Assembly (NCBI GenBank): GCA_006386115.1
Contig: VFIW01000051.1
Location: 1-64,000, forward strand
DNA from: Globisporangium splendens
Lineage: Eukaryota; Oomycota; Peronosporomycetes; Pythiales; Pythiaceae
Reading direction: 5' to 3'
Length of the DNA stretch: 64,000 nt
Part shown: in pieces, positions 1-64,000 of the stretch
Position numbering within the stretch: the stretch's first letter is position 1
Layout of the letters: each line of letters opens with the position of its first letter
Translations under genes and position numbers: made by a program
Notes under the pieces: generated by a model
What the model saw: the letters and a program-made list of their open reading frames with translations, nothing else
Databases searched by the model: none
Told to the model about the DNA's origin: nothing

Positions 1-32
1 CCGTCTTTCCAAGTCCAAGCCACTTAATCACT

Positions 33-1282
33 ATGGTCCAGATCGCCAAACTCCTCATTGGGTCAGCGCTCGCCACCTGCGCGCTCGTCGATGCCCACCC
101 AGGCCAGCCGCAGCACGTCAAGACCACTGCCGAGCAAGCACACCATCGAATGCTCATGCAGAGCAACCAGCGAGCTCTTGCAGCGTGCGCCAACTCGGGC
201 TATGCGCGCGAACTCCGCGACCGCACCATCGCGCGTCGTCTCGCCACGGTTGAGCAATTGCGTAACGAAGTTGCGGGCCGACGACGCCTCGCTGCCTCGA
301 CCGTACTGGGGAAGGACCACAAGAGCACCAGCGTCACGAGCACGACTGCTGATGCTGCAACGCTGCTCGGAACCACCCCCAAGTGCTTCCTCGAACCCGA
401 GGTCACCCAGGGACCGTACTACGTCAGCGGTGAGCTCGTACGCACTGACATTAAGGAGACACAAAAGGGGATCGACTTGACTGCGGAGCTCCAAATCATC
501 GACGTCAACACGTGCACCCCCGTCAAGGACTACTACGTGGACTTTTGGCACTGCAACGCCACGGGCGTGTACTCGGGCTCGTCGCCAGTGGCAACGGTAA
601 CAGCGCCGATCTGTCCAACGCGAACGCGACATTCCTGCGAGGACTCGCAGCGACGAACGCTGACGGCATTGTGGCCTTCAAGACGATTTTTCCGGGGCAT
701 TACACGTCGCGCACGACGCATATTCACGTACTCGGCTCCCACGACGGCACGCTCCAATCAAACAACACGTACACGGGCGGCAAGGTTGCGAGCGTCGGCC
801 AGCTCTTCTTCGACCAGAGCCTCATCACGTCGGTGGAGGCGACGGACGTGTACAAGGTGAACACGCAAGCGATCACGCAAAACTCAGCCGACACGATCTT
901 TGGTGAAGAAGTGGTGGGCGATTTTGACCCCGTGATGAACTACGCGCTGCTCGGCAACTCGGTGACGGACGGCATCTTTGCCTGGATCTCCACTGGCGTC
1001 AATCGGACGGTCTCCAAGACCGTTGCGGCTGCAGCGACTTTAACGGCAAACGGAGGCGTCGCGTCGTCGACGACGACCACTGGTGGTGGTGCTGGCGGTC
1101 CTCCCACGGGAGCACCAAATGGAGAACCGAACTCGACGACGCCTACCACAACGTCTACTGCAACGCCTACGACAACTCCTACGCCAACGCCATCGGCGAC
1201 GACCAGCTCTGTGCCAGCAGCGGTCGCTGGATCGGTGCTCGCTAGTCTTATGATCTGTCTGAGCGCATTGCTTCTTCAGTAA
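33..1282 (+). pseudogene. D1: intradiol dioxygenase-like, single frameshift
   Basis: Secreted intradiol ring-cleavage dioxygenase-like protein (PF00775 type). The ATG at 33 starts a signal peptide ending in DAHPGQPQH, so the predicted mature protein begins with His. The frame runs through KCFLEPEVTQGPYYVSGE and NATGVYSG, then breaks near 575-580. The rest (VASGNGNSADL, PGHYTSRTTHIHV) is one frame over and ends at 1282 with a Thr/Pro-rich stretch and a hydrophobic GPI-anchor-like tail. Comparison with paralogues implies loss of one base after the VYSG motif. The right arm carries the same break. It is either a fixed pseudogene or a consensus error copied into both arms. The core promoter lies before base 1. 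Confidence 0.85.
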
Positions 1283-1432
1283 GCTAAGCGATCATGCTTG
1301 CTCCGACTAAGCGACACATTAGACTACTGGACAAAAAACGAAGGCTATGATCGCAAACTTTCGAGAAGATAGCATGCAAATTTACTCATATATATGTATT
1401 TCTTATGGACCGAGGCAGACACTCTTATCACC

Positions 1433-2644
1433 TTAATGGAAAAGCATGGCACTCAGAATCGCGAGAGCGGCAACGGCGGCTGAACCAATGTGAGCGGATG
1501 TTCCACTTGGAATCGGGACTGCGCTCGCAGGCCCTCCTACGGCACCCCCGGCATTTCCACCCACAGCATCCGGACCTGTGCTGCTGCCATTGCTAGCGGA
1601 CACTGGTCCCGTGACCCCCGCTCGCGCAGTGAGCGTTTCCGCAGCTGACACCTCGATCGAGGCAGTCATGTCGATGCCAACAGAGATCCACGCGAAGATG
1701 CCGTCAGCCACAGTGTCCCCGAGGAGGGTATACTCCATCACGGGGTCAAAGTCGTTGGCAGCAGACTGGGTGAAGATCGAGTCGTCTCGGTTCAAAGTGA
1801 GTCGTTGCTGGTTTGTCATGTACACGGGCGTGGCTTCCACCTCCGAGATGAGATCCTGGTCGAAAAAGATCTGGCCGACGTGCGAAACAGAGCCACCAGA
1901 GTACGTCTGGTTGGGAAGCAACGTGCCGCCGTGAGTTCCGAGGATGTGGACGTGGATTGCGCGACCGGTGTAATGACCAGGAAACTTGGTCACGAATGAC
2001 ACGACACCATTCGCATCCGTCGGAGACAGCCCTCGACCAAACGTATTGTCCCGGTTGCTGGTATCAGCGCGGTTTCCGTTGCCTCGCGCGACCACACCAG
2101 AGTAGACGCCTGTGGAGTTGCAGTGCCAGAAGTCGATGTACAGGTCCTCGACCGCAGTGCACGTGTTGACGTCGATGATCTGGAGCTCGGCGTAGAGATC
2201 GACGCCCGCTTGTTCTTCCCGGATATCGTTGCGGATGAACTCGCCGTTGACGTAGTATGGGCCTTCAGTCACCTCGGGTTCGAGGACGCACTTTGGGTCC
2301 GTTCCAAAGAGCGTCGCAGCGTCAGTGTTCCGAGTGATCCCACTGAGTGTCGACCGATGACTTGTCGCGAGTACCGTACTGGCACTCAATCGTCTGCGCG
2401 CCGCGACTTCGTCACGCAGTTTGTCGACGTGGGCAGCACGTCGCGAGATGGCTTGTTCCTTGAGCTTGCGGACGTGGGGCGAGTTCGCACATTCCTTCAG
2501 CGAGCGGTGCGCATTGGCCTGGAAAAGCGCTCGCTTCGCAGCGTCCACACCATGCTCCTGGTCGCGAGCTCCACGGTGTGCTGCGGCTGGAGCAACGACG
2601 AAGGCGAGCGACAGCACCGCGAGTAGCTGACGGAGAAGCACCAT
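1433..2644 (-). CDS. D2: secreted intradiol dioxygenase-like protein
   Basis: Intact 403-aa member of the cluster, convergent with D1. It has a signal peptide at residues 1-22, followed by HRGARDQEH, so the mature N-terminal His is kept but the usual HPG is changed. It carries the family core KCVLEPEVTEGPYYVNGE, the Tyr of STGVYSG and the PGHYTGRAIHVHI block, which supplies the second Tyr and two His. These are the expected Fe(III) ligands of intradiol dioxygenases. The tail is Gly/Ser-rich and ends in a hydrophobic helix, suggesting GPI anchoring. The substrate is unknown; catechol-type aromatics are typical for the family. Mirror copy at 22302-23513. Confidence 0.9.
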   Translation of the reverse strand: MVLLRQLLAVLSLAFVVAPAAAHRGARDQEHGVDAAKRALFQANAHRSLKECANSPHVRKLKEQAISRRAAHVDKLRDEVAARRRLSASTVLATSHRSTLSGITRNTDAATLFGTDPKCVLEPEVTEGPYYVNGEFIRNDIREEQAGVDLYAELQIIDVNTCTAVEDLYIDFWHCNSTGVYSGVVARGNGNRADTSNRDNTFGRGLSPTDANGVVSFVTKFPGHYTGRAIHVHILGTHGGTLLPNQTYSGGSVSHVGQIFFDQDLISEVEATPVYMTNQQRLTLNRDDSIFTQSAANDFDPVMEYTLLGDTVADGIFAWISVGIDMTASIEVSAAETLTARAGVTGPVSASNGSSTGPDAVGGNAGGAVGGPASAVPIPSGTSAHIGSAAVAALAILSAMLFH

Positions 2645-3722
2645 TGCTGGGAGGATCGGGAGGCAGCTTGGTGACGGCGAGATGCAAAATGGCGAGTGGC
2701 AGAAGAAGGAACGAGCAGCGTGATGAATCCTGAAAGGCTCCAGTCAAGCAAGCCATTGACGCGCGGCTTTTGCTGCATGGTAATCATCGGGCGGAGTGAC
2801 TGGCTTCCTTTTCGTATGTGAGACCGCAACATCATAACCTTTTTATAGTTGCTTGAATGTAACCATTTGCCTTCTTATTTGTGGTTGATTGTGCGACATA
2901 TTCACTATAAAGAGGCAGATCTTGACTGGATCCCACTGTTTGGATTTGCTCGGATGAAGCGAGAGGATCGTCTGGAAAAACCAAAATTAAACACGACGAT
3001 CTGAGCAACAGCCGGATGGTGAAAAAGCACACACCGGTTGAGAAACAACAGCAGCAGCGAACTGTGAAACCACGCGATGCAACGACACGTCGCCAGTGGC
3101 CGACGCGATCTCTGGGATGGCAACCAATTGATACAACAGCTCCTTTACCAGAACCCCTCAACTTTTTCTCAGGTTTAACCTGAGCCCAAGGTGTTATAGT
3201 ATATATCGTGCTGGCATGGAACATCACTTGAAGCGTCGTGTTTTCCCTCGTCTAGCAGAATCACATCCTTCGCGTGCACCAGAATGAATCAGTTCCGACT
3301 CCAGAGTCCCAATTCCCAGAGTTTCAGACAATCGTTTGTCCTCGCCTCCGGTACGCTCTCAGCTATGCACTCGACAACGAACCAGACATGGTGGACTCCC
3401 TCGTCACGATAGACGTAATCCTGTCGCGCTCCGCACATGAATGCTCAGCGTAGCTTGTAACACTAGCAGATTCTATTCATCGTAGATAGACTGCGTCCTT
3501 GTGGCTGAAGGAAGAGCCCAGCCTAACTTGCAAACAATTTGAGGTATCTTTACCCCTGAAAATGAGAAAAATACCACCAGCAAACTTCTATTTTGTGTGG
3601 AAAACTAAAATTCAAAAAGTGTTTTTGAATTTCAGTTCTGCACTTTTTTTCGATACTATTCTTCAAGGCTGCGTCCGAAGAATGCACAACCGACTAAGGT
3701 GCCCACTGTTCAGAATGAAAAA
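2645..3722. other. Intergenic region, D2 upstream and D3 downstream
   Basis: Apart from the D2 core promoter I see no supported gene. The open frames lack signal peptide, domain or codon-pattern support. 3480-3720 is notably AT-rich. Confidence 0.6.
2681..2700 (-). promoter_or_regulatory. Core promoter of D2
   Basis: On the minus strand this reads CACTCGCCATTTTGC, about 40-55 nt upstream of the ATG at 2644. It resembles the oomycete initiator plus flanking element (CTCATTyy followed by CAwTTT). Mirror at 22246-22265. Confidence 0.55.
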
Positions 3723-4982
3723 TCAAAAACCTACTGCAACAACGATACTGTCATGCGAATGGACCCAGCGACAGTAGCTGCTGGTGCCGCTGGAGGCAAC
3801 TGGAGACCCGCTGACTACCGTTGCCGCAGGGCTATTACTGTTGCTGTTACTGCTGGTATTGCTGCTGCCGGTGGTGGTGCTGGGCGTTTCAGGCGAAGTA
3901 CGTTCATTAGCCCCTTTCATACCATCAGAGGCACCACTCGCTGCGACCATCGCTCGCAGTGAGCGTAGCTGCTGCCGACACCGTCTTGGAGATCGTCGTA
4001 TCAACACCGATGGAGATCCACGCAAAGATACCGTCTTCGACCGAGTCCCCGAGGAGAACGTACTCCATGACAGGGTCAAAACCCGAAGCTGCCGACTCGC
4101 TGAGGATGGTGTCCGCCGAGTTGAGTGTGATGGACTGAGTGTTCACTGCGTACTTGGACGTAGCCTCCACTTCGGTGATAAGATCTTGGTCGAAGAAGAT
4201 CTGGCCGACGTGAGCGGCTTTGCCTCCCGAGTAGGTCTTGTTGGCGAGCACGGTGCCATCGTGGGACCCAAGCACATGGATGTGTGTAGCACGGCCGGTG
4301 TAGTGTCCTGGGAAGGTCGTCGTGAACGACACGATCCCACTCGAGTCCGTCGGTGCGAGACCGCGGTTGAAAGTCTTGTCGATGTTGGTCGTGTCTTTGC
4401 TGTTGCCATTTCCTTCTGCGATTACGCCAGCGTAGACCCCTGTGGTGTTGCAATGCCAGAAGTCCACGTAGAGGTTCTGAACTGGTTTGAACGAGTTTAT
4501 GTCGATCATCTGGAGGTCGACGTACAGATTGATTCCGGGCTGATTTCACGGATATCGTTGCAGATCAGCTCGCCACTTACGTAGTACGGTCCTTGGGTGA
4601 CTTCGGGTTCCAAGACACACTTTGGAGTAGTTCCGAAGAGAACGCTTGGGCTTGAGGAGACACTTATCCCAGTAAGGTCGGACTGATGGTTCGTTGCAAG
4701 CACAGTTGCCGCAGTCAGCCGCCTGGTAGCTTGCTCTTGTTGTAGTTGCTCTACCTTCAGCATGCGCTGGTTATGGATTTGCTCTTGGAGCTTTCTGACA
4801 TGAGGAGAGTTGGCACACGCTGCAAGGGATCTCTTGCTAGTCTCCACCAAAAGTCGTCGCTGTTCACTTGCAGTGACTGAATGCACATGGCTTGGTTCGT
4901 CGCCCGGGTGAGCTGATGTCAAGTTGGCAAGAGCAAAAGCACACAGTGCGATTGCGGTGAGGAAGTTGCCGATCTGAGCCAT
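3723..4982 (-). pseudogene. D3: intradiol dioxygenase-like, two frameshifts
   Basis: The ATG at 4982 opens a signal peptide ending in TSAHPGDEPSH. The first frame runs to GELICNDIRE and then breaks near 4530-4550, where one base is missing relative to the paralogues; it stops at 4506. The second frame (from about 4530 down to 3925) has NTTGVYAG and PGHYTGRATHIHV. A second shift near 3953 puts the Ser/Thr-rich tail into another frame, ending at 3723. Positions 3951-4395 are identical to the matching part of D6, and the second shift sits at the edge of that tract. The right arm has the same damage, so this is probably a pseudogene. Confidence 0.85.
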
Positions 4983-5544
4983 GGCTCGACAGGCAGTGTG
5001 CTGCAGCGCGTAGTTTACGTTTTGTACCCGCTAGAGGGAAACTGCAAAGTGATCTCCGTTCTCCTGACAACTTCTTTGGCCATGGCAGAGAACTTGAATT
5101 TGTCAGCGTATAACTTGACGTGCTTCTCCTCCCCAAACCAGCTGTTTTTAGACGCAGTGTATCGTTTCTATTCAAACGTTGATATTCCGCCATGACGCTG
5201 AAACAGCAACAAAAGAGCCACATTTAGCGACCAGGCAGAACAAATCTCATACCAAGTAACTGAAATCTACTGCCACTTTACTCTTGGCTTCAACGTTTCA
5301 GAAAATGAAAAATGGGAACCATCGTCAAGCACACGGACATTTAAACAATTGGACTTCATTTGAGATGGAAGAAAAACTTGCACGACTGTAACTGAATCAG
5401 CTGTCTCAACTACTTTAGTCGATCCAAATTCGCATCAAAAATGTAGTTGTATGCTTACAAGAACAGTCACCATGCTATCTCCACAATCGCAGGAATCGTT
5501 TTCCCGAGGGGAATATCTCACACCACAAAACACTCACTTCTTAG
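4983..5544. other. Intergenic region between D3 and D4
   Basis: D3 upstream and D4 downstream sequence. No supported gene; AT-rich from about 5220. Confidence 0.6.
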
Positions 5545-6840
5545 CTACACGCGACGAGATTGCACACACGCACTCGGAGCCGAGGTGGTCGATGCTTCCG
5601 AAGCGGCGGACGACGAGCTAGTGGTCGAAGCAGCAGTAGGAGCCGTCACTTCCGACGACGCAGGAGCACCGCTCACGCTTCCAGAAGGTGGTGGTCCCAT
5701 GCTGCCGCCGCCGAAACCAGATCCGCTTGGAGGAGCTCCGCCCATGCTGCCCGATGGACCGTTGCCACCACCACCGCTCATACCGTTCGACGCGTTCATC
5801 ACGCCACCGTCCGCCGTCAGCGTCGCCGCGCCAGTCACCGTCTTCGAGATCGTCATGTCGACACCAACCGAGATCCACGCGAACACGCCGTCTTCGATCG
5901 AGTCTCCGAGCAAAGCGTACTCCATGACCGGGTCAAATCCCGACGCCGTCTCCTCCGCGAAAATCGAGTCGGCCGAGTTGAGCGTGAGGGACTGCTTGTT
6001 GACGCTGTAGGCCGACGTCGCCTCCACCTCGGTGATAAGATCTTGGTCGAAGAAGAGCTGACCGACGCTCGCGGTCTTGCCCCCCGAGTACGTGTTGTTC
6101 GCGAGCACGGTGCCGTCGTGCTGTCCGAGGATGTGGATGTGGGTCGCGCGGGACGTGTAGTGGCCTGGGAACGTCGTGATGAAGTTGACGAGTCCGTCGG
6201 CGTCCGTTGGCGCGAGACCGCGGTTGAAGGTCTTGTCGACGTTGGTCAAGTCGGAGCTGTCGCCGTTGCCGCTCGCGACCACACCGGCGTAGACCCCCGT
6301 GGAGTTGCAGTGCCAGAAGTCGACGTAGTAGTCTTCCACGGGGGTGCACGTGTTGACGTCGATGAACTGGATCTCGGCGTACAGGTCGACGCCGGCTTGG
6401 GTCTCGCGGATGTCGTTGCGGATGAGCTCACCCGTGACGTAGTACGGTCCCTGGGTGACCTCGGGTTCGAGGATGCACTTGGGGTCGGTTCCGAAGAGCG
6501 TGGTTGGGTCCGTGTCCACGGTGACGTCGGTGAGGTTGGTCTTGTGGCTCGTGGCGAGCACGTCGGCAGCAGCGAGGCGTCGACGCGCGGCTTGTTCTTG
6601 GCGGAGTTGCTGCACCTTGGCGGCACGGCGCGCGACGGTGCGTTCCTGGAGCTTGCGAGCGTGGGGCGAGTTGGCGCAGGCCTTGAGGGAGCGCTGGGCA
6701 TTGGCGTGGAAGAGCTTGCGGTGGGCGATCTCGGCGGCGGACTTGACGTGGTGCTGCTGACCAGGGTGGGCCGAGACTGAGTCGGAGAGCGCGAAGGTGG
6801 CGAGAGCGGCCGCGCCGAGGAGGGTAGAGAGGTGAACCAT
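5545..6840 (-). CDS. D4: secreted intradiol dioxygenase-like protein
   Basis: 431-aa protein. I chose the ATG at 6840, although the frame stays open to 7038, because a signal peptide starts here (MVHLSTLLGAAALATFALSD, cleavage before HPGQQHH) and the promoter block at 6921-6938 lies about 80 nt upstream. It has the core KCILEPEVTQGPYYVTGE, Tyr in STGVYAG, and Tyr plus His-x-His in PGHYTSRATHIHI. The C-terminus is a Gly/Ser/Pro-rich stretch with no hydrophobic end, so unlike D1, D2 and D6 it is probably released rather than GPI-anchored. It is very GC-rich, which opens long spurious antisense frames. It is one half of the nested inverted pair with D5; mirror copy at 18106-19401. Confidence 0.92.
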   Translation of the reverse strand: MVHLSTLLGAAALATFALSDSVSAHPGQQHHVKSAAEIAHRKLFHANAQRSLKACANSPHARKLQERTVARRAAKVQQLRQEQAARRRLAAADVLATSHKTNLTDVTVDTDPTTLFGTDPKCILEPEVTQGPYYVTGELIRNDIRETQAGVDLYAEIQFIDVNTCTPVEDYYVDFWHCNSTGVYAGVVASGNGDSSDLTNVDKTFNRGLAPTDADGLVNFITTFPGHYTSRATHIHILGQHDGTVLANNTYSGGKTASVGQLFFDQDLITEVEATSAYSVNKQSLTLNSADSIFAEETASGFDPVMEYALLGDSIEDGVFAWISVGVDMTISKTVTGAATLTADGGVMNASNGMSGGGGNGPSGSMGGAPPSGSGFGGGSMGPPPSGSVSGAPASSEVTAPTAASTTSSSSAASEASTTSAPSACVQSRRV

Positions 6841-6920
6841 TCCGCTAACGAGGTAGGTGAGAAGGTTCTTGTTGGTGATGCGGAGGAGCTCCTTGTTGCT
6901 GGTGGTCTTGTGTGGCCGAA

Positions 6921-6938
6921 GGCAAATTGTGGAATGAG
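6921..6938 (-). promoter_or_regulatory. Core promoter of D4
   Basis: Minus-strand CTCATTCCACAATTTGCC is a near-perfect oomycete Inr plus flanking-promoter-region match, giving a 5' leader of about 90 nt. Confidence 0.75.
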
Positions 6939-8272
6939 TTGGAGACTGAGTGAAATACGTCGTGGAATGGTATCTTGTCGAGACGATTGCCGGATGTCTG
7001 TCTTGGTCTAATAAACAAGTAATCTTGCCGTTAGTCACTGACTAGTTCTTGTGTTTTGTGGCTCGTAGGTGGTCGATCTGCAATTCGGACGGTGTCATCT
7101 GCAAATCCCGTTGGTTCAGTTTGATGAGGATCAACGAGATCGAGGTCGCTGAAAGCGCCTTTTTTCTGCACTGTTGATCTCGTGGACAGCAAAACGAAAA
7201 TGGCACTGTCGGTAGCATGTGTCAGCCGTTGGACAAGATGGACGCATTTTTGGTGAATAAAACGACAAACGCAATGCAACCTCAGATTGTTTGATGCAAG
7301 CAAAGCTGCGCGCAAACAATTTCTTGAATATGGCAGCTTCGACTTGTCGTACCTTTATAGTATATGTTATATCCGATTCCGATTTGCTCGACCTCTATGC
7401 TCTGATATAAGTGTAGCCCTATCCCTTTCACACACCTGCTGGGCTGCACAGCACACACACACTCTGGAGTCCAGAGTATAGAATCCTTTCATCCCCCAAA
7501 CGCACCTCGAACCGGACCTCCACGGACGTGGACATGAAGTTGAGCCGCAAACGCCTGGCATGCTTCCTTCTGCACGCCATCAAAGGCGACGACGAGGTGT
7601 CTGCGATTGGGTATGAATATGGATTACAAAGTCATATCGAGGCACAACCCAATCAGAGCGTGACGGACATGGGCAAAACAAATGGGTGAATTTGAAGTTA
7701 GGAAACAATGAATCGATACACCGCACAAGATTTCTCCTCTAAGGTGCTGCCAGTTTGACAAGATAGTCTAAATTATTCCAAGAATTGCGAGCGACGGTGT
7801 TAACTGTTTGTTCAGAGCGAACCGGAGTATATTATTAATAGCCCACGATTAATGCAGCCGCACAACAACACAGCCGAGCGTTCGATTCGGCAAGTGCCTG
7901 TCCACGCAACCGCTCAGATCTGACGTGCTGGTCTCGAGTCCTACGGACCGAGCATGAGATGCGCATATGGACACATTCCACAACTGTCCTTTCTCTTGCA
8001 CCGAGTTCTCAACTCGACGTTCTGGAGATCCAAGTGGGCTCGTCGTCTCAGCTGTTCCAAACAGATCGCACGATCGTCGGGAGACACACGGACTCACATC
8101 GATTCTTCTATAGAGATAGAAGTGCCTGGATTCCTAACAGAGCACCACAAAATAGAGGGCGTGGATAGCAAATGAACCAACGGCAAGATTACTTGTTTAT
8201 TAGACCAAGACAGACATCCGGCAATCGTCTCGACAAGATACCATTCCACGACGTATTTCACTCAGTCTCCAA

Positions 8273-8290
8273 CTCATTCCACAATTTGCC
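8273..8290 (+). promoter_or_regulatory. Core promoter of left-arm D5
   Basis: Same CTCATTCCACAATTTGCC block as D4. It is intact here even though the following gene is corrupted. Confidence 0.7.
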
Positions 8291-8374
8291 TTCGGCCACA
8301 CAAGACCACCAGCAACAAGGAGCTCCTCCGCCATCACCAACACTAACCTTCTCACCCCTGCCCTCGTTATCGGA

Positions 8375-9701
8375 ATGGTTTCCCCTCTCTACCCCCTCGG
8401 CGCGGCCGGCTCTCGCCACTTCGCGCTCTCCTCTTTCACTCTCGGCCCCACCCTGGTCAGCAGCACCAAGTCAAGTCCTGCCGCCGGATCGCCCACCGCA
8501 AGCTTCCCCCCTTTTTTCCACTCCAATGCCCTCAGCGCCTCCCTCAAGGCCTGCACCAACTGTCGGCCACCCCCCCAACGCCGCAAGCTCCAGGAACGCA
8601 ACCGTCGCGCGCCATTGCCGCCAAGGTGCACACTCCGCCAAGAACACGCCGCGCGTCGACGCTCGGCTGCCGACGTGCTCGCCACGAGGGCCACAGACCA
8701 TTCTCACCGACGTCACCGTGGACACGGACCGCGACCACGCTCTGCGGAACGACCCCAAGTGCATCCTCGAACCCGAGTCCACCCCGACCGTCTACGTCAG
8801 TGGTGAGCTCATCCGCAACGACATCCTCGATACCCAAGCGGGTCGACCTTTAACGCCGAGATCCAGTTCATCGACGTCAACACGTGCCCCCCGTGGAAGA
8901 AACTACTACGTCGACTTCTGGCACTGCACTCCACAGGGGGGCTAGCGGTGTTGTCCGCGAGCGGCCACGGCGACAGCTCCGACTTGCCAAGTCGACAAGA
9001 CCTGACAACCGCCGGGTCTCGTCGCCAACGGAACGCTCTGACGGACTCGTCAACTTCATCACGACGTTCCCAGCCACTACACTTCCCGCGCGACCCACAT
9101 CCACTCCTCGGACAGCACGACGGCACCGGGTGGCTCGCTAACAACATCGTACTACATCGGGGGGCAATACCGTCGAGCGTCGGTCAGCCTTCTTCGACCA
9201 AGATTCTTATCACCTGAGGTGAGGCGACGTCGGCCTACAGCGTCCAAGCAAGCAGTCCCTCAGCGCTCAACTCTGCGACTCGCTTGTCCGCGGAGGCTAC
9301 GGCGTCGGGATTTGACTCCGGTCATGTAGTCCGCTTTGCGCGGACTCGATCGAAGACGGGCGTGTTCGCGTGTATCTCGGTTTGGTGTCGACATGACGAC
9401 CGATACGGTGACTGGCGCGGCGACGCTGACGGCGGACGGTGGCGTGATGAACGCGTCGAACGGTATGAGCGGTGGTGGTGGCAACGGTCCATCGGGCAGC
9501 ATGGGCGGAGCTCCTCCAAGCGGATCTGGTTTCGGCGGCGGCAGCATGGGACCACCACCTTCTGGAAGCGTGAGCGGTGCTCCTGCGTCGTCGGAAGTGA
9601 CGGCTCCTACTGCTGCTTCGACCACTAGCTCGTCGTCCGCCGCTTCGGAAGCATCGACCACCTCGGCTCCGAGTGCGTGTGTGCAATCTCGTCGCGTGTA
9701 A
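8375..9701 (+). pseudogene. D5 (left arm): degraded intradiol dioxygenase copy
   Basis: Collinear with the intact D5' gene at 16575-15280 but with dozens of substitutions and single- or few-base indels, so no frame runs for long. Recognisable pieces are PKCILEPES, VYVSGELIRNDI, NYYVDFWHC and, in frame at the end, the Gly/Ser/Pro-rich tail (about 9400-9701). Damage begins near 8331, affects all codon positions and includes homopolymer-length changes. The last 300 nt match D4 rather than D5'. This is either real decay or a stretch of poor consensus; the single-arm, indel-rich pattern favours poor consensus. Confidence 0.85.
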
Positions 9702-10853
9702 GCGAGAAACTAATATTTGACGGTGTAGTGATATTCCTAGAGCATCGTTGTGTTCGATTGAGGGGATACCGAAGCGTCTGTTCTTGTATACTTATAACAT
9801 CATTTTTTTCAGCAAAACCTTGGATTGATGTTAAGGGTCCATTTTTGATCCGATTTACTCTCTTTTGTCCAAATAACATTGTGCTCGTTGTTTCTGTGTA
9901 ACAAATGTCGATTTGGTGGCGGTGTGAATGAACGCTCTGAAGTACTTCGTCAAGCCAAAACACACTCGGACGATAGACCTTTTGTAATAATTGATCGTGT
10001 CAAATGGCGGTGTCCGACGAAGACCATCGAGTCTATTTTACCGTTTGGTACACACTCCACAAGGTCATCAGCACCATGCTACATGCCATCCACCTCATGT
10101 ACAAGCAATCTACCACCAACTTCATTATGAAGGCATCACGCGGCATGAGCCCTCTTGCTCTTGCCACCTTGGCCCTCGCCATCCAGGCAACAAACCTCCG
10201 TGGTTAAGCTCTGAGGTGCTGCAATGCACACCACGATTTTTGTATTTTGTGTGTGTGTTTTACGGAATCGATATCCTCCCTGCCACCTCTCTCCGAGACG
10301 TCCCATCATGCGTCTCCACCAAAACAGTGTCTGTCTAACACACAAGATGGACCTCCAAAACGGCGATCACAATAGGATGTCGCAAACACATAGGAAAGAA
10401 GGACAGCGGAGGTCCCATCCAGCTTGAACGTCCTATACTGCAATGAAAAGCAAGCACGCAGAAGCTGCGCTGGAGTCTGCTCGGTCGACGAGTGGAGAAA
10501 TTTTTGCGGTGTGTGACTCGAGGAATGAGGCGAGCTCAAATAATGTACGCACTGTCACACATGACTAGACCACTTGGCTCGTTTATGCACCTGCTGATCA
10601 AATCTTGCACATCGTTTTAATTTCGGTTTACGGTGGCACGAGAGTCTCGTCAGGTTAGTCTTCTGGGGGTTTAACTGATGCACAGAAAAGGGACATGTCC
10701 AGAAAACATCGCATACGAAGAGTTGTCACCGACTGACATGACTTCCCATTACTGTGCTGCTGCTACTGGAGCGATCACCTTTCCACTCATTTCCAGATTT
10801 ACCGTCCATCGGAAAGATCAACCCCCGCTTCTTTCGAAGAAAGCTCTGCCACA
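9702..10853. other. Intergenic region between D5 and D6
   Basis: No supported gene. A 67-codon frame at 10004-10207 (+), repeated in the other arm, starts MAVSDEDHRV but has no domain or signal peptide that I recognise. 9705-9790 has four differences from the mirror within about 65 nt, more than elsewhere in the arms. Confidence 0.5.
10786..10803 (+). promoter_or_regulatory. Core promoter of D6
   Basis: CTCATTTCCAGATTTACC, about 50-65 nt before the ATG, resembles the oomycete initiator plus flanking element. Mirror at 14178-14195. Confidence 0.65.
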
Positions 10854-12122
10854 ATGGTCCAACTCACTGCGTTCCTCACTGCGACCGCTCTCGCCACGCT
10901 TGCATTCGTCACAGCGCATCCTGGCCATCCGCACCACGCCATCCGCACCGACGCCGAGGTCGCGCATCGAAAGCTCTTCCAAACCAGCGCGCGCCGTTCC
11001 CTTAAGGCATGCGCGAACTCGCCTCACCTGCGCAAACTCAAGGAGCAGACCGTCGCGAGACGAGCTGCCAAAGCCGAGCAACTCCGTCAAGAGCAAGCCG
11101 CTCGACGACGCCTGAGCGCCTCCACTGTCCTCGCGACGAGCCATAAATCCAACCTCACGGGCGTGACGACGGCCACGGACGCCGCTACGCTCTTTGGAAC
11201 GGACCCAAAGTGCGTCCTCGAACCTGAGGTTACGCAAGGACCGTACTACGTCAGCGGTGAGTTCATCCGCACCGACATCCGCGAAGAACAAGCTGGCATC
11301 GACCTGTACGCAGAGCTCCAGATCATCGACGTGAACTCGTGCACTGCGGTCGAGAACCTCTACGTCGACTTCTGGCACTGCAACTCAACCGGCGTGTACT
11401 CGGGTGTGATCGCGAGCGGCAATGGGAACAGCGCCGACACGACCAACATCGACAAGACTTTCAACCGCGGTCTCGCACCGACGGACTCGAGTGGGATCGT
11501 GTCGTTCACGACGACCTTCCCAGGACACTACACCGGCCGTGCTACACACATCCATGTGCTTGGGTCCCACGATGGCACCGTGCTCGCCAACAAGACCTAC
11601 TCGGGAGGCAAAGCCGCTCACGTCGGCCAGATCTTCTTCGACCAAGATCTTATCACCGAAGTGGAGGCTACGTCCAAGTACGCAGTGAACACTCAGTCCA
11701 TCACACTCAACTCGGCGGACACCATCCTCAGCGAGTCGGCAGCTTCGGGTTTTGACCCTGTCATGGAGTACGTTCTCCTCGGGGACTCGGTCGAAGACGG
11801 TATCTTTGCGTGGATCTCCATCGGTGTTGATACGACGATCTCCAAGACGGTGTCGGCAGCAGCTACGCTCACTGCGAGCGGTGGTGTTGCTGCAAGTGGC
11901 ACTTCTGGTGGAATGGGAGGAGGAAACGCACCGCCTACATCTGGAGTGTCCAGCACTACCAGCAGCAACAGCACCAGTACCACTAGCGGCAACACCACGG
12001 AAACGTCTGGCAGCAGTGGTAGCAGCAGTACGACGGTAACCAGTAGTGCGTCTGTTGCTGTGAGCAGAGCGAGTGCACTATCTGTCGCTGGTTTGCTCGC
12101 TTTCTTGATGCTCTTGCAGTAG
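10854..12122 (+). CDS. D6: secreted intradiol dioxygenase-like protein
   Basis: Intact 422-aa protein. Residues 1-21 are a signal peptide, followed by a mature N-terminus starting HPGHPHH. An Arg/Lys-rich helical stretch follows (about 48-87). The intradiol domain is about 115-335, with KCVLEPEVTQGPYYVSGE at 120-136. Predicted Fe(III) ligands are Tyr182, Tyr226, His232 and His234. Residues 342-405 are Gly-, then Ser/Thr-rich, probably O-glycosylated, and 406-422 form a hydrophobic tail typical of a GPI signal. It probably opens aromatic rings of catechol-like compounds at the cell surface; this is inferred from family only. It is the likely donor of the D3 conversion tract. The mirror copy D6' differs at two residues. 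Confidence 0.93.
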   Translation: MVQLTAFLTATALATLAFVTAHPGHPHHAIRTDAEVAHRKLFQTSARRSLKACANSPHLRKLKEQTVARRAAKAEQLRQEQAARRRLSASTVLATSHKSNLTGVTTATDAATLFGTDPKCVLEPEVTQGPYYVSGEFIRTDIREEQAGIDLYAELQIIDVNSCTAVENLYVDFWHCNSTGVYSGVIASGNGNSADTTNIDKTFNRGLAPTDSSGIVSFTTTFPGHYTGRATHIHVLGSHDGTVLANKTYSGGKAAHVGQIFFDQDLITEVEATSKYAVNTQSITLNSADTILSESAASGFDPVMEYVLLGDSVEDGIFAWISIGVDTTISKTVSAAATLTASGGVAASGTSGGMGGGNAPPTSGVSSTTSSNSTSTTSGNTTETSGSSGSSSTTVTSSASVAVSRASALSVAGLLAFLMLLQ

Positions 12123-12280
12123 GCTGAGGTTCTTTTACCCTGTGTGTGTATAAAGCAAACGACAATTGTTGCATATTTCATTTCAACGATGACAAAAGAG
12201 TAGTTTGAAACATATTTCCGTTGTACTTGGTCGCTATTAGTATTGAGTTTTATTTAAAGCGTTTGCTCTGAAGATGAGAT

Positions 12281-12700
12281 TATGAGAGTGCTGCTATGAA
12301 TCCGCTTAGCACGAGCAATCAATCATCTGTTGGTCAGTCAGATCCGTCTACCAGTAGATTCAAGAATGAATTTGCACCGCTTGTCCGATCTGAGGTAATA
12401 GTGGAGCGCCTCTACCCTCGTTTCCTACAGACTCCTCTGAGCTCTGCTTTTGGATCGTCAGAAACTCGATTAGCTGACAGCGTTGTGCCTCATGGGGAAG
12501 TCAAAGACGAATAGTCGAACTCAACAAAGTGGTTGAAAACTGCACAATGAGAATCTTATTGGCACTGTCGTCCGCGAGCGCAGTGGCAACATCATCAGTT
12601 CATGAAAAGACTTGGATTTCGGCAGGTTTGACGAAATAATTCCCATCCCTTGCACTCTTGAGCACACTCACGTCATCGCATCCAGGTAGTGCCCACTGAT
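12281..12700. other. Unique spacer at the palindrome centre
   Basis: 420 nt between the arms with no internal symmetry that I can see. No transposase, terminal repeats or other recombination element is recognisable. It contains a 72-codon open frame (12296-12514, +) with no recognisable features, and a 30-codon signal-peptide-like ORF listed separately. Confidence 0.8.
12547..12639 (+). CDS. 30-codon signal-peptide-like ORF in spacer
   Basis: MRILLALSSASAVATSSVHE looks like a secretory signal peptide in a favourable start context (cacaATG), but the frame stops after 30 codons. It may be the stump of a secreted-protein gene cut off when the palindrome formed, or chance. Confidence 0.25.
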   Translation: MRILLALSSASAVATSSVHEKTWISAGLTK

Positions 12701-12858
12701 ATCTCATCTTCAGAGCAAACGCTTTAAATAAAACTCAATACTAATAGCGACCAAGTACAACGGAAATATGTTTCAAACTACTCTTTTGTCATCGTTGAAA
12801 TGAAATATGCAACAATTGTCGTTTGCTTTATACACACACAGGATAAAAGAACCTCAGC

Positions 12859-14127
12859 CTACTGCAAGAGCATCAAGAAAGCGAGCAAACCAGCGACAGA
12901 TAGTGCACTCGCTCTGCTCACAGCAACAGACGCACTACTGGTTACCGTCGTACTGCTGCTACCACTGCTGCCAGACGTTTCCGTGGTGTTGCCGCTAGTG
13001 GTACTGGTGCTGTTGCTGCTGGTAGTGCTGGACACTCCAGATGTAGGCGGTGCGTTTCCTCCTCCCATTCCACCAGAAGTGCCACTTGCAGCAACACCAC
13101 CGCTCGCAGTGAGCGTAGCTGCTGCCGACACCGTCTTGGAGATCGTCGTATCAACACCGATGGAGATCCACGCAAAGATACCGTCTTCGACCGAGTCCCC
13201 GAGGAGAACGTACTCCATGACAGGGTCAAAACCCGAAGCTGCCGACTCGCTGAGGATGGTGTCCGCCGAGTTGAGTGTGATGGACTGAGTGTTCACTGCG
13301 TACTTGGACGTAGCCTCCACTTCGGTGATAAGATCTTGGTCGAAGAAGATCTGGCCGACGTGAGCGGCTTTGCCTCCCGAGTAGGTCTTGTTGGCGAGCA
13401 CGGTGCCATCGTGGGACCCAAGCACATGGATGTGTGTAGCACGGCCGGTGTAGTGTCCTGGGAAGGTCGTCGCGAACGACACGATCCCACTCGAGTCCGT
13501 CGGTGCGAGACCGCGGTTGAAAGTCTTGTCGATGTTGGTCGTGTCGGCGCTGTTCCCATTGCCGCTCGCGATCACACCCGAGTACACGCCGGTTGAGTTG
13601 CAGTGCCAGAAGTCGACGTAGAGGTTCTCGACCGCAGTGCACGAGTTCACGTCGATGATCTGGAGCTCTGCGTACAGGTCGATGCCAGCTTGTTCTTCGC
13701 GGATGTCGGTGCGGATGAACTCACCGCTGACGTAGTACGGTCCTTGCGTAACCTCAGGTTCGAGGACGCACTTTGGGTCCGTTCCAAAGAGCGTAGCGGC
13801 GTCCGTGGCCGTCGTCACGCCCGTGAGGTTGGATTTATGGCTCGTCGCGAGGACAGTGGAGGCGCTCAGGCGTCGTCGAGCGGCTTGCTCTTGACGGAGT
13901 TGCTCGGCTTTGGCAGCTCGTCTCGCGACGGTCTGCTCCTTGAGTTTGCGCAGGTGAGGCGAGTTCGCGCATGCCTTAAGGGAACGGTGCGCGCTGGTTT
14001 GGAAGAGCTTTCGATGCGCGACCTCGGCGTCGGTGCGGATGGCGTGGTGCGGATGGCCAGGATGCGCTGTGACGAATGCAAGCGTGGCGAGAGCGGTCGC
14101 AGTGAGGAACGCAGTGAGTTGGACCAT
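12859..14127 (-). CDS. D6': secreted intradiol dioxygenase-like protein
   Basis: Mirror of D6, 422 aa, with the same signal peptide, HPGHPHH mature start, Tyr182, Tyr226, His232, His234 and GPI-like tail. It differs from D6 at two visible residues: Arg47 becomes His, and Thr219 becomes Ala just before the PGHYTGR motif. These differences show that the two arms are not literally the same sequence printed twice in this inner part. Core promoter at 14178-14195. Confidence 0.93.
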   Translation of the reverse strand: MVQLTAFLTATALATLAFVTAHPGHPHHAIRTDAEVAHRKLFQTSAHRSLKACANSPHLRKLKEQTVARRAAKAEQLRQEQAARRRLSASTVLATSHKSNLTGVTTATDAATLFGTDPKCVLEPEVTQGPYYVSGEFIRTDIREEQAGIDLYAELQIIDVNSCTAVENLYVDFWHCNSTGVYSGVIASGNGNSADTTNIDKTFNRGLAPTDSSGIVSFATTFPGHYTGRATHIHVLGSHDGTVLANKTYSGGKAAHVGQIFFDQDLITEVEATSKYAVNTQSITLNSADTILSESAASGFDPVMEYVLLGDSVEDGIFAWISIGVDTTISKTVSAAATLTASGGVAASGTSGGMGGGNAPPTSGVSSTTSSNSTSTTSGNTTETSGSSGSSSTTVTSSASVAVSRASALSVAGLLAFLMLLQ

Positions 14128-15279
14128 TGTGGCAGAGCTTTCTTCGAAAGAAGCGGGGGTTGATCTTTCCGATGGACGGTAAATCTGGAAATGAGTGGAA
14201 AGGTGATCGCTCCAGTAGCAGCAGCACAGTAATGGGAAGTCATGTCAGTCGGTGACAACTCTTCGTATGCGATGTTTTCTGGACATGTCCCTTTTCTGTG
14301 CATCAGTTAAACCCCCAGAAGACTAACCTGACGAGACTCTCGTGCCACCGTAAACCGAAATTAAAACGATGTGCAAGATTTGATCAGCAGGTGCATAAAC
14401 GAGCCAAGTGGTCTAGTCATGTGTGACAGTGCGTACATTATTTGAGCTCGCCTCATTCCTCGAGTCACACACCGCAAAAATTTCTCCACTCGTCGACCGA
14501 GCAGACTCCAGCGCAGCTTCTGCGTGCTTGCTTTTCATTGCAGTATAGGACGTTCAAGCTGGATGGGACCTCCGCTGTCCTTCTTTCCTATGTGTTTGCG
14601 ACATCCTATTGTGATCGCCGTTTTGGAGGTCCATCTTGTGTGTTAGACAGACACTGTTTTGGTGGAGACGCATGATGGGACGTCTCGGAGAGAGGTGGCA
14701 GGGAGGATATCGATTCCGTAAAACACACACACAAAATACAAAAATCGTGGTGTGCATTGCAGCACCTCAGAGCTTAACCACGGAGGTTTGTTGCCTGGAT
14801 GGCGAGGGCCAAGGTGGCAAGAGCAAGAGGGCTCATGCCGCGTGATGCCTTCATAATGAAGTTGGTGGTAGATTGCTTGTACATGAGGTGGATGGCATGT
14901 AGCATGGTGCTGATGACCTTGTGGAGTGTGTACCAAACGGTAAAATAGACTCGATGGTCTTCGTCGGACACCGCCATTTGACACGATCAATTATTACAAA
15001 AGGTCTATCGTCCGAGTGTGTTTTGGCTTGACGAAGTACTTCAGAGCGTTCATTCACACCGCCACCAAATCGACATTTGTTACACAGAAACAACGAGCAC
15101 AATGTTATTTGGACAAAAGAGAGTAAATCGGATCAAAAATGGACCCTTAACATCAATCCAAGGTTTTGCTGAAAAAAATGATGTTATAAGTATACAAGAG
15201 CAGACGCTTCGGTATCCCTTCAATCGAACACAACTATGCTCTAGGAATATCACTACACCGTCAAACATTCGTTTCTCGC
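14128..15279. other. Intergenic region between D6' and D5'
   Basis: Mirror of 9702-10853. It contains the D6' core promoter and no other supported feature. Confidence 0.5.
14178..14195 (-). promoter_or_regulatory. Core promoter of D6'
   Basis: Minus-strand CTCATTTCCAGATTTACC, identical to the D6 promoter block. Confidence 0.65.
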
Positions 15280-16575
15280 TTACACGCGACGAGATTGCAC
15301 ACACGCGCTCGGAGCCGAGGTGGTCGATGCCTCTGAAGCAGCGGACGATGAGCTAGTGGTCGAAGCAGCAGTAGGAGCCGTCACTTCCGACGATGCAGGA
15401 GCACCGCCCACGCTTCCAGAAGGTGGTGGTCCCATGCTGCCGCCGCCGAAACCAGATCCGCTTGGAGGAGCTCCGCCCATGCTACCCGATGGACCGTTGC
15501 CACCACCACCGCTCATACCGTTCGACGCATTCATCACGCCACCGTCCGCCGTCAGCGTCGCCGCGCCAGTCACCGTCTTCGAGATCGTCATGTCGACACC
15601 CACCGAGATCCACGCGAACACGCCGTCTTCGATCGAGTCTCCGAGCAAAGCGTACTCCATGACCGGGTCAAATCCCGACGCCGTCTCCTCCGCGAAAATC
15701 GAGTCGGCCGAGTTGAGCGTGAGGGACTGCTTGTTGACGCTGTAGGCCGACGTCGCCTCCACCTCGGTGATAAGATCTTGGTCGAAGAAGAGCTGACCGA
15801 CGCTCGCGGTCTTGCCCCCCGAGTACGTGTTGTTCGCGAGCACGGTGCCGTCGTGCTGTCCGAGGATGTGGATGTGGGTCGCGCGGGACGTGTAGTGGCC
15901 TGGGAACGTCGTGATGAAGTTGACGAGTCCGTCGGCGTCCGTTGGCGCGAGACCGCGGTTGAAGGTCTTGTCGACGTTGGTCAAGTCGGAGCTGTCGCCG
16001 TTGCCGCTCGCGACCACACCGGCGTAGACCCCCGTGGAGTTGCAGTGCCAGAAGTCGACGTAGTAGTCTTCCACGGGGGTGCACGTGTTGACGTCGATGA
16101 ACTGGATCTCGGCGTACAGGTCGACGCCGGCTTGGGTCTCGCGGATGTCGTTGCGGATGAGCTCACCCGTGACGTAGTACGGTCCCTGGGTGACCTCGGG
16201 TTCGAGGATGCACTTGGGGTCGGTTCCGAAGAGCGTGGTCGGGTCCGTGTCCACGGTGACGTCGGTGAGGTTGGTCTTGTGGCTCGTGGCGAGCACGTCG
16301 GCAGCAGCGAGGCGTCGACGCGCGGCTTGTTCTTGGCGGAGTTGCTGCACCTTGGCGGCACGGCGCGCGACGGTGCGTTCCTGGAGCTTGCGAGCGTGGG
16401 GCGAGTTGGCGCAGGCCTTGAGGGAGCGCTGGGCATTGGCGTGGAAGAGCTTGCGGTGGGCGATCTCGGCGGCGGACTTGACGTGGTGCTGCTGACCAGG
16501 GTGGGCCGAGACTGAGTCGGAGAGCGCGAAGGTGGCGAGAGCGGCCGCGCCGAGGAGGGTAGAGAGGTGAACCAT
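15280..16575 (-). CDS. D5': secreted intradiol dioxygenase-like protein
   Basis: Intact 431-aa counterpart of the degraded left-arm D5. It has the same layout as D4: signal peptide, HPGQQHH mature start, KCILEPEVTQGPYYVTGE, Tyr in STGVYAG, the PGHYTSRATHIHI ligand block and a Gly/Ser/Pro-rich non-hydrophobic tail. It differs from D4' by one Gly/Ser in the tail. It is divergent to D4' across 1.5 kb, with mirrored promoters (16656-16673 here and 18008-18025 for D4'). Confidence 0.93.
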   Translation of the reverse strand: MVHLSTLLGAAALATFALSDSVSAHPGQQHHVKSAAEIAHRKLFHANAQRSLKACANSPHARKLQERTVARRAAKVQQLRQEQAARRRLAAADVLATSHKTNLTDVTVDTDPTTLFGTDPKCILEPEVTQGPYYVTGELIRNDIRETQAGVDLYAEIQFIDVNTCTPVEDYYVDFWHCNSTGVYAGVVASGNGDSSDLTNVDKTFNRGLAPTDADGLVNFITTFPGHYTSRATHIHILGQHDGTVLANNTYSGGKTASVGQLFFDQDLITEVEATSAYSVNKQSLTLNSADSIFAEETASGFDPVMEYALLGDSIEDGVFAWISVGVDMTISKTVTGAATLTADGGVMNASNGMSGGGGNGPSGSMGGAPPSGSGFGGGSMGPPPSGSVGGAPASSEVTAPTAASTTSSSSAASEASTTSAPSACVQSRRV

Positions 16576-16655
16576 TCCGCTAACGAGGTAGGTGAGAAGG
16601 TTCTTGTTGGTGATGCGGAGGAGCTCCTTGTTGCTGGTGGTCTTGTGTGGCCGAA

Positions 16656-16673
16656 GGCAAATTGTGGAATGAG
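16656..16673 (-). promoter_or_regulatory. Core promoter of D5'
   Basis: Minus-strand CTCATTCCACAATTTGCC, the same initiator plus flanking block as D4. Confidence 0.75.
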
Positions 16674-18007
16674 TTGGAGACTGAGTGAAATACGTCGTGG
16701 AATGGTATCTTGTCGAGACGATTGCCGGATGTCTGTCTTGGTCTAATAAACAAGTAATCTTGCCGTTGGTTCATTTGCTATCCACGCCCTCTATTTTGTG
16801 GTGCTCTGTTAGGAATCCAGGCACTTCTATCTCTATAGAAGAATCGATGTGAGTCCGTGTGTCTCCCGACGATCGTGCGATCTGTTTGGAACAGCTGAGA
16901 CGACGAGCCCACTTGGATCTCCAGAACGTCGAGTTGAGAACTCGGTGCAAGAGAAAGGACAGTTGTGGAATGTGTCCATATGCGCATCTCATGCTCGGTC
17001 CGTAGGACTCGAGACCAGCACGTCAGATCTGAGCGGTTGCGTGGACAGGCACTTGCCGAATCGAACGCTCGGCTGTGTTGTTGTGCGGCTGCATTAATCG
17101 TGGGCTATTAATAATATACTCCGGTTCGCTCTGAACAAACAGTTAACACCGTCGCTCGCAATTCTTGGAATAATTTAGACTATCTTGTCAAACTGGCAGC
17201 ACCTTAGAGGAGAAATCTTGTGCGGTGTATCGATTCATTGTTTCCTAACTTCAAATTCACCCATTTGTTTTGCCCATGTCCGTCACGCTCTGATTGGGTT
17301 GTGCCTCGATATGACTTTGTAATCCATATTCATACCCAATCGCAGACACCTCGTCGTCGCCTTTGATGGCGTGCAGAAGGAAGCATGCCAGGCGTTTGCG
17401 GCTCAACTTCATGTCCACGTCCGTGGAGGTCCGGTTCGAGGTGCGTTTGGGGGATGAAAGGATTCTATACTCTGGACTCCAGAGTGTGTGTGTGCTGTGC
17501 AGCCCAGCAGGTGTGTGAAAGGGATAGGGCTACACTTATATCAGAGCATAGAGGTCGAGCAAATCGGAATCGGATATAACATATACTATAAAGGTACGAC
17601 AAGTCGAAGCTGCCATATTCAAGAAATTGTTTGCGCGCAGCTTTGCTTGCATCAAACAATCTGAGGTTGCATTGCGTTTGTCGTTTTATTCACCAAAAAT
17701 GCGTCCATCTTGTCCAACGGCTGACACATGCTACCGACAGTGCCATTTTCGTTTTGCTGTCCACGAGATCAACAGTGCAGAAAAAAGGCGCTTTCAGCGA
17801 CCTCGATCTCGTTGATCCTCATCAAACTGAACCAACGGGATTTGCAGATGACACCGTCCGAATTGCAGATCGACCACCTACGAGCCACAAAACACAAGAA
17901 CTAGTCAGTGACTAACGGCAAGATTACTTGTTTATTAGACCAAGACAGACATCCGGCAATCGTCTCGACAAGATACCATTCCACGACGTATTTCACTCAG
18001 TCTCCAA

Positions 18008-18025
18008 CTCATTCCACAATTTGCC
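18008..18025 (+). promoter_or_regulatory. Core promoter of D4'
   Basis: CTCATTCCACAATTTGCC, about 80-95 nt upstream of the ATG at 18106. Confidence 0.75.
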
Positions 18026-18105
18026 TTCGGCCACACAAGACCACCAGCAACAAGGAGCTCCTCCGCATCACCAACAAGAACCTTCTCACCTACCTCGTTA
18101 GCGGA

Positions 18106-19401
18106 ATGGTTCACCTCTCTACCCTCCTCGGCGCGGCCGCTCTCGCCACCTTCGCGCTCTCCGACTCAGTCTCGGCCCACCCTGGTCAGCAGCACCACGT
18201 CAAGTCCGCCGCCGAGATCGCCCACCGCAAGCTCTTCCACGCCAATGCCCAGCGCTCCCTCAAGGCCTGCGCCAACTCGCCCCACGCTCGCAAGCTCCAG
18301 GAACGCACCGTCGCGCGCCGTGCCGCCAAGGTGCAGCAACTCCGCCAAGAACAAGCCGCGCGTCGACGCCTCGCTGCTGCCGACGTGCTCGCCACGAGCC
18401 ACAAGACCAACCTCACCGACGTCACCGTGGACACGGACCCAACCACGCTCTTCGGAACCGACCCCAAGTGCATCCTCGAACCCGAGGTCACCCAGGGACC
18501 GTACTACGTCACGGGTGAGCTCATCCGCAACGACATCCGCGAGACCCAAGCCGGCGTCGACCTGTACGCCGAGATCCAGTTCATCGACGTCAACACGTGC
18601 ACCCCCGTGGAAGACTACTACGTCGACTTCTGGCACTGCAACTCCACGGGGGTCTACGCCGGTGTGGTCGCGAGCGGCAACGGCGACAGCTCCGACTTGA
18701 CCAACGTCGACAAGACCTTCAACCGCGGTCTCGCGCCAACGGACGCCGACGGACTCGTCAACTTCATCACGACGTTCCCAGGCCACTACACGTCCCGCGC
18801 GACCCACATCCACATCCTCGGACAGCACGACGGCACCGTGCTCGCGAACAACACGTACTCGGGGGGCAAGACCGCGAGCGTCGGTCAGCTCTTCTTCGAC
18901 CAAGATCTTATCACCGAGGTGGAGGCGACGTCGGCCTACAGCGTCAACAAGCAGTCCCTCACGCTCAACTCGGCCGACTCGATTTTCGCGGAGGAGACGG
19001 CGTCGGGATTTGACCCGGTCATGGAGTACGCTTTGCTCGGAGACTCGATCGAAGACGGCGTGTTCGCGTGGATCTCGGTTGGTGTCGACATGACGATCTC
19101 GAAGACGGTGACTGGCGCGGCGACGCTGACGGCGGACGGTGGCGTGATGAACGCGTCGAACGGTATGAGCGGTGGTGGTGGCAACGGTCCATCGGGCAGC
19201 ATGGGCGGAGCTCCTCCAAGCGGATCTGGTTTCGGCGGCGGCAGCATGGGACCACCACCTTCTGGAAGCGTGAGCGGTGCTCCTGCGTCGTCGGAAGTGA
19301 CGGCTCCTACTGCTGCTTCGACCACTAGCTCGTCGTCCGCCGCTTCGGAAGCATCGACCACCTCGGCTCCGAGTGCGTGTGTGCAATCTCGTCGCGTGTA
19401 G
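18106..19401 (+). CDS. D4': secreted intradiol dioxygenase-like protein
   Basis: Mirror of D4 with an identical 431-aa translation. The ATG at 18106 is preferred over the upstream in-frame ATG at 17908 because it begins the signal peptide and lies downstream of the promoter block. Predicted ligands and tail are as in D4. It is the nested-palindrome partner of D5'. Confidence 0.92.
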   Translation: MVHLSTLLGAAALATFALSDSVSAHPGQQHHVKSAAEIAHRKLFHANAQRSLKACANSPHARKLQERTVARRAAKVQQLRQEQAARRRLAAADVLATSHKTNLTDVTVDTDPTTLFGTDPKCILEPEVTQGPYYVTGELIRNDIRETQAGVDLYAEIQFIDVNTCTPVEDYYVDFWHCNSTGVYAGVVASGNGDSSDLTNVDKTFNRGLAPTDADGLVNFITTFPGHYTSRATHIHILGQHDGTVLANNTYSGGKTASVGQLFFDQDLITEVEATSAYSVNKQSLTLNSADSIFAEETASGFDPVMEYALLGDSIEDGVFAWISVGVDMTISKTVTGAATLTADGGVMNASNGMSGGGGNGPSGSMGGAPPSGSGFGGGSMGPPPSGSVSGAPASSEVTAPTAASTTSSSSAASEASTTSAPSACVQSRRV

Positions 19402-19963
19402 CTAAGAAGTGAGTGTTTTGTGGTGTGAGATATTCCCCTCGGGAAAACGATTCCTGCGATTGTGGAGATAGCATGGTGACTGTTCTTGTAAGCATACAAC
19501 TACATTTTTGATGCGAATTTGGATCGACTAAAGTAGTTGAGACAGCTGATTCAGTTACAGTCGTGCAAGTTTTTCTTCCATCTCAAATGAAGTCCAATTG
19601 TTTAAATGTCCGTGTGCTTGACGATGGTTCCCATTTTTCATTTTCTGAAACGTTGAAGCCAAGAGTAAAGTGGCAGTAGATTTCAGTTACTTGGTATGAG
19701 ATTTGTTCTGCCTGGTCGCTAAATGTGGCTCTTTTGTTGCTGTTTCAGCGTCATGGCGGAATATCAACGTTTGAATAGAAACGATACACTGCGTCTAAAA
19801 ACAGCTGGTTTGGGGAGGAGAAGCACGTCAAGTTATACGCTGACAAATTCAAGTTCTCTGCCATGGCCAAAGAAGTTGTCAGGAGAACGGAGATCACTTT
19901 GCAGTTTCCCTCTAGCGGGTACAAAACGTAAACTACGCGCTGCAGCACACTGCCTGTCGAGCC
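19402..19963. other. Intergenic region between D4' and D3'
   Basis: Mirror of 4983-5544; no supported gene. Confidence 0.6.
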
Positions 19964-21223
19964 ATGGCTCAGATCGGCAACTTCCTCACCGCAATCGCAC
20001 TGTGTGCTTTTGCTCTTGCCAACTTGACATCAGCTCACCCGGGCGACGAACCAAGCCATGTGCATTCAGTCACTGCAAGTGAACAGCGACGACTTTTGGT
20101 GGAGACTAGCAAGAGATCCCTTGCAGCGTGTGCCAACTCTCCTCATGTCAGAAAGCTCCAAGAGCAAATCCATAACCAGCGCATGCTGAAGGTAGAGCAA
20201 CTACAACAAGAGCAAGCTACCAGGCGGCTGACTGCGGCAACTGTGCTTGCAACGAACCATCAGTCCGACCTTACTGGGATAAGTGTCTCCTCAAGCCCAA
20301 GCGTTCTCTTCGGAACTACTCCAAAGTGTGTCTTGGAACCCGAAGTCACCCAAGGACCGTACTACGTAAGTGGCGAGCTGATCTGCAACGATATCCGTGA
20401 AATCAGCCCGGAATCAATCTGTACGTCGACCTCCAGATGATCGACATAAACTCGTTCAAACCAGTTCAGAACCTCTACGTGGACTTCTGGCATTGCAACA
20501 CCACAGGGGTCTACGCTGGCGTAATCGCAGAAGGAAATGGCAACAGCAAAGACACGACCAACATCGACAAGACTTTCAACCGCGGTCTCGCACCGACGGA
20601 CTCGAGTGGGATCGTGTCGTTCACGACGACCTTCCCAGGACACTACACCGGCCGTGCTACACACATCCATGTGCTTGGGTCCCACGATGGCACCGTGCTC
20701 GCCAACAAGACCTACTCGGGAGGCAAAGCCGCTCACGTCGGCCAGATCTTCTTCGACCAAGATCTTATCACCGAAGTGGAGGCTACGTCCAAGTACGCAG
20801 TGAACACTCAGTCCATCACACTCAACTCGGCGGACACCATCCTCAGCGAGTCGGCAGCTTCGGGTTTTGACCCTGTCATGGAGTACGTTCTCCTCGGGGA
20901 CTCGGTCGAAGACGGTATCTTTGCGTGGATCTCCATCGGTGTTGATACGACGATCTCCAAGACGGTGTCGGCAGCAGCTACGCTCACTGCGAGCGATGGT
21001 CGCAGCGAGTGGTGCCTCTGATGGTATGAAAGGGGCTAATGAACGTACTTCGCCTGAAACGCCCAGCACCACCACCGGCAGCAGCAATACCAGCAGTAAC
21101 AGCAACAGTAATAGCCCTGCGGCAACGGTAGTCAGCGGGTCTCCAGTTGCCTCCAGCGGCACCAGCAGCTACTGTCGCTGGGTCCATTCGCATGACAGTA
21201 TCGTTGTTGCAGTAGGTTTTTGA
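19964..21223 (+). pseudogene. D3': intradiol dioxygenase-like, two frameshifts
   Basis: Exact mirror of D3. The first frame (19964-20440) has the signal peptide and N-terminal half. The second (ending 21021) has NTTGVYAG and PGHYTGRATHIHV. The Ser/Thr-rich tail continues in a third frame to 21223. Both breaks are at the same bases as in the left arm. Confidence 0.85.
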
Positions 21224-22301
21224 TTTTTCATTCTGAACAGTGGGCACCTTAGTCGGTTGTGCATTCTTCGGACGCAGCCTTGAAGAATAGTATCGAAAAA
21301 AAGTGCAGAACTGAAATTCAAAAACACTTTTTGAATTTTAGTTTTCCACACAAAATAGAAGTTTGCTGGTGGTATTTTTCTCATTTTCAGGGGTAAAGAT
21401 ACCTCAAATTGTTTGCAAGTTAGGCTGGGCTCTTCCTTCAGCCACAAGGACGCAGTCTATCTACGATGAATAGAATCTGCTAGTGTTACAAGCTACGCTG
21501 AGCATTCATGTGCGGAGCGCGACAGGATTACGTCTATCGTGACGAGGGAGTCCACCATGTCTGGTTCGTTGTCGAGTGCATAGCTGAGAGCGTACCGGAG
21601 GCGAGGACAAACGATTGTCTGAAACTCTGGGAATTGGGACTCTGGAGTCGGAACTGATTCATTCTGGTGCACGCGAAGGATGTGATTCTGCTAGACGAGG
21701 GAAAACACGACGCTTCAAGTGATGTTCCATGCCAGCACGATATATACTATAACACCTTGGGCTCAGGTTAAACCTGAGAAAAAGTTGAGGGGTTCTGGTA
21801 AAGGAGCTGTTGTATCAATTGGTTGCCATCCCAGAGATCGCGTCGGCCACTGGCGACGTGTCGTTGCATCGCGTGGTTTCACAGTTCGCTGCTGCTGTTG
21901 TTTCTCAACCGGTGTGTGCTTTTTCACCATCCGGCTGTTGCTCAGATCGTCGTGTTTAATTTTGGTTTTTCCAGACGATCCTCTCGCTTCATCCGAGCAA
22001 ATCCAAACAGTGGGATCCAGTCAAGATCTGCCTCTTTATAGTGAATATGTCGCACAATCAACCACAAATAAGAAGGCAAATGGTTACATTCAAGCAACTA
22101 TAAAAAGGTTATGATGTTGCGGTCTCACATACGAAAAGGAAGCCAGTCACTCCGCCCGATGATTACCATGCAGCAAAAGCCGCGCGTCAATGGCTTGCTT
22201 GACTGGAGCCTTTCAGGATTCATCACGCTGCTCGTTCCTTCTTCTGCCACTCGCCATTTTGCATCTCGCCGTCACCAAGCTGCCTCCCGATCCTCCCAGC
22301 A
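21224..22301. other. Intergenic region between D3' and D2'
   Basis: Mirror of 2645-3722. Nothing is supported except the D2' core promoter at 22246-22265. Confidence 0.6.
22246..22265 (+). promoter_or_regulatory. Core promoter of D2'
   Basis: CACTCGCCATTTTGC within this block resembles the oomycete initiator plus flanking element, 37-56 nt before the ATG at 22302. Confidence 0.55.
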
Positions 22302-23513
22302 ATGGTGCTTCTCCGTCAGCTACTCGCGGTGCTGTCGCTCGCCTTCGTCGTTGCTCCAGCCGCAGCACACCGTGGAGCTCGCGACCAGGAGCATGGTGTG
22401 GACGCTGCGAAGCGAGCGCTTTTCCAGGCCAATGCGCACCGCTCGCTGAAGGAATGTGCGAACTCGCCCCACGTCCGCAAGCTCAAGGAACAAGCCATCT
22501 CGCGACGTGCTGCCCACGTCGACAAACTGCGTGACGAAGTCGCGGCGCGCAGACGATTGAGTGCCAGTACGGTACTCGCGACAAGTCATCGGTCGACACT
22601 CAGTGGGATCACTCGGAACACTGACGCTGCGACGCTCTTTGGAACGGACCCAAAGTGCGTCCTCGAACCCGAGGTGACTGAAGGCCCATACTACGTCAAC
22701 GGCGAGTTCATCCGCAACGATATCCGGGAAGAACAAGCGGGCGTCGATCTCTACGCCGAGCTCCAGATCATCGACGTCAACACGTGCACTGCGGTCGAGG
22801 ACCTGTACATCGACTTCTGGCACTGCAACTCCACAGGCGTCTACTCTGGTGTGGTCGCGCGAGGCAACGGAAACCGCGCTGATACCAGCAACCGGGACAA
22901 TACGTTTGGTCGAGGGCTGTCTCCGACGGATGCGAATGGTGTCGTGTCATTCGTGACCAAGTTTCCTGGTCATTACACCGGTCGCGCAATCCACGTCCAC
23001 ATCCTCGGAACTCACGGCGGCACGTTGCTTCCCAACCAGACGTACTCTGGTGGCTCTGTTTCGCACGTCGGCCAGATCTTTTTCGACCAGGATCTCATCT
23101 CGGAGGTGGAAGCCACGCCCGTGTACATGACAAACCAGCAACGACTCACTTTGAACCGAGACGACTCGATCTTCACCCAGTCTGCTGCCAACGACTTTGA
23201 CCCCGTGATGGAGTATACCCTCCTCGGGGACACTGTGGCTGACGGCATCTTCGCGTGGATCTCTGTTGGCATCGACATGACTGCCTCGATCGAGGTGTCA
23301 GCTGCGGAAACGCTCACTGCGCGAGCGGGGGTCACGGGACCAGTGTCCGCTAGCAATGGCAGCAGCACAGGTCCGGATGCTGTGGGTGGAAATGCCGGGG
23401 GTGCCGTAGGAGGGCCTGCGAGCGCAGTCCCGATTCCAAGTGGAACATCCGCTCACATTGGTTCAGCCGCCGTTGCCGCTCTCGCGATTCTGAGTGCCAT
23501 GCTTTTCCATTAA
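22302..23513 (+). CDS. D2': secreted intradiol dioxygenase-like protein
   Basis: Mirror of D2 with an identical 403-aa translation: signal peptide, HRGARDQEH start, family core, PGHYTGRAIHVHI ligand block and GPI-like tail. It is convergent with D1' across 150 nt. Confidence 0.9.
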   Translation: MVLLRQLLAVLSLAFVVAPAAAHRGARDQEHGVDAAKRALFQANAHRSLKECANSPHVRKLKEQAISRRAAHVDKLRDEVAARRRLSASTVLATSHRSTLSGITRNTDAATLFGTDPKCVLEPEVTEGPYYVNGEFIRNDIREEQAGVDLYAELQIIDVNTCTAVEDLYIDFWHCNSTGVYSGVVARGNGNRADTSNRDNTFGRGLSPTDANGVVSFVTKFPGHYTGRAIHVHILGTHGGTLLPNQTYSGGSVSHVGQIFFDQDLISEVEATPVYMTNQQRLTLNRDDSIFTQSAANDFDPVMEYTLLGDTVADGIFAWISVGIDMTASIEVSAAETLTARAGVTGPVSASNGSSTGPDAVGGNAGGAVGGPASAVPIPSGTSAHIGSAAVAALAILSAMLFH

Positions 23514-23663
23514 GGTGATAAGAGTGTCTGCCTCGGTCCATAAGAAATACATATATATGAGTAAATTTGCATGCTATCTTCTCGAAAGTTTGCGATCATA
23601 GCCTTCGTTTTTTGTCCAGTAGTCTAATGTGTCGCTTAGTCGGAGCAAGCATGATCGCTTAGC

Positions 23664-24913
23664 TTACTGAAGAAGCAATGCGCTCAGACAGATCATAAGA
23701 CTAGCGAGCACCGATCCAGCGACCGCTGCTGGCACAGAGCTGGTCGTCGCCGATGGCGTTGGCGTAGGAGTTGTCGTAGGCGTTGCAGTAGACGTTGTGG
23801 TAGGCGTCGTCGAGTTCGGTTCTCCATTTGGTGCTCCCGTGGGAGGACCGCCAGCACCACCACCAGTGGTCGTCGTCGACGACGCGACGCCTCCGTTTGC
23901 CGTTAAAGTCGCTGCAGCCGCAACGGTCTTGGAGACCGTCCGATTGACGCCAGTGGAGATCCAGGCAAAGATGCCGTCCGTCACCGAGTTGCCGAGCAGC
24001 GCGTAGTTCATCACGGGGTCAAAATCGCCCACCACTTCTTCACCAAAGATCGTGTCGGCTGAGTTTTGCGTGATCGCTTGCGTGTTCACCTTGTACACGT
24101 CCGTCGCCTCCACCGACGTGATGAGGCTCTGGTCGAAGAAGAGCTGGCCGACGCTCGCAACCTTGCCGCCCGTGTACGTGTTGTTTGATTGGAGCGTGCC
24201 GTCGTGGGAGCCGAGTACGTGAATATGCGTCGTGCGCGACGTGTAATGCCCCGGAAAAATCGTCTTGAAGGCCACAATGCCGTCAGCGTTCGTCGCTGCG
24301 AGTCCTCGCAGGAATGTCGCGTTCGCGTTGGACAGATCGGCGCTGTTACCGTTGCCACTGGCGACGAGCCCGAGTACACGCCCGTGGCGTTGCAGTGCCA
24401 AAAGTCCACGTAGTAGTCCTTGACGGGGGTGCACGTGTTGACGTCGATGATTTGGAGCTCCGCAGTCAAGTCGATCCCCTTTTGTGTCTCCTTAATGTCA
24501 GTGCGTACGAGCTCACCGCTGACGTAGTACGGTCCCTGGGTGACCTCGGGTTCGAGGAAGCACTTGGGGGTGGTTCCGAGCAGCGTTGCAGCATCAGCAG
24601 TCGTGCTCGTGACGCTGGTGCTCTTGTGGTCCTTCCCCAGTACGGTCGAGGCAGCGAGGCGTCGTCGGCCCGCAACTTCGTTACGCAATTGCTCAACCGT
24701 GGCGAGACGACGCGCGATGGTGCGGTCGCGGAGTTCGCGCGCATAGCCCGAGTTGGCGCACGCTGCAAGAGCTCGCTGGTTGCTCTGCATGAGCATTCGA
24801 TGGTGTGCTTGCTCGGCAGTGGTCTTGACGTGCTGCGGCTGGCCTGGGTGGGCATCGACGAGCGCGCAGGTGGCGAGCGCTGACCCAATGAGGAGTTTGG
24901 CGATCTGGACCAT
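23664..24913 (-). pseudogene. D1': intradiol dioxygenase-like, single frameshift
   Basis: Mirror of D1, with the same one-base break after the VYSG motif near 24366-24371. The ATG at 24913 (MVQIAKLLIGSALATCALVD) starts the signal peptide. The frame is open further upstream to 25069, but the core promoter at 24969-24987 lies in that stretch, so the longer start is unlikely. The C-terminal part (VASGNGNSADL to the hydrophobic tail) is in a second frame ending at 23664. Confidence 0.85.
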
Positions 24914-24968
24914 AGTGATTAAGTGGCTTGGACTTGGAAAGACGGAAGGAGGAGCTGTTCTCGCTGAA

Positions 24969-24987
24969 GGCAAATGTGTGAATGAAG
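24969..24987 (-). promoter_or_regulatory. Core promoter of D1'
   Basis: Minus-strand CTTCATTCACACATTTGCC, about 55-75 nt before the ATG at 24913. It fits the oomycete initiator plus flanking element and decides the start. Confidence 0.7.
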
Positions 24988-25341
24988 CCCATGAAGCCAG
25001 GTGAGGTCGGGGCAGCAGTGGACTGGATCCATTTGCTCCTTCTCCCTGGAAGCTGTAGCAGAGATCCACTGTAAGTAAGGCGAGCTTATTTCTAGCAAGA
25101 TCACGCTGGGACGGTGAGAATTAGACGTGCGAGATCTATGAGATCGGATAAGTTTTTTTAGCGAAGCGTTGTCATTAGAGCTATTTGGGGGGGTCAATTC
25201 TGGTGGTTTGACACCTTGATGTCTGGGCAACATCGACATTATCTTTGGAAACTGCAGGTAATGATGAATTGTTGGTGTTGATCAGGATGCGTTCTGACGG
25301 GCAGAATAAAACAGTGCACAAACAAATGGCCACGAGAGACC

Positions 25342-25429
25342 TCAACATTGTGGGCAAAGGTTACCAGATCCCATGATTACAGCCTAATCTTATAATCGTG
25401 GGATCCGGTAACCTTGTAGACAATGTTGA
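25342..25429. repeat. 88-nt near-perfect hairpin
   Basis: Arms of about 37 nt pair as tcaacattgt / acaatgttga, then ggttacc / ggtaacc, then gatccca / tgggatc, then tgatta / taatcg with a few mismatches, around a loop near cagcctaatctta. It could be a MITE remnant, a small-RNA precursor or a cruciform site. No target-site duplication is obvious. Confidence 0.75.
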
Positions 25430-26112
25430 AGGCGCTTGTGTCCATGCATTACCTGCGGCCACACTGATTTCTGGTGAGTTTGTGTGAGGTGGCAGCATGT
25501 TTGGCGAGAAGTGAGCAAGGCTTCTTTTCTTCTGGTTACCACTGAGAATTTGTTTCTCATTATCCTCTATCAGGGTCGGAAATAGAGACGAAAGAAGGGA
25601 GACGCGACATACAGTGGAGCGTTTGCTCGGTTATAAATCTTTGTGGCTTCTTTCGAGCCAAATGCTGCTGTTTTCAATAGCAAACACCGAGGCCGATGCT
25701 GGCAAACTCAGGCAATAAGCATCCAAGTTTTGCATGCATACACATGCAGCAATGAAGCCCAGAGCTAAATCCATGTATGGACGCACTGCAAATGCAGAGC
25801 GTTCAAAACCGGGAGTTTGTGACGCCAACTTTGTGGCGATGGTAACAACGTTCTCAGTGAGCAATCTCCGCTGACAGTAACAGAGTTCTTGGTAATGGTT
25901 CTCGATCTGCCTGGCACGATATGGCCGCCGGTCGTCCCTCACCTAGGGTCGCAGACTGTCGTGGTGCATCAAGAACACGAGACCTGCCGAGTCTGAGAAG
26001 CAGTAACACAAACGATAAGGCATCAACAGAGTGTATATACACAAAATGATAAGGATATATGTTTCGGTTTTGGTTACCTGGAATATGCACACACCAGCTG
26101 AGAGAGAAGCAT

Positions 26113-26862
26113 TTACACGACAGTCTTATCGTAGCTACACACGTTCGTGATCGCTTTCCGGTAGTCCCCTGGGAGTCGGAAGACGCACTCCCTGGTCACG
26201 GACGCCGAGACCGAGCAGCTATTGCTGACGTACGAGTTTGGATACGTCTTGATGATGCCTGTCGTCGCGGTCGATTGGCTTCGCACGGTCATGCGGTAGT
26301 TTCCATAGCTTGCCTTGCGCGACTGGCACGCGTAGGGTGTGAATTGGTCGATGGCTTCGGTGCTTTTTCCCTTGGCAGCGCTAGCAGTATTCAGCGGGTA
26401 GCGTCCGACGGCAAGCACGTAGTCGCCCTTGGACAGTCTTCGGATCAGGTACGAATCCTGCGTGTTCAACGAACCATCGCGGCGTCCGCGTCCATAATAC
26501 GAGCTGTAGTCGTCGCCTTCGTCGTCGTTCGAGGCCATGAATTGCAGACTCCCGTCGCTCGCCTTCTTGAACAAATAGATCTGTGAGTCAATGTACGCCG
26601 AGTCGCAGTCGTTGTTGACGTCCGTGAACGTCACGTTGTCCATGGTCTCGACCGAGAGGATGTCGAATTCCACGATCGCTGACGCCGCCGTGATCGAGAG
26701 ACTGTACTGGTCCACGGAGACGTACGTCGGGTACCGATAGATGGTGCCGATTACCGTCTCCGTCACGACGCGCTCGGTCTGGGCAGCAGCAAACAACGAG
26801 CTGCAGAGAGCCACGGACGCCGAGAGCGCGAGCACGACGCGGCGCAAGATCGATCCGCGCAT
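26113..26862 (-). CDS. Secreted protein with beta-rich PPC-like domain
   Basis: 249 aa. The ATG at 26862 is chosen because it starts the signal peptide (MRGSILRRVVLALSASVALC, cleavage near AAAQ); the frame is open upstream but encodes nothing signal-like. The mature part is one extracellular domain with YDQ/DVNND-type acidic turns, a DSYLIRRLSKGDYVLAVGRY motif and paired Cys near the C-terminus. The combination of a described deviation from axis and then a GDYVLAVG strand recalls bacterial-type pre-peptidase C-terminal (PPC) domains; this is a weak structural guess. No enzyme motif was seen. Confidence 0.7.
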   Translation of the reverse strand: MRGSILRRVVLALSASVALCSSLFAAAQTERVVTETVIGTIYRYPTYVSVDQYSLSITAASAIVEFDILSVETMDNVTFTDVNNDCDSAYIDSQIYLFKKASDGSLQFMASNDDEGDDYSSYYGRGRRDGSLNTQDSYLIRRLSKGDYVLAVGRYPLNTASAAKGKSTEAIDQFTPYACQSRKASYGNYRMTVRSQSTATTGIIKTYPNSYVSNSCSVSASVTRECVFRLPGDYRKAITNVCSYDKTVV

Positions 26863-27517
26863 GGTTTCCTCTTCAGGTCGTGGCTTTGTCTTGGAGTTAT
26901 GGGTTGGTGTGGACGGAGCTGGAGCCTTGTGAGTCACTCGAGTGAAAATGAAGCGCTGGGAGGGAACGGCCAGCAAGCACAGCACTCGTTGCGCAGCGAT
27001 GGGTCGGATGGCGCCAAAGAACGGATCTTGGCACTCTGGCAGCGCGTTCTCGGAACGCAGAGGCTAGTAAACCAAAATAGAGCAGCAAGAAACAAAACTG
27101 ATGTGCCGAATTTGTACCTTGATGGTTCCAATTGAAACCACCACTGTCCCGAATGGTCAGGTCGTCTTGGAGCATCTTGCTTTGGAATGCACGCGGGCTT
27201 GGAAATTGCACAGTAAGCTGCTCTCACACTGAAAAGCAACACAATGTCAACAAAAATGTGCATCAAAAATCTATTTCGTAGCTTCGTTAATGATAAAATG
27301 GAGAGAGAGATCAGGAAGTGCACGCAACGCCACCCATGAAGAACTCAAAGCAACCATTGCACGCAGCGTACCGAGATGTGTGCGCAATCGCTCACGTCGG
27401 GCGTCTCTGAATGTGCTGTCGTTGCCTTGGCTTCGAACCTTCTCTTGTGCTTTTCTTGGCCATTTTGCGAGTTCCTCAAGAAGAAAACTGAAAAGAGTCA
27501 AACCTCTCGCATGCTTC
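26863..27517. other. Intergenic region upstream of the PPC-like gene
   Basis: Promoter side of the secreted-protein gene and 3' side of IMP3. No supported gene. Confidence 0.6.
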
Positions 27518-28069
27518 TTAGTTGCCGAGCAAGTCGTAATCGTCGAGTTTGTCGTTGTACTTCATGATCGTGCGCTTGATCTTGGAGCTGTCGACCCACG
27601 TAACGAAGTCCTCCATGGAGCGCGTGACCAGGTACGCGGGGTCGGTCACGACGCTCGGGCCGACACGCACGTGGCCCTGTTCCACGAACGTCGCGGCTTC
27701 CTTGATGTTCTCGGCCATCTTGACGCGCACCATGACGACGGGCAGACGGCGACGGCAAAAAGCCGACACGTTCACTTCTTCAGCCTTCATGAGCGACTTC
27801 TTGGTCTGGATGAGCCCCATGTTGAACAGCTTCTCGAGCAGCGCCTCCGTCGTCTTGATGCGGAACGGATCGTCCGCGGGGCGCTTCTTCAGGCGCGCGA
27901 CGACGCGGTGGATGTGGCCCGCGAGGCGGTTGTATTTGTGGTACTGCTCGCGGTCCGGCAGGCGGTAGCGGCGGATCACCTTGATCTCGTGCAGACTGTT
28001 CTCCTTGCGCCACTCGAGCAGGTCGACCTTGCGCAGCAGCTTCTGCTCATGATACTTCAGCGGACGCAT
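27518..28069 (-). CDS. IMP3: U3 snoRNP protein IMP3
   Basis: 183-aa, single-exon protein, close to the usual IMP3 length (about 183-184). It begins MRPLKYHEQKLLRKVDLLEW and carries the S4 RNA-binding fold of uS4 relatives in the second half (about 107-165, including AATFVEQGHVRVGPSVVTDP). IMP3 works with IMP4 and MPP10 in the small-subunit processome, where it helps base-pair U3 snoRNA with pre-rRNA in the nucleolus. It is transcribed divergently from the dyskerin gene across 621 nt, and both act in rRNA maturation. Confidence 0.95.
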   Translation of the reverse strand: MRPLKYHEQKLLRKVDLLEWRKENSLHEIKVIRRYRLPDREQYHKYNRLAGHIHRVVARLKKRPADDPFRIKTTEALLEKLFNMGLIQTKKSLMKAEEVNVSAFCRRRLPVVMVRVKMAENIKEAATFVEQGHVRVGPSVVTDPAYLVTRSMEDFVTWVDSSKIKRTIMKYNDKLDDYDLLGN

Positions 28070-28690
28070 GGCTCACGGATGTGGTTTCGGCTGCGCATAC
28101 AGCAAAGACAAGATACAATAGGAGGCACGTTAATACACGCAGTGCTATTGTATGCGCACGCAGAGGCTGCATACAGAGGCTGCATCGTCCTCATCACTTC
28201 CGCCCATACCTTCCAAGACGACGATTGGAGCTCTTCGGCAGTCCTTTCACACACAACACCCAATCGTTGGTTTCCCCCTCTTTACGCAACCACCTTATCT
28301 GGTTAGCCCTTTTTACCAGCCAAGTTGTGCAAAAAGGGAGACCATAATTACGAGTTTTAAATATGGTCTCCAAATACGTATTCATGGTGTCATCTCAAGC
28401 TCCACTGCATTCACAGCAAGTTGAATACCGTTTTCTGCATTTGGCATCCATTAGATACGGGATACTCAGTTGTTTCACTGAATACGTACTTGTGGTGTTC
28501 TGAACCGGTCCATTTTGCTGAACCGGACCGTTGGCTTCTGTTTATAGAGCTGCCGTGAGCCAACGAAACTCGCAGCCAGCCATAGAAACAAGCAGGTGTG
28601 ACTGGTGTCGCTTTGCGCCATTTCTGTTGAGCAGCTCCTGTGCGTCTACGTCTGCACGTGTCCTGCCTGATTGACCACAGAGAGCTCAAG
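28070..28690. other. Shared divergent promoter region IMP3/CBF5
   Basis: 621 nt between two ribosome-biogenesis start codons. It contains small inverted repeats: ggagaccata (28337-28346) with tatggtctcc (28362-28371), and cggtcc (28506-28511) with ggaccg (28525-28530). A loose direct repeat around aatacgta occurs near 28373 and 28478. No gene is present. Confidence 0.6.
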
Positions 28691-30175
28691 ATGGTGGCGT
28701 CGGAGATCGAGAAGAAGTCGAAGAAGAAGAAGCGAAAGACGTCCGTAGACGAGTCCGCCGTGACGCAGTCGTCCGACGGCAAGGACCTCATCGCGCCTGA
28801 GAGCGCAGCACCGAAGCTCGACACGTCCAAGTGGCCGCTGCTGCTCAAGAATTACAACCTGCTGAATGTACGCACGGGCCACTACACGCCGATCCCATCG
28901 AGCACGTCCCCGTTGAAGCGCAACATCAGCGACTACGTGCGCTACGGTGTGATCAACTTGGACAAGCCAGCGAACCCAAGTTCCCACGAAGTCGTCGCGT
29001 GGATCCGCCGCATCCTGCGCGTCGAGAAGACTGGTCACTCGGGTACCTTGGATCCAAAGGTTACGGGTTGTTTGATTGTGTGCATTGACCGTGCGACTCG
29101 TCTGGTGAAGGCGCAACAAGGTGCTGGTAAGGAGTACGTTGCTGTCGTGCGCCTTCACAGCGCCATCGACGGCCAAGCCAAGCTCGCGCGTGCTATTGAG
29201 ACCCTCACAGGTGCACTCTTCCAGCGTCCACCTCTTATCTCGGCCGTCAAGCGTCAGCTTCGTATCCGTACCATCTACCAGAGCAAGCTCATTGAGTATG
29301 ACCAGGAGCGCAACCTTGGTGTCTTCTGGGTGAGCTGTGAGGCTGGTACCTACATCCGTACGCTCTGTGTTCACCTGGGTCTGGTGCTCGGTGTGGGTGG
29401 CCACATGCAAGAACTGCGTCGTGTGCGCTCGGGTGTGCTCGGCGAGAGCGACTCGATGGTCACCATGCACGATGTGATGGATGCCCAGTACCAATACGAC
29501 ACATACAAGGATGAGTCATACTTGCGCCGCATCGTGCGTCCACTTGAAGTGCTTTTGACGACGTACAAGCGTATTGTCGTCAAGGACAGCTCGGTCAACG
29601 CCATCTGCTACGGTGCCAAGTTCATGGTGCCAGGTCTTTTGCGTTTCGCTGATGACATCGACATTGGTGAGGAAGTTGTGCTAATGACCACCAAGGGTGA
29701 AGCCATTGCCGTCGGTATCGCTCAGATGACGACTGCCGTCATGGCCACGTGCGACCATGGCGTTGTCGCCAAGATCAAGCGTGTCATCATGGAGCGTGAC
29801 ACGTACCCACGTCGTTGGGGACTGGGTCCAATGGCGCAGAAGGTCAAGGGTCTTGTGAAGGAGGGCAAGATCGGCAAGTTCGGCAAGGTGAACGAGAACA
29901 CGCCAGCTGATGTGACGGAATTGTACAAGAAGACTGACGCTCCAGTCGCCGAGAAGAAGCCTCTCATTGAAGAAGTTTCGAAGGAGTCGGACGATGAAGA
30001 CGAGGAGTCGGCGCGCAAGAAAGCGAAGAAGGAGAAGAAGGAGAAGAAGGAGAAGAAGAAGAACAAACGCGATGCCGAGGACGCAGCAGTAGCAGACGCC
30101 GGGGAGTCTCCGGAAAAGAAGAAGTCCAAGAAGAAGAAGAAGAAGAAATCCCAGGACAACAGTGACTCGGAATAA
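28691..30175 (+). CDS. CBF5: Dyskerin/Cbf5, H/ACA snoRNP pseudouridine synthase
   Basis: 494 aa from the ATG at 28691; the upstream in-frame ATG lacks homology to the family start. The N-terminus is Lys-rich, followed by the DKCLD and TruB-type catalytic core. [16 protein letters not shown] carries the catalytic Asp at residue 121. The PUA RNA-binding domain follows ([20 protein letters not shown] and [20 protein letters not shown], about 297-345). The tail is a long Lys/Glu-rich run, usual for nucleolar dyskerin. The enzyme isomerises uridines in rRNA, guided by H/ACA RNAs with NOP10, NHP2 and GAR1. Codon use is strongly C/G-ending, as expected for a highly expressed gene. Confidence 0.97.
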
Positions 30176-30837
30176 AGCTCCTGTGTGTCTTGACACAGAT
30201 GAGCGTTTGAGGTTCACCGGAGTGGAAAAGGCAGCGGCGTCATCACAAACACAAACCAACAAAACAAATCGCACACAGTCCAGGAGCCGAGTCGCGGTGG
30301 CCGCCTTGAGAACCTTCGCTGAAAGAGTTGTGCGCTGCGTGCTCAAGTCGCCAGCCATCGGAACAACAGCCTGTCGAGTCCAGTGGCGAATCTGTTGTTG
30401 GTTGTCTGAGTCCACTCCGATGTGCTCGTTGTCTTTCTGCATCATTGTTTTCTACAGTATATATAAGTACGTCATTATTTCGCTTCTTCTTGCTCTTCGA
30501 TTGCATGTGCCAACGAAATTCCGTCTCCATATTCACATGCAGGATTGTCGTCAAAGCATTTCACCAAAATGGAGGTGTTCATTTCGTACTTAAATGAATG
30601 AGTGGATCGCACAAATCGTACCTAAATGCATCGTCAGACTAATGCTGTCACAGATCCTCGATCCTTCGACCTATACTGAATCCAAGTCAAAAATGACACA
30701 ACAATCGACTTGGGATGAAAACTTTGGATATGATGAGCACATGAGTTACAGCACTTGTGCAAACGAAAGTGGCCTCGTGTTTCTATTTGTTTGTGTCGGT
30801 TTCTGCAGCTCTGCGTGTGTGTTTGTGTGGTTGGTGT
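30176..30837. other. Convergent intergenic region, no gene seen
   Basis: Lies between the dyskerin stop and the S18m stop. No supported ORF or RNA. Confidence 0.6.
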
Positions 30838-31730
30838 CTAATCATATTCCATGTCCTCGTCAAAATCCTCGTCGTCGTCCTCCACCACTTCCTTGCCGTC
30901 ACTATTGGCGATCTCAGCCATCATCTTGGCGATATCTTCCTCTTCCATGGCCTTCCACTGCTCTGGTGAGGGCTCTGGGTATCGCGACAGGTATGGCAGC
31001 AGTGCTAATTGACGCGAGATCTTCACCGCCTGTGCTAGTTTACGTTGTTGCTTGGCGGTGAGCCCCGTGAAACGGCGAGGACGGATTCGTCCCGTTGGCG
31101 AAATGAACATACGAAGAAGGTCGACGTCCTAACAGGGAGAAAGAAGATTAGTTTCTCGTGTTGTGCAGAAGAATTAATACGTAAATGTGAATGCAAAGTC
31201 ACGTACCAAAGCCAATTCAACCACATCAGAGTGGTTGGCATTGACAAAGTACTTCCATGGCTTGTCCTTGCCCTTCGAGAATGGTCGCCGCTTGTCAGCT
31301 GGGAGCATCCAGTTGAGCATCTCTGGCGTCACACTGTTGCAAGAATTGTGGGTTGTAGAAGGAGGTTAGAGGCATGCTGTGTGCATTTGCATTCAGACGT
31401 GTAAAAAAAGAGCACTCCCACTTACGCGTCGCCTTGGTCCCAGTTCGCGAACGGGTCTGATCCTTCTTGGTCGTTGTTCTCGATGCTGCCTTCAGCGAGG
31501 CTCAACGACGCATCGTAACCAGGCATTTCCTACACGCACCATCAATCAACTCATTAGCTCAAAGGTTCTCTATAGCAAGCAGTCACAGGCGCCTAGTGCT
31601 TACGATGTAGAGTCTGTCGTCCTCGAGTTCACCGGCTTCGACAGCACCACCTTCGCCATCTTCTTGGTCCCACTCCGCGACCTCACGTTCAAATTTCTCG
31701 GCCCACTCTTCGACGCTCATGCCTTCTTCA

Positions 31731-31762
<32 letters not shown>

Positions 31763-32167
31763 ATCGTCACTGTCCACAACGACGATGTCATCCTCGTCGA
31801 ACTCTTCTTCGTCGAGCGCCTTGAGCTCTTCTTCGCTCAAGTACTGCACTTCGGCTGGGATCTCAGTGACGTCTGGATCCTCATCAAACTTGTCGTGCAG
31901 AGACTTCTTTTCAAGGCCTAGTTTAGCATCCAACGACGGTATTAGCACGGCTCTAATGGTAATGCGCAACAAAGCTACAATGATTTGTGCATAGCACAAT
32001 ATGGAGAACAACAAGCGGCACACCAGCAACATACCTTTCTTGTCCTTCTTCGAGGAGAACATGCGAACGCTCACGACAGCATTGTCGCTTCCCGCCGATG
32101 GGAACGTCAGCGCATTGTGAGCAGACACGCGCAACGCGATGCTCTTTGGAGCACCAGAACGGCTCAA
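30838..32167 (-). CDS. MRPS18: Mitochondrial ribosomal protein bS18m, five exons
   Basis: Exons read from GT-AG sites: 32167-32035, 31917-31604, 31529-31426, 31333-31207 and 31128-30838, giving 322 aa in one continuous frame. The N-terminus ([20 protein letters not shown]...RMFSSKK) looks like a mitochondrial targeting peptide. A long Asp/Glu-rich region follows (exon 2). The S18 core is in exons 4-5: the [18 protein letters not shown] block and [20 protein letters not shown], followed by [11 protein letters not shown], the family signature for 16S-type rRNA binding in the small subunit. Bacterial S18 has about 75 residues, so the acidic extension is large. Phases agree at all four introns. 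Confidence 0.9.
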
Positions 32168-33302
32168 TGCTACTCAAACGAATCAAACCATCCAACCAGC
32201 AAAAATCGCCATCCAGTGCACACACAACGTAGATACAGCAGCCATAGACGTCGCAATAGACAGATAAAAAGATCAAGTCAGTGTCCATGTTGTTTGCCAG
32301 CAGCGCCAAGACGCAAGCAGAGAGGATGGAGCTGCAGAGGACGGAGCGACGTCTGCGTCTCCACCGCTGCAGCCATAGCGCCGCCTCGTCCCCCGATGTT
32401 TAATATATGAGCATGCGCCTGTGTGTGTATGTGGTACGCACCCGAGAGCACCGGGCGGATGAGCACGCGCACCATGTTGTCCGTCGATCTTAAGAAGAGT
32501 CCCCCGATCCGCTGCTTTTGCTCCAAGCCACTCGCAGGGATGCTCGAATTCACTGGTGCGGTGACATTTGGGGTGGTGGAGGGCGGTCCCTCGCGTTCCG
32601 ATCTTTGTGCATTCGTATTCGGGACGTTCGGACCCGATGGTGGCGACACACATACACAAAGAAACGCGTTACAACACGTCTCGACACTTGGATTGTGGTC
32701 AAAATGGTGGGAAATTGACAGACAAATGGCGTCTTTTTGAAAGGTGGTGGTGCAGGATATGGTGGGTTTTACGCATTTTTGAAGGATAATTTGTTCATTT
32801 TGAGCCACATTATCACTTGCCTAAGGAAAACGAAAATGGTTTTCATCCGACGTTGTTCTTGAAACGCTCGCCGAGCATTTGCTTGGCTTTGTGTGGATCT
32901 GCTTGGCGTCCTAGGCACTTCGCTCTCTGTCTGTGCGCACAAAGTAAATAACGCCAAAATCAATCCAAATGCAGTCCGTTCCGTTCCGCATACACAAGAC
33001 ACAAGCCGCCTTTTTCAAAATATGCAATTCGTTCTCTTCCTGTGTCTACTACAACCACTTGCCTACAGAATTCGGTTGTTGCACACAACCCGATTATAGA
33101 ATCCTCATACATGCGCGGCAGTGTACCCGTCGTAACGCTGACGGACAGAAAGGACTCCCCATTCTGCCAGGTCGCCCACTCCTTGGTCTGCTCTCCACAC
33201 TCTCTCTTTCTGTCTTTGGTCTTCATTTTTATCTCTTTTGTAATTCAGATGTTTGTCTCGTTGGCATCTCTGCTGTCCGAAGTTGAGGTGGCGATGGCTT
33301 GC
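32168..33302. other. Intergenic region upstream of bS18m
   Basis: S18m 5' flank and B56 3' flank. Several 60-176-codon open frames overlap on both strands, with no recognisable protein among them. Confidence 0.55.
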
Positions 33303-35191
33303 TTAGCTTGACGCTGATGCCGCTTTCATTGCAGCCATACTCTCTATTTTCCGCCACTTCTCCTCCTCTTTTTCTTTCTTCTCGTTCAACGATTGCTCCT
33401 TCATGGAATAATCTTTAGCGCATTGATCGTACAACGCCATGTCGTAGTCCATGTACAGCTTCAAGACATTCTGTGATGCAAAAGTAATAAAGTCAAGTTA
33501 GACACAAGCACAAAGAAAAATGCAACAAGGGGAGTGATATAATAGACACCTGTGCCAGGCCTTCGACAGTCGTGTTCCAGTGACCGAGAGAGTTTCTGTG
33601 GAGCGGTCCATAGATGACCGGCAAAATCAAATGCGCGTGCTGTTTGCTGAGGCAGCCATTGTTCACCAAATGCTCGTTGTTCCACAGGAACAGCGAGCGC
33701 TCCGAGACCTGGAAATGCTGACTTCCTAGCCACTTCGCTAACGCTTGGAAAAGGGGTTTGTGCACTTGCTGCAACTGGTCACTCCCCATCAACTCCAAAA
33801 TCTCTTCCAGTTCGTTCAGGAAAATCACTTGCTTCGACGAGCACGACCACGGCCAGAAGCGGAGGATACCTTGAATGATAGGCACTGCCGTCTCCGGATC
33901 TTTCTCTACGTATTGCGTAATGCAATAGGACAGCTGCTGGTGGTACATGGACACACACTTCGGCTTGTGCAATGGAACCAGCGCACGCACGAGGAATTGC
34001 AAGTGCTCAGCCTTCAGTGGCATGGCAAAACCGTTGATGATACTTCCCAGAATCTCCAGCAACTCGCCAACACCATTGTGACGCTCGGTTTCGTACACGA
34101 AGCGGTAGAACACATTGCTGATCGCCTTACGGATAAACGACCGATGGGACATGAACTTGCCGTAGATGCGATGCAAGATTGTCTTCAGGTAGTCCCGCTC
34201 ACGAGGATCTTCACTGTCAAAGAGCTCGATGATCGATAAGCAGAACTTCTGGTCGACAAACTTCTTCGCCACCTTTAGCATAAAGGCAGAATGTCAGAAA
34301 CGACAAATCTGTGATTACGGATCAAGCAAGATAACAGACAGTACCTTGGCGTTCACTTCCCCAGACACGATAAAGCGCAAAAAGAATTCATATACAACTT
34401 GAAGATGAGGCCACGACGCTTCCAACACCGGTTCATCTTCTTCAGGGTCAAAGTCTTCCGTTTGTGGTGGCAACGAACGGCAAATGTTGGCAGACTAAAT
34501 AGGAAAATGCAGAAACAACTGACGTCAGGAATGCATAGACCTACGCCAATGAAATAGCTGAGCTATAATGCCAACATACCACCATAGCCATGATATCAGG
34601 CATCAAAGCTTCCGTGAAGATCTTCTGACCACCTGGGTTATTCACGTAATCCACGAGCTCAAGCAAGGTCTGACGCTTCAAATCCTTGCCACTACAAAGG
34701 TTTACGCCATTGCAATCGTCAGAGACAAGTAATTAAACGCTGTGAACGAATAGTAGGTTCACTTACCGTTTGTCTGACGTTGGGTCATCAAAGTTGAAGA
34801 TCACCGAGCACAGTTCGAGCTTCTGCTGGAAAAGAGCCTAGTAAAATAGTATACGAAAGGTAAGCCACAGAATAACGCAATAGGACAAGAGTTAGATACA
34901 AAGACGTACCTCTCGTCGTTGCAGCGATGTGTCTTTCAAGTGCGGCAAATCCTTCAGCGCCTGGATCTTTTGGTTGCGAGCCAAAAATGAGCGGCGGCGC
35001 TCACGTTTCGGCAACGAGACATCGGATCGAGCGACTTCCCCCACTGGAGAAGACGCCCCAGCACTGATTCCTCCGTTGACGCCAGTAGCGAGCTTTGGTC
35101 CGTCGACGTCCATCCGATCGGGAGAAGGGACTCCTAAATGTTCTCCGGTATTACTTAATTTGCGTTTGACTGTTTGAAGCATCCCCTTCAT
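33303..35191 (-). CDS. PP2A regulatory subunit B' (B56), six exons
   Basis: Exons by GT-AG and phase: 35191-34910, 34837-34767, 34691-34580, 34494-34345, 34272-33550 and 33470-33303, giving 501 aa. After a variable N-terminus, the HEAT-like B56 repeats are evident: [36 protein letters not shown], the [20 protein letters not shown] block (the most conserved family signature), [20 protein letters not shown] and [21 protein letters not shown]56 subunits direct the PP2A core enzyme to LxxIxE-motif substrates, for example at kinetochores and in growth signalling. The length fits the family (about 480-520). Confidence 0.95.
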
Positions 35192-36721
35192 TGCTTTTCA
35201 GGATGAAGGGAGTTGTTTTCCGGCGGAAATTCACACGCTCCCGGGATCAGCACTCGCAAGAAACACACTGGTCCGTGATTACTTTTGCTCAAAGCGCATT
35301 CACAAGTCCAACGTTTCCAGACAGAAAAAAAAAAAGCGTATCGGATACTAGTAGTCGACCTATTGCCAAATAAAACCACACGTCATGAACAGTTAGATTT
35401 CTGATCCTGTTCTTGAAAGTGGCAATTCCCGTCCCTCAAAGGCAAACGCATCAACCAGCAATCGCACAACATATACATCGCCTTGTGAAGGCAAGCTCTC
35501 CACGTGCACTCACACACACACACTCCATATAAAGCGCAGTCCCATCCAAGAATAAAATCCCACACACATACTAGCTTTTCGCATCCATCCCCCGCATCGC
35601 CCTCACACAAGTGTTAATCCATGTCACATTCCCCTCGCTCCTCATCAAATAAAGCAAATCGTCAAGGCCGCTAGGTGTCAAGCACCACACGTGTACTCTC
35701 TAATATGAACGCTCTCCCCCTTTCCTCTCCCCCTCGCCCCATACTCATGTACGTTGTTGTGTGCGAGTGACGACACACCTTCACGGCATCATTGCGAAGA
35801 GGGAGGGGGAGATAAGAGCAGAGGGGAGACGAGCACCCCATACACACACAAATACGCCCACAGAGATAGATACAAGCGAACGCACCTGTGGGCCGGTCGG
35901 AGCGTCGTACGTGTCGTCGCCTTGCTTCCTCGCTTTGCTTCTTCCTTCCGCACTCACCCACACGCGCGTGCTGCCGCTTGCTTTCTTTCTTTAGTTTGGC
36001 TTGTGTTACTTCAGAGCCACTTTCCCCCCCTTCCCCCTTTTTTCCTGCGAGGTTTCTTTCGTAGGGTGACGCCGACCATCACTCGACCCTCTCACAAGTG
36101 ATACGTGATAGAAAGAGCCGAAATGCCAAAAGAATGTACATAACACATGAAAAATCTGGCTACTGAGAGCTGTATATACCGTGTTCTACACAAAATGCAA
36201 TAATTAGACCTTGCTTTGATGTCAAGGTAGGATTTTTCATGCTTGCAGATCACTGTGGCTCCATGAAGCCACGAAACGATACTTGAGCGAGGCACACCAG
36301 TACTTTTTTTGGAAGCGCGAGACTGGCGTTTTCTGGGCAGTTGGGCTTTGCAAATGAGCTGCTGAGCTATGCACCTTCTTCATCTGAAAGTGTCTGCCCA
36401 CATCACTCAGAGTGGACGGCTGTCAAAATGGTGCCATATCATACTGTGCGCGTATTATTTTCTTTTTTTTGTTGTTGTTTCTTCTTCTTTATGGCGGTCA
36501 GTCGGGACGGCATCAACATCGCGCTTTCTGTAGTTTCGTTCGTGTGGGAGACCAGGCTTCCTTTGTCATCTGTGTGTGTGGTGCAACCTCAACCTCAGCA
36601 TGTGGTGCCAGAAATCAATTTGGCCACCTTAATATAGGATGCATCCTAGTTTAGCGTTTAGAGAGGTATTTTAGGGACAAACGGACATCACACATCGACG
36701 AAATGAGAGCATTGAAGAGCA
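35192..36721. other. Divergent intergenic region, no gene seen
   Basis: 1.5 kb between B56 and the next gene, pyrimidine/purine-biased with several low-complexity tracts (A-run near 35328, CA-rich at 35510-35850, T-rich at 36460-36490). Short ORFs are unsupported. Confidence 0.55.
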
Positions 36722-38344
36722 ATGGTGGAGTGGGGTGACGTGGAATCCCGATTGCGTCGACGCTGCGCGCAGCGAGTGGACGTGTACGGACGCACTGCGT
36801 CTCGTACTGATGTGCGTCGTGTGGCAGAACGCGGTGGCGCACGCGCTGCAGTCTCCACGCCGCAGCAAACGCAGTCGCGTGCGTGGAAAGTGTATCTCGA
36901 GGTTCCGTATGCGCAAGTCGCGCGGGTGTGTGGTCGAGTGGACATTTCGTGCCAGGACCAGGTCTTTCGAAGCAAAGGCTGGTGAATACACGTCAGCGCT
37001 ACATACGCTGTACTGTTGCAGTAAGCATAACAAGCTGGTGTTGGTTGTGTCTGTAGTGCAATCGATCAGCTCGCACATCGAAAGATCTGCAGATGGAGGC
37101 AACAACGAGCTGCTACCAGTGCGCTTCGACAATCAATCAAACACGCCAGCAGCAGCTATGTTTGACGAAAAAGTGTGTGCAAATATCGCTGTTACGTCTG
37201 GCCAGCAACTCCCTATAGAAGACGCGATATGTGGCATATTAGAGCCACTTGTCGAAGAGCTGACAGCTCAATTTTACGCGACTCAAACCCAGGTAAGATG
37301 TAACTACTTTTTTCCTGCGAGTGATGCACTGTGATGCCCACTGTATTGGATCACGACAAGTTGACGATGGTGCATTTTACTCTGTAGTGTCTGCGATCTT
37401 CATCTTGCCAGCAAGCAGCGTTCGAACTCGAAATGCTTCAGCACCATCCTGGTCTGGAAGTGCTCGTGACGACAGCAAAAGAAACCGGTCGCGTGTTTGT
37501 ACAGTTTGTGCTCCCGCTGTTTGCCGGTGCACAGTGGGATGCAAGTACCATTCTTGCTGCTGAAGAAGACGCATGGTCCATTTATTTGCCCGACGCATTC
37601 CGCCACCCGAATCTAACCAACGACTTGGACAAACCTGTACTGAGTATCACATACGATTGCAACCAAAATCCAAGCGCGTGGTGTCCGTCCTCCATGGCTA
37701 TAGACTGGCCAGAAAGCTTGAAACTTTCAAGCCAAGTCACGCAAACACCCGCGCCACAGCAGCACCTTTCGTCTGTTCAAGTGCTCTCATCGTGCCAAGA
37801 GGTAGGCGGAAACCAAGTGCATCGCATTCCCTGTTGCACGCATCTAACGAATTGTAAAACTTTGTGTTGCTCTGGTGACGTTTACAGAGTTTTGCACCGC
37901 GATGGACGAAGCGAAAAGATTTCATCAAGGAGCTACGCGCCAAAGTCATCGGTAAGCTCTATCCATTACCTTGTAACTCCATGACAGCAACAGAAGCATT
38001 CTTTGAATGCTGACCTAAACGATTGTTGCGTTTTGTTTGTTGCAGTCCTAGAATACGATCCAATTGATTTCTCGCGCGTGTTCTTCATGGTGCAAGAGCA
38101 AATTGACGTGGACTCGACGCTTCGCATCGTCCTCCTGTCCCTGGAATTCACTGTCGAGTATTTTCTGACGAATTGCTTCAGCGACCTCAAGCTCTCGCTT
38201 CTCGACGGCGGTGCTCCAGTTGAGATCCGATTGCCGTCATCAGCGACGAGCGTCGACGCAGCAAATGGACCGATCGATAAACTTGTGGTCGCATTCCTGG
38301 CAACCGCTCGAGAGGCTCTCATGAGCCACTTGAGTCTCAGATAG
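36722..38344 (+). CDS. Unrecognised multi-exon protein
   Basis: Three later exons are clear from splice sites and phase: up to 37292, 37388-37801, 37888-37951 and 38046-38344 (stop). The first exon is ambiguous. Either one exon runs from the ATG at 36735, or translation starts at 36722 (RAWKVYLEVPYAQVARVCGR looks more protein-like) and a 40-nt intron, 36982-37021, is removed. The product is 444 or 435 aa. The C-terminal exon (VLEYDPIDFSRVFFMVQEQI, TVEYFLTNCFSDLKLSLLDG) is well formed. There is no signal peptide and no membrane helix. I do not recognise the family. Confidence 0.65.
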
Positions 38345-38779
38345 ATGACTTCAATGCCGTAAGTAACGTTTGTCGAACCATAAATAATGAATAGGACGCT
38401 TGCACTTGGCAAGTGATCTGCCTTCAAATGCACGGTATTGGTTAATTGTGTAGCAGACACGAATGTGCGGTTTGTTTGAAACACAGTTGATTTGACCATC
38501 ATTCTCGTTTCGTTTGCGTTTTGGCGCGCAACATGCGCCAAACGAAACTTGCTCAAGGTAGCTGGGTAATTGAGCGAATGCGGGGAGCGAGCTTGCAGAT
38601 CGTCGAGTGCTCAGGAAGGTGCGCGCAGCATACAGCTCAGCATGTGGCGGTGCATTGTACGCCGAGGCGCCTCGAGCGGAATCTTCGAGAAATATTACGG
38701 CACGCTCTCATCCGCGCACAAGAAATTGATAACTTCTTGCAAACAGTGCAAAGAGAGCACGAATGAGGCAGTGAAGCTG
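38345..38779. other. Gene-poor stretch before the tandem array
   Basis: Three overlapping small frames (38521-38766, 38570-38794 and a third) exist; 38570-38794 ends in FEKYYGTLSSAHKKLITSCK...SK and takes its last codons from the array edge. None is convincingly coding. Confidence 0.4.
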
Positions 38780-38969
38780 CAAGTGAGCAAGTGACTAACG
38801 AGTGGTGAGGCAAGTTGATGCGGTCGCTGGTTTATTGGTTTTGTCGATGACGGGTATATGAATGCATGGGACGAGCGAGAGCATTGTGTTGCGATCTTCT
38901 GGTGTTCGGTTTTGTATCCGGGCGGCTGGCAGTGTATGCGCTTTGGTGTTTCGTGGTGTTGGAAGATCG

Positions 38970-39140
38970 CTGAAGCAAGCGAGCGAGCAAGCAGGTGAGC
39001 AATCGAGCAAGCAATCGAGCAAGCAATCGAGCAAGCAAGCGAGCAAGCAAGCGAGCAAGCAATCGAGCAAGCAAACGAGCAAGCAAACGAGCAAGCAAGC
39101 GAACAAGCAGATGAAAGGAAAGGAAAGGAAAGGAAAGAAG
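38970..39140. repeat. GCAAGCGA microsatellite and AAGG run
   Basis: Imperfect gcaagcgagcaagcaatcga repeats followed by aaggaaagga repeats. It shortens stepwise in later units (40395-40530, then 41770-41840 and equivalents), which accounts for much of the unit-length difference. Confidence 0.85.
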
Positions 39141-39403
39141 GGAAAGAAAACAAAACAAGGTGAAGAAGGGTGAGTGCGTTTTTGACTTCGAGATCGTGCT
39201 GGCATAGAAATGGACGAATTGTGTACTCATGTGTTGTTGTTGTTGTTATTTGGGTCAAGTTTCTGTAGCTATGTGGTGGTAAACGCGTGGTGTTACGTTG
39301 TTGGAAGTGAAAGGAAGGAAGTTGGCAGACCCATAAGTTGAGCAAGACAAATTGTGCGCGCGTTGGTGACGAGGCGGCGAACGCGGCGGTTGCGTGAGTG
39401 TGG

Positions 39404-39901
39404 TTAGCAGTAGAAGAATCCGCCGAAGGGGATGCCGAGTCCACAGCCTCCGCCGTAGAGTCCGACGCCGAAGGTGTTCCAGTATCCGATCGGGTAGGCC
39501 CATCCGCCGATTCCGCCGCAGGAGAATCCGAAGCGGTATGGTCCCCAACCACCCCATCCTCCCCAGCCACCCCAACCTCCCAAGCCTCCCCAACCTCCCC
39601 ATCCACCGCTGCCGAACCATTCTTGGTGGTTGGTATGATCGAGGTCGGTTTCGGCGTCGTTGGCCTCCGTGGCAGCAGCTTCACCGCTCTTCTTCTTGGC
39701 TGACGCTGCTGGTTCACTGATGGTGTCGACGGTGCCAGTGAGCGTGATGCCTGTCGGCAAGTCGATCTTTTTGGCGGCTTCGAGGGCTTCTAGTGGGGAG
39801 GGGACGACGGCGTTGGCGTTGGCAGCAGGAGCTAGGTCGGAAGCCAAGGCGCCGTTGATGGCGAGGACGGCCGCGATGGTGAGCGTGGTGGTGTACTTCA
39901 T
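39404..39901 (-). CDS. GGW-rich small secreted protein, copy 1
   Basis: 165 aa. Signal peptide is residues 1-20 (MKYTTTLTIAAVLAINGALA). An Ala/Pro/Asp-rich segment follows to about 95, then Gly-Gly-Trp repeats (98-120) and a Gly/aromatic C-terminus with Cys128, Cys153 and Cys165, the last residue. There is no known catalytic motif; similar Gly/Trp-rich secreted proteins occur in oomycetes and could be wall or surface structural proteins. It is the most divergent copy (for example LPTGITL, EANDAET, FGSGG, FGVGL). The minus-strand block CTCATTCTCACAACGC at 40002-40017 is a likely initiator, about 100-115 nt before the ATG. Confidence 0.88.
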   Translation of the reverse strand: MKYTTTLTIAAVLAINGALASDLAPAANANAVVPSPLEALEAAKKIDLPTGITLTGTVDTISEPAASAKKKSGEAAATEANDAETDLDHTNHQEWFGSGGWGGWGGLGGWGGWGGWGGWGPYRFGFSCGGIGGWAYPIGYWNTFGVGLYGGGCGLGIPFGGFFYC

Positions 39902-40001
39902 GGTTGTGGTTGCTGTTGGTGGTGTCGTTGTCGTTGTCGTTGTCGGTGTTGTTGTTGCAGTTGTCGACGTTGGTACTTGCTTGGTTGCTTGCGAGCGAGT
40001 T

Positions 40002-40017
40002 GCGTTGTGAGAATGAG
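40002..40017 (-). promoter_or_regulatory. Core promoter of GGW copy 1
   Basis: CTCATTCTCACAACGC on the minus strand, an oomycete initiator-like block. It is repeated in each array unit at the same distance from the gene. Confidence 0.55.
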
Positions 40018-40785
40018 TGCAGTGGCTTGTGGTGTGCCGAATACTGGTGCTGTGGAGCGAGGCGAGGTATTTTTCTTGTCGTGGGAGCAGAAACGTCTTG
40101 CTGCCTGGCTTTTGACCCGAGTGTCAGTATCCATCCATCTATGCATCTATGCATCTATGCATCTATCCATCCATCTGGCCGTCGAGGCAAGTCGAGGCAA
40201 GTCGAGGCAAGTGACTAACGAGTGGTGAGGCAAGTTGATGCGGTCGCTGGTTTATTGGTTTTGTCGATGACGGGTATATGAATGCATGGGACGAGCGAGA
40301 GCATTGTGTTGCGATCTTCTGGTGTTCGGTTTTGTATCCGGGCGGCTGGCAGTGTATGCGCTTTGGTGTTTCGTGGTGTTGGAAGATCGCTGAAGCAAGC
40401 GAGCGAGCAAGCAGGTGAGCAATCGAGCAAGCAAGCAAGCAATCGAGCAAGCAAGTGAGCAAGCAGCAAGCAAACGAGCAAGCAAGTGAGCAAGCAGATG
40501 AAAGGAAAGGAAAGGAAAGAAGGGAAAGAAAACAAAACAAGGTGAAGAAGGGTGAGTGCGTTTTTGACTTCGAGATCGTGCTGGCATAGAAATGGACGAA
40601 TTGTGTACTCATGTGTTGTTGTTGTTGTTATTTGGGTCAAGTTTCTGTAGCTATGTGGTGGTAAACGCGTGGTGTTACGTTGTTGGAAGTGAAAGGAAGG
40701 AAGCTGGCAGACCCATAAGTTGAGCAAGACAAATTGTGCGCGCGTTGGTGACGAGGCGGCGAACGCGGCGGTTGCGTGAGTGTGG

Positions 40786-41283
40786 TTAGCAGTAGAAGAA
40801 TCCGCCGAAGGGGATGCCGAGTCCACAGCCTCCACCGTAGAGTCCGAGACCGAAGGTGTTCCAGTATCCGATGGGGTAGGCCCATCCGCCGATTCCGCCG
40901 CAGGAGAATCCGAAGCGGTATGGTCCCCAACCACCCCATCCTCCCCAGCCACCCCAACCTCCCAAGCCTCCCCAACCTCCCCATCCACCTCTGCCGAACC
41001 ATTCTTGGTGGTTGGCATGATCGAGGTCGGTTTCGGCGTCGTCGGCCTCCGTGGCAGCAGCTTCACCGCTCTTCTTCTTGGCTGACGCTGCTGGTTCACT
41101 GATGGTGTCGACGGTGCCGGTGAGCGTGACGCCTGGCGGCAAGTCGATCTTTTTGGCGGCTTCGAGGGCTTCTAGTGGGGAGGGGACGACGGCGTTGGCG
41201 TTGGCAGCAGGAGCTAGGTCGGAAGCCAAGGTGTCGTTGATGGCGAGGACGGCCGCGATGGCGAGCGTGGTGGCGTACTTCAT
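40786..41283 (-). CDS. GGW-rich small secreted protein, copy 2
   Basis: 165 aa. The protein is identical to copies 3-5 and differs from copy 1 at about a dozen positions (MKYATTLAIA start, LPPGVTL, EADDAET, FGRGG, FGLGL). Same layout: signal peptide, acidic linker, GGW repeats and three Cys. It sits in the 1372-nt unit. Confidence 0.9.
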   Translation of the reverse strand: MKYATTLAIAAVLAINDTLASDLAPAANANAVVPSPLEALEAAKKIDLPPGVTLTGTVDTISEPAASAKKKSGEAAATEADDAETDLDHANHQEWFGRGGWGGWGGLGGWGGWGGWGGWGPYRFGFSCGGIGGWAYPIGYWNTFGLGLYGGGCGLGIPFGGFFYC

Positions 41284-42079
41284 GGTTGTGGTTGGTGGTG
41301 TCGTTGTCGTTGTCGTTGTCGGTGTTGTTGTTGTTGTTGCAGTTGTCGACGTTGGTACTTGGTTGGTTGGTTGCGAGCGAGTTGCGTTGTGAGAATGAGT
41401 GGAGTGGCTTGTGGTGTGCCGAATACTGGTGCTGTGGAGCGAGGCGAGGTATTTTTCTTGTCGTGGGAGCAGAAACGTCTTGCTGCTTGGCTTTTGACCC
41501 GAGCGTCAGTATCCATCCATCTATCCATCTATGCATCTATCCATCCATCTGGCCGTCGAGGCAAATCGAGGCAAGTGAGCAAGTGACTAACGAGTGGTGA
41601 GGCAAGTTGATGCGGTCGCTGGTTTATTGGTTTTGGCGATGACGGGTATATGAATGCATGGGACGAGCGAGAGCATTGCATTGCGATCTTCTAGTGTTCG
41701 GTTTTGTATCCGGGCGGCTGGCAGTGTATGCGCTTTGGTGTTGTATCGTGGTGTTGGAAGATCGCTGAAGCAAGCAAGCAAGCAAGCAAATAAACAATCA
41801 GAGGAAAGGAAAACAAAGAAGGGAAAGAAAAGAAAACAAGGTGAAGAAGGGTGAGTGCGTTTTTGACGTCGAGATCGTGCTGGCATAGAAATGGACGAAT
41901 TGTGTACTCATGTGTTGTTGTTGTTGTTGTTGTTATTTGGGTCAAGTTTCTGTAGCTATCTGGTGGTGTTGCGTTGTTGGAAGTGAAAGGAAGGAAGCTG
42001 GCAGACCCATAAGTTGAGCAAGACAAATTGTGCGCGCGTTGGTGACGAGGCGGCGAACGCGGCGGTTGCGTGAGTGTGG

Positions 42080-42577
42080 TTAGCAGTAGAAGAATCCGCC
42101 GAAGGGGATGCCGAGTCCACAGCCTCCACCGTAGAGTCCGAGACCGAAGGTGTTCCAGTATCCGATGGGGTAGGCCCATCCGCCGATTCCGCCGCAGGAG
42201 AATCCGAAGCGGTATGGTCCCCAACCACCCCATCCTCCCCAGCCACCCCAACCTCCCAAGCCTCCCCAACCTCCCCATCCACCTCTGCCGAACCATTCTT
42301 GGTGGTTGGCATGATCGAGGTCGGTTTCGGCGTCGTCGGCCTCCGTGGCAGCAGCTTCACCGCTCTTCTTCTTGGCTGACGCTGCTGGTTCACTGATGGT
42401 GTCGACGGTGCCGGTGAGCGTGACGCCTGGCGGCAAGTCGATCTTTTTGGCGGCTTCGAGGGCTTCTAGTGGGGAGGGGACGACGGCGTTGGCGTTGGCA
42501 GCAGGAGCTAGGTCGGAAGCCAAGGTGTCGTTGATGGCGAGGACGGCCGCGATGGCGAGCGTGGTGGCGTACTTCAT
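42080..42577 (-). CDS. GGW-rich small secreted protein, copy 3
   Basis: 165 aa, protein identical to copies 2, 4 and 5. First of the three 1294-nt units, so very recently duplicated or homogenised. Confidence 0.9.
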   Translation of the reverse strand: MKYATTLAIAAVLAINDTLASDLAPAANANAVVPSPLEALEAAKKIDLPPGVTLTGTVDTISEPAASAKKKSGEAAATEADDAETDLDHANHQEWFGRGGWGGWGGLGGWGGWGGWGGWGPYRFGFSCGGIGGWAYPIGYWNTFGLGLYGGGCGLGIPFGGFFYC

Positions 42578-43373
42578 GGTTGTGGTTGGTGGTGTCGTTG
42601 TCGTTGTCGTTGTCGGTGTTGTTGTTGTTGTTGCAGTTGTCGACGTTGGTACTTGGTTGGTTGGTTGCGAGCGAGTTGCGTTGTGAGAATGAGTGGAGTG
42701 GCTTGTGGTGTGCCGAATACTGGTGCTGTGGAGCGAGGCGAGGTATTTTTCTTGTCGTGGGAGCAGAAACGTCTTGCTGCTTGGCTTTTGACCCGAGCGT
42801 CAGTATCCATCCATCTATCCATCTATGCATCTATCCATCCATCTGGCCGTCGAGGCAAATCGAGGCAAGTGAGCAAGTGACTAACGAGTGGTGAGGCAAG
42901 TTGATGCGGTCGCTGGTTTATTGGTTTTGGCGATGACGGGTATATGAATGCATGGGACGAGCGAGAGCATTGCATTGCGATCTTCTAGTGTTCGGTTTTG
43001 TATCCGGGCGGCTGGCAGTGTATGCGCTTTGGTGTTGTATCGTGGTGTTGGAAGATCGCTGAAGCAAGCAAGCAAGCAAGCAAATAAACAATCAGAGGAA
43101 AGGAAAACAAAGAAGGGAAAGAAAAGAAAACAAGGTGAAGAAGGGTGAGTGCGTTTTTGACGTCGAGATCGTGCTGGCATAGAAATGGACGAATTGTGTA
43201 CTCATGTGTTGTTGTTGTTGTTGTTGTTATTTGGGTCAAGTTTCTGTAGCTATCTGGTGGTGTTGCGTTGTTGGAAGTGAAAGGAAGGAAGCTGGCAGAC
43301 CCATAAGTTGAGCAAGACAAATTGTGCGCGCGTTGGTGACGAGGCGGCGAACGCGGCGGTTGCGTGAGTGTGG

Positions 43374-43871
43374 TTAGCAGTAGAAGAATCCGCCGAAGGG
43401 GATGCCGAGTCCACAGCCTCCACCGTAGAGTCCGAGACCGAAGGTGTTCCAGTATCCGATGGGGTAGGCCCATCCGCCGATTCCGCCGCAGGAGAATCCG
43501 AAGCGGTATGGTCCCCAACCACCCCATCCTCCCCAGCCACCCCAACCTCCCAAGCCTCCCCAACCTCCCCATCCACCTCTGCCGAACCATTCTTGGTGGT
43601 TGGCATGATCGAGGTCGGTTTCGGCGTCGTCGGCCTCCGTGGCAGCAGCTTCACCGCTCTTCTTCTTGGCTGACGCTGCTGGTTCACTGATGGTGTCGAC
43701 GGTGCCGGTGAGCGTGACGCCTGGCGGCAAGTCGATCTTTTTGGCGGCTTCGAGGGCTTCTAGTGGGGAGGGGACGACGGCGTTGGCGTTGGCAGCAGGA
43801 GCTAGGTCGGAAGCCAAGGTGTCGTTGATGGCGAGGACGGCCGCGATGGCGAGCGTGGTGGCGTACTTCAT
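43374..43871 (-). CDS. GGW-rich small secreted protein, copy 4
   Basis: 165 aa, identical to copy 3, exactly 1294 nt away. Same signal peptide and terminal Cys. Confidence 0.9.
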   Translation of the reverse strand: MKYATTLAIAAVLAINDTLASDLAPAANANAVVPSPLEALEAAKKIDLPPGVTLTGTVDTISEPAASAKKKSGEAAATEADDAETDLDHANHQEWFGRGGWGGWGGLGGWGGWGGWGGWGPYRFGFSCGGIGGWAYPIGYWNTFGLGLYGGGCGLGIPFGGFFYC

Positions 43872-44667
43872 GGTTGTGGTTGGTGGTGTCGTTGTCGTTG
43901 TCGTTGTCGGTGTTGTTGTTGTTGTTGCAGTTGTCGACGTTGGTACTTGGTTGGTTGGTTGCGAGCGAGTTGCGTTGTGAGAATGAGTGGAGTGGCTTGT
44001 GGTGTGCCGAATACTGGTGCTGTGGAGCGAGGCGAGGTATTTTTCTTGTCGTGGGAGCAGAAACGTCTTGCTGCTTGGCTTTTGACCCGAGCGTCAGTAT
44101 CCATCCATCTATCCATCTATGCATCTATCCATCCATCTGGCCGTCGAGGCAAATCGAGGCAAGTGAGCAAGTGACTAACGAGTGGTGAGGCAAGTTGATG
44201 CGGTCGCTGGTTTATTGGTTTTGGCGATGACGGGTATATGAATGCATGGGACGAGCGAGAGCATTGCATTGCGATCTTCTGGTGTTCGGTTTTGTATCCG
44301 GGCGGCTGGCAGTGTATGCGCTTTGGTGTTGTATCGTGGTGTTGGAAGATCGCTGAAGCAAGCAAGCAAGCAAGCAAATAAACAATCAGAGGAAAGGAAA
44401 ACAAAGAAGGGAAAGAAAAGAAAACAAGGTGAAGAAGGGTGAGTGCGTTTTTGACGTCGAGATCGTGCTGGCATAGAAATGGACGAATTGTGTACTCATG
44501 TGTTGTTGTTGTTGTTGTTGTTATTTGGGTCAAGTTTCTGTAGCTATCTGGTGGTGTTGCGTTGTTGGAAGTGAAAGGAAGGAAGCTGGCAGACCCATAA
44601 GTTGAGCAAGACAAATTGTGCGCGCGTTGGTGACGAGGCGGCGAACGCGGCGGTTGCGTGAGTGTGG

Positions 44668-45165
44668 TTAGCAGTAGAAGAATCCGCCGAAGGGGATGCC
44701 GAGTCCACAGCCTCCACCGTAGAGTCCGAGACCGAAGGTGTTCCAGTATCCGATGGGGTAGGCCCATCCGCCGATTCCGCCGCAGGAGAATCCGAAGCGG
44801 TATGGTCCCCAACCACCCCATCCTCCCCAGCCACCCCAACCTCCCAAGCCTCCCCAACCTCCCCATCCACCTCTGCCGAACCATTCTTGGTGGTTGGCAT
44901 GATCGAGGTCGGTTTCGGCGTCGTCGGCCTCCGTGGCAGCAGCTTCACCGCTCTTCTTCTTGGCTGACGCTGCTGGTTCACTGATGGTGTCGACGGTGCC
45001 GGTGAGCGTGACGCCTGGCGGCAAGTCGATCTTTTTGGCGGCTTCGAGGGCTTCTAGTGGGGAGGGGACGACGGCGTTGGCGTTGGCAGCAGGAGCTAGG
45101 TCGGAAGCCAAGGTGTCGTTGATGGCGAGGACGGCCGCGATGGCGAGCGTGGTGGCGTACTTCAT
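44668..45165 (-). CDS. GGW-rich small secreted protein, copy 5
   Basis: 165 aa, identical to copies 3 and 4. It is the last full unit; the following partial unit has lost its gene and runs into D7. Confidence 0.9.
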   Translation of the reverse strand: MKYATTLAIAAVLAINDTLASDLAPAANANAVVPSPLEALEAAKKIDLPPGVTLTGTVDTISEPAASAKKKSGEAAATEADDAETDLDHANHQEWFGRGGWGGWGGLGGWGGWGGWGGWGPYRFGFSCGGIGGWAYPIGYWNTFGLGLYGGGCGLGIPFGGFFYC

Positions 45166-45823
45166 GGTTGTGGTTGGTGGTGTCGTTGTCGTTGTCGTTG
45201 TCGGTGTTGTTGTTGTTGTTGCAGTTGTCGACGTTGGTACTTGGTTGGTTGGTTGCGAGCGAGTTGCGTTGTGAGAATGAGTGGAGTGGCTTGTGGTGTG
45301 CCGAATACTGGTGCTGTGGAGCGAGGCGAGGTATTTTTCTTGTCGTGGGAGCAGAAACGTCTTGCTGCTTGGCTTTTGACCCGAGCGTCAGTATCCATCC
45401 ATCTATCCATCTATGCATCTATCCATCCATCTGGCCGTCGAGGCAAATCGAGGCAAGTGAGCAAGTGACTAACGAGTGGTGAGGCAAGTTGATGCGGTCG
45501 CTGGTTTATTGGTTTTGGCGATGACGGGTATATGAATGCATGGGACGAGCGAGAGCATTGCATTGCGATCTTCTAGTGTTCGGTTTTGTATCCGGGCGGC
45601 TGGCAGTGTATGCGCTTTGGTGTTGTATCGTGGTGTTGGAAGATCGCTGAAGCAAGCAAGCAAGCAAGCAAATAAACAATCAGAGGAAAGGAAAACAAAG
45701 AAGGGAAAGAAAAGAAAACAAGGTGAAGAAGGGTGAGTGCGTTTTTGACGTCGAGATCGTGCTGGCATAGAAATGGACGAATTGTGTACTCATGTGTTGT
45801 TGTTGTTGTTGTTGTTATTTGGG

Positions 45824-46939
45824 TCAAGTTTCTGTAGCTATCTGGTGGTGTTGCGTTGTTGGAAGTGAAAGGAAGGAAGCTGGCAGACCTCCAGTCCTCT
45901 CATTTTTCGCATTCGCAACGCCACCAGTGGCAGTGAGGGTCGCCGCTCCCGAGACAGACTTTGAGGTGGCCATGTCGACGCCAATCGAGATCCACGAAAA
46001 GATGCCGTCTTCGATTTTGTCCCCGAGCAATGCGTACTCGACGACGGGGTCATATCCCGTGGCTGCAGATTGGGCAAAGGTCCGATCCTTATCATTGCTC
46101 GCGAGCGGCTGCTTGTTGACAGCGTAGGCTGTTGTAGCCTCGACCGACGCGATGAGGTTCTGGTCGAAGAAAATCCGACCAACATGAGCTACAACGCCGC
46201 CCACATACGTTTTGTTGCTCAACACGGTGCCGTTGTGCGTGCCGAGGACGTGGATATACGGTGCCCGACCAGCATAGTGACCGGAAAATGTAGTCCGGAA
46301 CGTGGCAAGCCCTTCCGCGTTTGTCGGCGCGAGCCCGCGATGGAACGTCGTGTTGATATTGGCGCGATCAGAGCTGTCACCATTTCCTTTAGTGACGACA
46401 CCCGAGTACACCCCCGTGGCGTTGCAGTGCCAGAAGTCGAGATAGAGGTTCTCGACGGGCTCGCACGTGTTGACGTCGATGATCTGGAGGTCTGTGTAGA
46501 GACCGATCCCGGCTTGCTTTTCGCGAATATCCGTACGGGTGAGTTCACCGCTGACGTAGTACGGTCCCTGGGTGACCTCGGGCTCCAGGATGCACTTTGG
46601 CGTGGACCCAAAGAGTGTCTTGGCGTCGGTCTCCGTTGTCACTCCCTCGAGTTCGGACTTGTGGTTCGTCGCGAGCACCGTGGTGGAGTCCAGTTGCCTT
46701 CTGCCAAGCCGCTCACTTCGAAGTTGTGCGATCGTGGCCGCGCGTCGATCTGTTGCTTGATCCTGGAGTCGTCGACCGTGAACAGAGTCCGCACGCGCGG
46801 CCAGGGATCGCTGACCATTCGCCAGAAGCAGCTTTCGCGATGAGGTATCGGCAGCAGTGCCTCGCATGTGGTGCAAACCAGGATGCGCAGCAACGGGTTT
46901 CATTGCAGCAGCCGCGGTTAGAAACGCTGCTTGGTGCAT
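45824..46939 (-). CDS. D7: divergent dioxygenase with repeat-derived tail
   Basis: 371 aa. It has a short signal peptide (MHQAAFLTAAAAMKPVAA), then HPGLHH, and the core KCILEPEVTQGPYYVSGE with Tyr178 in ATGVYSG. The ligand block reads SGHYAGRAPYIHV. Tyr222 and His230 remain, but the residue matching His232 of D6 is Tyr228 (codon TAT, minus strand, 46256-46258), so one predicted Fe ligand is lost. The Cys in the usual ACANS block is also replaced (ARADS). The last 21 residues (351-371) come from array sequence, replacing the Ser/Thr-rich and GPI-like end. Activity is doubtful. Promoter-like block at 46999-47017. Confidence 0.85.
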   Translation of the reverse strand: MHQAAFLTAAAAMKPVAAHPGLHHMRGTAADTSSRKLLLANGQRSLAARADSVHGRRLQDQATDRRAATIAQLRSERLGRRQLDSTTVLATNHKSELEGVTTETDAKTLFGSTPKCILEPEVTQGPYYVSGELTRTDIREKQAGIGLYTDLQIIDVNTCEPVENLYLDFWHCNATGVYSGVVTKGNGDSSDRANINTTFHRGLAPTNAEGLATFRTTFSGHYAGRAPYIHVLGTHNGTVLSNKTYVGGVVAHVGRIFFDQNLIASVEATTAYAVNKQPLASNDKDRTFAQSAATGYDPVVEYALLGDKIEDGIFSWISIGVDMATSKSVSGAATLTATGGVANAKNERTGGLPASFLSLPTTQHHQIATET

Positions 46940-47463
46940 TATTTTCTCTCTTTGCAGTGGCGATGGCTTTGACGATAAGTTCTTGGTGGTAGAAGGTGTG
47001 AAATTCAGAAATGGAGTCCCCAGTGGAACGGTATCAGCTGAAAGCAGCTTCTCAGTCCATTTTCTGGTCTTAGAATGGCTACGCTATCCACAAACATCAA
47101 CGCTCGGATCAGGACAAAGTGCCGCTGGATCGGATACACTTGATGCCGATTTTGCTGTCAAAAGGGATCCGAGTATATTTTCAGTTTGACGCAAGCATGA
47201 TCGCAGGCGTTCCACTTCTGGTTACTCTCTGTCACACACGGATCGGACTGTGTCCTAAGAAAGGCTGAAACAATCCAAGCTAATTACTACAACCCGTTCT
47301 TCTTGACAAAAATGTGCTGCCAACGCCACAAATATCGCATCAAATTTGCTACAAACTGATTCCATCTTTGTGCACCACACGCCACAAAAAAGTGCTTACC
47401 AATACATACACACACGTAGTTGTCTCCTCTTTTTGTTTCGATTCATTTGTGAGCCAATGTCAT
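46940..47463. other. Intergenic region upstream of D7
   Basis: D7 promoter and 3' flank of the transporter gene. No other supported feature. Confidence 0.55.
46999..47017 (-). promoter_or_regulatory. Core promoter of D7
   Basis: Minus-strand CTCCATTTCTGAATTTCAC, about 60-78 nt before the ATG, resembles the oomycete initiator plus flanking element. Confidence 0.55.
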
Positions 47464-49377
47464 TCAGCATCCTTCACCTCCTGCGACCGTCAGGCATGAT
47501 GTGGTCTCAAATGACGCGAGCAGCGTCATGAGCGCAGCCCACAGCAGAAGCCCCGCGGCCAACATGATCCCCAGTCCATCAACCACGCGCTTCTGGGTAT
47601 TGCTGAGCTTGCTGTAATTACTGCTGGAAACTTCAACTTGCTTGGCGTGCAGCCCATCTTGCGGCAGCAGCATAATGCCCGCCGACCCAAACACCAGACG
47701 CACGACAACAAGCATGACGACGCACAGCAGCACTTGCTTCCGCACATGCGCACTACCACTGCCCTTGTACTCATCGTCGTACACGTCAAAGTGCGCGCCG
47801 ATGCTCTGCGCAAGCGATACAGCAAACGGAGTCGCGACATTGGCAAACGCCATGACAAGCGCATAAGACGAGCACGCGATCTTGGGGGCTGCAAGCTCCA
47901 CGACGACAAACACGACGACGAAGTACGCGATGGCGTCGCAAGCAGAGATGACTTGCTCGATGGTCAGCGCCAGAAAGCCGCTGCGTAGTCCAGGGATAAG
48001 CATGAAGAGCACATTTGAGGCGAAGAGTATTGCTGTCGATGCACCGATGGCGAGACTCAGCAGGTACCGTCTGCTTGATGTGAACACCCACTGAAACGGA
48101 TACCGTCCAGCGGCTGTGGACTTCTGAAAGAATTTCAGAAGCAGAGCAATGCCGCTGTAGACGCCGGCGTGGATCGCGGAAAAGAGATTCGACACGAGCG
48201 GCGAGATGTCCGTCCAGAACGCATACAAGGCTTTCGTGGACGTCGCGTAGTAACTGAGCGCCACGCGAAGGAAAAAGATGGCCAGGATGCAACGCCATAC
48301 AGTGTGCGAGTGAATGAATTGCCACAAATGACCCACGGTGGTGCGTAGGGAGACCAGCAGTCCCAATGAATGACTCTTGTTGGCATTGAGAGCAGCGTCT
48401 TCAATGAGAAAATACCAAGTAGACATCAATGCGGCTGCGCACAGCAGCACGGAGAAGAACATGACGCCGTGGATCGACATGCTCCACGCGAACGAGCCAC
48501 CGTACACGTCGCTATTGCACAGTAGTGCCAGTAGAAACGTTGTCGTCATTTGGCCAAAGCATCTCGCTGCTTGCAGCGTCGCAACCATGGCCACAGAGCC
48601 TTGGTTACGATAGTCTTCATGCTCTTCGCCTTCTTCGACTTTCTCCATACTCGCCCTCGTGGACTCGCGGTGTCGTTCTTGCTTTGGGTGCGCAAACTGT
48701 ACCATCCACGCGTCGCACACCGTGTCAACGAGCACGTACCCGATCGTCGCGAGCGTGAAGACCGCAGTGTACTTGCCGCCACTCGACGCTGCGTCGTCAT
48801 TCACGACGCGGCCATCTTCAAAGTACGGCGCGGGCGACGGCACGACCACGAGCAGTAGCGACCACAGCAGGCACCACGTCCAGCCAGCGTACATGTACGG
48901 CTTGCGGCGTTGCCCATTGCACATGGGGGCAGCATCCGAGAGAATCGCAAACACGAGCTTGAACATCCAGGGCAGCGCCATCCACCGCTCGGCCGCGTAC
49001 GCTTGGTACTCGTCCATGTTTAGGTAGATTGCGAGAAACGGGTACGTGAAGCTCTGGAACACGCCGTGAATGGCACCAACGGCAGCGAAGTTCACGACCA
49101 CACCGAGCGTGCCGCGCGTCCACAAATTGACGCTTCTGTTGTGGTAAATCGCATCCTCACGAGTGCTTCGCAGAGACACCACCGAGGGGTTCCGCTGGTC
49201 GCTTCGGTCCTCGATCTCCTTCGGCGGGTAGTACGCGTTGACAGAGCTCACGTCCGATGGCGAGTGCGTGACGGACATGTACGCGAGCGACGCGTCGTCG
49301 TCGTCGTCGCTCCTCGCCATGGACGCCGTCTCGAGCATCGAGATGCGGTCTGCGTGGTGGCACCGCTCGTCGCGCAT
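47464..49377 (-). CDS. BT1/folate-biopterin-type transporter (MFS)
   Basis: 637 aa if the first ATG is used; MARSDDDDD at 49320 is an equally plausible start. After an acidic, Ser-rich cytosolic N-terminus come about 12 hydrophobic helices. The FBT family signature is seen: GAIHGVFQSFTYPFLAIYLN, then YQAYAAERWMALPWMFKLVF with AILSDAAPMCNGQRRKPYMY. The RRKPY segment after helix 2-3 is typical of the BT1 family (folate and pterin carriers), greatly expanded in oomycetes. Substrate is unproven. It reads on the opposite strand to the GH17 gene and is intronless. Confidence 0.9.
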   Translation of the reverse strand: MRDERCHHADRISMLETASMARSDDDDDASLAYMSVTHSPSDVSSVNAYYPPKEIEDRSDQRNPSVVSLRSTREDAIYHNRSVNLWTRGTLGVVVNFAAVGAIHGVFQSFTYPFLAIYLNMDEYQAYAAERWMALPWMFKLVFAILSDAAPMCNGQRRKPYMYAGWTWCLLWSLLLVVVPSPAPYFEDGRVVNDDAASSGGKYTAVFTLATIGYVLVDTVCDAWMVQFAHPKQERHRESTRASMEKVEEGEEHEDYRNQGSVAMVATLQAARCFGQMTTTFLLALLCNSDVYGGSFAWSMSIHGVMFFSVLLCAAALMSTWYFLIEDAALNANKSHSLGLLVSLRTTVGHLWQFIHSHTVWRCILAIFFLRVALSYYATSTKALYAFWTDISPLVSNLFSAIHAGVYSGIALLLKFFQKSTAAGRYPFQWVFTSSRRYLLSLAIGASTAILFASNVLFMLIPGLRSGFLALTIEQVISACDAIAYFVVVFVVVELAAPKIACSSYALVMAFANVATPFAVSLAQSIGAHFDVYDDEYKGSGSAHVRKQVLLCVVMLVVVRLVFGSAGIMLLPQDGLHAKQVEVSSSNYSKLSNTQKRVVDGLGIMLAAGLLLWAALMTLLASFETTSCLTVAGGEGC

Positions 49378-49690
49378 TGCGTGTATGTGCAGAGCCTATT
49401 TTGAACGCAGAGGAGGAGCGGAGGTCGTGAGGCAGGTGCTCTACTGTGCTGTGCAGCTGCTCTCGGTGCTACTGGCAGCAGCAGGCGAAAACCAGCAGCA
49501 GCGGCGACGCCGCATGACGTACCTCTTGTGGTGATGAATGTCAAGTGGCGGTGTCGCGTGAGAGCCTTCTTTTGTATTTCTAAATGCACTACAGTCAGGG
49601 GTCGGTCAATTAACGCTCTCTTTATTTTTCTATTGCTGACTGCTCTTTTAGTGTGAGCCCTCGCTCAACTGCTTTTTCTCTCCAAAATGC
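49378..49690. other. Intergenic region upstream of the transporter
   Basis: 313 nt of transporter 5' flank; no gene seen. Confidence 0.55.
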
Positions 49691-50098
49691 TCACTGCCTT
49701 GTGCATGAGTGTGTGATTGCAACGTCTAAGTGGGTCGTGGTCCGAGGACTGAGAACTGAGAGCTCAGCGAGCAAAGCTGCGTTGAGCTGCGACAAGAGCG
49801 TCGTGCGCTCAGAACCCACGGGCTGCGCGTCCACCGAGGCGAACAAGCCGGCGTATTTTAGTTTGATCGCATTGCGATTCGCGTTCCACAGGTCGATCTC
49901 CGTCTGGCCAGTCGCAACGGAATTTGCACGCGCCTCCATCATGAGTAGTGCGTTGTGGACACCTGCGCTCGTTCCTCGTAGACTGCGCGGATCAGCAGCT
50001 GCGGTGTGCGGAGACAATGCTGCCGTCGTGGACGAGACGAGACCCAACATGACGGCGCTTGACAGCAGCGACAATATAAGCAGGCGCATGGTTCTCAT
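49691..50098 (-). CDS. Small secreted protein with RxLR-like motif
   Basis: 135 aa. The start at 50098 (MRTMRLLILSLLSSAVMLGL) is chosen over the longer upstream frame because it gives a signal peptide, cleaved near residue 26. RSLR lies at residues 38-41, within the window where oomycete RxLR effectors carry their motif, followed by GTSAGVHNALLMMEARANSV. No clear EER follows. The rest is a short helical domain with one Cys near the end and no recognisable fold. It may be a host-targeted effector or just a secreted protein with a chance motif. Confidence 0.6.
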   Translation of the reverse strand: MRTMRLLILSLLSSAVMLGLVSSTTAALSPHTAAADPRSLRGTSAGVHNALLMMEARANSVATGQTEIDLWNANRNAIKLKYAGLFASVDAQPVGSERTTLLSQLNAALLAELSVLSPRTTTHLDVAITHSCTRQ

Positions 50099-52824
50099 CG
50101 TGGTGGGTACGATCGCGGAGTTCGTCGATGTGGAGAAGCTCGCTCCACAGCAGTCGTACACTGGTCTCTTGTTTGTCCCCCTTGTTCTCACTTGCTCGCC
50201 TGCGCACTTGCGTGACTGCCGTCGAAATCGGAAATGAGGCTCGGTCACGTCCTGGGGAGGCATCTTGGAGTGGCCACGACTCCTCGCACACCAAAAAAAT
50301 CTTCAAGGGAGTGGCGGCTTTCTTTCCATCTTCTCCAAGGTCGCAAGGATTGATCGTCTCTTCTGGATACAACGTGCCACGAAAGCACCCTTGGAACATA
50401 ATTTGTTGGCACTATCAGTTGGACAGTTCGGTTTTCAGTGAGATGTGTTATGTTGCGTCTAAAGCGAGCAAGATGTCCTGAACATGCAAAGCGCGGGAAC
50501 AGCAGACAGAGTATTATTGGGCGACGACGTCGTATCCTTTGGACAACACGCAAGCAAAACAGCTGCAGTGGTCCATGGGTAAAACTCGGATCCGTGATGA
50601 GGAGGATGCGAGCTCTCGGTGCAATCACAAGTCGGTTGGCACAGCAGAGCTTGATCGTGGTCAAGCGCATTCATTCCCACGGGGGAGATTCTGCGTTGGA
50701 TGCGCTCATATGGCGACGCATGTGGACGCTTGGCAGTCCAGGTGGCGATCCCTAGAATCACTTCGCAGTCAGGAGGCGGATTGCAGAACATCAGTTGGAT
50801 AGACGGATCAAAGAGACGCAGATTGCACGAAAGTCCGAAAAAATAGTGGTGAATATCTCTTAAGAAACTGACAAAGACACCAGTGCTGTTGCGCCGTCCA
50901 GCAACCTAGACAAGTGGACGCGGACATCACTATGGAGCGGACTCACCTGAACCTGTGGTTTTATGCTGCCAAGCAAGTCGGCGCACAGACGACCAAAAAT
51001 GAGCAAGACGCGAAGAGAAAACGAACTTGCTCTAAACCCTGATCTTGTCCGTCGACACTCGGCAAGGCTGACCGGACCTGAACCTGACCATATCTGCAAT
51101 TCGTGCCACCTCATTTCGTAAAGAAAATGGTCCCTTCGTTCGACAGCGTCCGAAGCACCCGCAAATGAAGCTCGTGCTTGAGCGTACATCGCGCCGTTCA
51201 GTTTGTGAGAGTCGCCAGTAAGACAAAGTTGCTTTCGCGCCATCCCTCCACTTGTCGATTGTTTGTCAGCAGAGTATTCTATCATTTGCGGCTGTGTGGT
51301 GTCAGGCTTGTGAAATGAACGAGTCGCCAACAGCAATTTGTTGTTGCGTGCGTGACTTGTTTAACACGATTCACTGCACATCTAGCATTGCATGCCATTG
51401 CGATATGTGTGACACCAGGGGCACATATGCAGGGGATAATGGGATGTCTCGCTCACAACCCAACCAGTTCCGTATTTGTCACAATTATCTGCCTTTCAGA
51501 GTTTCAGCAAGTGAGAGAGTTGCTCACTTGCTTTGATGATGACTTGGGCGGAAGTTTATAACCAGTAAACTCCAGTGCGACCCATTGAGAGTACTGTTGG
51601 CACTGCGACAAAGTACCGAATTGCAAACCCCGGTAGGCACATGCGCAAGGTGCTGCAAAAGCAGATGCAACCCTGCATAGAGAAGTCGAGTGTGCATTCG
51701 GTGCGAGCCGATCGATCGAAAGCGTTGTGATGTCAAAGGAGAACCACAGAAAAAAAACACACAAAAAAGAGCTCATTCGTATCTGCTTGGTCGGAATAGA
51801 ATGCGCTGTTCACCGTGTTGCTTTCATCCAGCATGATCCGCTGATAGAAGGCTGAAGTAAACGCGCTGACTCGCTCTGACTCTCAACGTCAGCATGTCAT
51901 CCTGTGACGTATGATATTTTCTTTAAAATCGGTTGTTCAATTTAGTGCACATTAAATTGTCGCCATATATATATAAATGGTAGAAATACATACTGTTGTC
52001 AGACACGTTGTTGCAGGCATGAACGCTGTACACAAAACGACTGCAAGTACCACTGTCACGCGGGACTGACATGAGATGGCTGACTGTAGAAACCATCCAT
52101 CACTCCAAGCAAATCGCCCACTGTCCCTGCTGTCGCACGTATGCGGCATACAAAAACCAAGTGCACCATTTGCACCACTTGTCCAGTCGATGGTCGTGTT
52201 GTTGTCAAAAGCGCTTTCCAAACAGCTCATGGCTTCAACTTTACCTACCAGCACTTTGTCTTTGCTTCTACATAACAATGCAACGAACGCATCCCCGCCT
52301 CATTGGTGGACACGACAGGTTCTTTGTTCCTGGCAATCACTGCAAGTCATGCTGTCGTACAGTATCCAAAACGGTTGGCACAATGCTGCTGTTCTTGTCT
52401 GCATGGCGCAAGTCCGCCGTATGGTTTTTGCGAAATGCAGCGACAGAGGCTGCAATCCGATAGTTTAGCACTCACAAAGATCCGACAGCTTCCAAATGTC
52501 CATGCGGGGATTGAGGTAAAGACCAAACGAGCAGCGAACGCCGCCATTTTCTACTGCTGATGGTTCGAAAGGATTGCTGAGGAACATGCAATGCGGACTG
52601 GATGTAAAGGAAGTGCAACAGGCAAAAGCCCACGCACGCGAAAACTCGACATGCCGACAGCAAACAAGAAATCGACGAACGACATAAACCATGGAAATGC
52701 AAAACCGATTTCTTTGCGGAGTGTGGTTGCGCTCTCACTTTGGTTTTTGCGCCGTGCCCCACACATCTCCGCCGGACTTGAGACTCAAGAACCCAAGACT
52801 GAGACACACACTCTTAAAGCCAAC
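50099..52824. other. Gene-poor 2.7-kb region
   Basis: No intact gene is recognised. Minus-strand ORFs at 50860-51336 and 50459-50791 lack features. Cys-rich broken frames at 51952-52692 are listed separately. 51950-51975 is a TA-rich run. Confidence 0.5.
51952..52692 (-). pseudogene. Possible remnant of a Cys-rich extracellular protein
   Basis: Consecutive minus-strand frames are rich in paired Cys: NGGVRCSFGLYLNPRMDIWK (52465-52692), then DCSLCRCISQKPYGGLAPC (52347-52547), then MSCLESAFDNN...GFCMPHTCDS (51952-52278). The order and Cys spacing suggest one decayed coding sequence interrupted by shifts. The GFCMPHTC motif faintly recalls the N-terminal Cys domain of NRF-6-like acyltransferases, but I cannot support this. 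It could be chance. Confidence 0.3.
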
Positions 52825-54096
52825 ATGCGCTCGTACTTGTCGCTTCTGGTGTGCGCCATCGCGCTCGCGGCGTCGTCCTCTTCGCCTTCCATGGTCATGG
52901 CCGCCAAGGGTGGCTGCTACGCCGAAATCCCAGCCGACGCCACGCCCGCTGTGACCACCGCCGCTCCTGTTGCCGTCGATGGCTCGTCGTCGCTGACCCC
53001 GACTGTGACTCCAGCGGCTTCGACGCCTGCTGTAGTCGTGACCCCAGCTCCATCGACGCCTGTTGTAGTCGTGACCCCAGCGCCTACGCCTGCGACGACC
53101 TCGACTCAGGTCACGGGTGATGCCGACGACAGCACGGCACAGACGGACACGACGACTACGACGCCAGCTCCAGCGACCACCACGGTCACGACGACCTCGG
53201 CGCCAGCAGCCTCGGGCTCGGGCGAATTCGGAACGTGCTACGAACCAATGCACAGCTCCAAGTACCCGCTCACGGGGAGCGATGGCTCGCAACTGGGAAG
53301 TGTGCTCGACGAGGATCTCGCGCAGTTGAGCGCCAAGTTCTCGTACATCCGCACGTACCACTCGCAGTACTACGGCTTCAACGTGGCCGAGTACGCGGCC
53401 AAGTACGGTCTCAAGGTGTACATCGGGCTCGCGACGTACGACAACGCCGAGTGGAACGAGCTGGAGATCACCGAGGCCGTCAAGGGTGCAGCCACGTATC
53501 CAGATGCTGTCCAGGCCATCATCGTCGGCAATGAGGACCTGAACACAGCCGGCGGTGACCAATCCTTTGACGATGTGATCAACAAGGTGAACGACATCAA
53601 GGCTCGTCTCACGGCTGCGGGCGTCGCTGAGGGCAAGGTGCTTGTGGGTACTTCACAGCGCATCAGTGCGCTCGTGGACACGACGTACACGACGGACCTG
53701 AACCGCTTGGTGAGCGCGTGTGACTTCGTCGGCGTCAACATCTACCCGTTCTTCACCAACGGCTACGACGCGACGAACCCTCTGCAGTTGCTCGACGCGC
53801 AGTGGACCCAGGTGACCGAGTTGTACTCGTCGCAGAAGTCCAAGCTCCGTTTGACTGAGACCGGCTGGCCATCGGCGGGCAACGCGCCAGCGGCGTACCC
53901 GAACAACATCCCGAGCCTTGAGAACCAGAAGACGTACTACAACGCGGTTTCGACGTGGGCGCCTGCGGACAAGACAGGTCCACACTTCTGGTTCATGGCG
54001 TACGACCGCCGCAGCGACGATTCGTTCCTCACGTCGTCCACGACCTACGAGCAGTACTTTGGCATCTACGACGTCAGCAACAACGCCAAGTTCTAA
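52825..54096 (+). CDS. Secreted GH17 endo-beta-1,3-glucanase
   Basis: 423 aa. The ATG at 52825 is chosen over the upstream in-frame ATG at 52591 because it starts the signal peptide (MRSYLSLLVCAIALAASSSS, cleavage before AKGGC). Residues 35-130 are a Thr/Pro/Ala-rich linker with repeated VVVTPAP units. The GH17 barrel follows: the KYGLKVYIGLATYDNAEW region, VGNE with the acid/base Glu237, GVNIYPFF, and ETGWPS with the nucleophile Glu345. Family members hydrolyse beta-1,3-glucan, the main oomycete wall polymer, so wall remodelling is likely. There is no GPI-like tail. Strongly biased GC-rich codons. Confidence 0.93.
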   Translation: MRSYLSLLVCAIALAASSSSPSMVMAAKGGCYAEIPADATPAVTTAAPVAVDGSSSLTPTVTPAASTPAVVVTPAPSTPVVVVTPAPTPATTSTQVTGDADDSTAQTDTTTTTPAPATTTVTTTSAPAASGSGEFGTCYEPMHSSKYPLTGSDGSQLGSVLDEDLAQLSAKFSYIRTYHSQYYGFNVAEYAAKYGLKVYIGLATYDNAEWNELEITEAVKGAATYPDAVQAIIVGNEDLNTAGGDQSFDDVINKVNDIKARLTAAGVAEGKVLVGTSQRISALVDTTYTTDLNRLVSACDFVGVNIYPFFTNGYDATNPLQLLDAQWTQVTELYSSQKSKLRLTETGWPSAGNAPAAYPNNIPSLENQKTYYNAVSTWAPADKTGPHFWFMAYDRRSDDSFLTSSTTYEQYFGIYDVSNNAKF

Positions 54097-54347
54097 GTCG
54101 CGAATGACACAAATGTGCATAGACGCAAAGACTCCAATGGAGCGAGGCTTGTCGTCGTGGCATTCTGTAGCTTTCTATCCGTTGAATGTCTTGTCCTTCA
54201 TACGATATTTTCCTATAAAATAAAGCCAACAACACATCCATAGACGCCCCACTCCGCACAGCATTCCCTCCCACTTCATACACATGCCGTGAATATGATG
54301 AGATTGTATATTGAAAATAGAGTCCTTTACCAAACCTTGGGTGTCCG

Positions 54348-55520
54348 CTACAACGTCGTCTCGCGCACGGTCTTGACGCGCGTCATGTCGGTCGGCGAGC
54401 GGTCGTTCGTGCGCGCAGGCGACGCTCTCGTTGGTGAAGCGCCACTCACAGGCGAGCGCTTGACGCCAGGCGTGACGTTGTTGTCGTTGATGCTCGTGAG
54501 TGGCGGCGAGCGCTGGTCGATGCGCAGCACCTCGGCCGACACGCGGTCGTCCAGTTCGAGGTTCTCGGCTGTCGCGCTCTTCGACTTGCGCGACTTCAAG
54601 TACGCGCGCACCGAGATCGCGATCGAGAGCTAATACATGAGCAATAGTTAGATCCAAATATGCACGATATATGCATCATCACTTATAGACTAAAAAGCAC
54701 GTACCACGGTGGCGACGGCGCCGGCGATGGTGAGGATAGTCTTGGTCCACGAGTATTCGTCGCAGGCCGGTGGGTTGCGCCAGTCGCCCGCGCACTCGCA
54801 GACCTTGGTGCCGTCCGCGTTGGAGATCACGGAGCCGCGGTTCAAGTTGCAGTCCTTGGTGTCGTACTTGCCGCTGGTTGACGCGCCGTTCGTGTCCAGC
54901 GAGTCCACCGACTGGCTCGGCGTCGGCGTCTTTGAGGTTTCTGAGGATCTGCTGCTGCTGCTGTTGCCTGTGTCTGCGGGCTTGACCGTCGCGACTGCAG
55001 TCTGACAATTGCCTGCGGTCGTGCCATTCGCCGCCGCCTGCACCGTGACGGTCGTCTCCGTCGTCACCTGCTTGCAGGAATCCGATCCCCAGCCGCGTAG
55101 CGCAATGGTCCCTGGCTGCGTGACGCAGATGGAGAACACGTCGCCGCTCTTGGCTGCCTGCGTGCTCTGGTTGCCCACGAAGCTCGTCTTCTTCTGGTTG
55201 ACGCGCAGAAAGTCGTAGGTCACACGCGCGATGCCGTGGAACGTGAACGTCACGGGCGTACCCACAGTGGCCACAGGCGCGTTCGCGTCGTCGTACGTCA
55301 CGCCGTCGCCAAAGGACACGCTGCCGTGCGCGAAGTCGCACTCGAAGCAGCAAATGCCTTTCACGGCCGCGCACTGCGCGTACACGAGCGGATCGTACGT
55401 GATCACGGAGTTGGAGCTGTCGGTCTGCGAGAGGCACGTGTCGCAGCACGTCGCGGAGACAGGAGCAGAGCCCAACGCTAGTGCTGCAACTAGAGGGAGA
55501 GCGTGGGCGACGCGCGGCAT
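54348..55520 (-). CDS. Cys-rich single-pass membrane protein, paralogue 1
   Basis: Two exons, 55520-54705 and 54629-54348, joined in phase 0 to 365 aa. Signal peptide MPRVAHALPLVAALALGSAP, then an extracellular domain with CCDTC, DPLVYAQCAAVKGICCFEC, and SICVTQPGTIALRGWGSDSC. A Ser/Thr-rich linker leads to DGTKVCECAGDWRNPPACDE and a membrane helix (TIAGAVATVVLSIAISVRAY) split by the intron. The cytosolic tail is basic, then Ser/Thr/Pro-rich. The family is not recognised; it has a tandem paralogue at 56332-57630. Confidence 0.82.
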
Positions 55521-56331
55521 ACTGGGCGTCTAGGATAGAGAATGGCGCAATGGCCGCTGGATGAAGCAGGCGAGTGGTTATTGTGTGCGGCGGTCTGATA
55601 TGCTGAGATGATGGAACCCATGGCTTGAGTGCGCAATAGTGGTAATTTGGGTGAGGAAAACAGAAAAAAAACTGTGATAGAGCATGAATCAGGTCGAGAG
55701 TTCCTTGCGATCCTGTTTTGGTATTGTAGGGGATAGAAATCCCCTATTAATGTCTTTTTGCTGTTTGTTGGGAGCTTGCTGACTCATGTTGATAGGGTAT
55801 TATATACCGTATGGACAAATGTAAAAGTGGATGGACTTTTCTCTAAACTTGGTGCGATATTTTGAATCTGTTGTTGGTGCTTCAGCAGCAGCAGCAGCAG
55901 TATTGCGTCGGTCTTTGAGAAATGGAAAACTCGCAGTTCTTCATGAGCGCTCTGGCTGGAGTCCATTGCTGCTAAACTCTCTGATAGAACTCTCAGAGCT
56001 TCCATTCGAATGAGGGTGCGTTGGATGCAACTTTAACAGCTTAGCCGCCCCCAACTCGGTGAGATGACATAAAAATCCGACTAAGCTGCAATTGCTGTTC
56101 TGTGAGGTTCCCTCCGTGTGGCTCTGCTCTGTGCTTTAAGAAACCTTAGCAGTCAGTAGCAAAGTCCCATCTCAAAACCAGCACAAACCGAATGCAAAAT
56201 CATATAACAAACACACGACACCCTCTGTGCGAATAAATTAACTCGGTGCTTTCTTCTTCATCGTTCTCTCTTGCTTTGTCTTGAAAATGGTTCTCTATAT
56301 GACTTTGTGTTCTTCTCCTTTAACAACGTGT
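55521..56331. other. Intergenic region between the membrane-protein paralogues
   Basis: Contains a short hairpin (taggggat / atccccta, 55727-55746) and a CAG run near 55884. No supported gene. Confidence 0.55.
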
Positions 56332-57630
56332 TTAGAACGCGACGCCGTCCTTCGTCACGGGCTTCGGGTCGCGGTGACCCTCGTACCCGTCGTGGCTCGG
56401 CCGCCGTGGCGCCATCGACTCGCGACCTGCGATCGTGATCGGGTCTTCGTCCAGCATCGCGGTGTCGCCCGTCGAGCGCTGCTTCGTGGGTTTGTTCTTC
56501 GACTTCGTGTACGCCTTTATGGACACCACAATCGAGAGCTACACAAAGAAACAGTATATAAACTAAGTATCTAGGAAAACAAACAGAGACCATAAGATGG
56601 ACATGGAGACGTACGCATGCGGCGACGGCACCTCCGATCGTAATGGCGATCTTCCACCACGGGTACCCGCTGCAGGACGGTGGTCCGGACCACTCGGCCG
56701 CGCACACACACAGCTTCGTGCCTAGATGTAGCATAAGTGTCAGGGATAATATTGACACCAGCATGCAGGCAAATACACAACGCACCATCGGGTTGGAGCT
56801 CCATGCTCGCGCGCTGGGTGTTGCAAGTCTCCTCGCCGTCGTTGAGCGTCATAGTGGGCGTCGTGCTCGTCGACGGGCTCTTGGTGCTCGCAGCCGCACT
56901 TGCGGTGGCACCGGCGTCCTCGTCATCGTCGTCGTCGTCGCTTTCGTTCGGCAACTTGCCGCAGCTCGCCACCGTCTTGCCCTCCACGATCTACATATGA
57001 CATGAATATATATATGTGTAAGCATACACCGGTGGCCACATTTGACGGGATAGAGAGATACCGTACCTTGATGTGCTCTTCAGGCGTGGCGCGCAGACAC
57101 GGGTCGGCTCCCCAGCCACGCACGTAGATGAAGCCGGGAGCCTTGGCGCAGATGTAGAACGCGTTGCTTCCCGGGACCACGCGCGCCTCGGCGCTGCCGT
57201 TGCGCACGGTCGTGGTCTTGAGCTGCGTCGGCTGGTACGTCTCGTACGTCACGCGCTTGATCGTGCTCCCCCACGTGAGCTGGATCCACGTACCCGCTGG
57301 CACCTGCGGTGTCACGCCGTCGTCTCCGTACTCGGCGTTCACAAAGTTGATGGGTGCCGTGATGGCCGACGAGTCCTGGCCGCAGTTGAAGCAGCACACG
57401 CCCTTGGCCGCCGAGCACTGCGTGTACACCAGCGGGTCGTACGTGTACGGCAGGTCGGTCGTCTTGCCGATGCACTTGGCGCAGCAGCCGTCCGTGGGCG
57501 TGGCCTGCGGCGTCGGCGTCGGCGCGGGCGTCACAGCCTCGGTAAATAACAGCGAGACGCTGTATAATGCGAACACGAGCAGCATATTGTATACCGAGCT
57601 GCGCGCCATTCTTCTTGCTCTTGGATCCAT
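56332..57630 (-). CDS. Cys-rich single-pass membrane protein, paralogue 2
   Basis: Four exons by GT-AG and phase: 57630-57067, 56990-56786, 56721-56615 and 56538-56332, giving 360 aa. The start at 57630 precedes the signal peptide (SVYNMLLVFALYSVSLLF). It shares the layout of paralogue 1: CCAKC, DPLVYTQCSAAKGVCCFNC, FYICAKAPGFIYVRGWGADP, an acidic/Ser-Thr linker, GTKLCVCAAEW, then the helix GGAVAACLSIVVSIKAY split by an intron at the same place. The cytosolic tail is basic. It has two introns more than paralogue 1, so introns were gained or lost after duplication. Confidence 0.82.
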
Positions 57631-59665
57631 TTCAGGACTGACGGAGCTCCTCCCGCTTACTTGTCTCTGTGGCGCAGTTGTGAATATCAACTCTGGATTT
57701 TCACTTCAAACGGGCGACACGTCCCTGTAAATGTGAAAGCGCAACAGCTGGCGCGTACGTACGTCTGTCCGTTGATCCCCTGGGAAATAGTAAGGAATGC
57801 GGTCCGTTAAATAAAACGAATGAATGCAGCGGTTCATGGATTTGCGGAATGCGACTGGCGGACGGATAACGAGATAGACATACAGAGAGTATAAAGACAG
57901 GACGACGCTCGCGGGCTGGATAGAGACTCTCTCTGTATACCGATGGCTGCTTGGAGAGCGCTCTCCGTCTCTGTAAATCCGGCGATATGGACTCTCTTTC
58001 TCCTGCAAACAATGCAGCCTGCAAACAATGCAACCTGCAAACAACGCAACCTGCAAACAACGCAAATGCGTGCGGCATATGCGTGGCGTGTTGAGAGAGA
58101 GAGACCTGAACGAAAAAGAAAAGAAAAAAGAGAAGCAACTGGAATGTTGTGGCCGTTTGGTGGCTGCCAGCGTTTCAAAACCCGACGCAAAAGATGTAGT
58201 TGCAGGAAACAAAGAAAAGAGGAGAGCATGCATACACACAGGTGGTGCCATTCCGTTCATTATCCCACTCAAAAGCCAATCCATTACAGCCCAGTGTGCA
58301 CATATGCAACAGGTTTCCCATATGTAATGGAGGCAACTTCAGAAATGACGCCACATGCAGAAAGCTCGCATGACGAGTCGGCAGCGTCGGCTTTTGGGTG
58401 ATGTACACAGTGCGCGATTGCACAATTGTTTTTTATGGAATTTTTTAACGCGTGCGCACTAGGTCTTTCCAATATTCACTCACACTGTATCCCTGCTGCT
58501 TGTGAAGAAGCCATGTCATGTTCGCTGACGTGGCTGTTTTCTTTCGCCTCTTTCTCTCTCTCTGCAGCACAGAAGAGACATCATATTTGCGACATCGTGT
58601 TATCGAATTCGTGGGTGAATCACGTGTATCGCAGGTGGTTTCTCATTAATCGTGTTTCTATTGGACCGACAGGAATGATTCGCAGCCCACATTCGAAAAC
58701 GCGAGGCAGTATCTGATAAGACGATGCAATTTTCGAAACCGTCATGGACCGTACTGTATGCTTCGTGACTGACTGGCGCAACCGCCGCATGTGAATGGAT
58801 CCGTTGGAAATGAGCTTTTCGTAATAAGACACTTGCAACGCGCACTGAATGCTCACGTAGCATGGCGTTATGCTGCCTCAATGGCCATGTGGATGATATG
58901 AGTCAGGCATGCGCACTTTGCCACTATACGCACAGGAACCCCAGTGGTTCCGCACACCGCGTCGAGCCAGATCTACACAGCGAGTGCTGAAAAAGAGAGC
59001 AAAAGGAACACTCTCTGGATGAACACGCACTTCAGTCAGCGCTCGCAAATGGGAGCAAAAGGAAAACGCACCAGCCAGAATGAACAAAAATAACTCCGTT
59101 CGTTGGTTGGATCAGTGTTCATTTGGCGCTGAGCAACATGAGCGCATCTGCCTTTGTGTTAACGGATCACTTGCTGTGGTTCGACTGGACGGCAATGGCC
59201 TCATCGGATGATCTGATGAACCATGAGACAACACCGCTCTCTATTTTCTCTCTCTCTGTGTATGTGCGCAGGATCCGTTCAAGTCCACAGCAGCATCTGG
59301 ACGGATCGGTCCAGGAAAGCTAGCTCGTCAGAGTGAGAGAAATGAATGAAGGTGCAACGGAGTCAACGTTCTGGATCGATACGCCGCCATGTGTGCACAT
59401 GCATATGCGCCAGACAGAGTGCTCTCCCTTTGCTCTCGTTTCATTTCGTTCTTCGTCTGTATTGCGCTCATTTCTTTTCCTCTTGCATCACTTGTGATCT
59501 TTCACACCCAGCACCTTGTAAACATGTCTTTTGAAATGCACTGTTGATTGCTTGACAGCCAAAAAATGAGAGCTTTTCATGACACGACGGGTTTCTCTGA
59601 CATCATTTTTATCCCGTCCTTTGACCTGCACAACTTTACACACACAACAGCCTCACTTACTCAAC
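57631..59665. other. Gene-poor region with a short tandem repeat
   Basis: 2 kb with only a 16-nt tandem repeat (58002-58065). Unsupported ORFs overlap on both strands. Confidence 0.5.
58002..58065. repeat. Four 16-nt tandem repeats
   Basis: cctgcaaacaatgcag, two variants ending gcaa, repeated four times without spacers. This is a minisatellite, not a CRISPR array. Confidence 0.9.
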
Positions 59666-61444
59666 TCACTGCGACTTGATAGCGTCGGCGACGGCAGTGA
59701 TCCAGAACGCGACGGCCTTGGCACCTGGGTCTGGGATGTCGGCGCTGAACTCTTCACCAACGTAGCCACTGCGTCCAAAGGCTTGCTTCGTCGGGATCTT
59801 CTTTGTCGCTTCCGCGCCTTCCTCGGCCGCTTGCGCCGCGGCACTGAGCAGCGCAACAGCATCGTTGTCGCTGCTGTTTGGATCACCGAGAGCACGCTCC
59901 GCCGGCAGGAGCGCATCGAGCATCGTGCGCGAGCCTTCACTGGCTCCACCGTACTTCTGGATCGCAGCGATGCCGGCGCGGAAACTCGCGACCCAGGCCG
60001 CCGCTCCTTGATCCTTGAACGACTCGAGCTTCAAGGCGCCGGCCGTGAAGAAGATGTCATAGAGCACGCCGGAGGTACCACCGGCGCTCTTGCCCACCGA
60101 CTGCGCAATCTCGCGCAACGTGTGCGCAGAATCGTTCAGCGGGTAGTGAGCGTGTAAATCGGCGAGAATCTGCTCCGCAGCACCCTTGAACGTCGTGCCG
60201 CAGTCGCCGTCGCCCACCTTCGAGTCCCAGAGCGTCAACTCGGGCTCGCGCTTGATCAGTTCATTGCACGCGGCTTGGATGGCTTTCTCGAGCAGGAGTC
60301 CGTTGTTGGTCAGTTGCGCTGGACGCGCCGGCAATTTCTTTGCGACAACATTCGCTGACACGTGCGGCTCGATTTCGCTTCCAGAGTCCACGTTCAGCGC
60401 CGATGGCGTGTACTTGGTGTGATTCCAGCCAGACGCGGTCGTCGGCGCGTCGAAGAAGCCCAGGAGCTCAGCGTCGCCGTTCGAGGTCCAGAGCGTGAGC
60501 GAGAAACCTCCCATGTCCAGCGCAGTCATGAACGATCCGACGACGACGCGTTCGACGGCGATACCCTTGTTCTGCAGCACCTGCACGGCGTACTTGGTCA
60601 CGACGAAGAGCTCCATCGTGGTCGTCGAGCCGAGGTTGTTGACCATCAAGACGCACTTCGAGCCCGATGCGAGCTTGAGACCCACAGCCGAGGTGTTGCT
60701 GATAATCTTCTCGAGCAGCAAGTCGGTCAACGCAGGCACATCGAGCAGTTCGCGCTTCTCGATACCTGGCTCGCCGTGGATGCCCAGACCGACTTCCATT
60801 TCATTGTCGCCCAAGTCGCGCGAGTGGTCTTCCTGACCCGGCAGCGAGCACGGCTTGATGGCGACGCCCATGGTGCCGATCTTGTTCGCAGACGTGATGC
60901 CGTTCACGAGCTTCACGATGTCGTCCAGATCTTTTCCCGCCGTCGCTGCGGCACCAGCGAGCTTGTGCACAAACACCGTGCCACTGAGCCCACGACGACC
61001 GGCATTCGCATTCACGACCGCGACGTCTTCGCCCACGACAACCATGTCGACCTTGAAACCCTCCGCCTTGGCCTGTTCCACGGCCAACCCGAAGTTGATG
61101 CGGTCACCCGTGTAGTTCTTGACGATCACAAGACAGCCCTTGGGACCCGCAGCGAGGCGGATGGCCGCGAGCACCTGCTTGGTGGACGGCGACGCGAACA
61201 CGCCGCCACAGATCACACCCGTGAGCATGCCGTCGCCAATGTACCCGGCGTGCGCAGGCTCGTGGCCGCTGCCGCCGCCCGAGAGCAGCGTCACCTGGCG
61301 CTCGCGGATGTTGCGGAACTCGCGGTGCAGCAGCACGTTCTCGCCCCTGACGAGCACGAGATGCGGCTGCGCGGCCACGATTCCATCGAGCATGTCGCGC
61401 ACGATGGTGCTGGCGTCCTTGACGAGCTGGCGGGGCTTGCTCAT
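59666..61444 (-). CDS. Dihydroxyacetone kinase (ATP-dependent, DhaK-DhaL)
   Basis: 592 aa, single exon. The ATG at 61444 (MSKPRQLVKDASTIVRDMLD) matches the usual family start; the frame is open upstream but unsupported. DhaK domain, about 1-345: LLSGGGSGHEPAHAGYIG at 53-70, and GLGIHGEPGIEK with the substrate-binding His223. DhaL domain, about 395-592: SKVGDGDCGTTFKGAAEQIL, the Asp/ATP-Mg site. It phosphorylates dihydroxyacetone to DHAP, linking glycerol and formaldehyde-type metabolism to glycolysis. The length fits fused eukaryotic DAKs (575-600). Confidence 0.95.
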   Translation of the reverse strand: MSKPRQLVKDASTIVRDMLDGIVAAQPHLVLVRGENVLLHREFRNIRERQVTLLSGGGSGHEPAHAGYIGDGMLTGVICGGVFASPSTKQVLAAIRLAAGPKGCLVIVKNYTGDRINFGLAVEQAKAEGFKVDMVVVGEDVAVVNANAGRRGLSGTVFVHKLAGAAATAGKDLDDIVKLVNGITSANKIGTMGVAIKPCSLPGQEDHSRDLGDNEMEVGLGIHGEPGIEKRELLDVPALTDLLLEKIISNTSAVGLKLASGSKCVLMVNNLGSTTTMELFVVTKYAVQVLQNKGIAVERVVVGSFMTALDMGGFSLTLWTSNGDAELLGFFDAPTTASGWNHTKYTPSALNVDSGSEIEPHVSANVVAKKLPARPAQLTNNGLLLEKAIQAACNELIKREPELTLWDSKVGDGDCGTTFKGAAEQILADLHAHYPLNDSAHTLREIAQSVGKSAGGTSGVLYDIFFTAGALKLESFKDQGAAAWVASFRAGIAAIQKYGGASEGSRTMLDALLPAERALGDPNSSDNDAVALLSAAAQAAEEGAEATKKIPTKQAFGRSGYVGEEFSADIPDPGAKAVAFWITAVADAIKSQ

Positions 61445-63863
<2,419 letters not shown>

Positions 63864-64000
63864 TTGAAAACAAGGAGACAAGAGGGCAAGTGCAGTCGAT
63901 GATAGAAGAATCAACAGTATATAACGATTTGCTGCTGCCTAAAGTCCGCTAGACATCTTCGCGTCTTGTATATAAAGAGAGAAAGCAACGGGTACAGCAC

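Follow-up and report, generated by a model that had tools for sequence, protein, structure and literature searches.

A mirrored dioxygenase cluster at a contig end

The window analysed here (64,000 nucleotides) comprises bases 1-64000 of C145, a contig of 334,270 bases in a 53.3-Mb assembly of 195 contigs, and window base 1 is also contig base 1. The draft of Globisporangium splendens strain rgcb-1 is a MaSuRCA hybrid built from 10.2 Gb of PacBio and 6.9 Gb of Illumina sequence, with the reads deposited under PRJNA548776 (PMC7163027). Inverted self-alignment of the window places bases 1-12280 opposite 24945-12701 at 98.7% identity (60 mismatches, 75 gap openings), so that two high-identity inverted arms flank a spacer, as in a palindrome. 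The spacer is a loop of 420 nt (12281-12700), which matched itself only when searched against the assembly. Judged on the letters, chance cannot account for so long an inverted match. The mirror is present in the letters of the assembly; in the cell, probably just its inner part is. A preliminary description of this DNA had reported both the mirror and its unique loop, and both are confirmed; the arms of "at least 12.2 kb" that it gave do have that length in the letters, with the bound being set by contig base 1.

Each arm carries six dioxygenase loci, with the left arm read on the forward and the right arm on the reverse strand. From the contig end inwards, the left arm holds gene 1 (33-1279, forward strand, blocks 33-437 and 527-1279; mirror 24913-23667), gene 2 (1436-2644, reverse strand, 403 aa; mirror 22302-23510), a relic split across two frames (3946-4979, reverse strand; mirror 19967-21000), gene 3 (5548-6840, reverse strand; mirror 18106-19398), the left copy of gene 4 (approximately 8370-9705, forward strand), the frame of which is broken, and gene 5 (10854-12122, forward strand, 422 aa). 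Beyond the loop follow gene 5' (12859-14127, reverse strand), which is convergent with gene 5 and encodes a protein 99.5% identical to that of gene 5, and an intact gene 4' (15280-16575, reverse strand, 431 aa), and then the right-arm copies of gene 3 (gene 3', 18106-19401, forward strand), of the relic (19967-21000, forward strand), of gene 2 (gene 2', 22302-23513, forward strand) and of gene 1 (gene 1', 23667-24913, reverse strand). The left arm begins at contig base 1, with the ATG of gene 1 following after 32 nt, and hence has no left flank; the arm may in truth extend beyond the contig. The right arm runs on unbroken into the flank from 24946 onward, which matched itself alone in the assembly.

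The assignment to the intradiol dioxygenases rests on several lines of comparison. The Dioxygenase_C family (PF00775) was matched by seven of the ten open reading frames given (E-values of 1e-5 to 4.1e-4, all seven below the Pfam gathering score) and by none of the three remaining, short ones, and the protein database assigns PF00775 to protein P0003. Residues 120-316 of the gene 4' protein align to the intradiol dioxygenase structures 6bdj and 5vg2 with E-values of ~7e-24. Both structures are of Tetur07g02040, a spider mite protein. The gene 4' protein has the motifs FPGHY and RxxHIH in common with 6bdj, and in the alignment its GPYY stands opposite GPYF. Intradiol dioxygenases bind iron through two Tyr and two His ligands. 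By eye, the N-termini of the family proteins are hydrophobic; what sets the oomycete proteins apart from Tetur07g02040 is a tail rich in Ser, Thr and Gly, followed in some by a hydrophobic C-terminus. The dioxygenases are thus secreted-looking, and family membership suggests extracellular ring cleavage of catechol-type aromatics as their likely role. The six mirrored pairs of secreted dioxygenases in the preliminary description accordingly stand as six secreted-looking, intradiol-type loci per arm, of which one is split in two frames and another, gene 4, is broken on the left. A search found 1,198 relatives, with oomycete and fungal proteins among the 120 listed, and in a tree of 33 proteins, hand-picked from those 120, gene 5, gene 2 and the gene at 46 kb are each grouped with one of the chosen G. 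ultimum proteins; the tree is mute on whether the mirror is real.

Three regimes of identity and a candidate seam in a shared gene body

Identity between the arms falls into three regimes. The outer arms (1-8330 against 24945-16616) are 8,330 nt long and do not differ at a single position. Next to them, bases 8331-9404 of the left arm (1,074 nt), a patch that disrupts the left gene 4, differ from their clean counterpart inside the intact gene 4' (15577-16615, 1,039 nt) at 37 mismatched positions and have 70 bases inserted and 35 deleted. Most of these indels are of a single base (33 of 45 insertions and 29 of 32 deletions, counted as events), only three of the 37 mismatches are transitions, and 17 of them read T for G. 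The inner arms (9405-12280 against 12701-15576) align over 2,876 nt without a gap and differ by 17 clean substitutions, 15 of them transitions, with 14 clustered at 9452-9781 and the other three spread over 9782-12280. Even at the lower inner rate (three in 2,499), zero differences in 8,330 nt would have a probability of ~4.5e-5, and the identity regime therefore changes at the patch. The outer 8.3 kb, which according to the preliminary description translate identically, are thus the same in every letter; that description overlooked the patch, and the few differences that it saw in the inner 2.6 kb are the three substitutions of 9782-12280, to which the further 14 at 9452-9781 have to be added.

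The error profile of the patch resembles that of uncorrected PacBio sequence, and we infer that 8331-9404 is raw read sequence. The left gene 4 is unlikely to be a naturally decayed pseudogene, given the 3/37 transitions and the excess of indels in the patch against 15/17 transitions in the adjoining inner arm.

The patch lies within a gene body common to genes 3, 3' and 4', and perfect identity begins exactly at its end. Over the length of the patch, just two positions (8733 and 9383, numbered along the left arm) distinguish gene 4' from gene 3 and from 3', the identical mirror of gene 3, so that short reads would hardly be able to separate them. On the inner side of the patch, the left arm is gene-3-like rather than gene-4'-like at all nine diagnostic sites (9452-9674), on the outer side it is gene-4'-like at four sites at the edge of homology (8173-8178), and of the two diagnostic sites inside the patch one is gene-3-like and the other gene-4'-like. 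If a repeated gene had been mis-joined, one would expect just this, with the template changing inside the patch and 8,330 identical bases coming after it. A gene conversion tract ending in the patch could give an identical picture, in which case the passage from gene 3 to gene 4' characters would mark the tract.

Family members, mirrors and haplotypes elsewhere in the assembly

A six-frame search of the genome with the gene 4' protein returned 31 match rows, all of them on C145 or on one other contig, C172; conceivably, a single cluster was broken and these contigs carry its two ends. In the interior of C145, a second inverted pair (69848-71448 and 73758-75358) differs by one mismatch in 1,601 nt (99.94%) across a spacer of 2,309 nt, and homogenisation on the scale of a single inverted gene pair does look real there. 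On C172, an array at ~96-115 kb contains eight gene copies in alternating orientation, plus one more on either side, and six of the ten C172 matches have one internal stop codon in the matched stretch.

C172 also mirrors itself. Around a centre at 105.5 kb, bases 60621-104874 lie opposite 106098-150000 in six blocks with 41,140 columns, 1,337 mismatches and 107 gap openings, and the mirror was met again at 34414-38416 against 177000-181000 (98%), at 10568-15564 against 208000-213000 (96%) and, from 1.9 kb off the contig end, at 1881-3000 against 220638-221758 (91%). These values come from reading 60001-150000 and four small stretches, so that the arm identity of 91-98% applies to the sampled places; bases 30001-33000 had no match within the fetched DNA, with which alone they were compared. 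For the C172 stretches searched, no third copy of comparable identity was found, the other long matches being at 69-72%. One spacer of the array (99624-100461) has a direct copy at 110145-110982 (99.8%) and an inverted copy at 106097-105254 (96.3%), out of register with the mirror, and its occurrence in both orientations could be due to inversion between inverted copies or to arbitrary orienting by the assembler. Near the array centre, dense differences coincide with spacers that lack the mirror orientation, and a raw patch like that of C145 was found neither there nor in the profiled stretches of the C172 arms.

Proteasome-family matches bear on how the draft treats haplotypes: the 25 match rows include three pairs of equal or near-equal score on different contigs (C25/C192, C49/C112 and C144/C42). 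The 3,501-base surroundings of these pairs align at 98.4%, 99.8% and 93.6-95.9%, respectively, which suggests haplotypes kept separate by the assembler, with recent duplicates as the alternative. The divergence of the C172 arms is about in the range of these surroundings, reaching down to 91% identity at the outer end, and C172 may well represent two haplotypes folded together.

For C145, no second haplotype was found in the assembly for the flank at 24946-32900, nor, short dispersed repeats aside, for 46940-54940, and haplotype folding is therefore not shown for this contig. With all candidates scored, the only high-identity matches to the outer-arm stretches 1-1400 and 2700-5400 were the stretches themselves and their mirror (100%); the best matches on other contigs were at 67-74% over ~600-900 nt on C172 and, as short dispersed stretches, at up to 81% elsewhere. 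In a survey of contig starts, seven of 20 fetched starts were searched in full and an eighth in part, the latter with no row listed. Dispersed repeats dominated the results, and none of the 40 candidates scored, out of 620, was an inverted copy on the same contig; fold-backs are thus not shown to be common in the draft.

A probable fold-back on a smaller inverted pair and its alternatives

Taken together, we favour, with a probability of about 0.65, the reading that the 12-kb palindrome is a contig-end assembly fold-back that has grown on a smaller genuine feature. The real core would be the inverted pair 9405-12280/12701-15576 around the unique 420-nt loop, within a dioxygenase cluster that consists partly of inverted pairs. 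Uncorrected long-read sequence (8331-9404) would then have carried the assembly through the gene body common to genes 3, 3' and 4', after which the right-arm sequence would have been used a second time, yielding an artefactual outer left arm (1-8330); the mis-join itself is deduced from the contig-end position, the three identity regimes, the error profile of the patch and the shared gene body. The inverted copy extends to the contig end, and the patch is a candidate seam with the error profile of uncorrected sequence, both as in a fold-back. The fold-back of the outer arm is favoured because of its position at the contig end, the exact identity that starts from the error-rich patch and the larger fold of C172, which is the only other contig on which the family was found and likewise mirrors itself. 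In addition, the three proteasome-family pairs point to haplotypes retained side by side in the draft, where they could become folded together. The inner pair, by contrast, is probably genuine, given the similar pair inside C145 and the others that form the array on C172. The inverted-duplicate assembly error, which the preliminary description had named as its alternative, has thereby become the leading explanation for the outer arm.

Contig-end and haplotype fold-backs are known from draft long-read assemblies, and C145 shares with them the reach to the contig end, the exact identity, the unpolished-looking seam and an assembly in which haplotypes seem to be kept apart. It differs in the distinct inner arm around a unique loop, such that the inversion is probably genuine in part. 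No described example of either kind of fold-back, and no palindrome in an oomycete, is named in the titles and the starts of abstracts of the literature searched. Some observations run counter to a fold-back: a real palindrome, too, would halt the assembler at the end of the outer arm, the left inner arm, with its 17 substitutions and the unique loop, does not simply repeat the right one, so that a second real template exists, C172 has no raw patch where it was profiled, so that the two cases are not identical, neither a second haplotype of the flank 24946-32900 nor a further fold-back among the contig starts surveyed was found, and the near-identical gene pair in the interior of C145 argues that some mirror structure is genuine.

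The foremost alternative is that the palindrome is real, each arm being 12.3 kb or longer and the outer 8.3 kb recently homogenised by arm-to-arm gene conversion, and that the patch is a poorly corrected stretch of a real copy; the contig would stop at the end of the outer arm because its two exits are indistinguishable. The interior C145 pair, with 1,601-nt arms at 99.94% identity and its 2,309-nt spacer, speaks for such a structure, as do the array of inverted pairs on C172, where a spacer is found both ways round, which inversion between inverted copies could bring about, the distinctness of the inner arm and the self-mirroring of both contigs in which the family was found. Nevertheless, the number of differences falls abruptly from 17 in 2,876 to zero in 8,330 right at the raw-read-like 1,074 nt, the arm runs out at contig base 1 with no left flank, and the two outer-arm stretches searched lack a high-identity copy on another contig; the conversion-protected 12-kb palindrome, which the preliminary description had preferred, is consequently not upheld as the leading reading, and we regard it as unlikely, if still deserving attention. 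A comparison with the conversion palindromes that sex chromosomes carry, in willow (PMC7023750) and on the mammalian Y, points both ways, since large inverted arms with gene families and very high identity are common to both, while on C145 identity is lower toward the loop and exact outside the error-rich patch, and two different flanks are not shown. An extension of this idea, in which both homes of the dioxygenase family would be true giant palindromes (arms of at least 12 kb on C145, and ~100 kb or more on C172) with nested inverted gene pairs, flipping spacers and arm-to-arm conversion that maintains copy number and identity, appears improbable.

Equally doubtful is the proposal that the whole left arm, including its inner part, is an artefact, either of a chimeric fold-back read or of a reversed second haplotype, which would make genes 5 and 5' alleles; for the outer arm, it overlaps with the fold-back favoured here. 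With 10.2 Gb in 0.7 million PacBio reads (PMC7163027), the mean read would be ~14.6 kb, somewhat longer than the arm, so that a single read could contain it; the inner divergence of 0.6% falls inside the 0.2-6.4% between the presumed haplotype pairs, and C172 resembles two folded haplotypes. A read with a missed adapter, however, should have at most the adapter between its arms, and the loop has 420 unique bases. In its simple form, a missed SMRTbell adapter as the sole cause can be rejected on account of this loop and of the first 26 kb, in which no adapter-like sequence was found (best local score to the adapter sequence 17/45).

If the palindromes were real, they would represent unusually large inverted-repeat conversion outside sex chromosomes. 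On the favoured reading of a fold-back, the draft probably overstates how many genes the family has, through mirrored copies on C145 and through two folded haplotypes on C172, and counts of family expansion or inferences of gene conversion drawn from this assembly would mislead.

Surroundings of the dioxygenase cluster in the window

The dioxygenase cluster is adjoined at 28640-30175 by a gene for a dyskerin/TruB-type pseudouridine synthase, in which the Pfam domains DKCLD, TruB_N, TruB_C_2 and PUA were identified. Within the left outer arm of the palindrome, positions 3203-3555 are occupied by a dispersed repeat, which has matches at 72-79% on four other contigs of the G. splendens assembly (C137, C195, C147 and C126) and additional, shorter matches on further contigs. 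A tandem array with a unit of ~1,294-1,304 bp extends over 40465-45889, its copies being 94-99% alike and its GC skew strong. Related copies begin at 38779, and the single ORF tested at this array (38695-39717) had no Pfam match.

The second dioxygenase contig, C172

On C172, the other contig with matches to the dioxygenase family, ~3 copies of a tandem repeat (unit ~668 bp) form the contig end (1-1991). Inside the dioxygenase array, a spacer that is present in both orientations separates inverted gene pairs (99624-100461). The contig mirrors itself over 1881-221758 around a centre at ~105.5 kb, which lies inside the same array, with an identity of 91-98% at the places sampled within this interval, and the mirror probably represents two haplotypes folded together.
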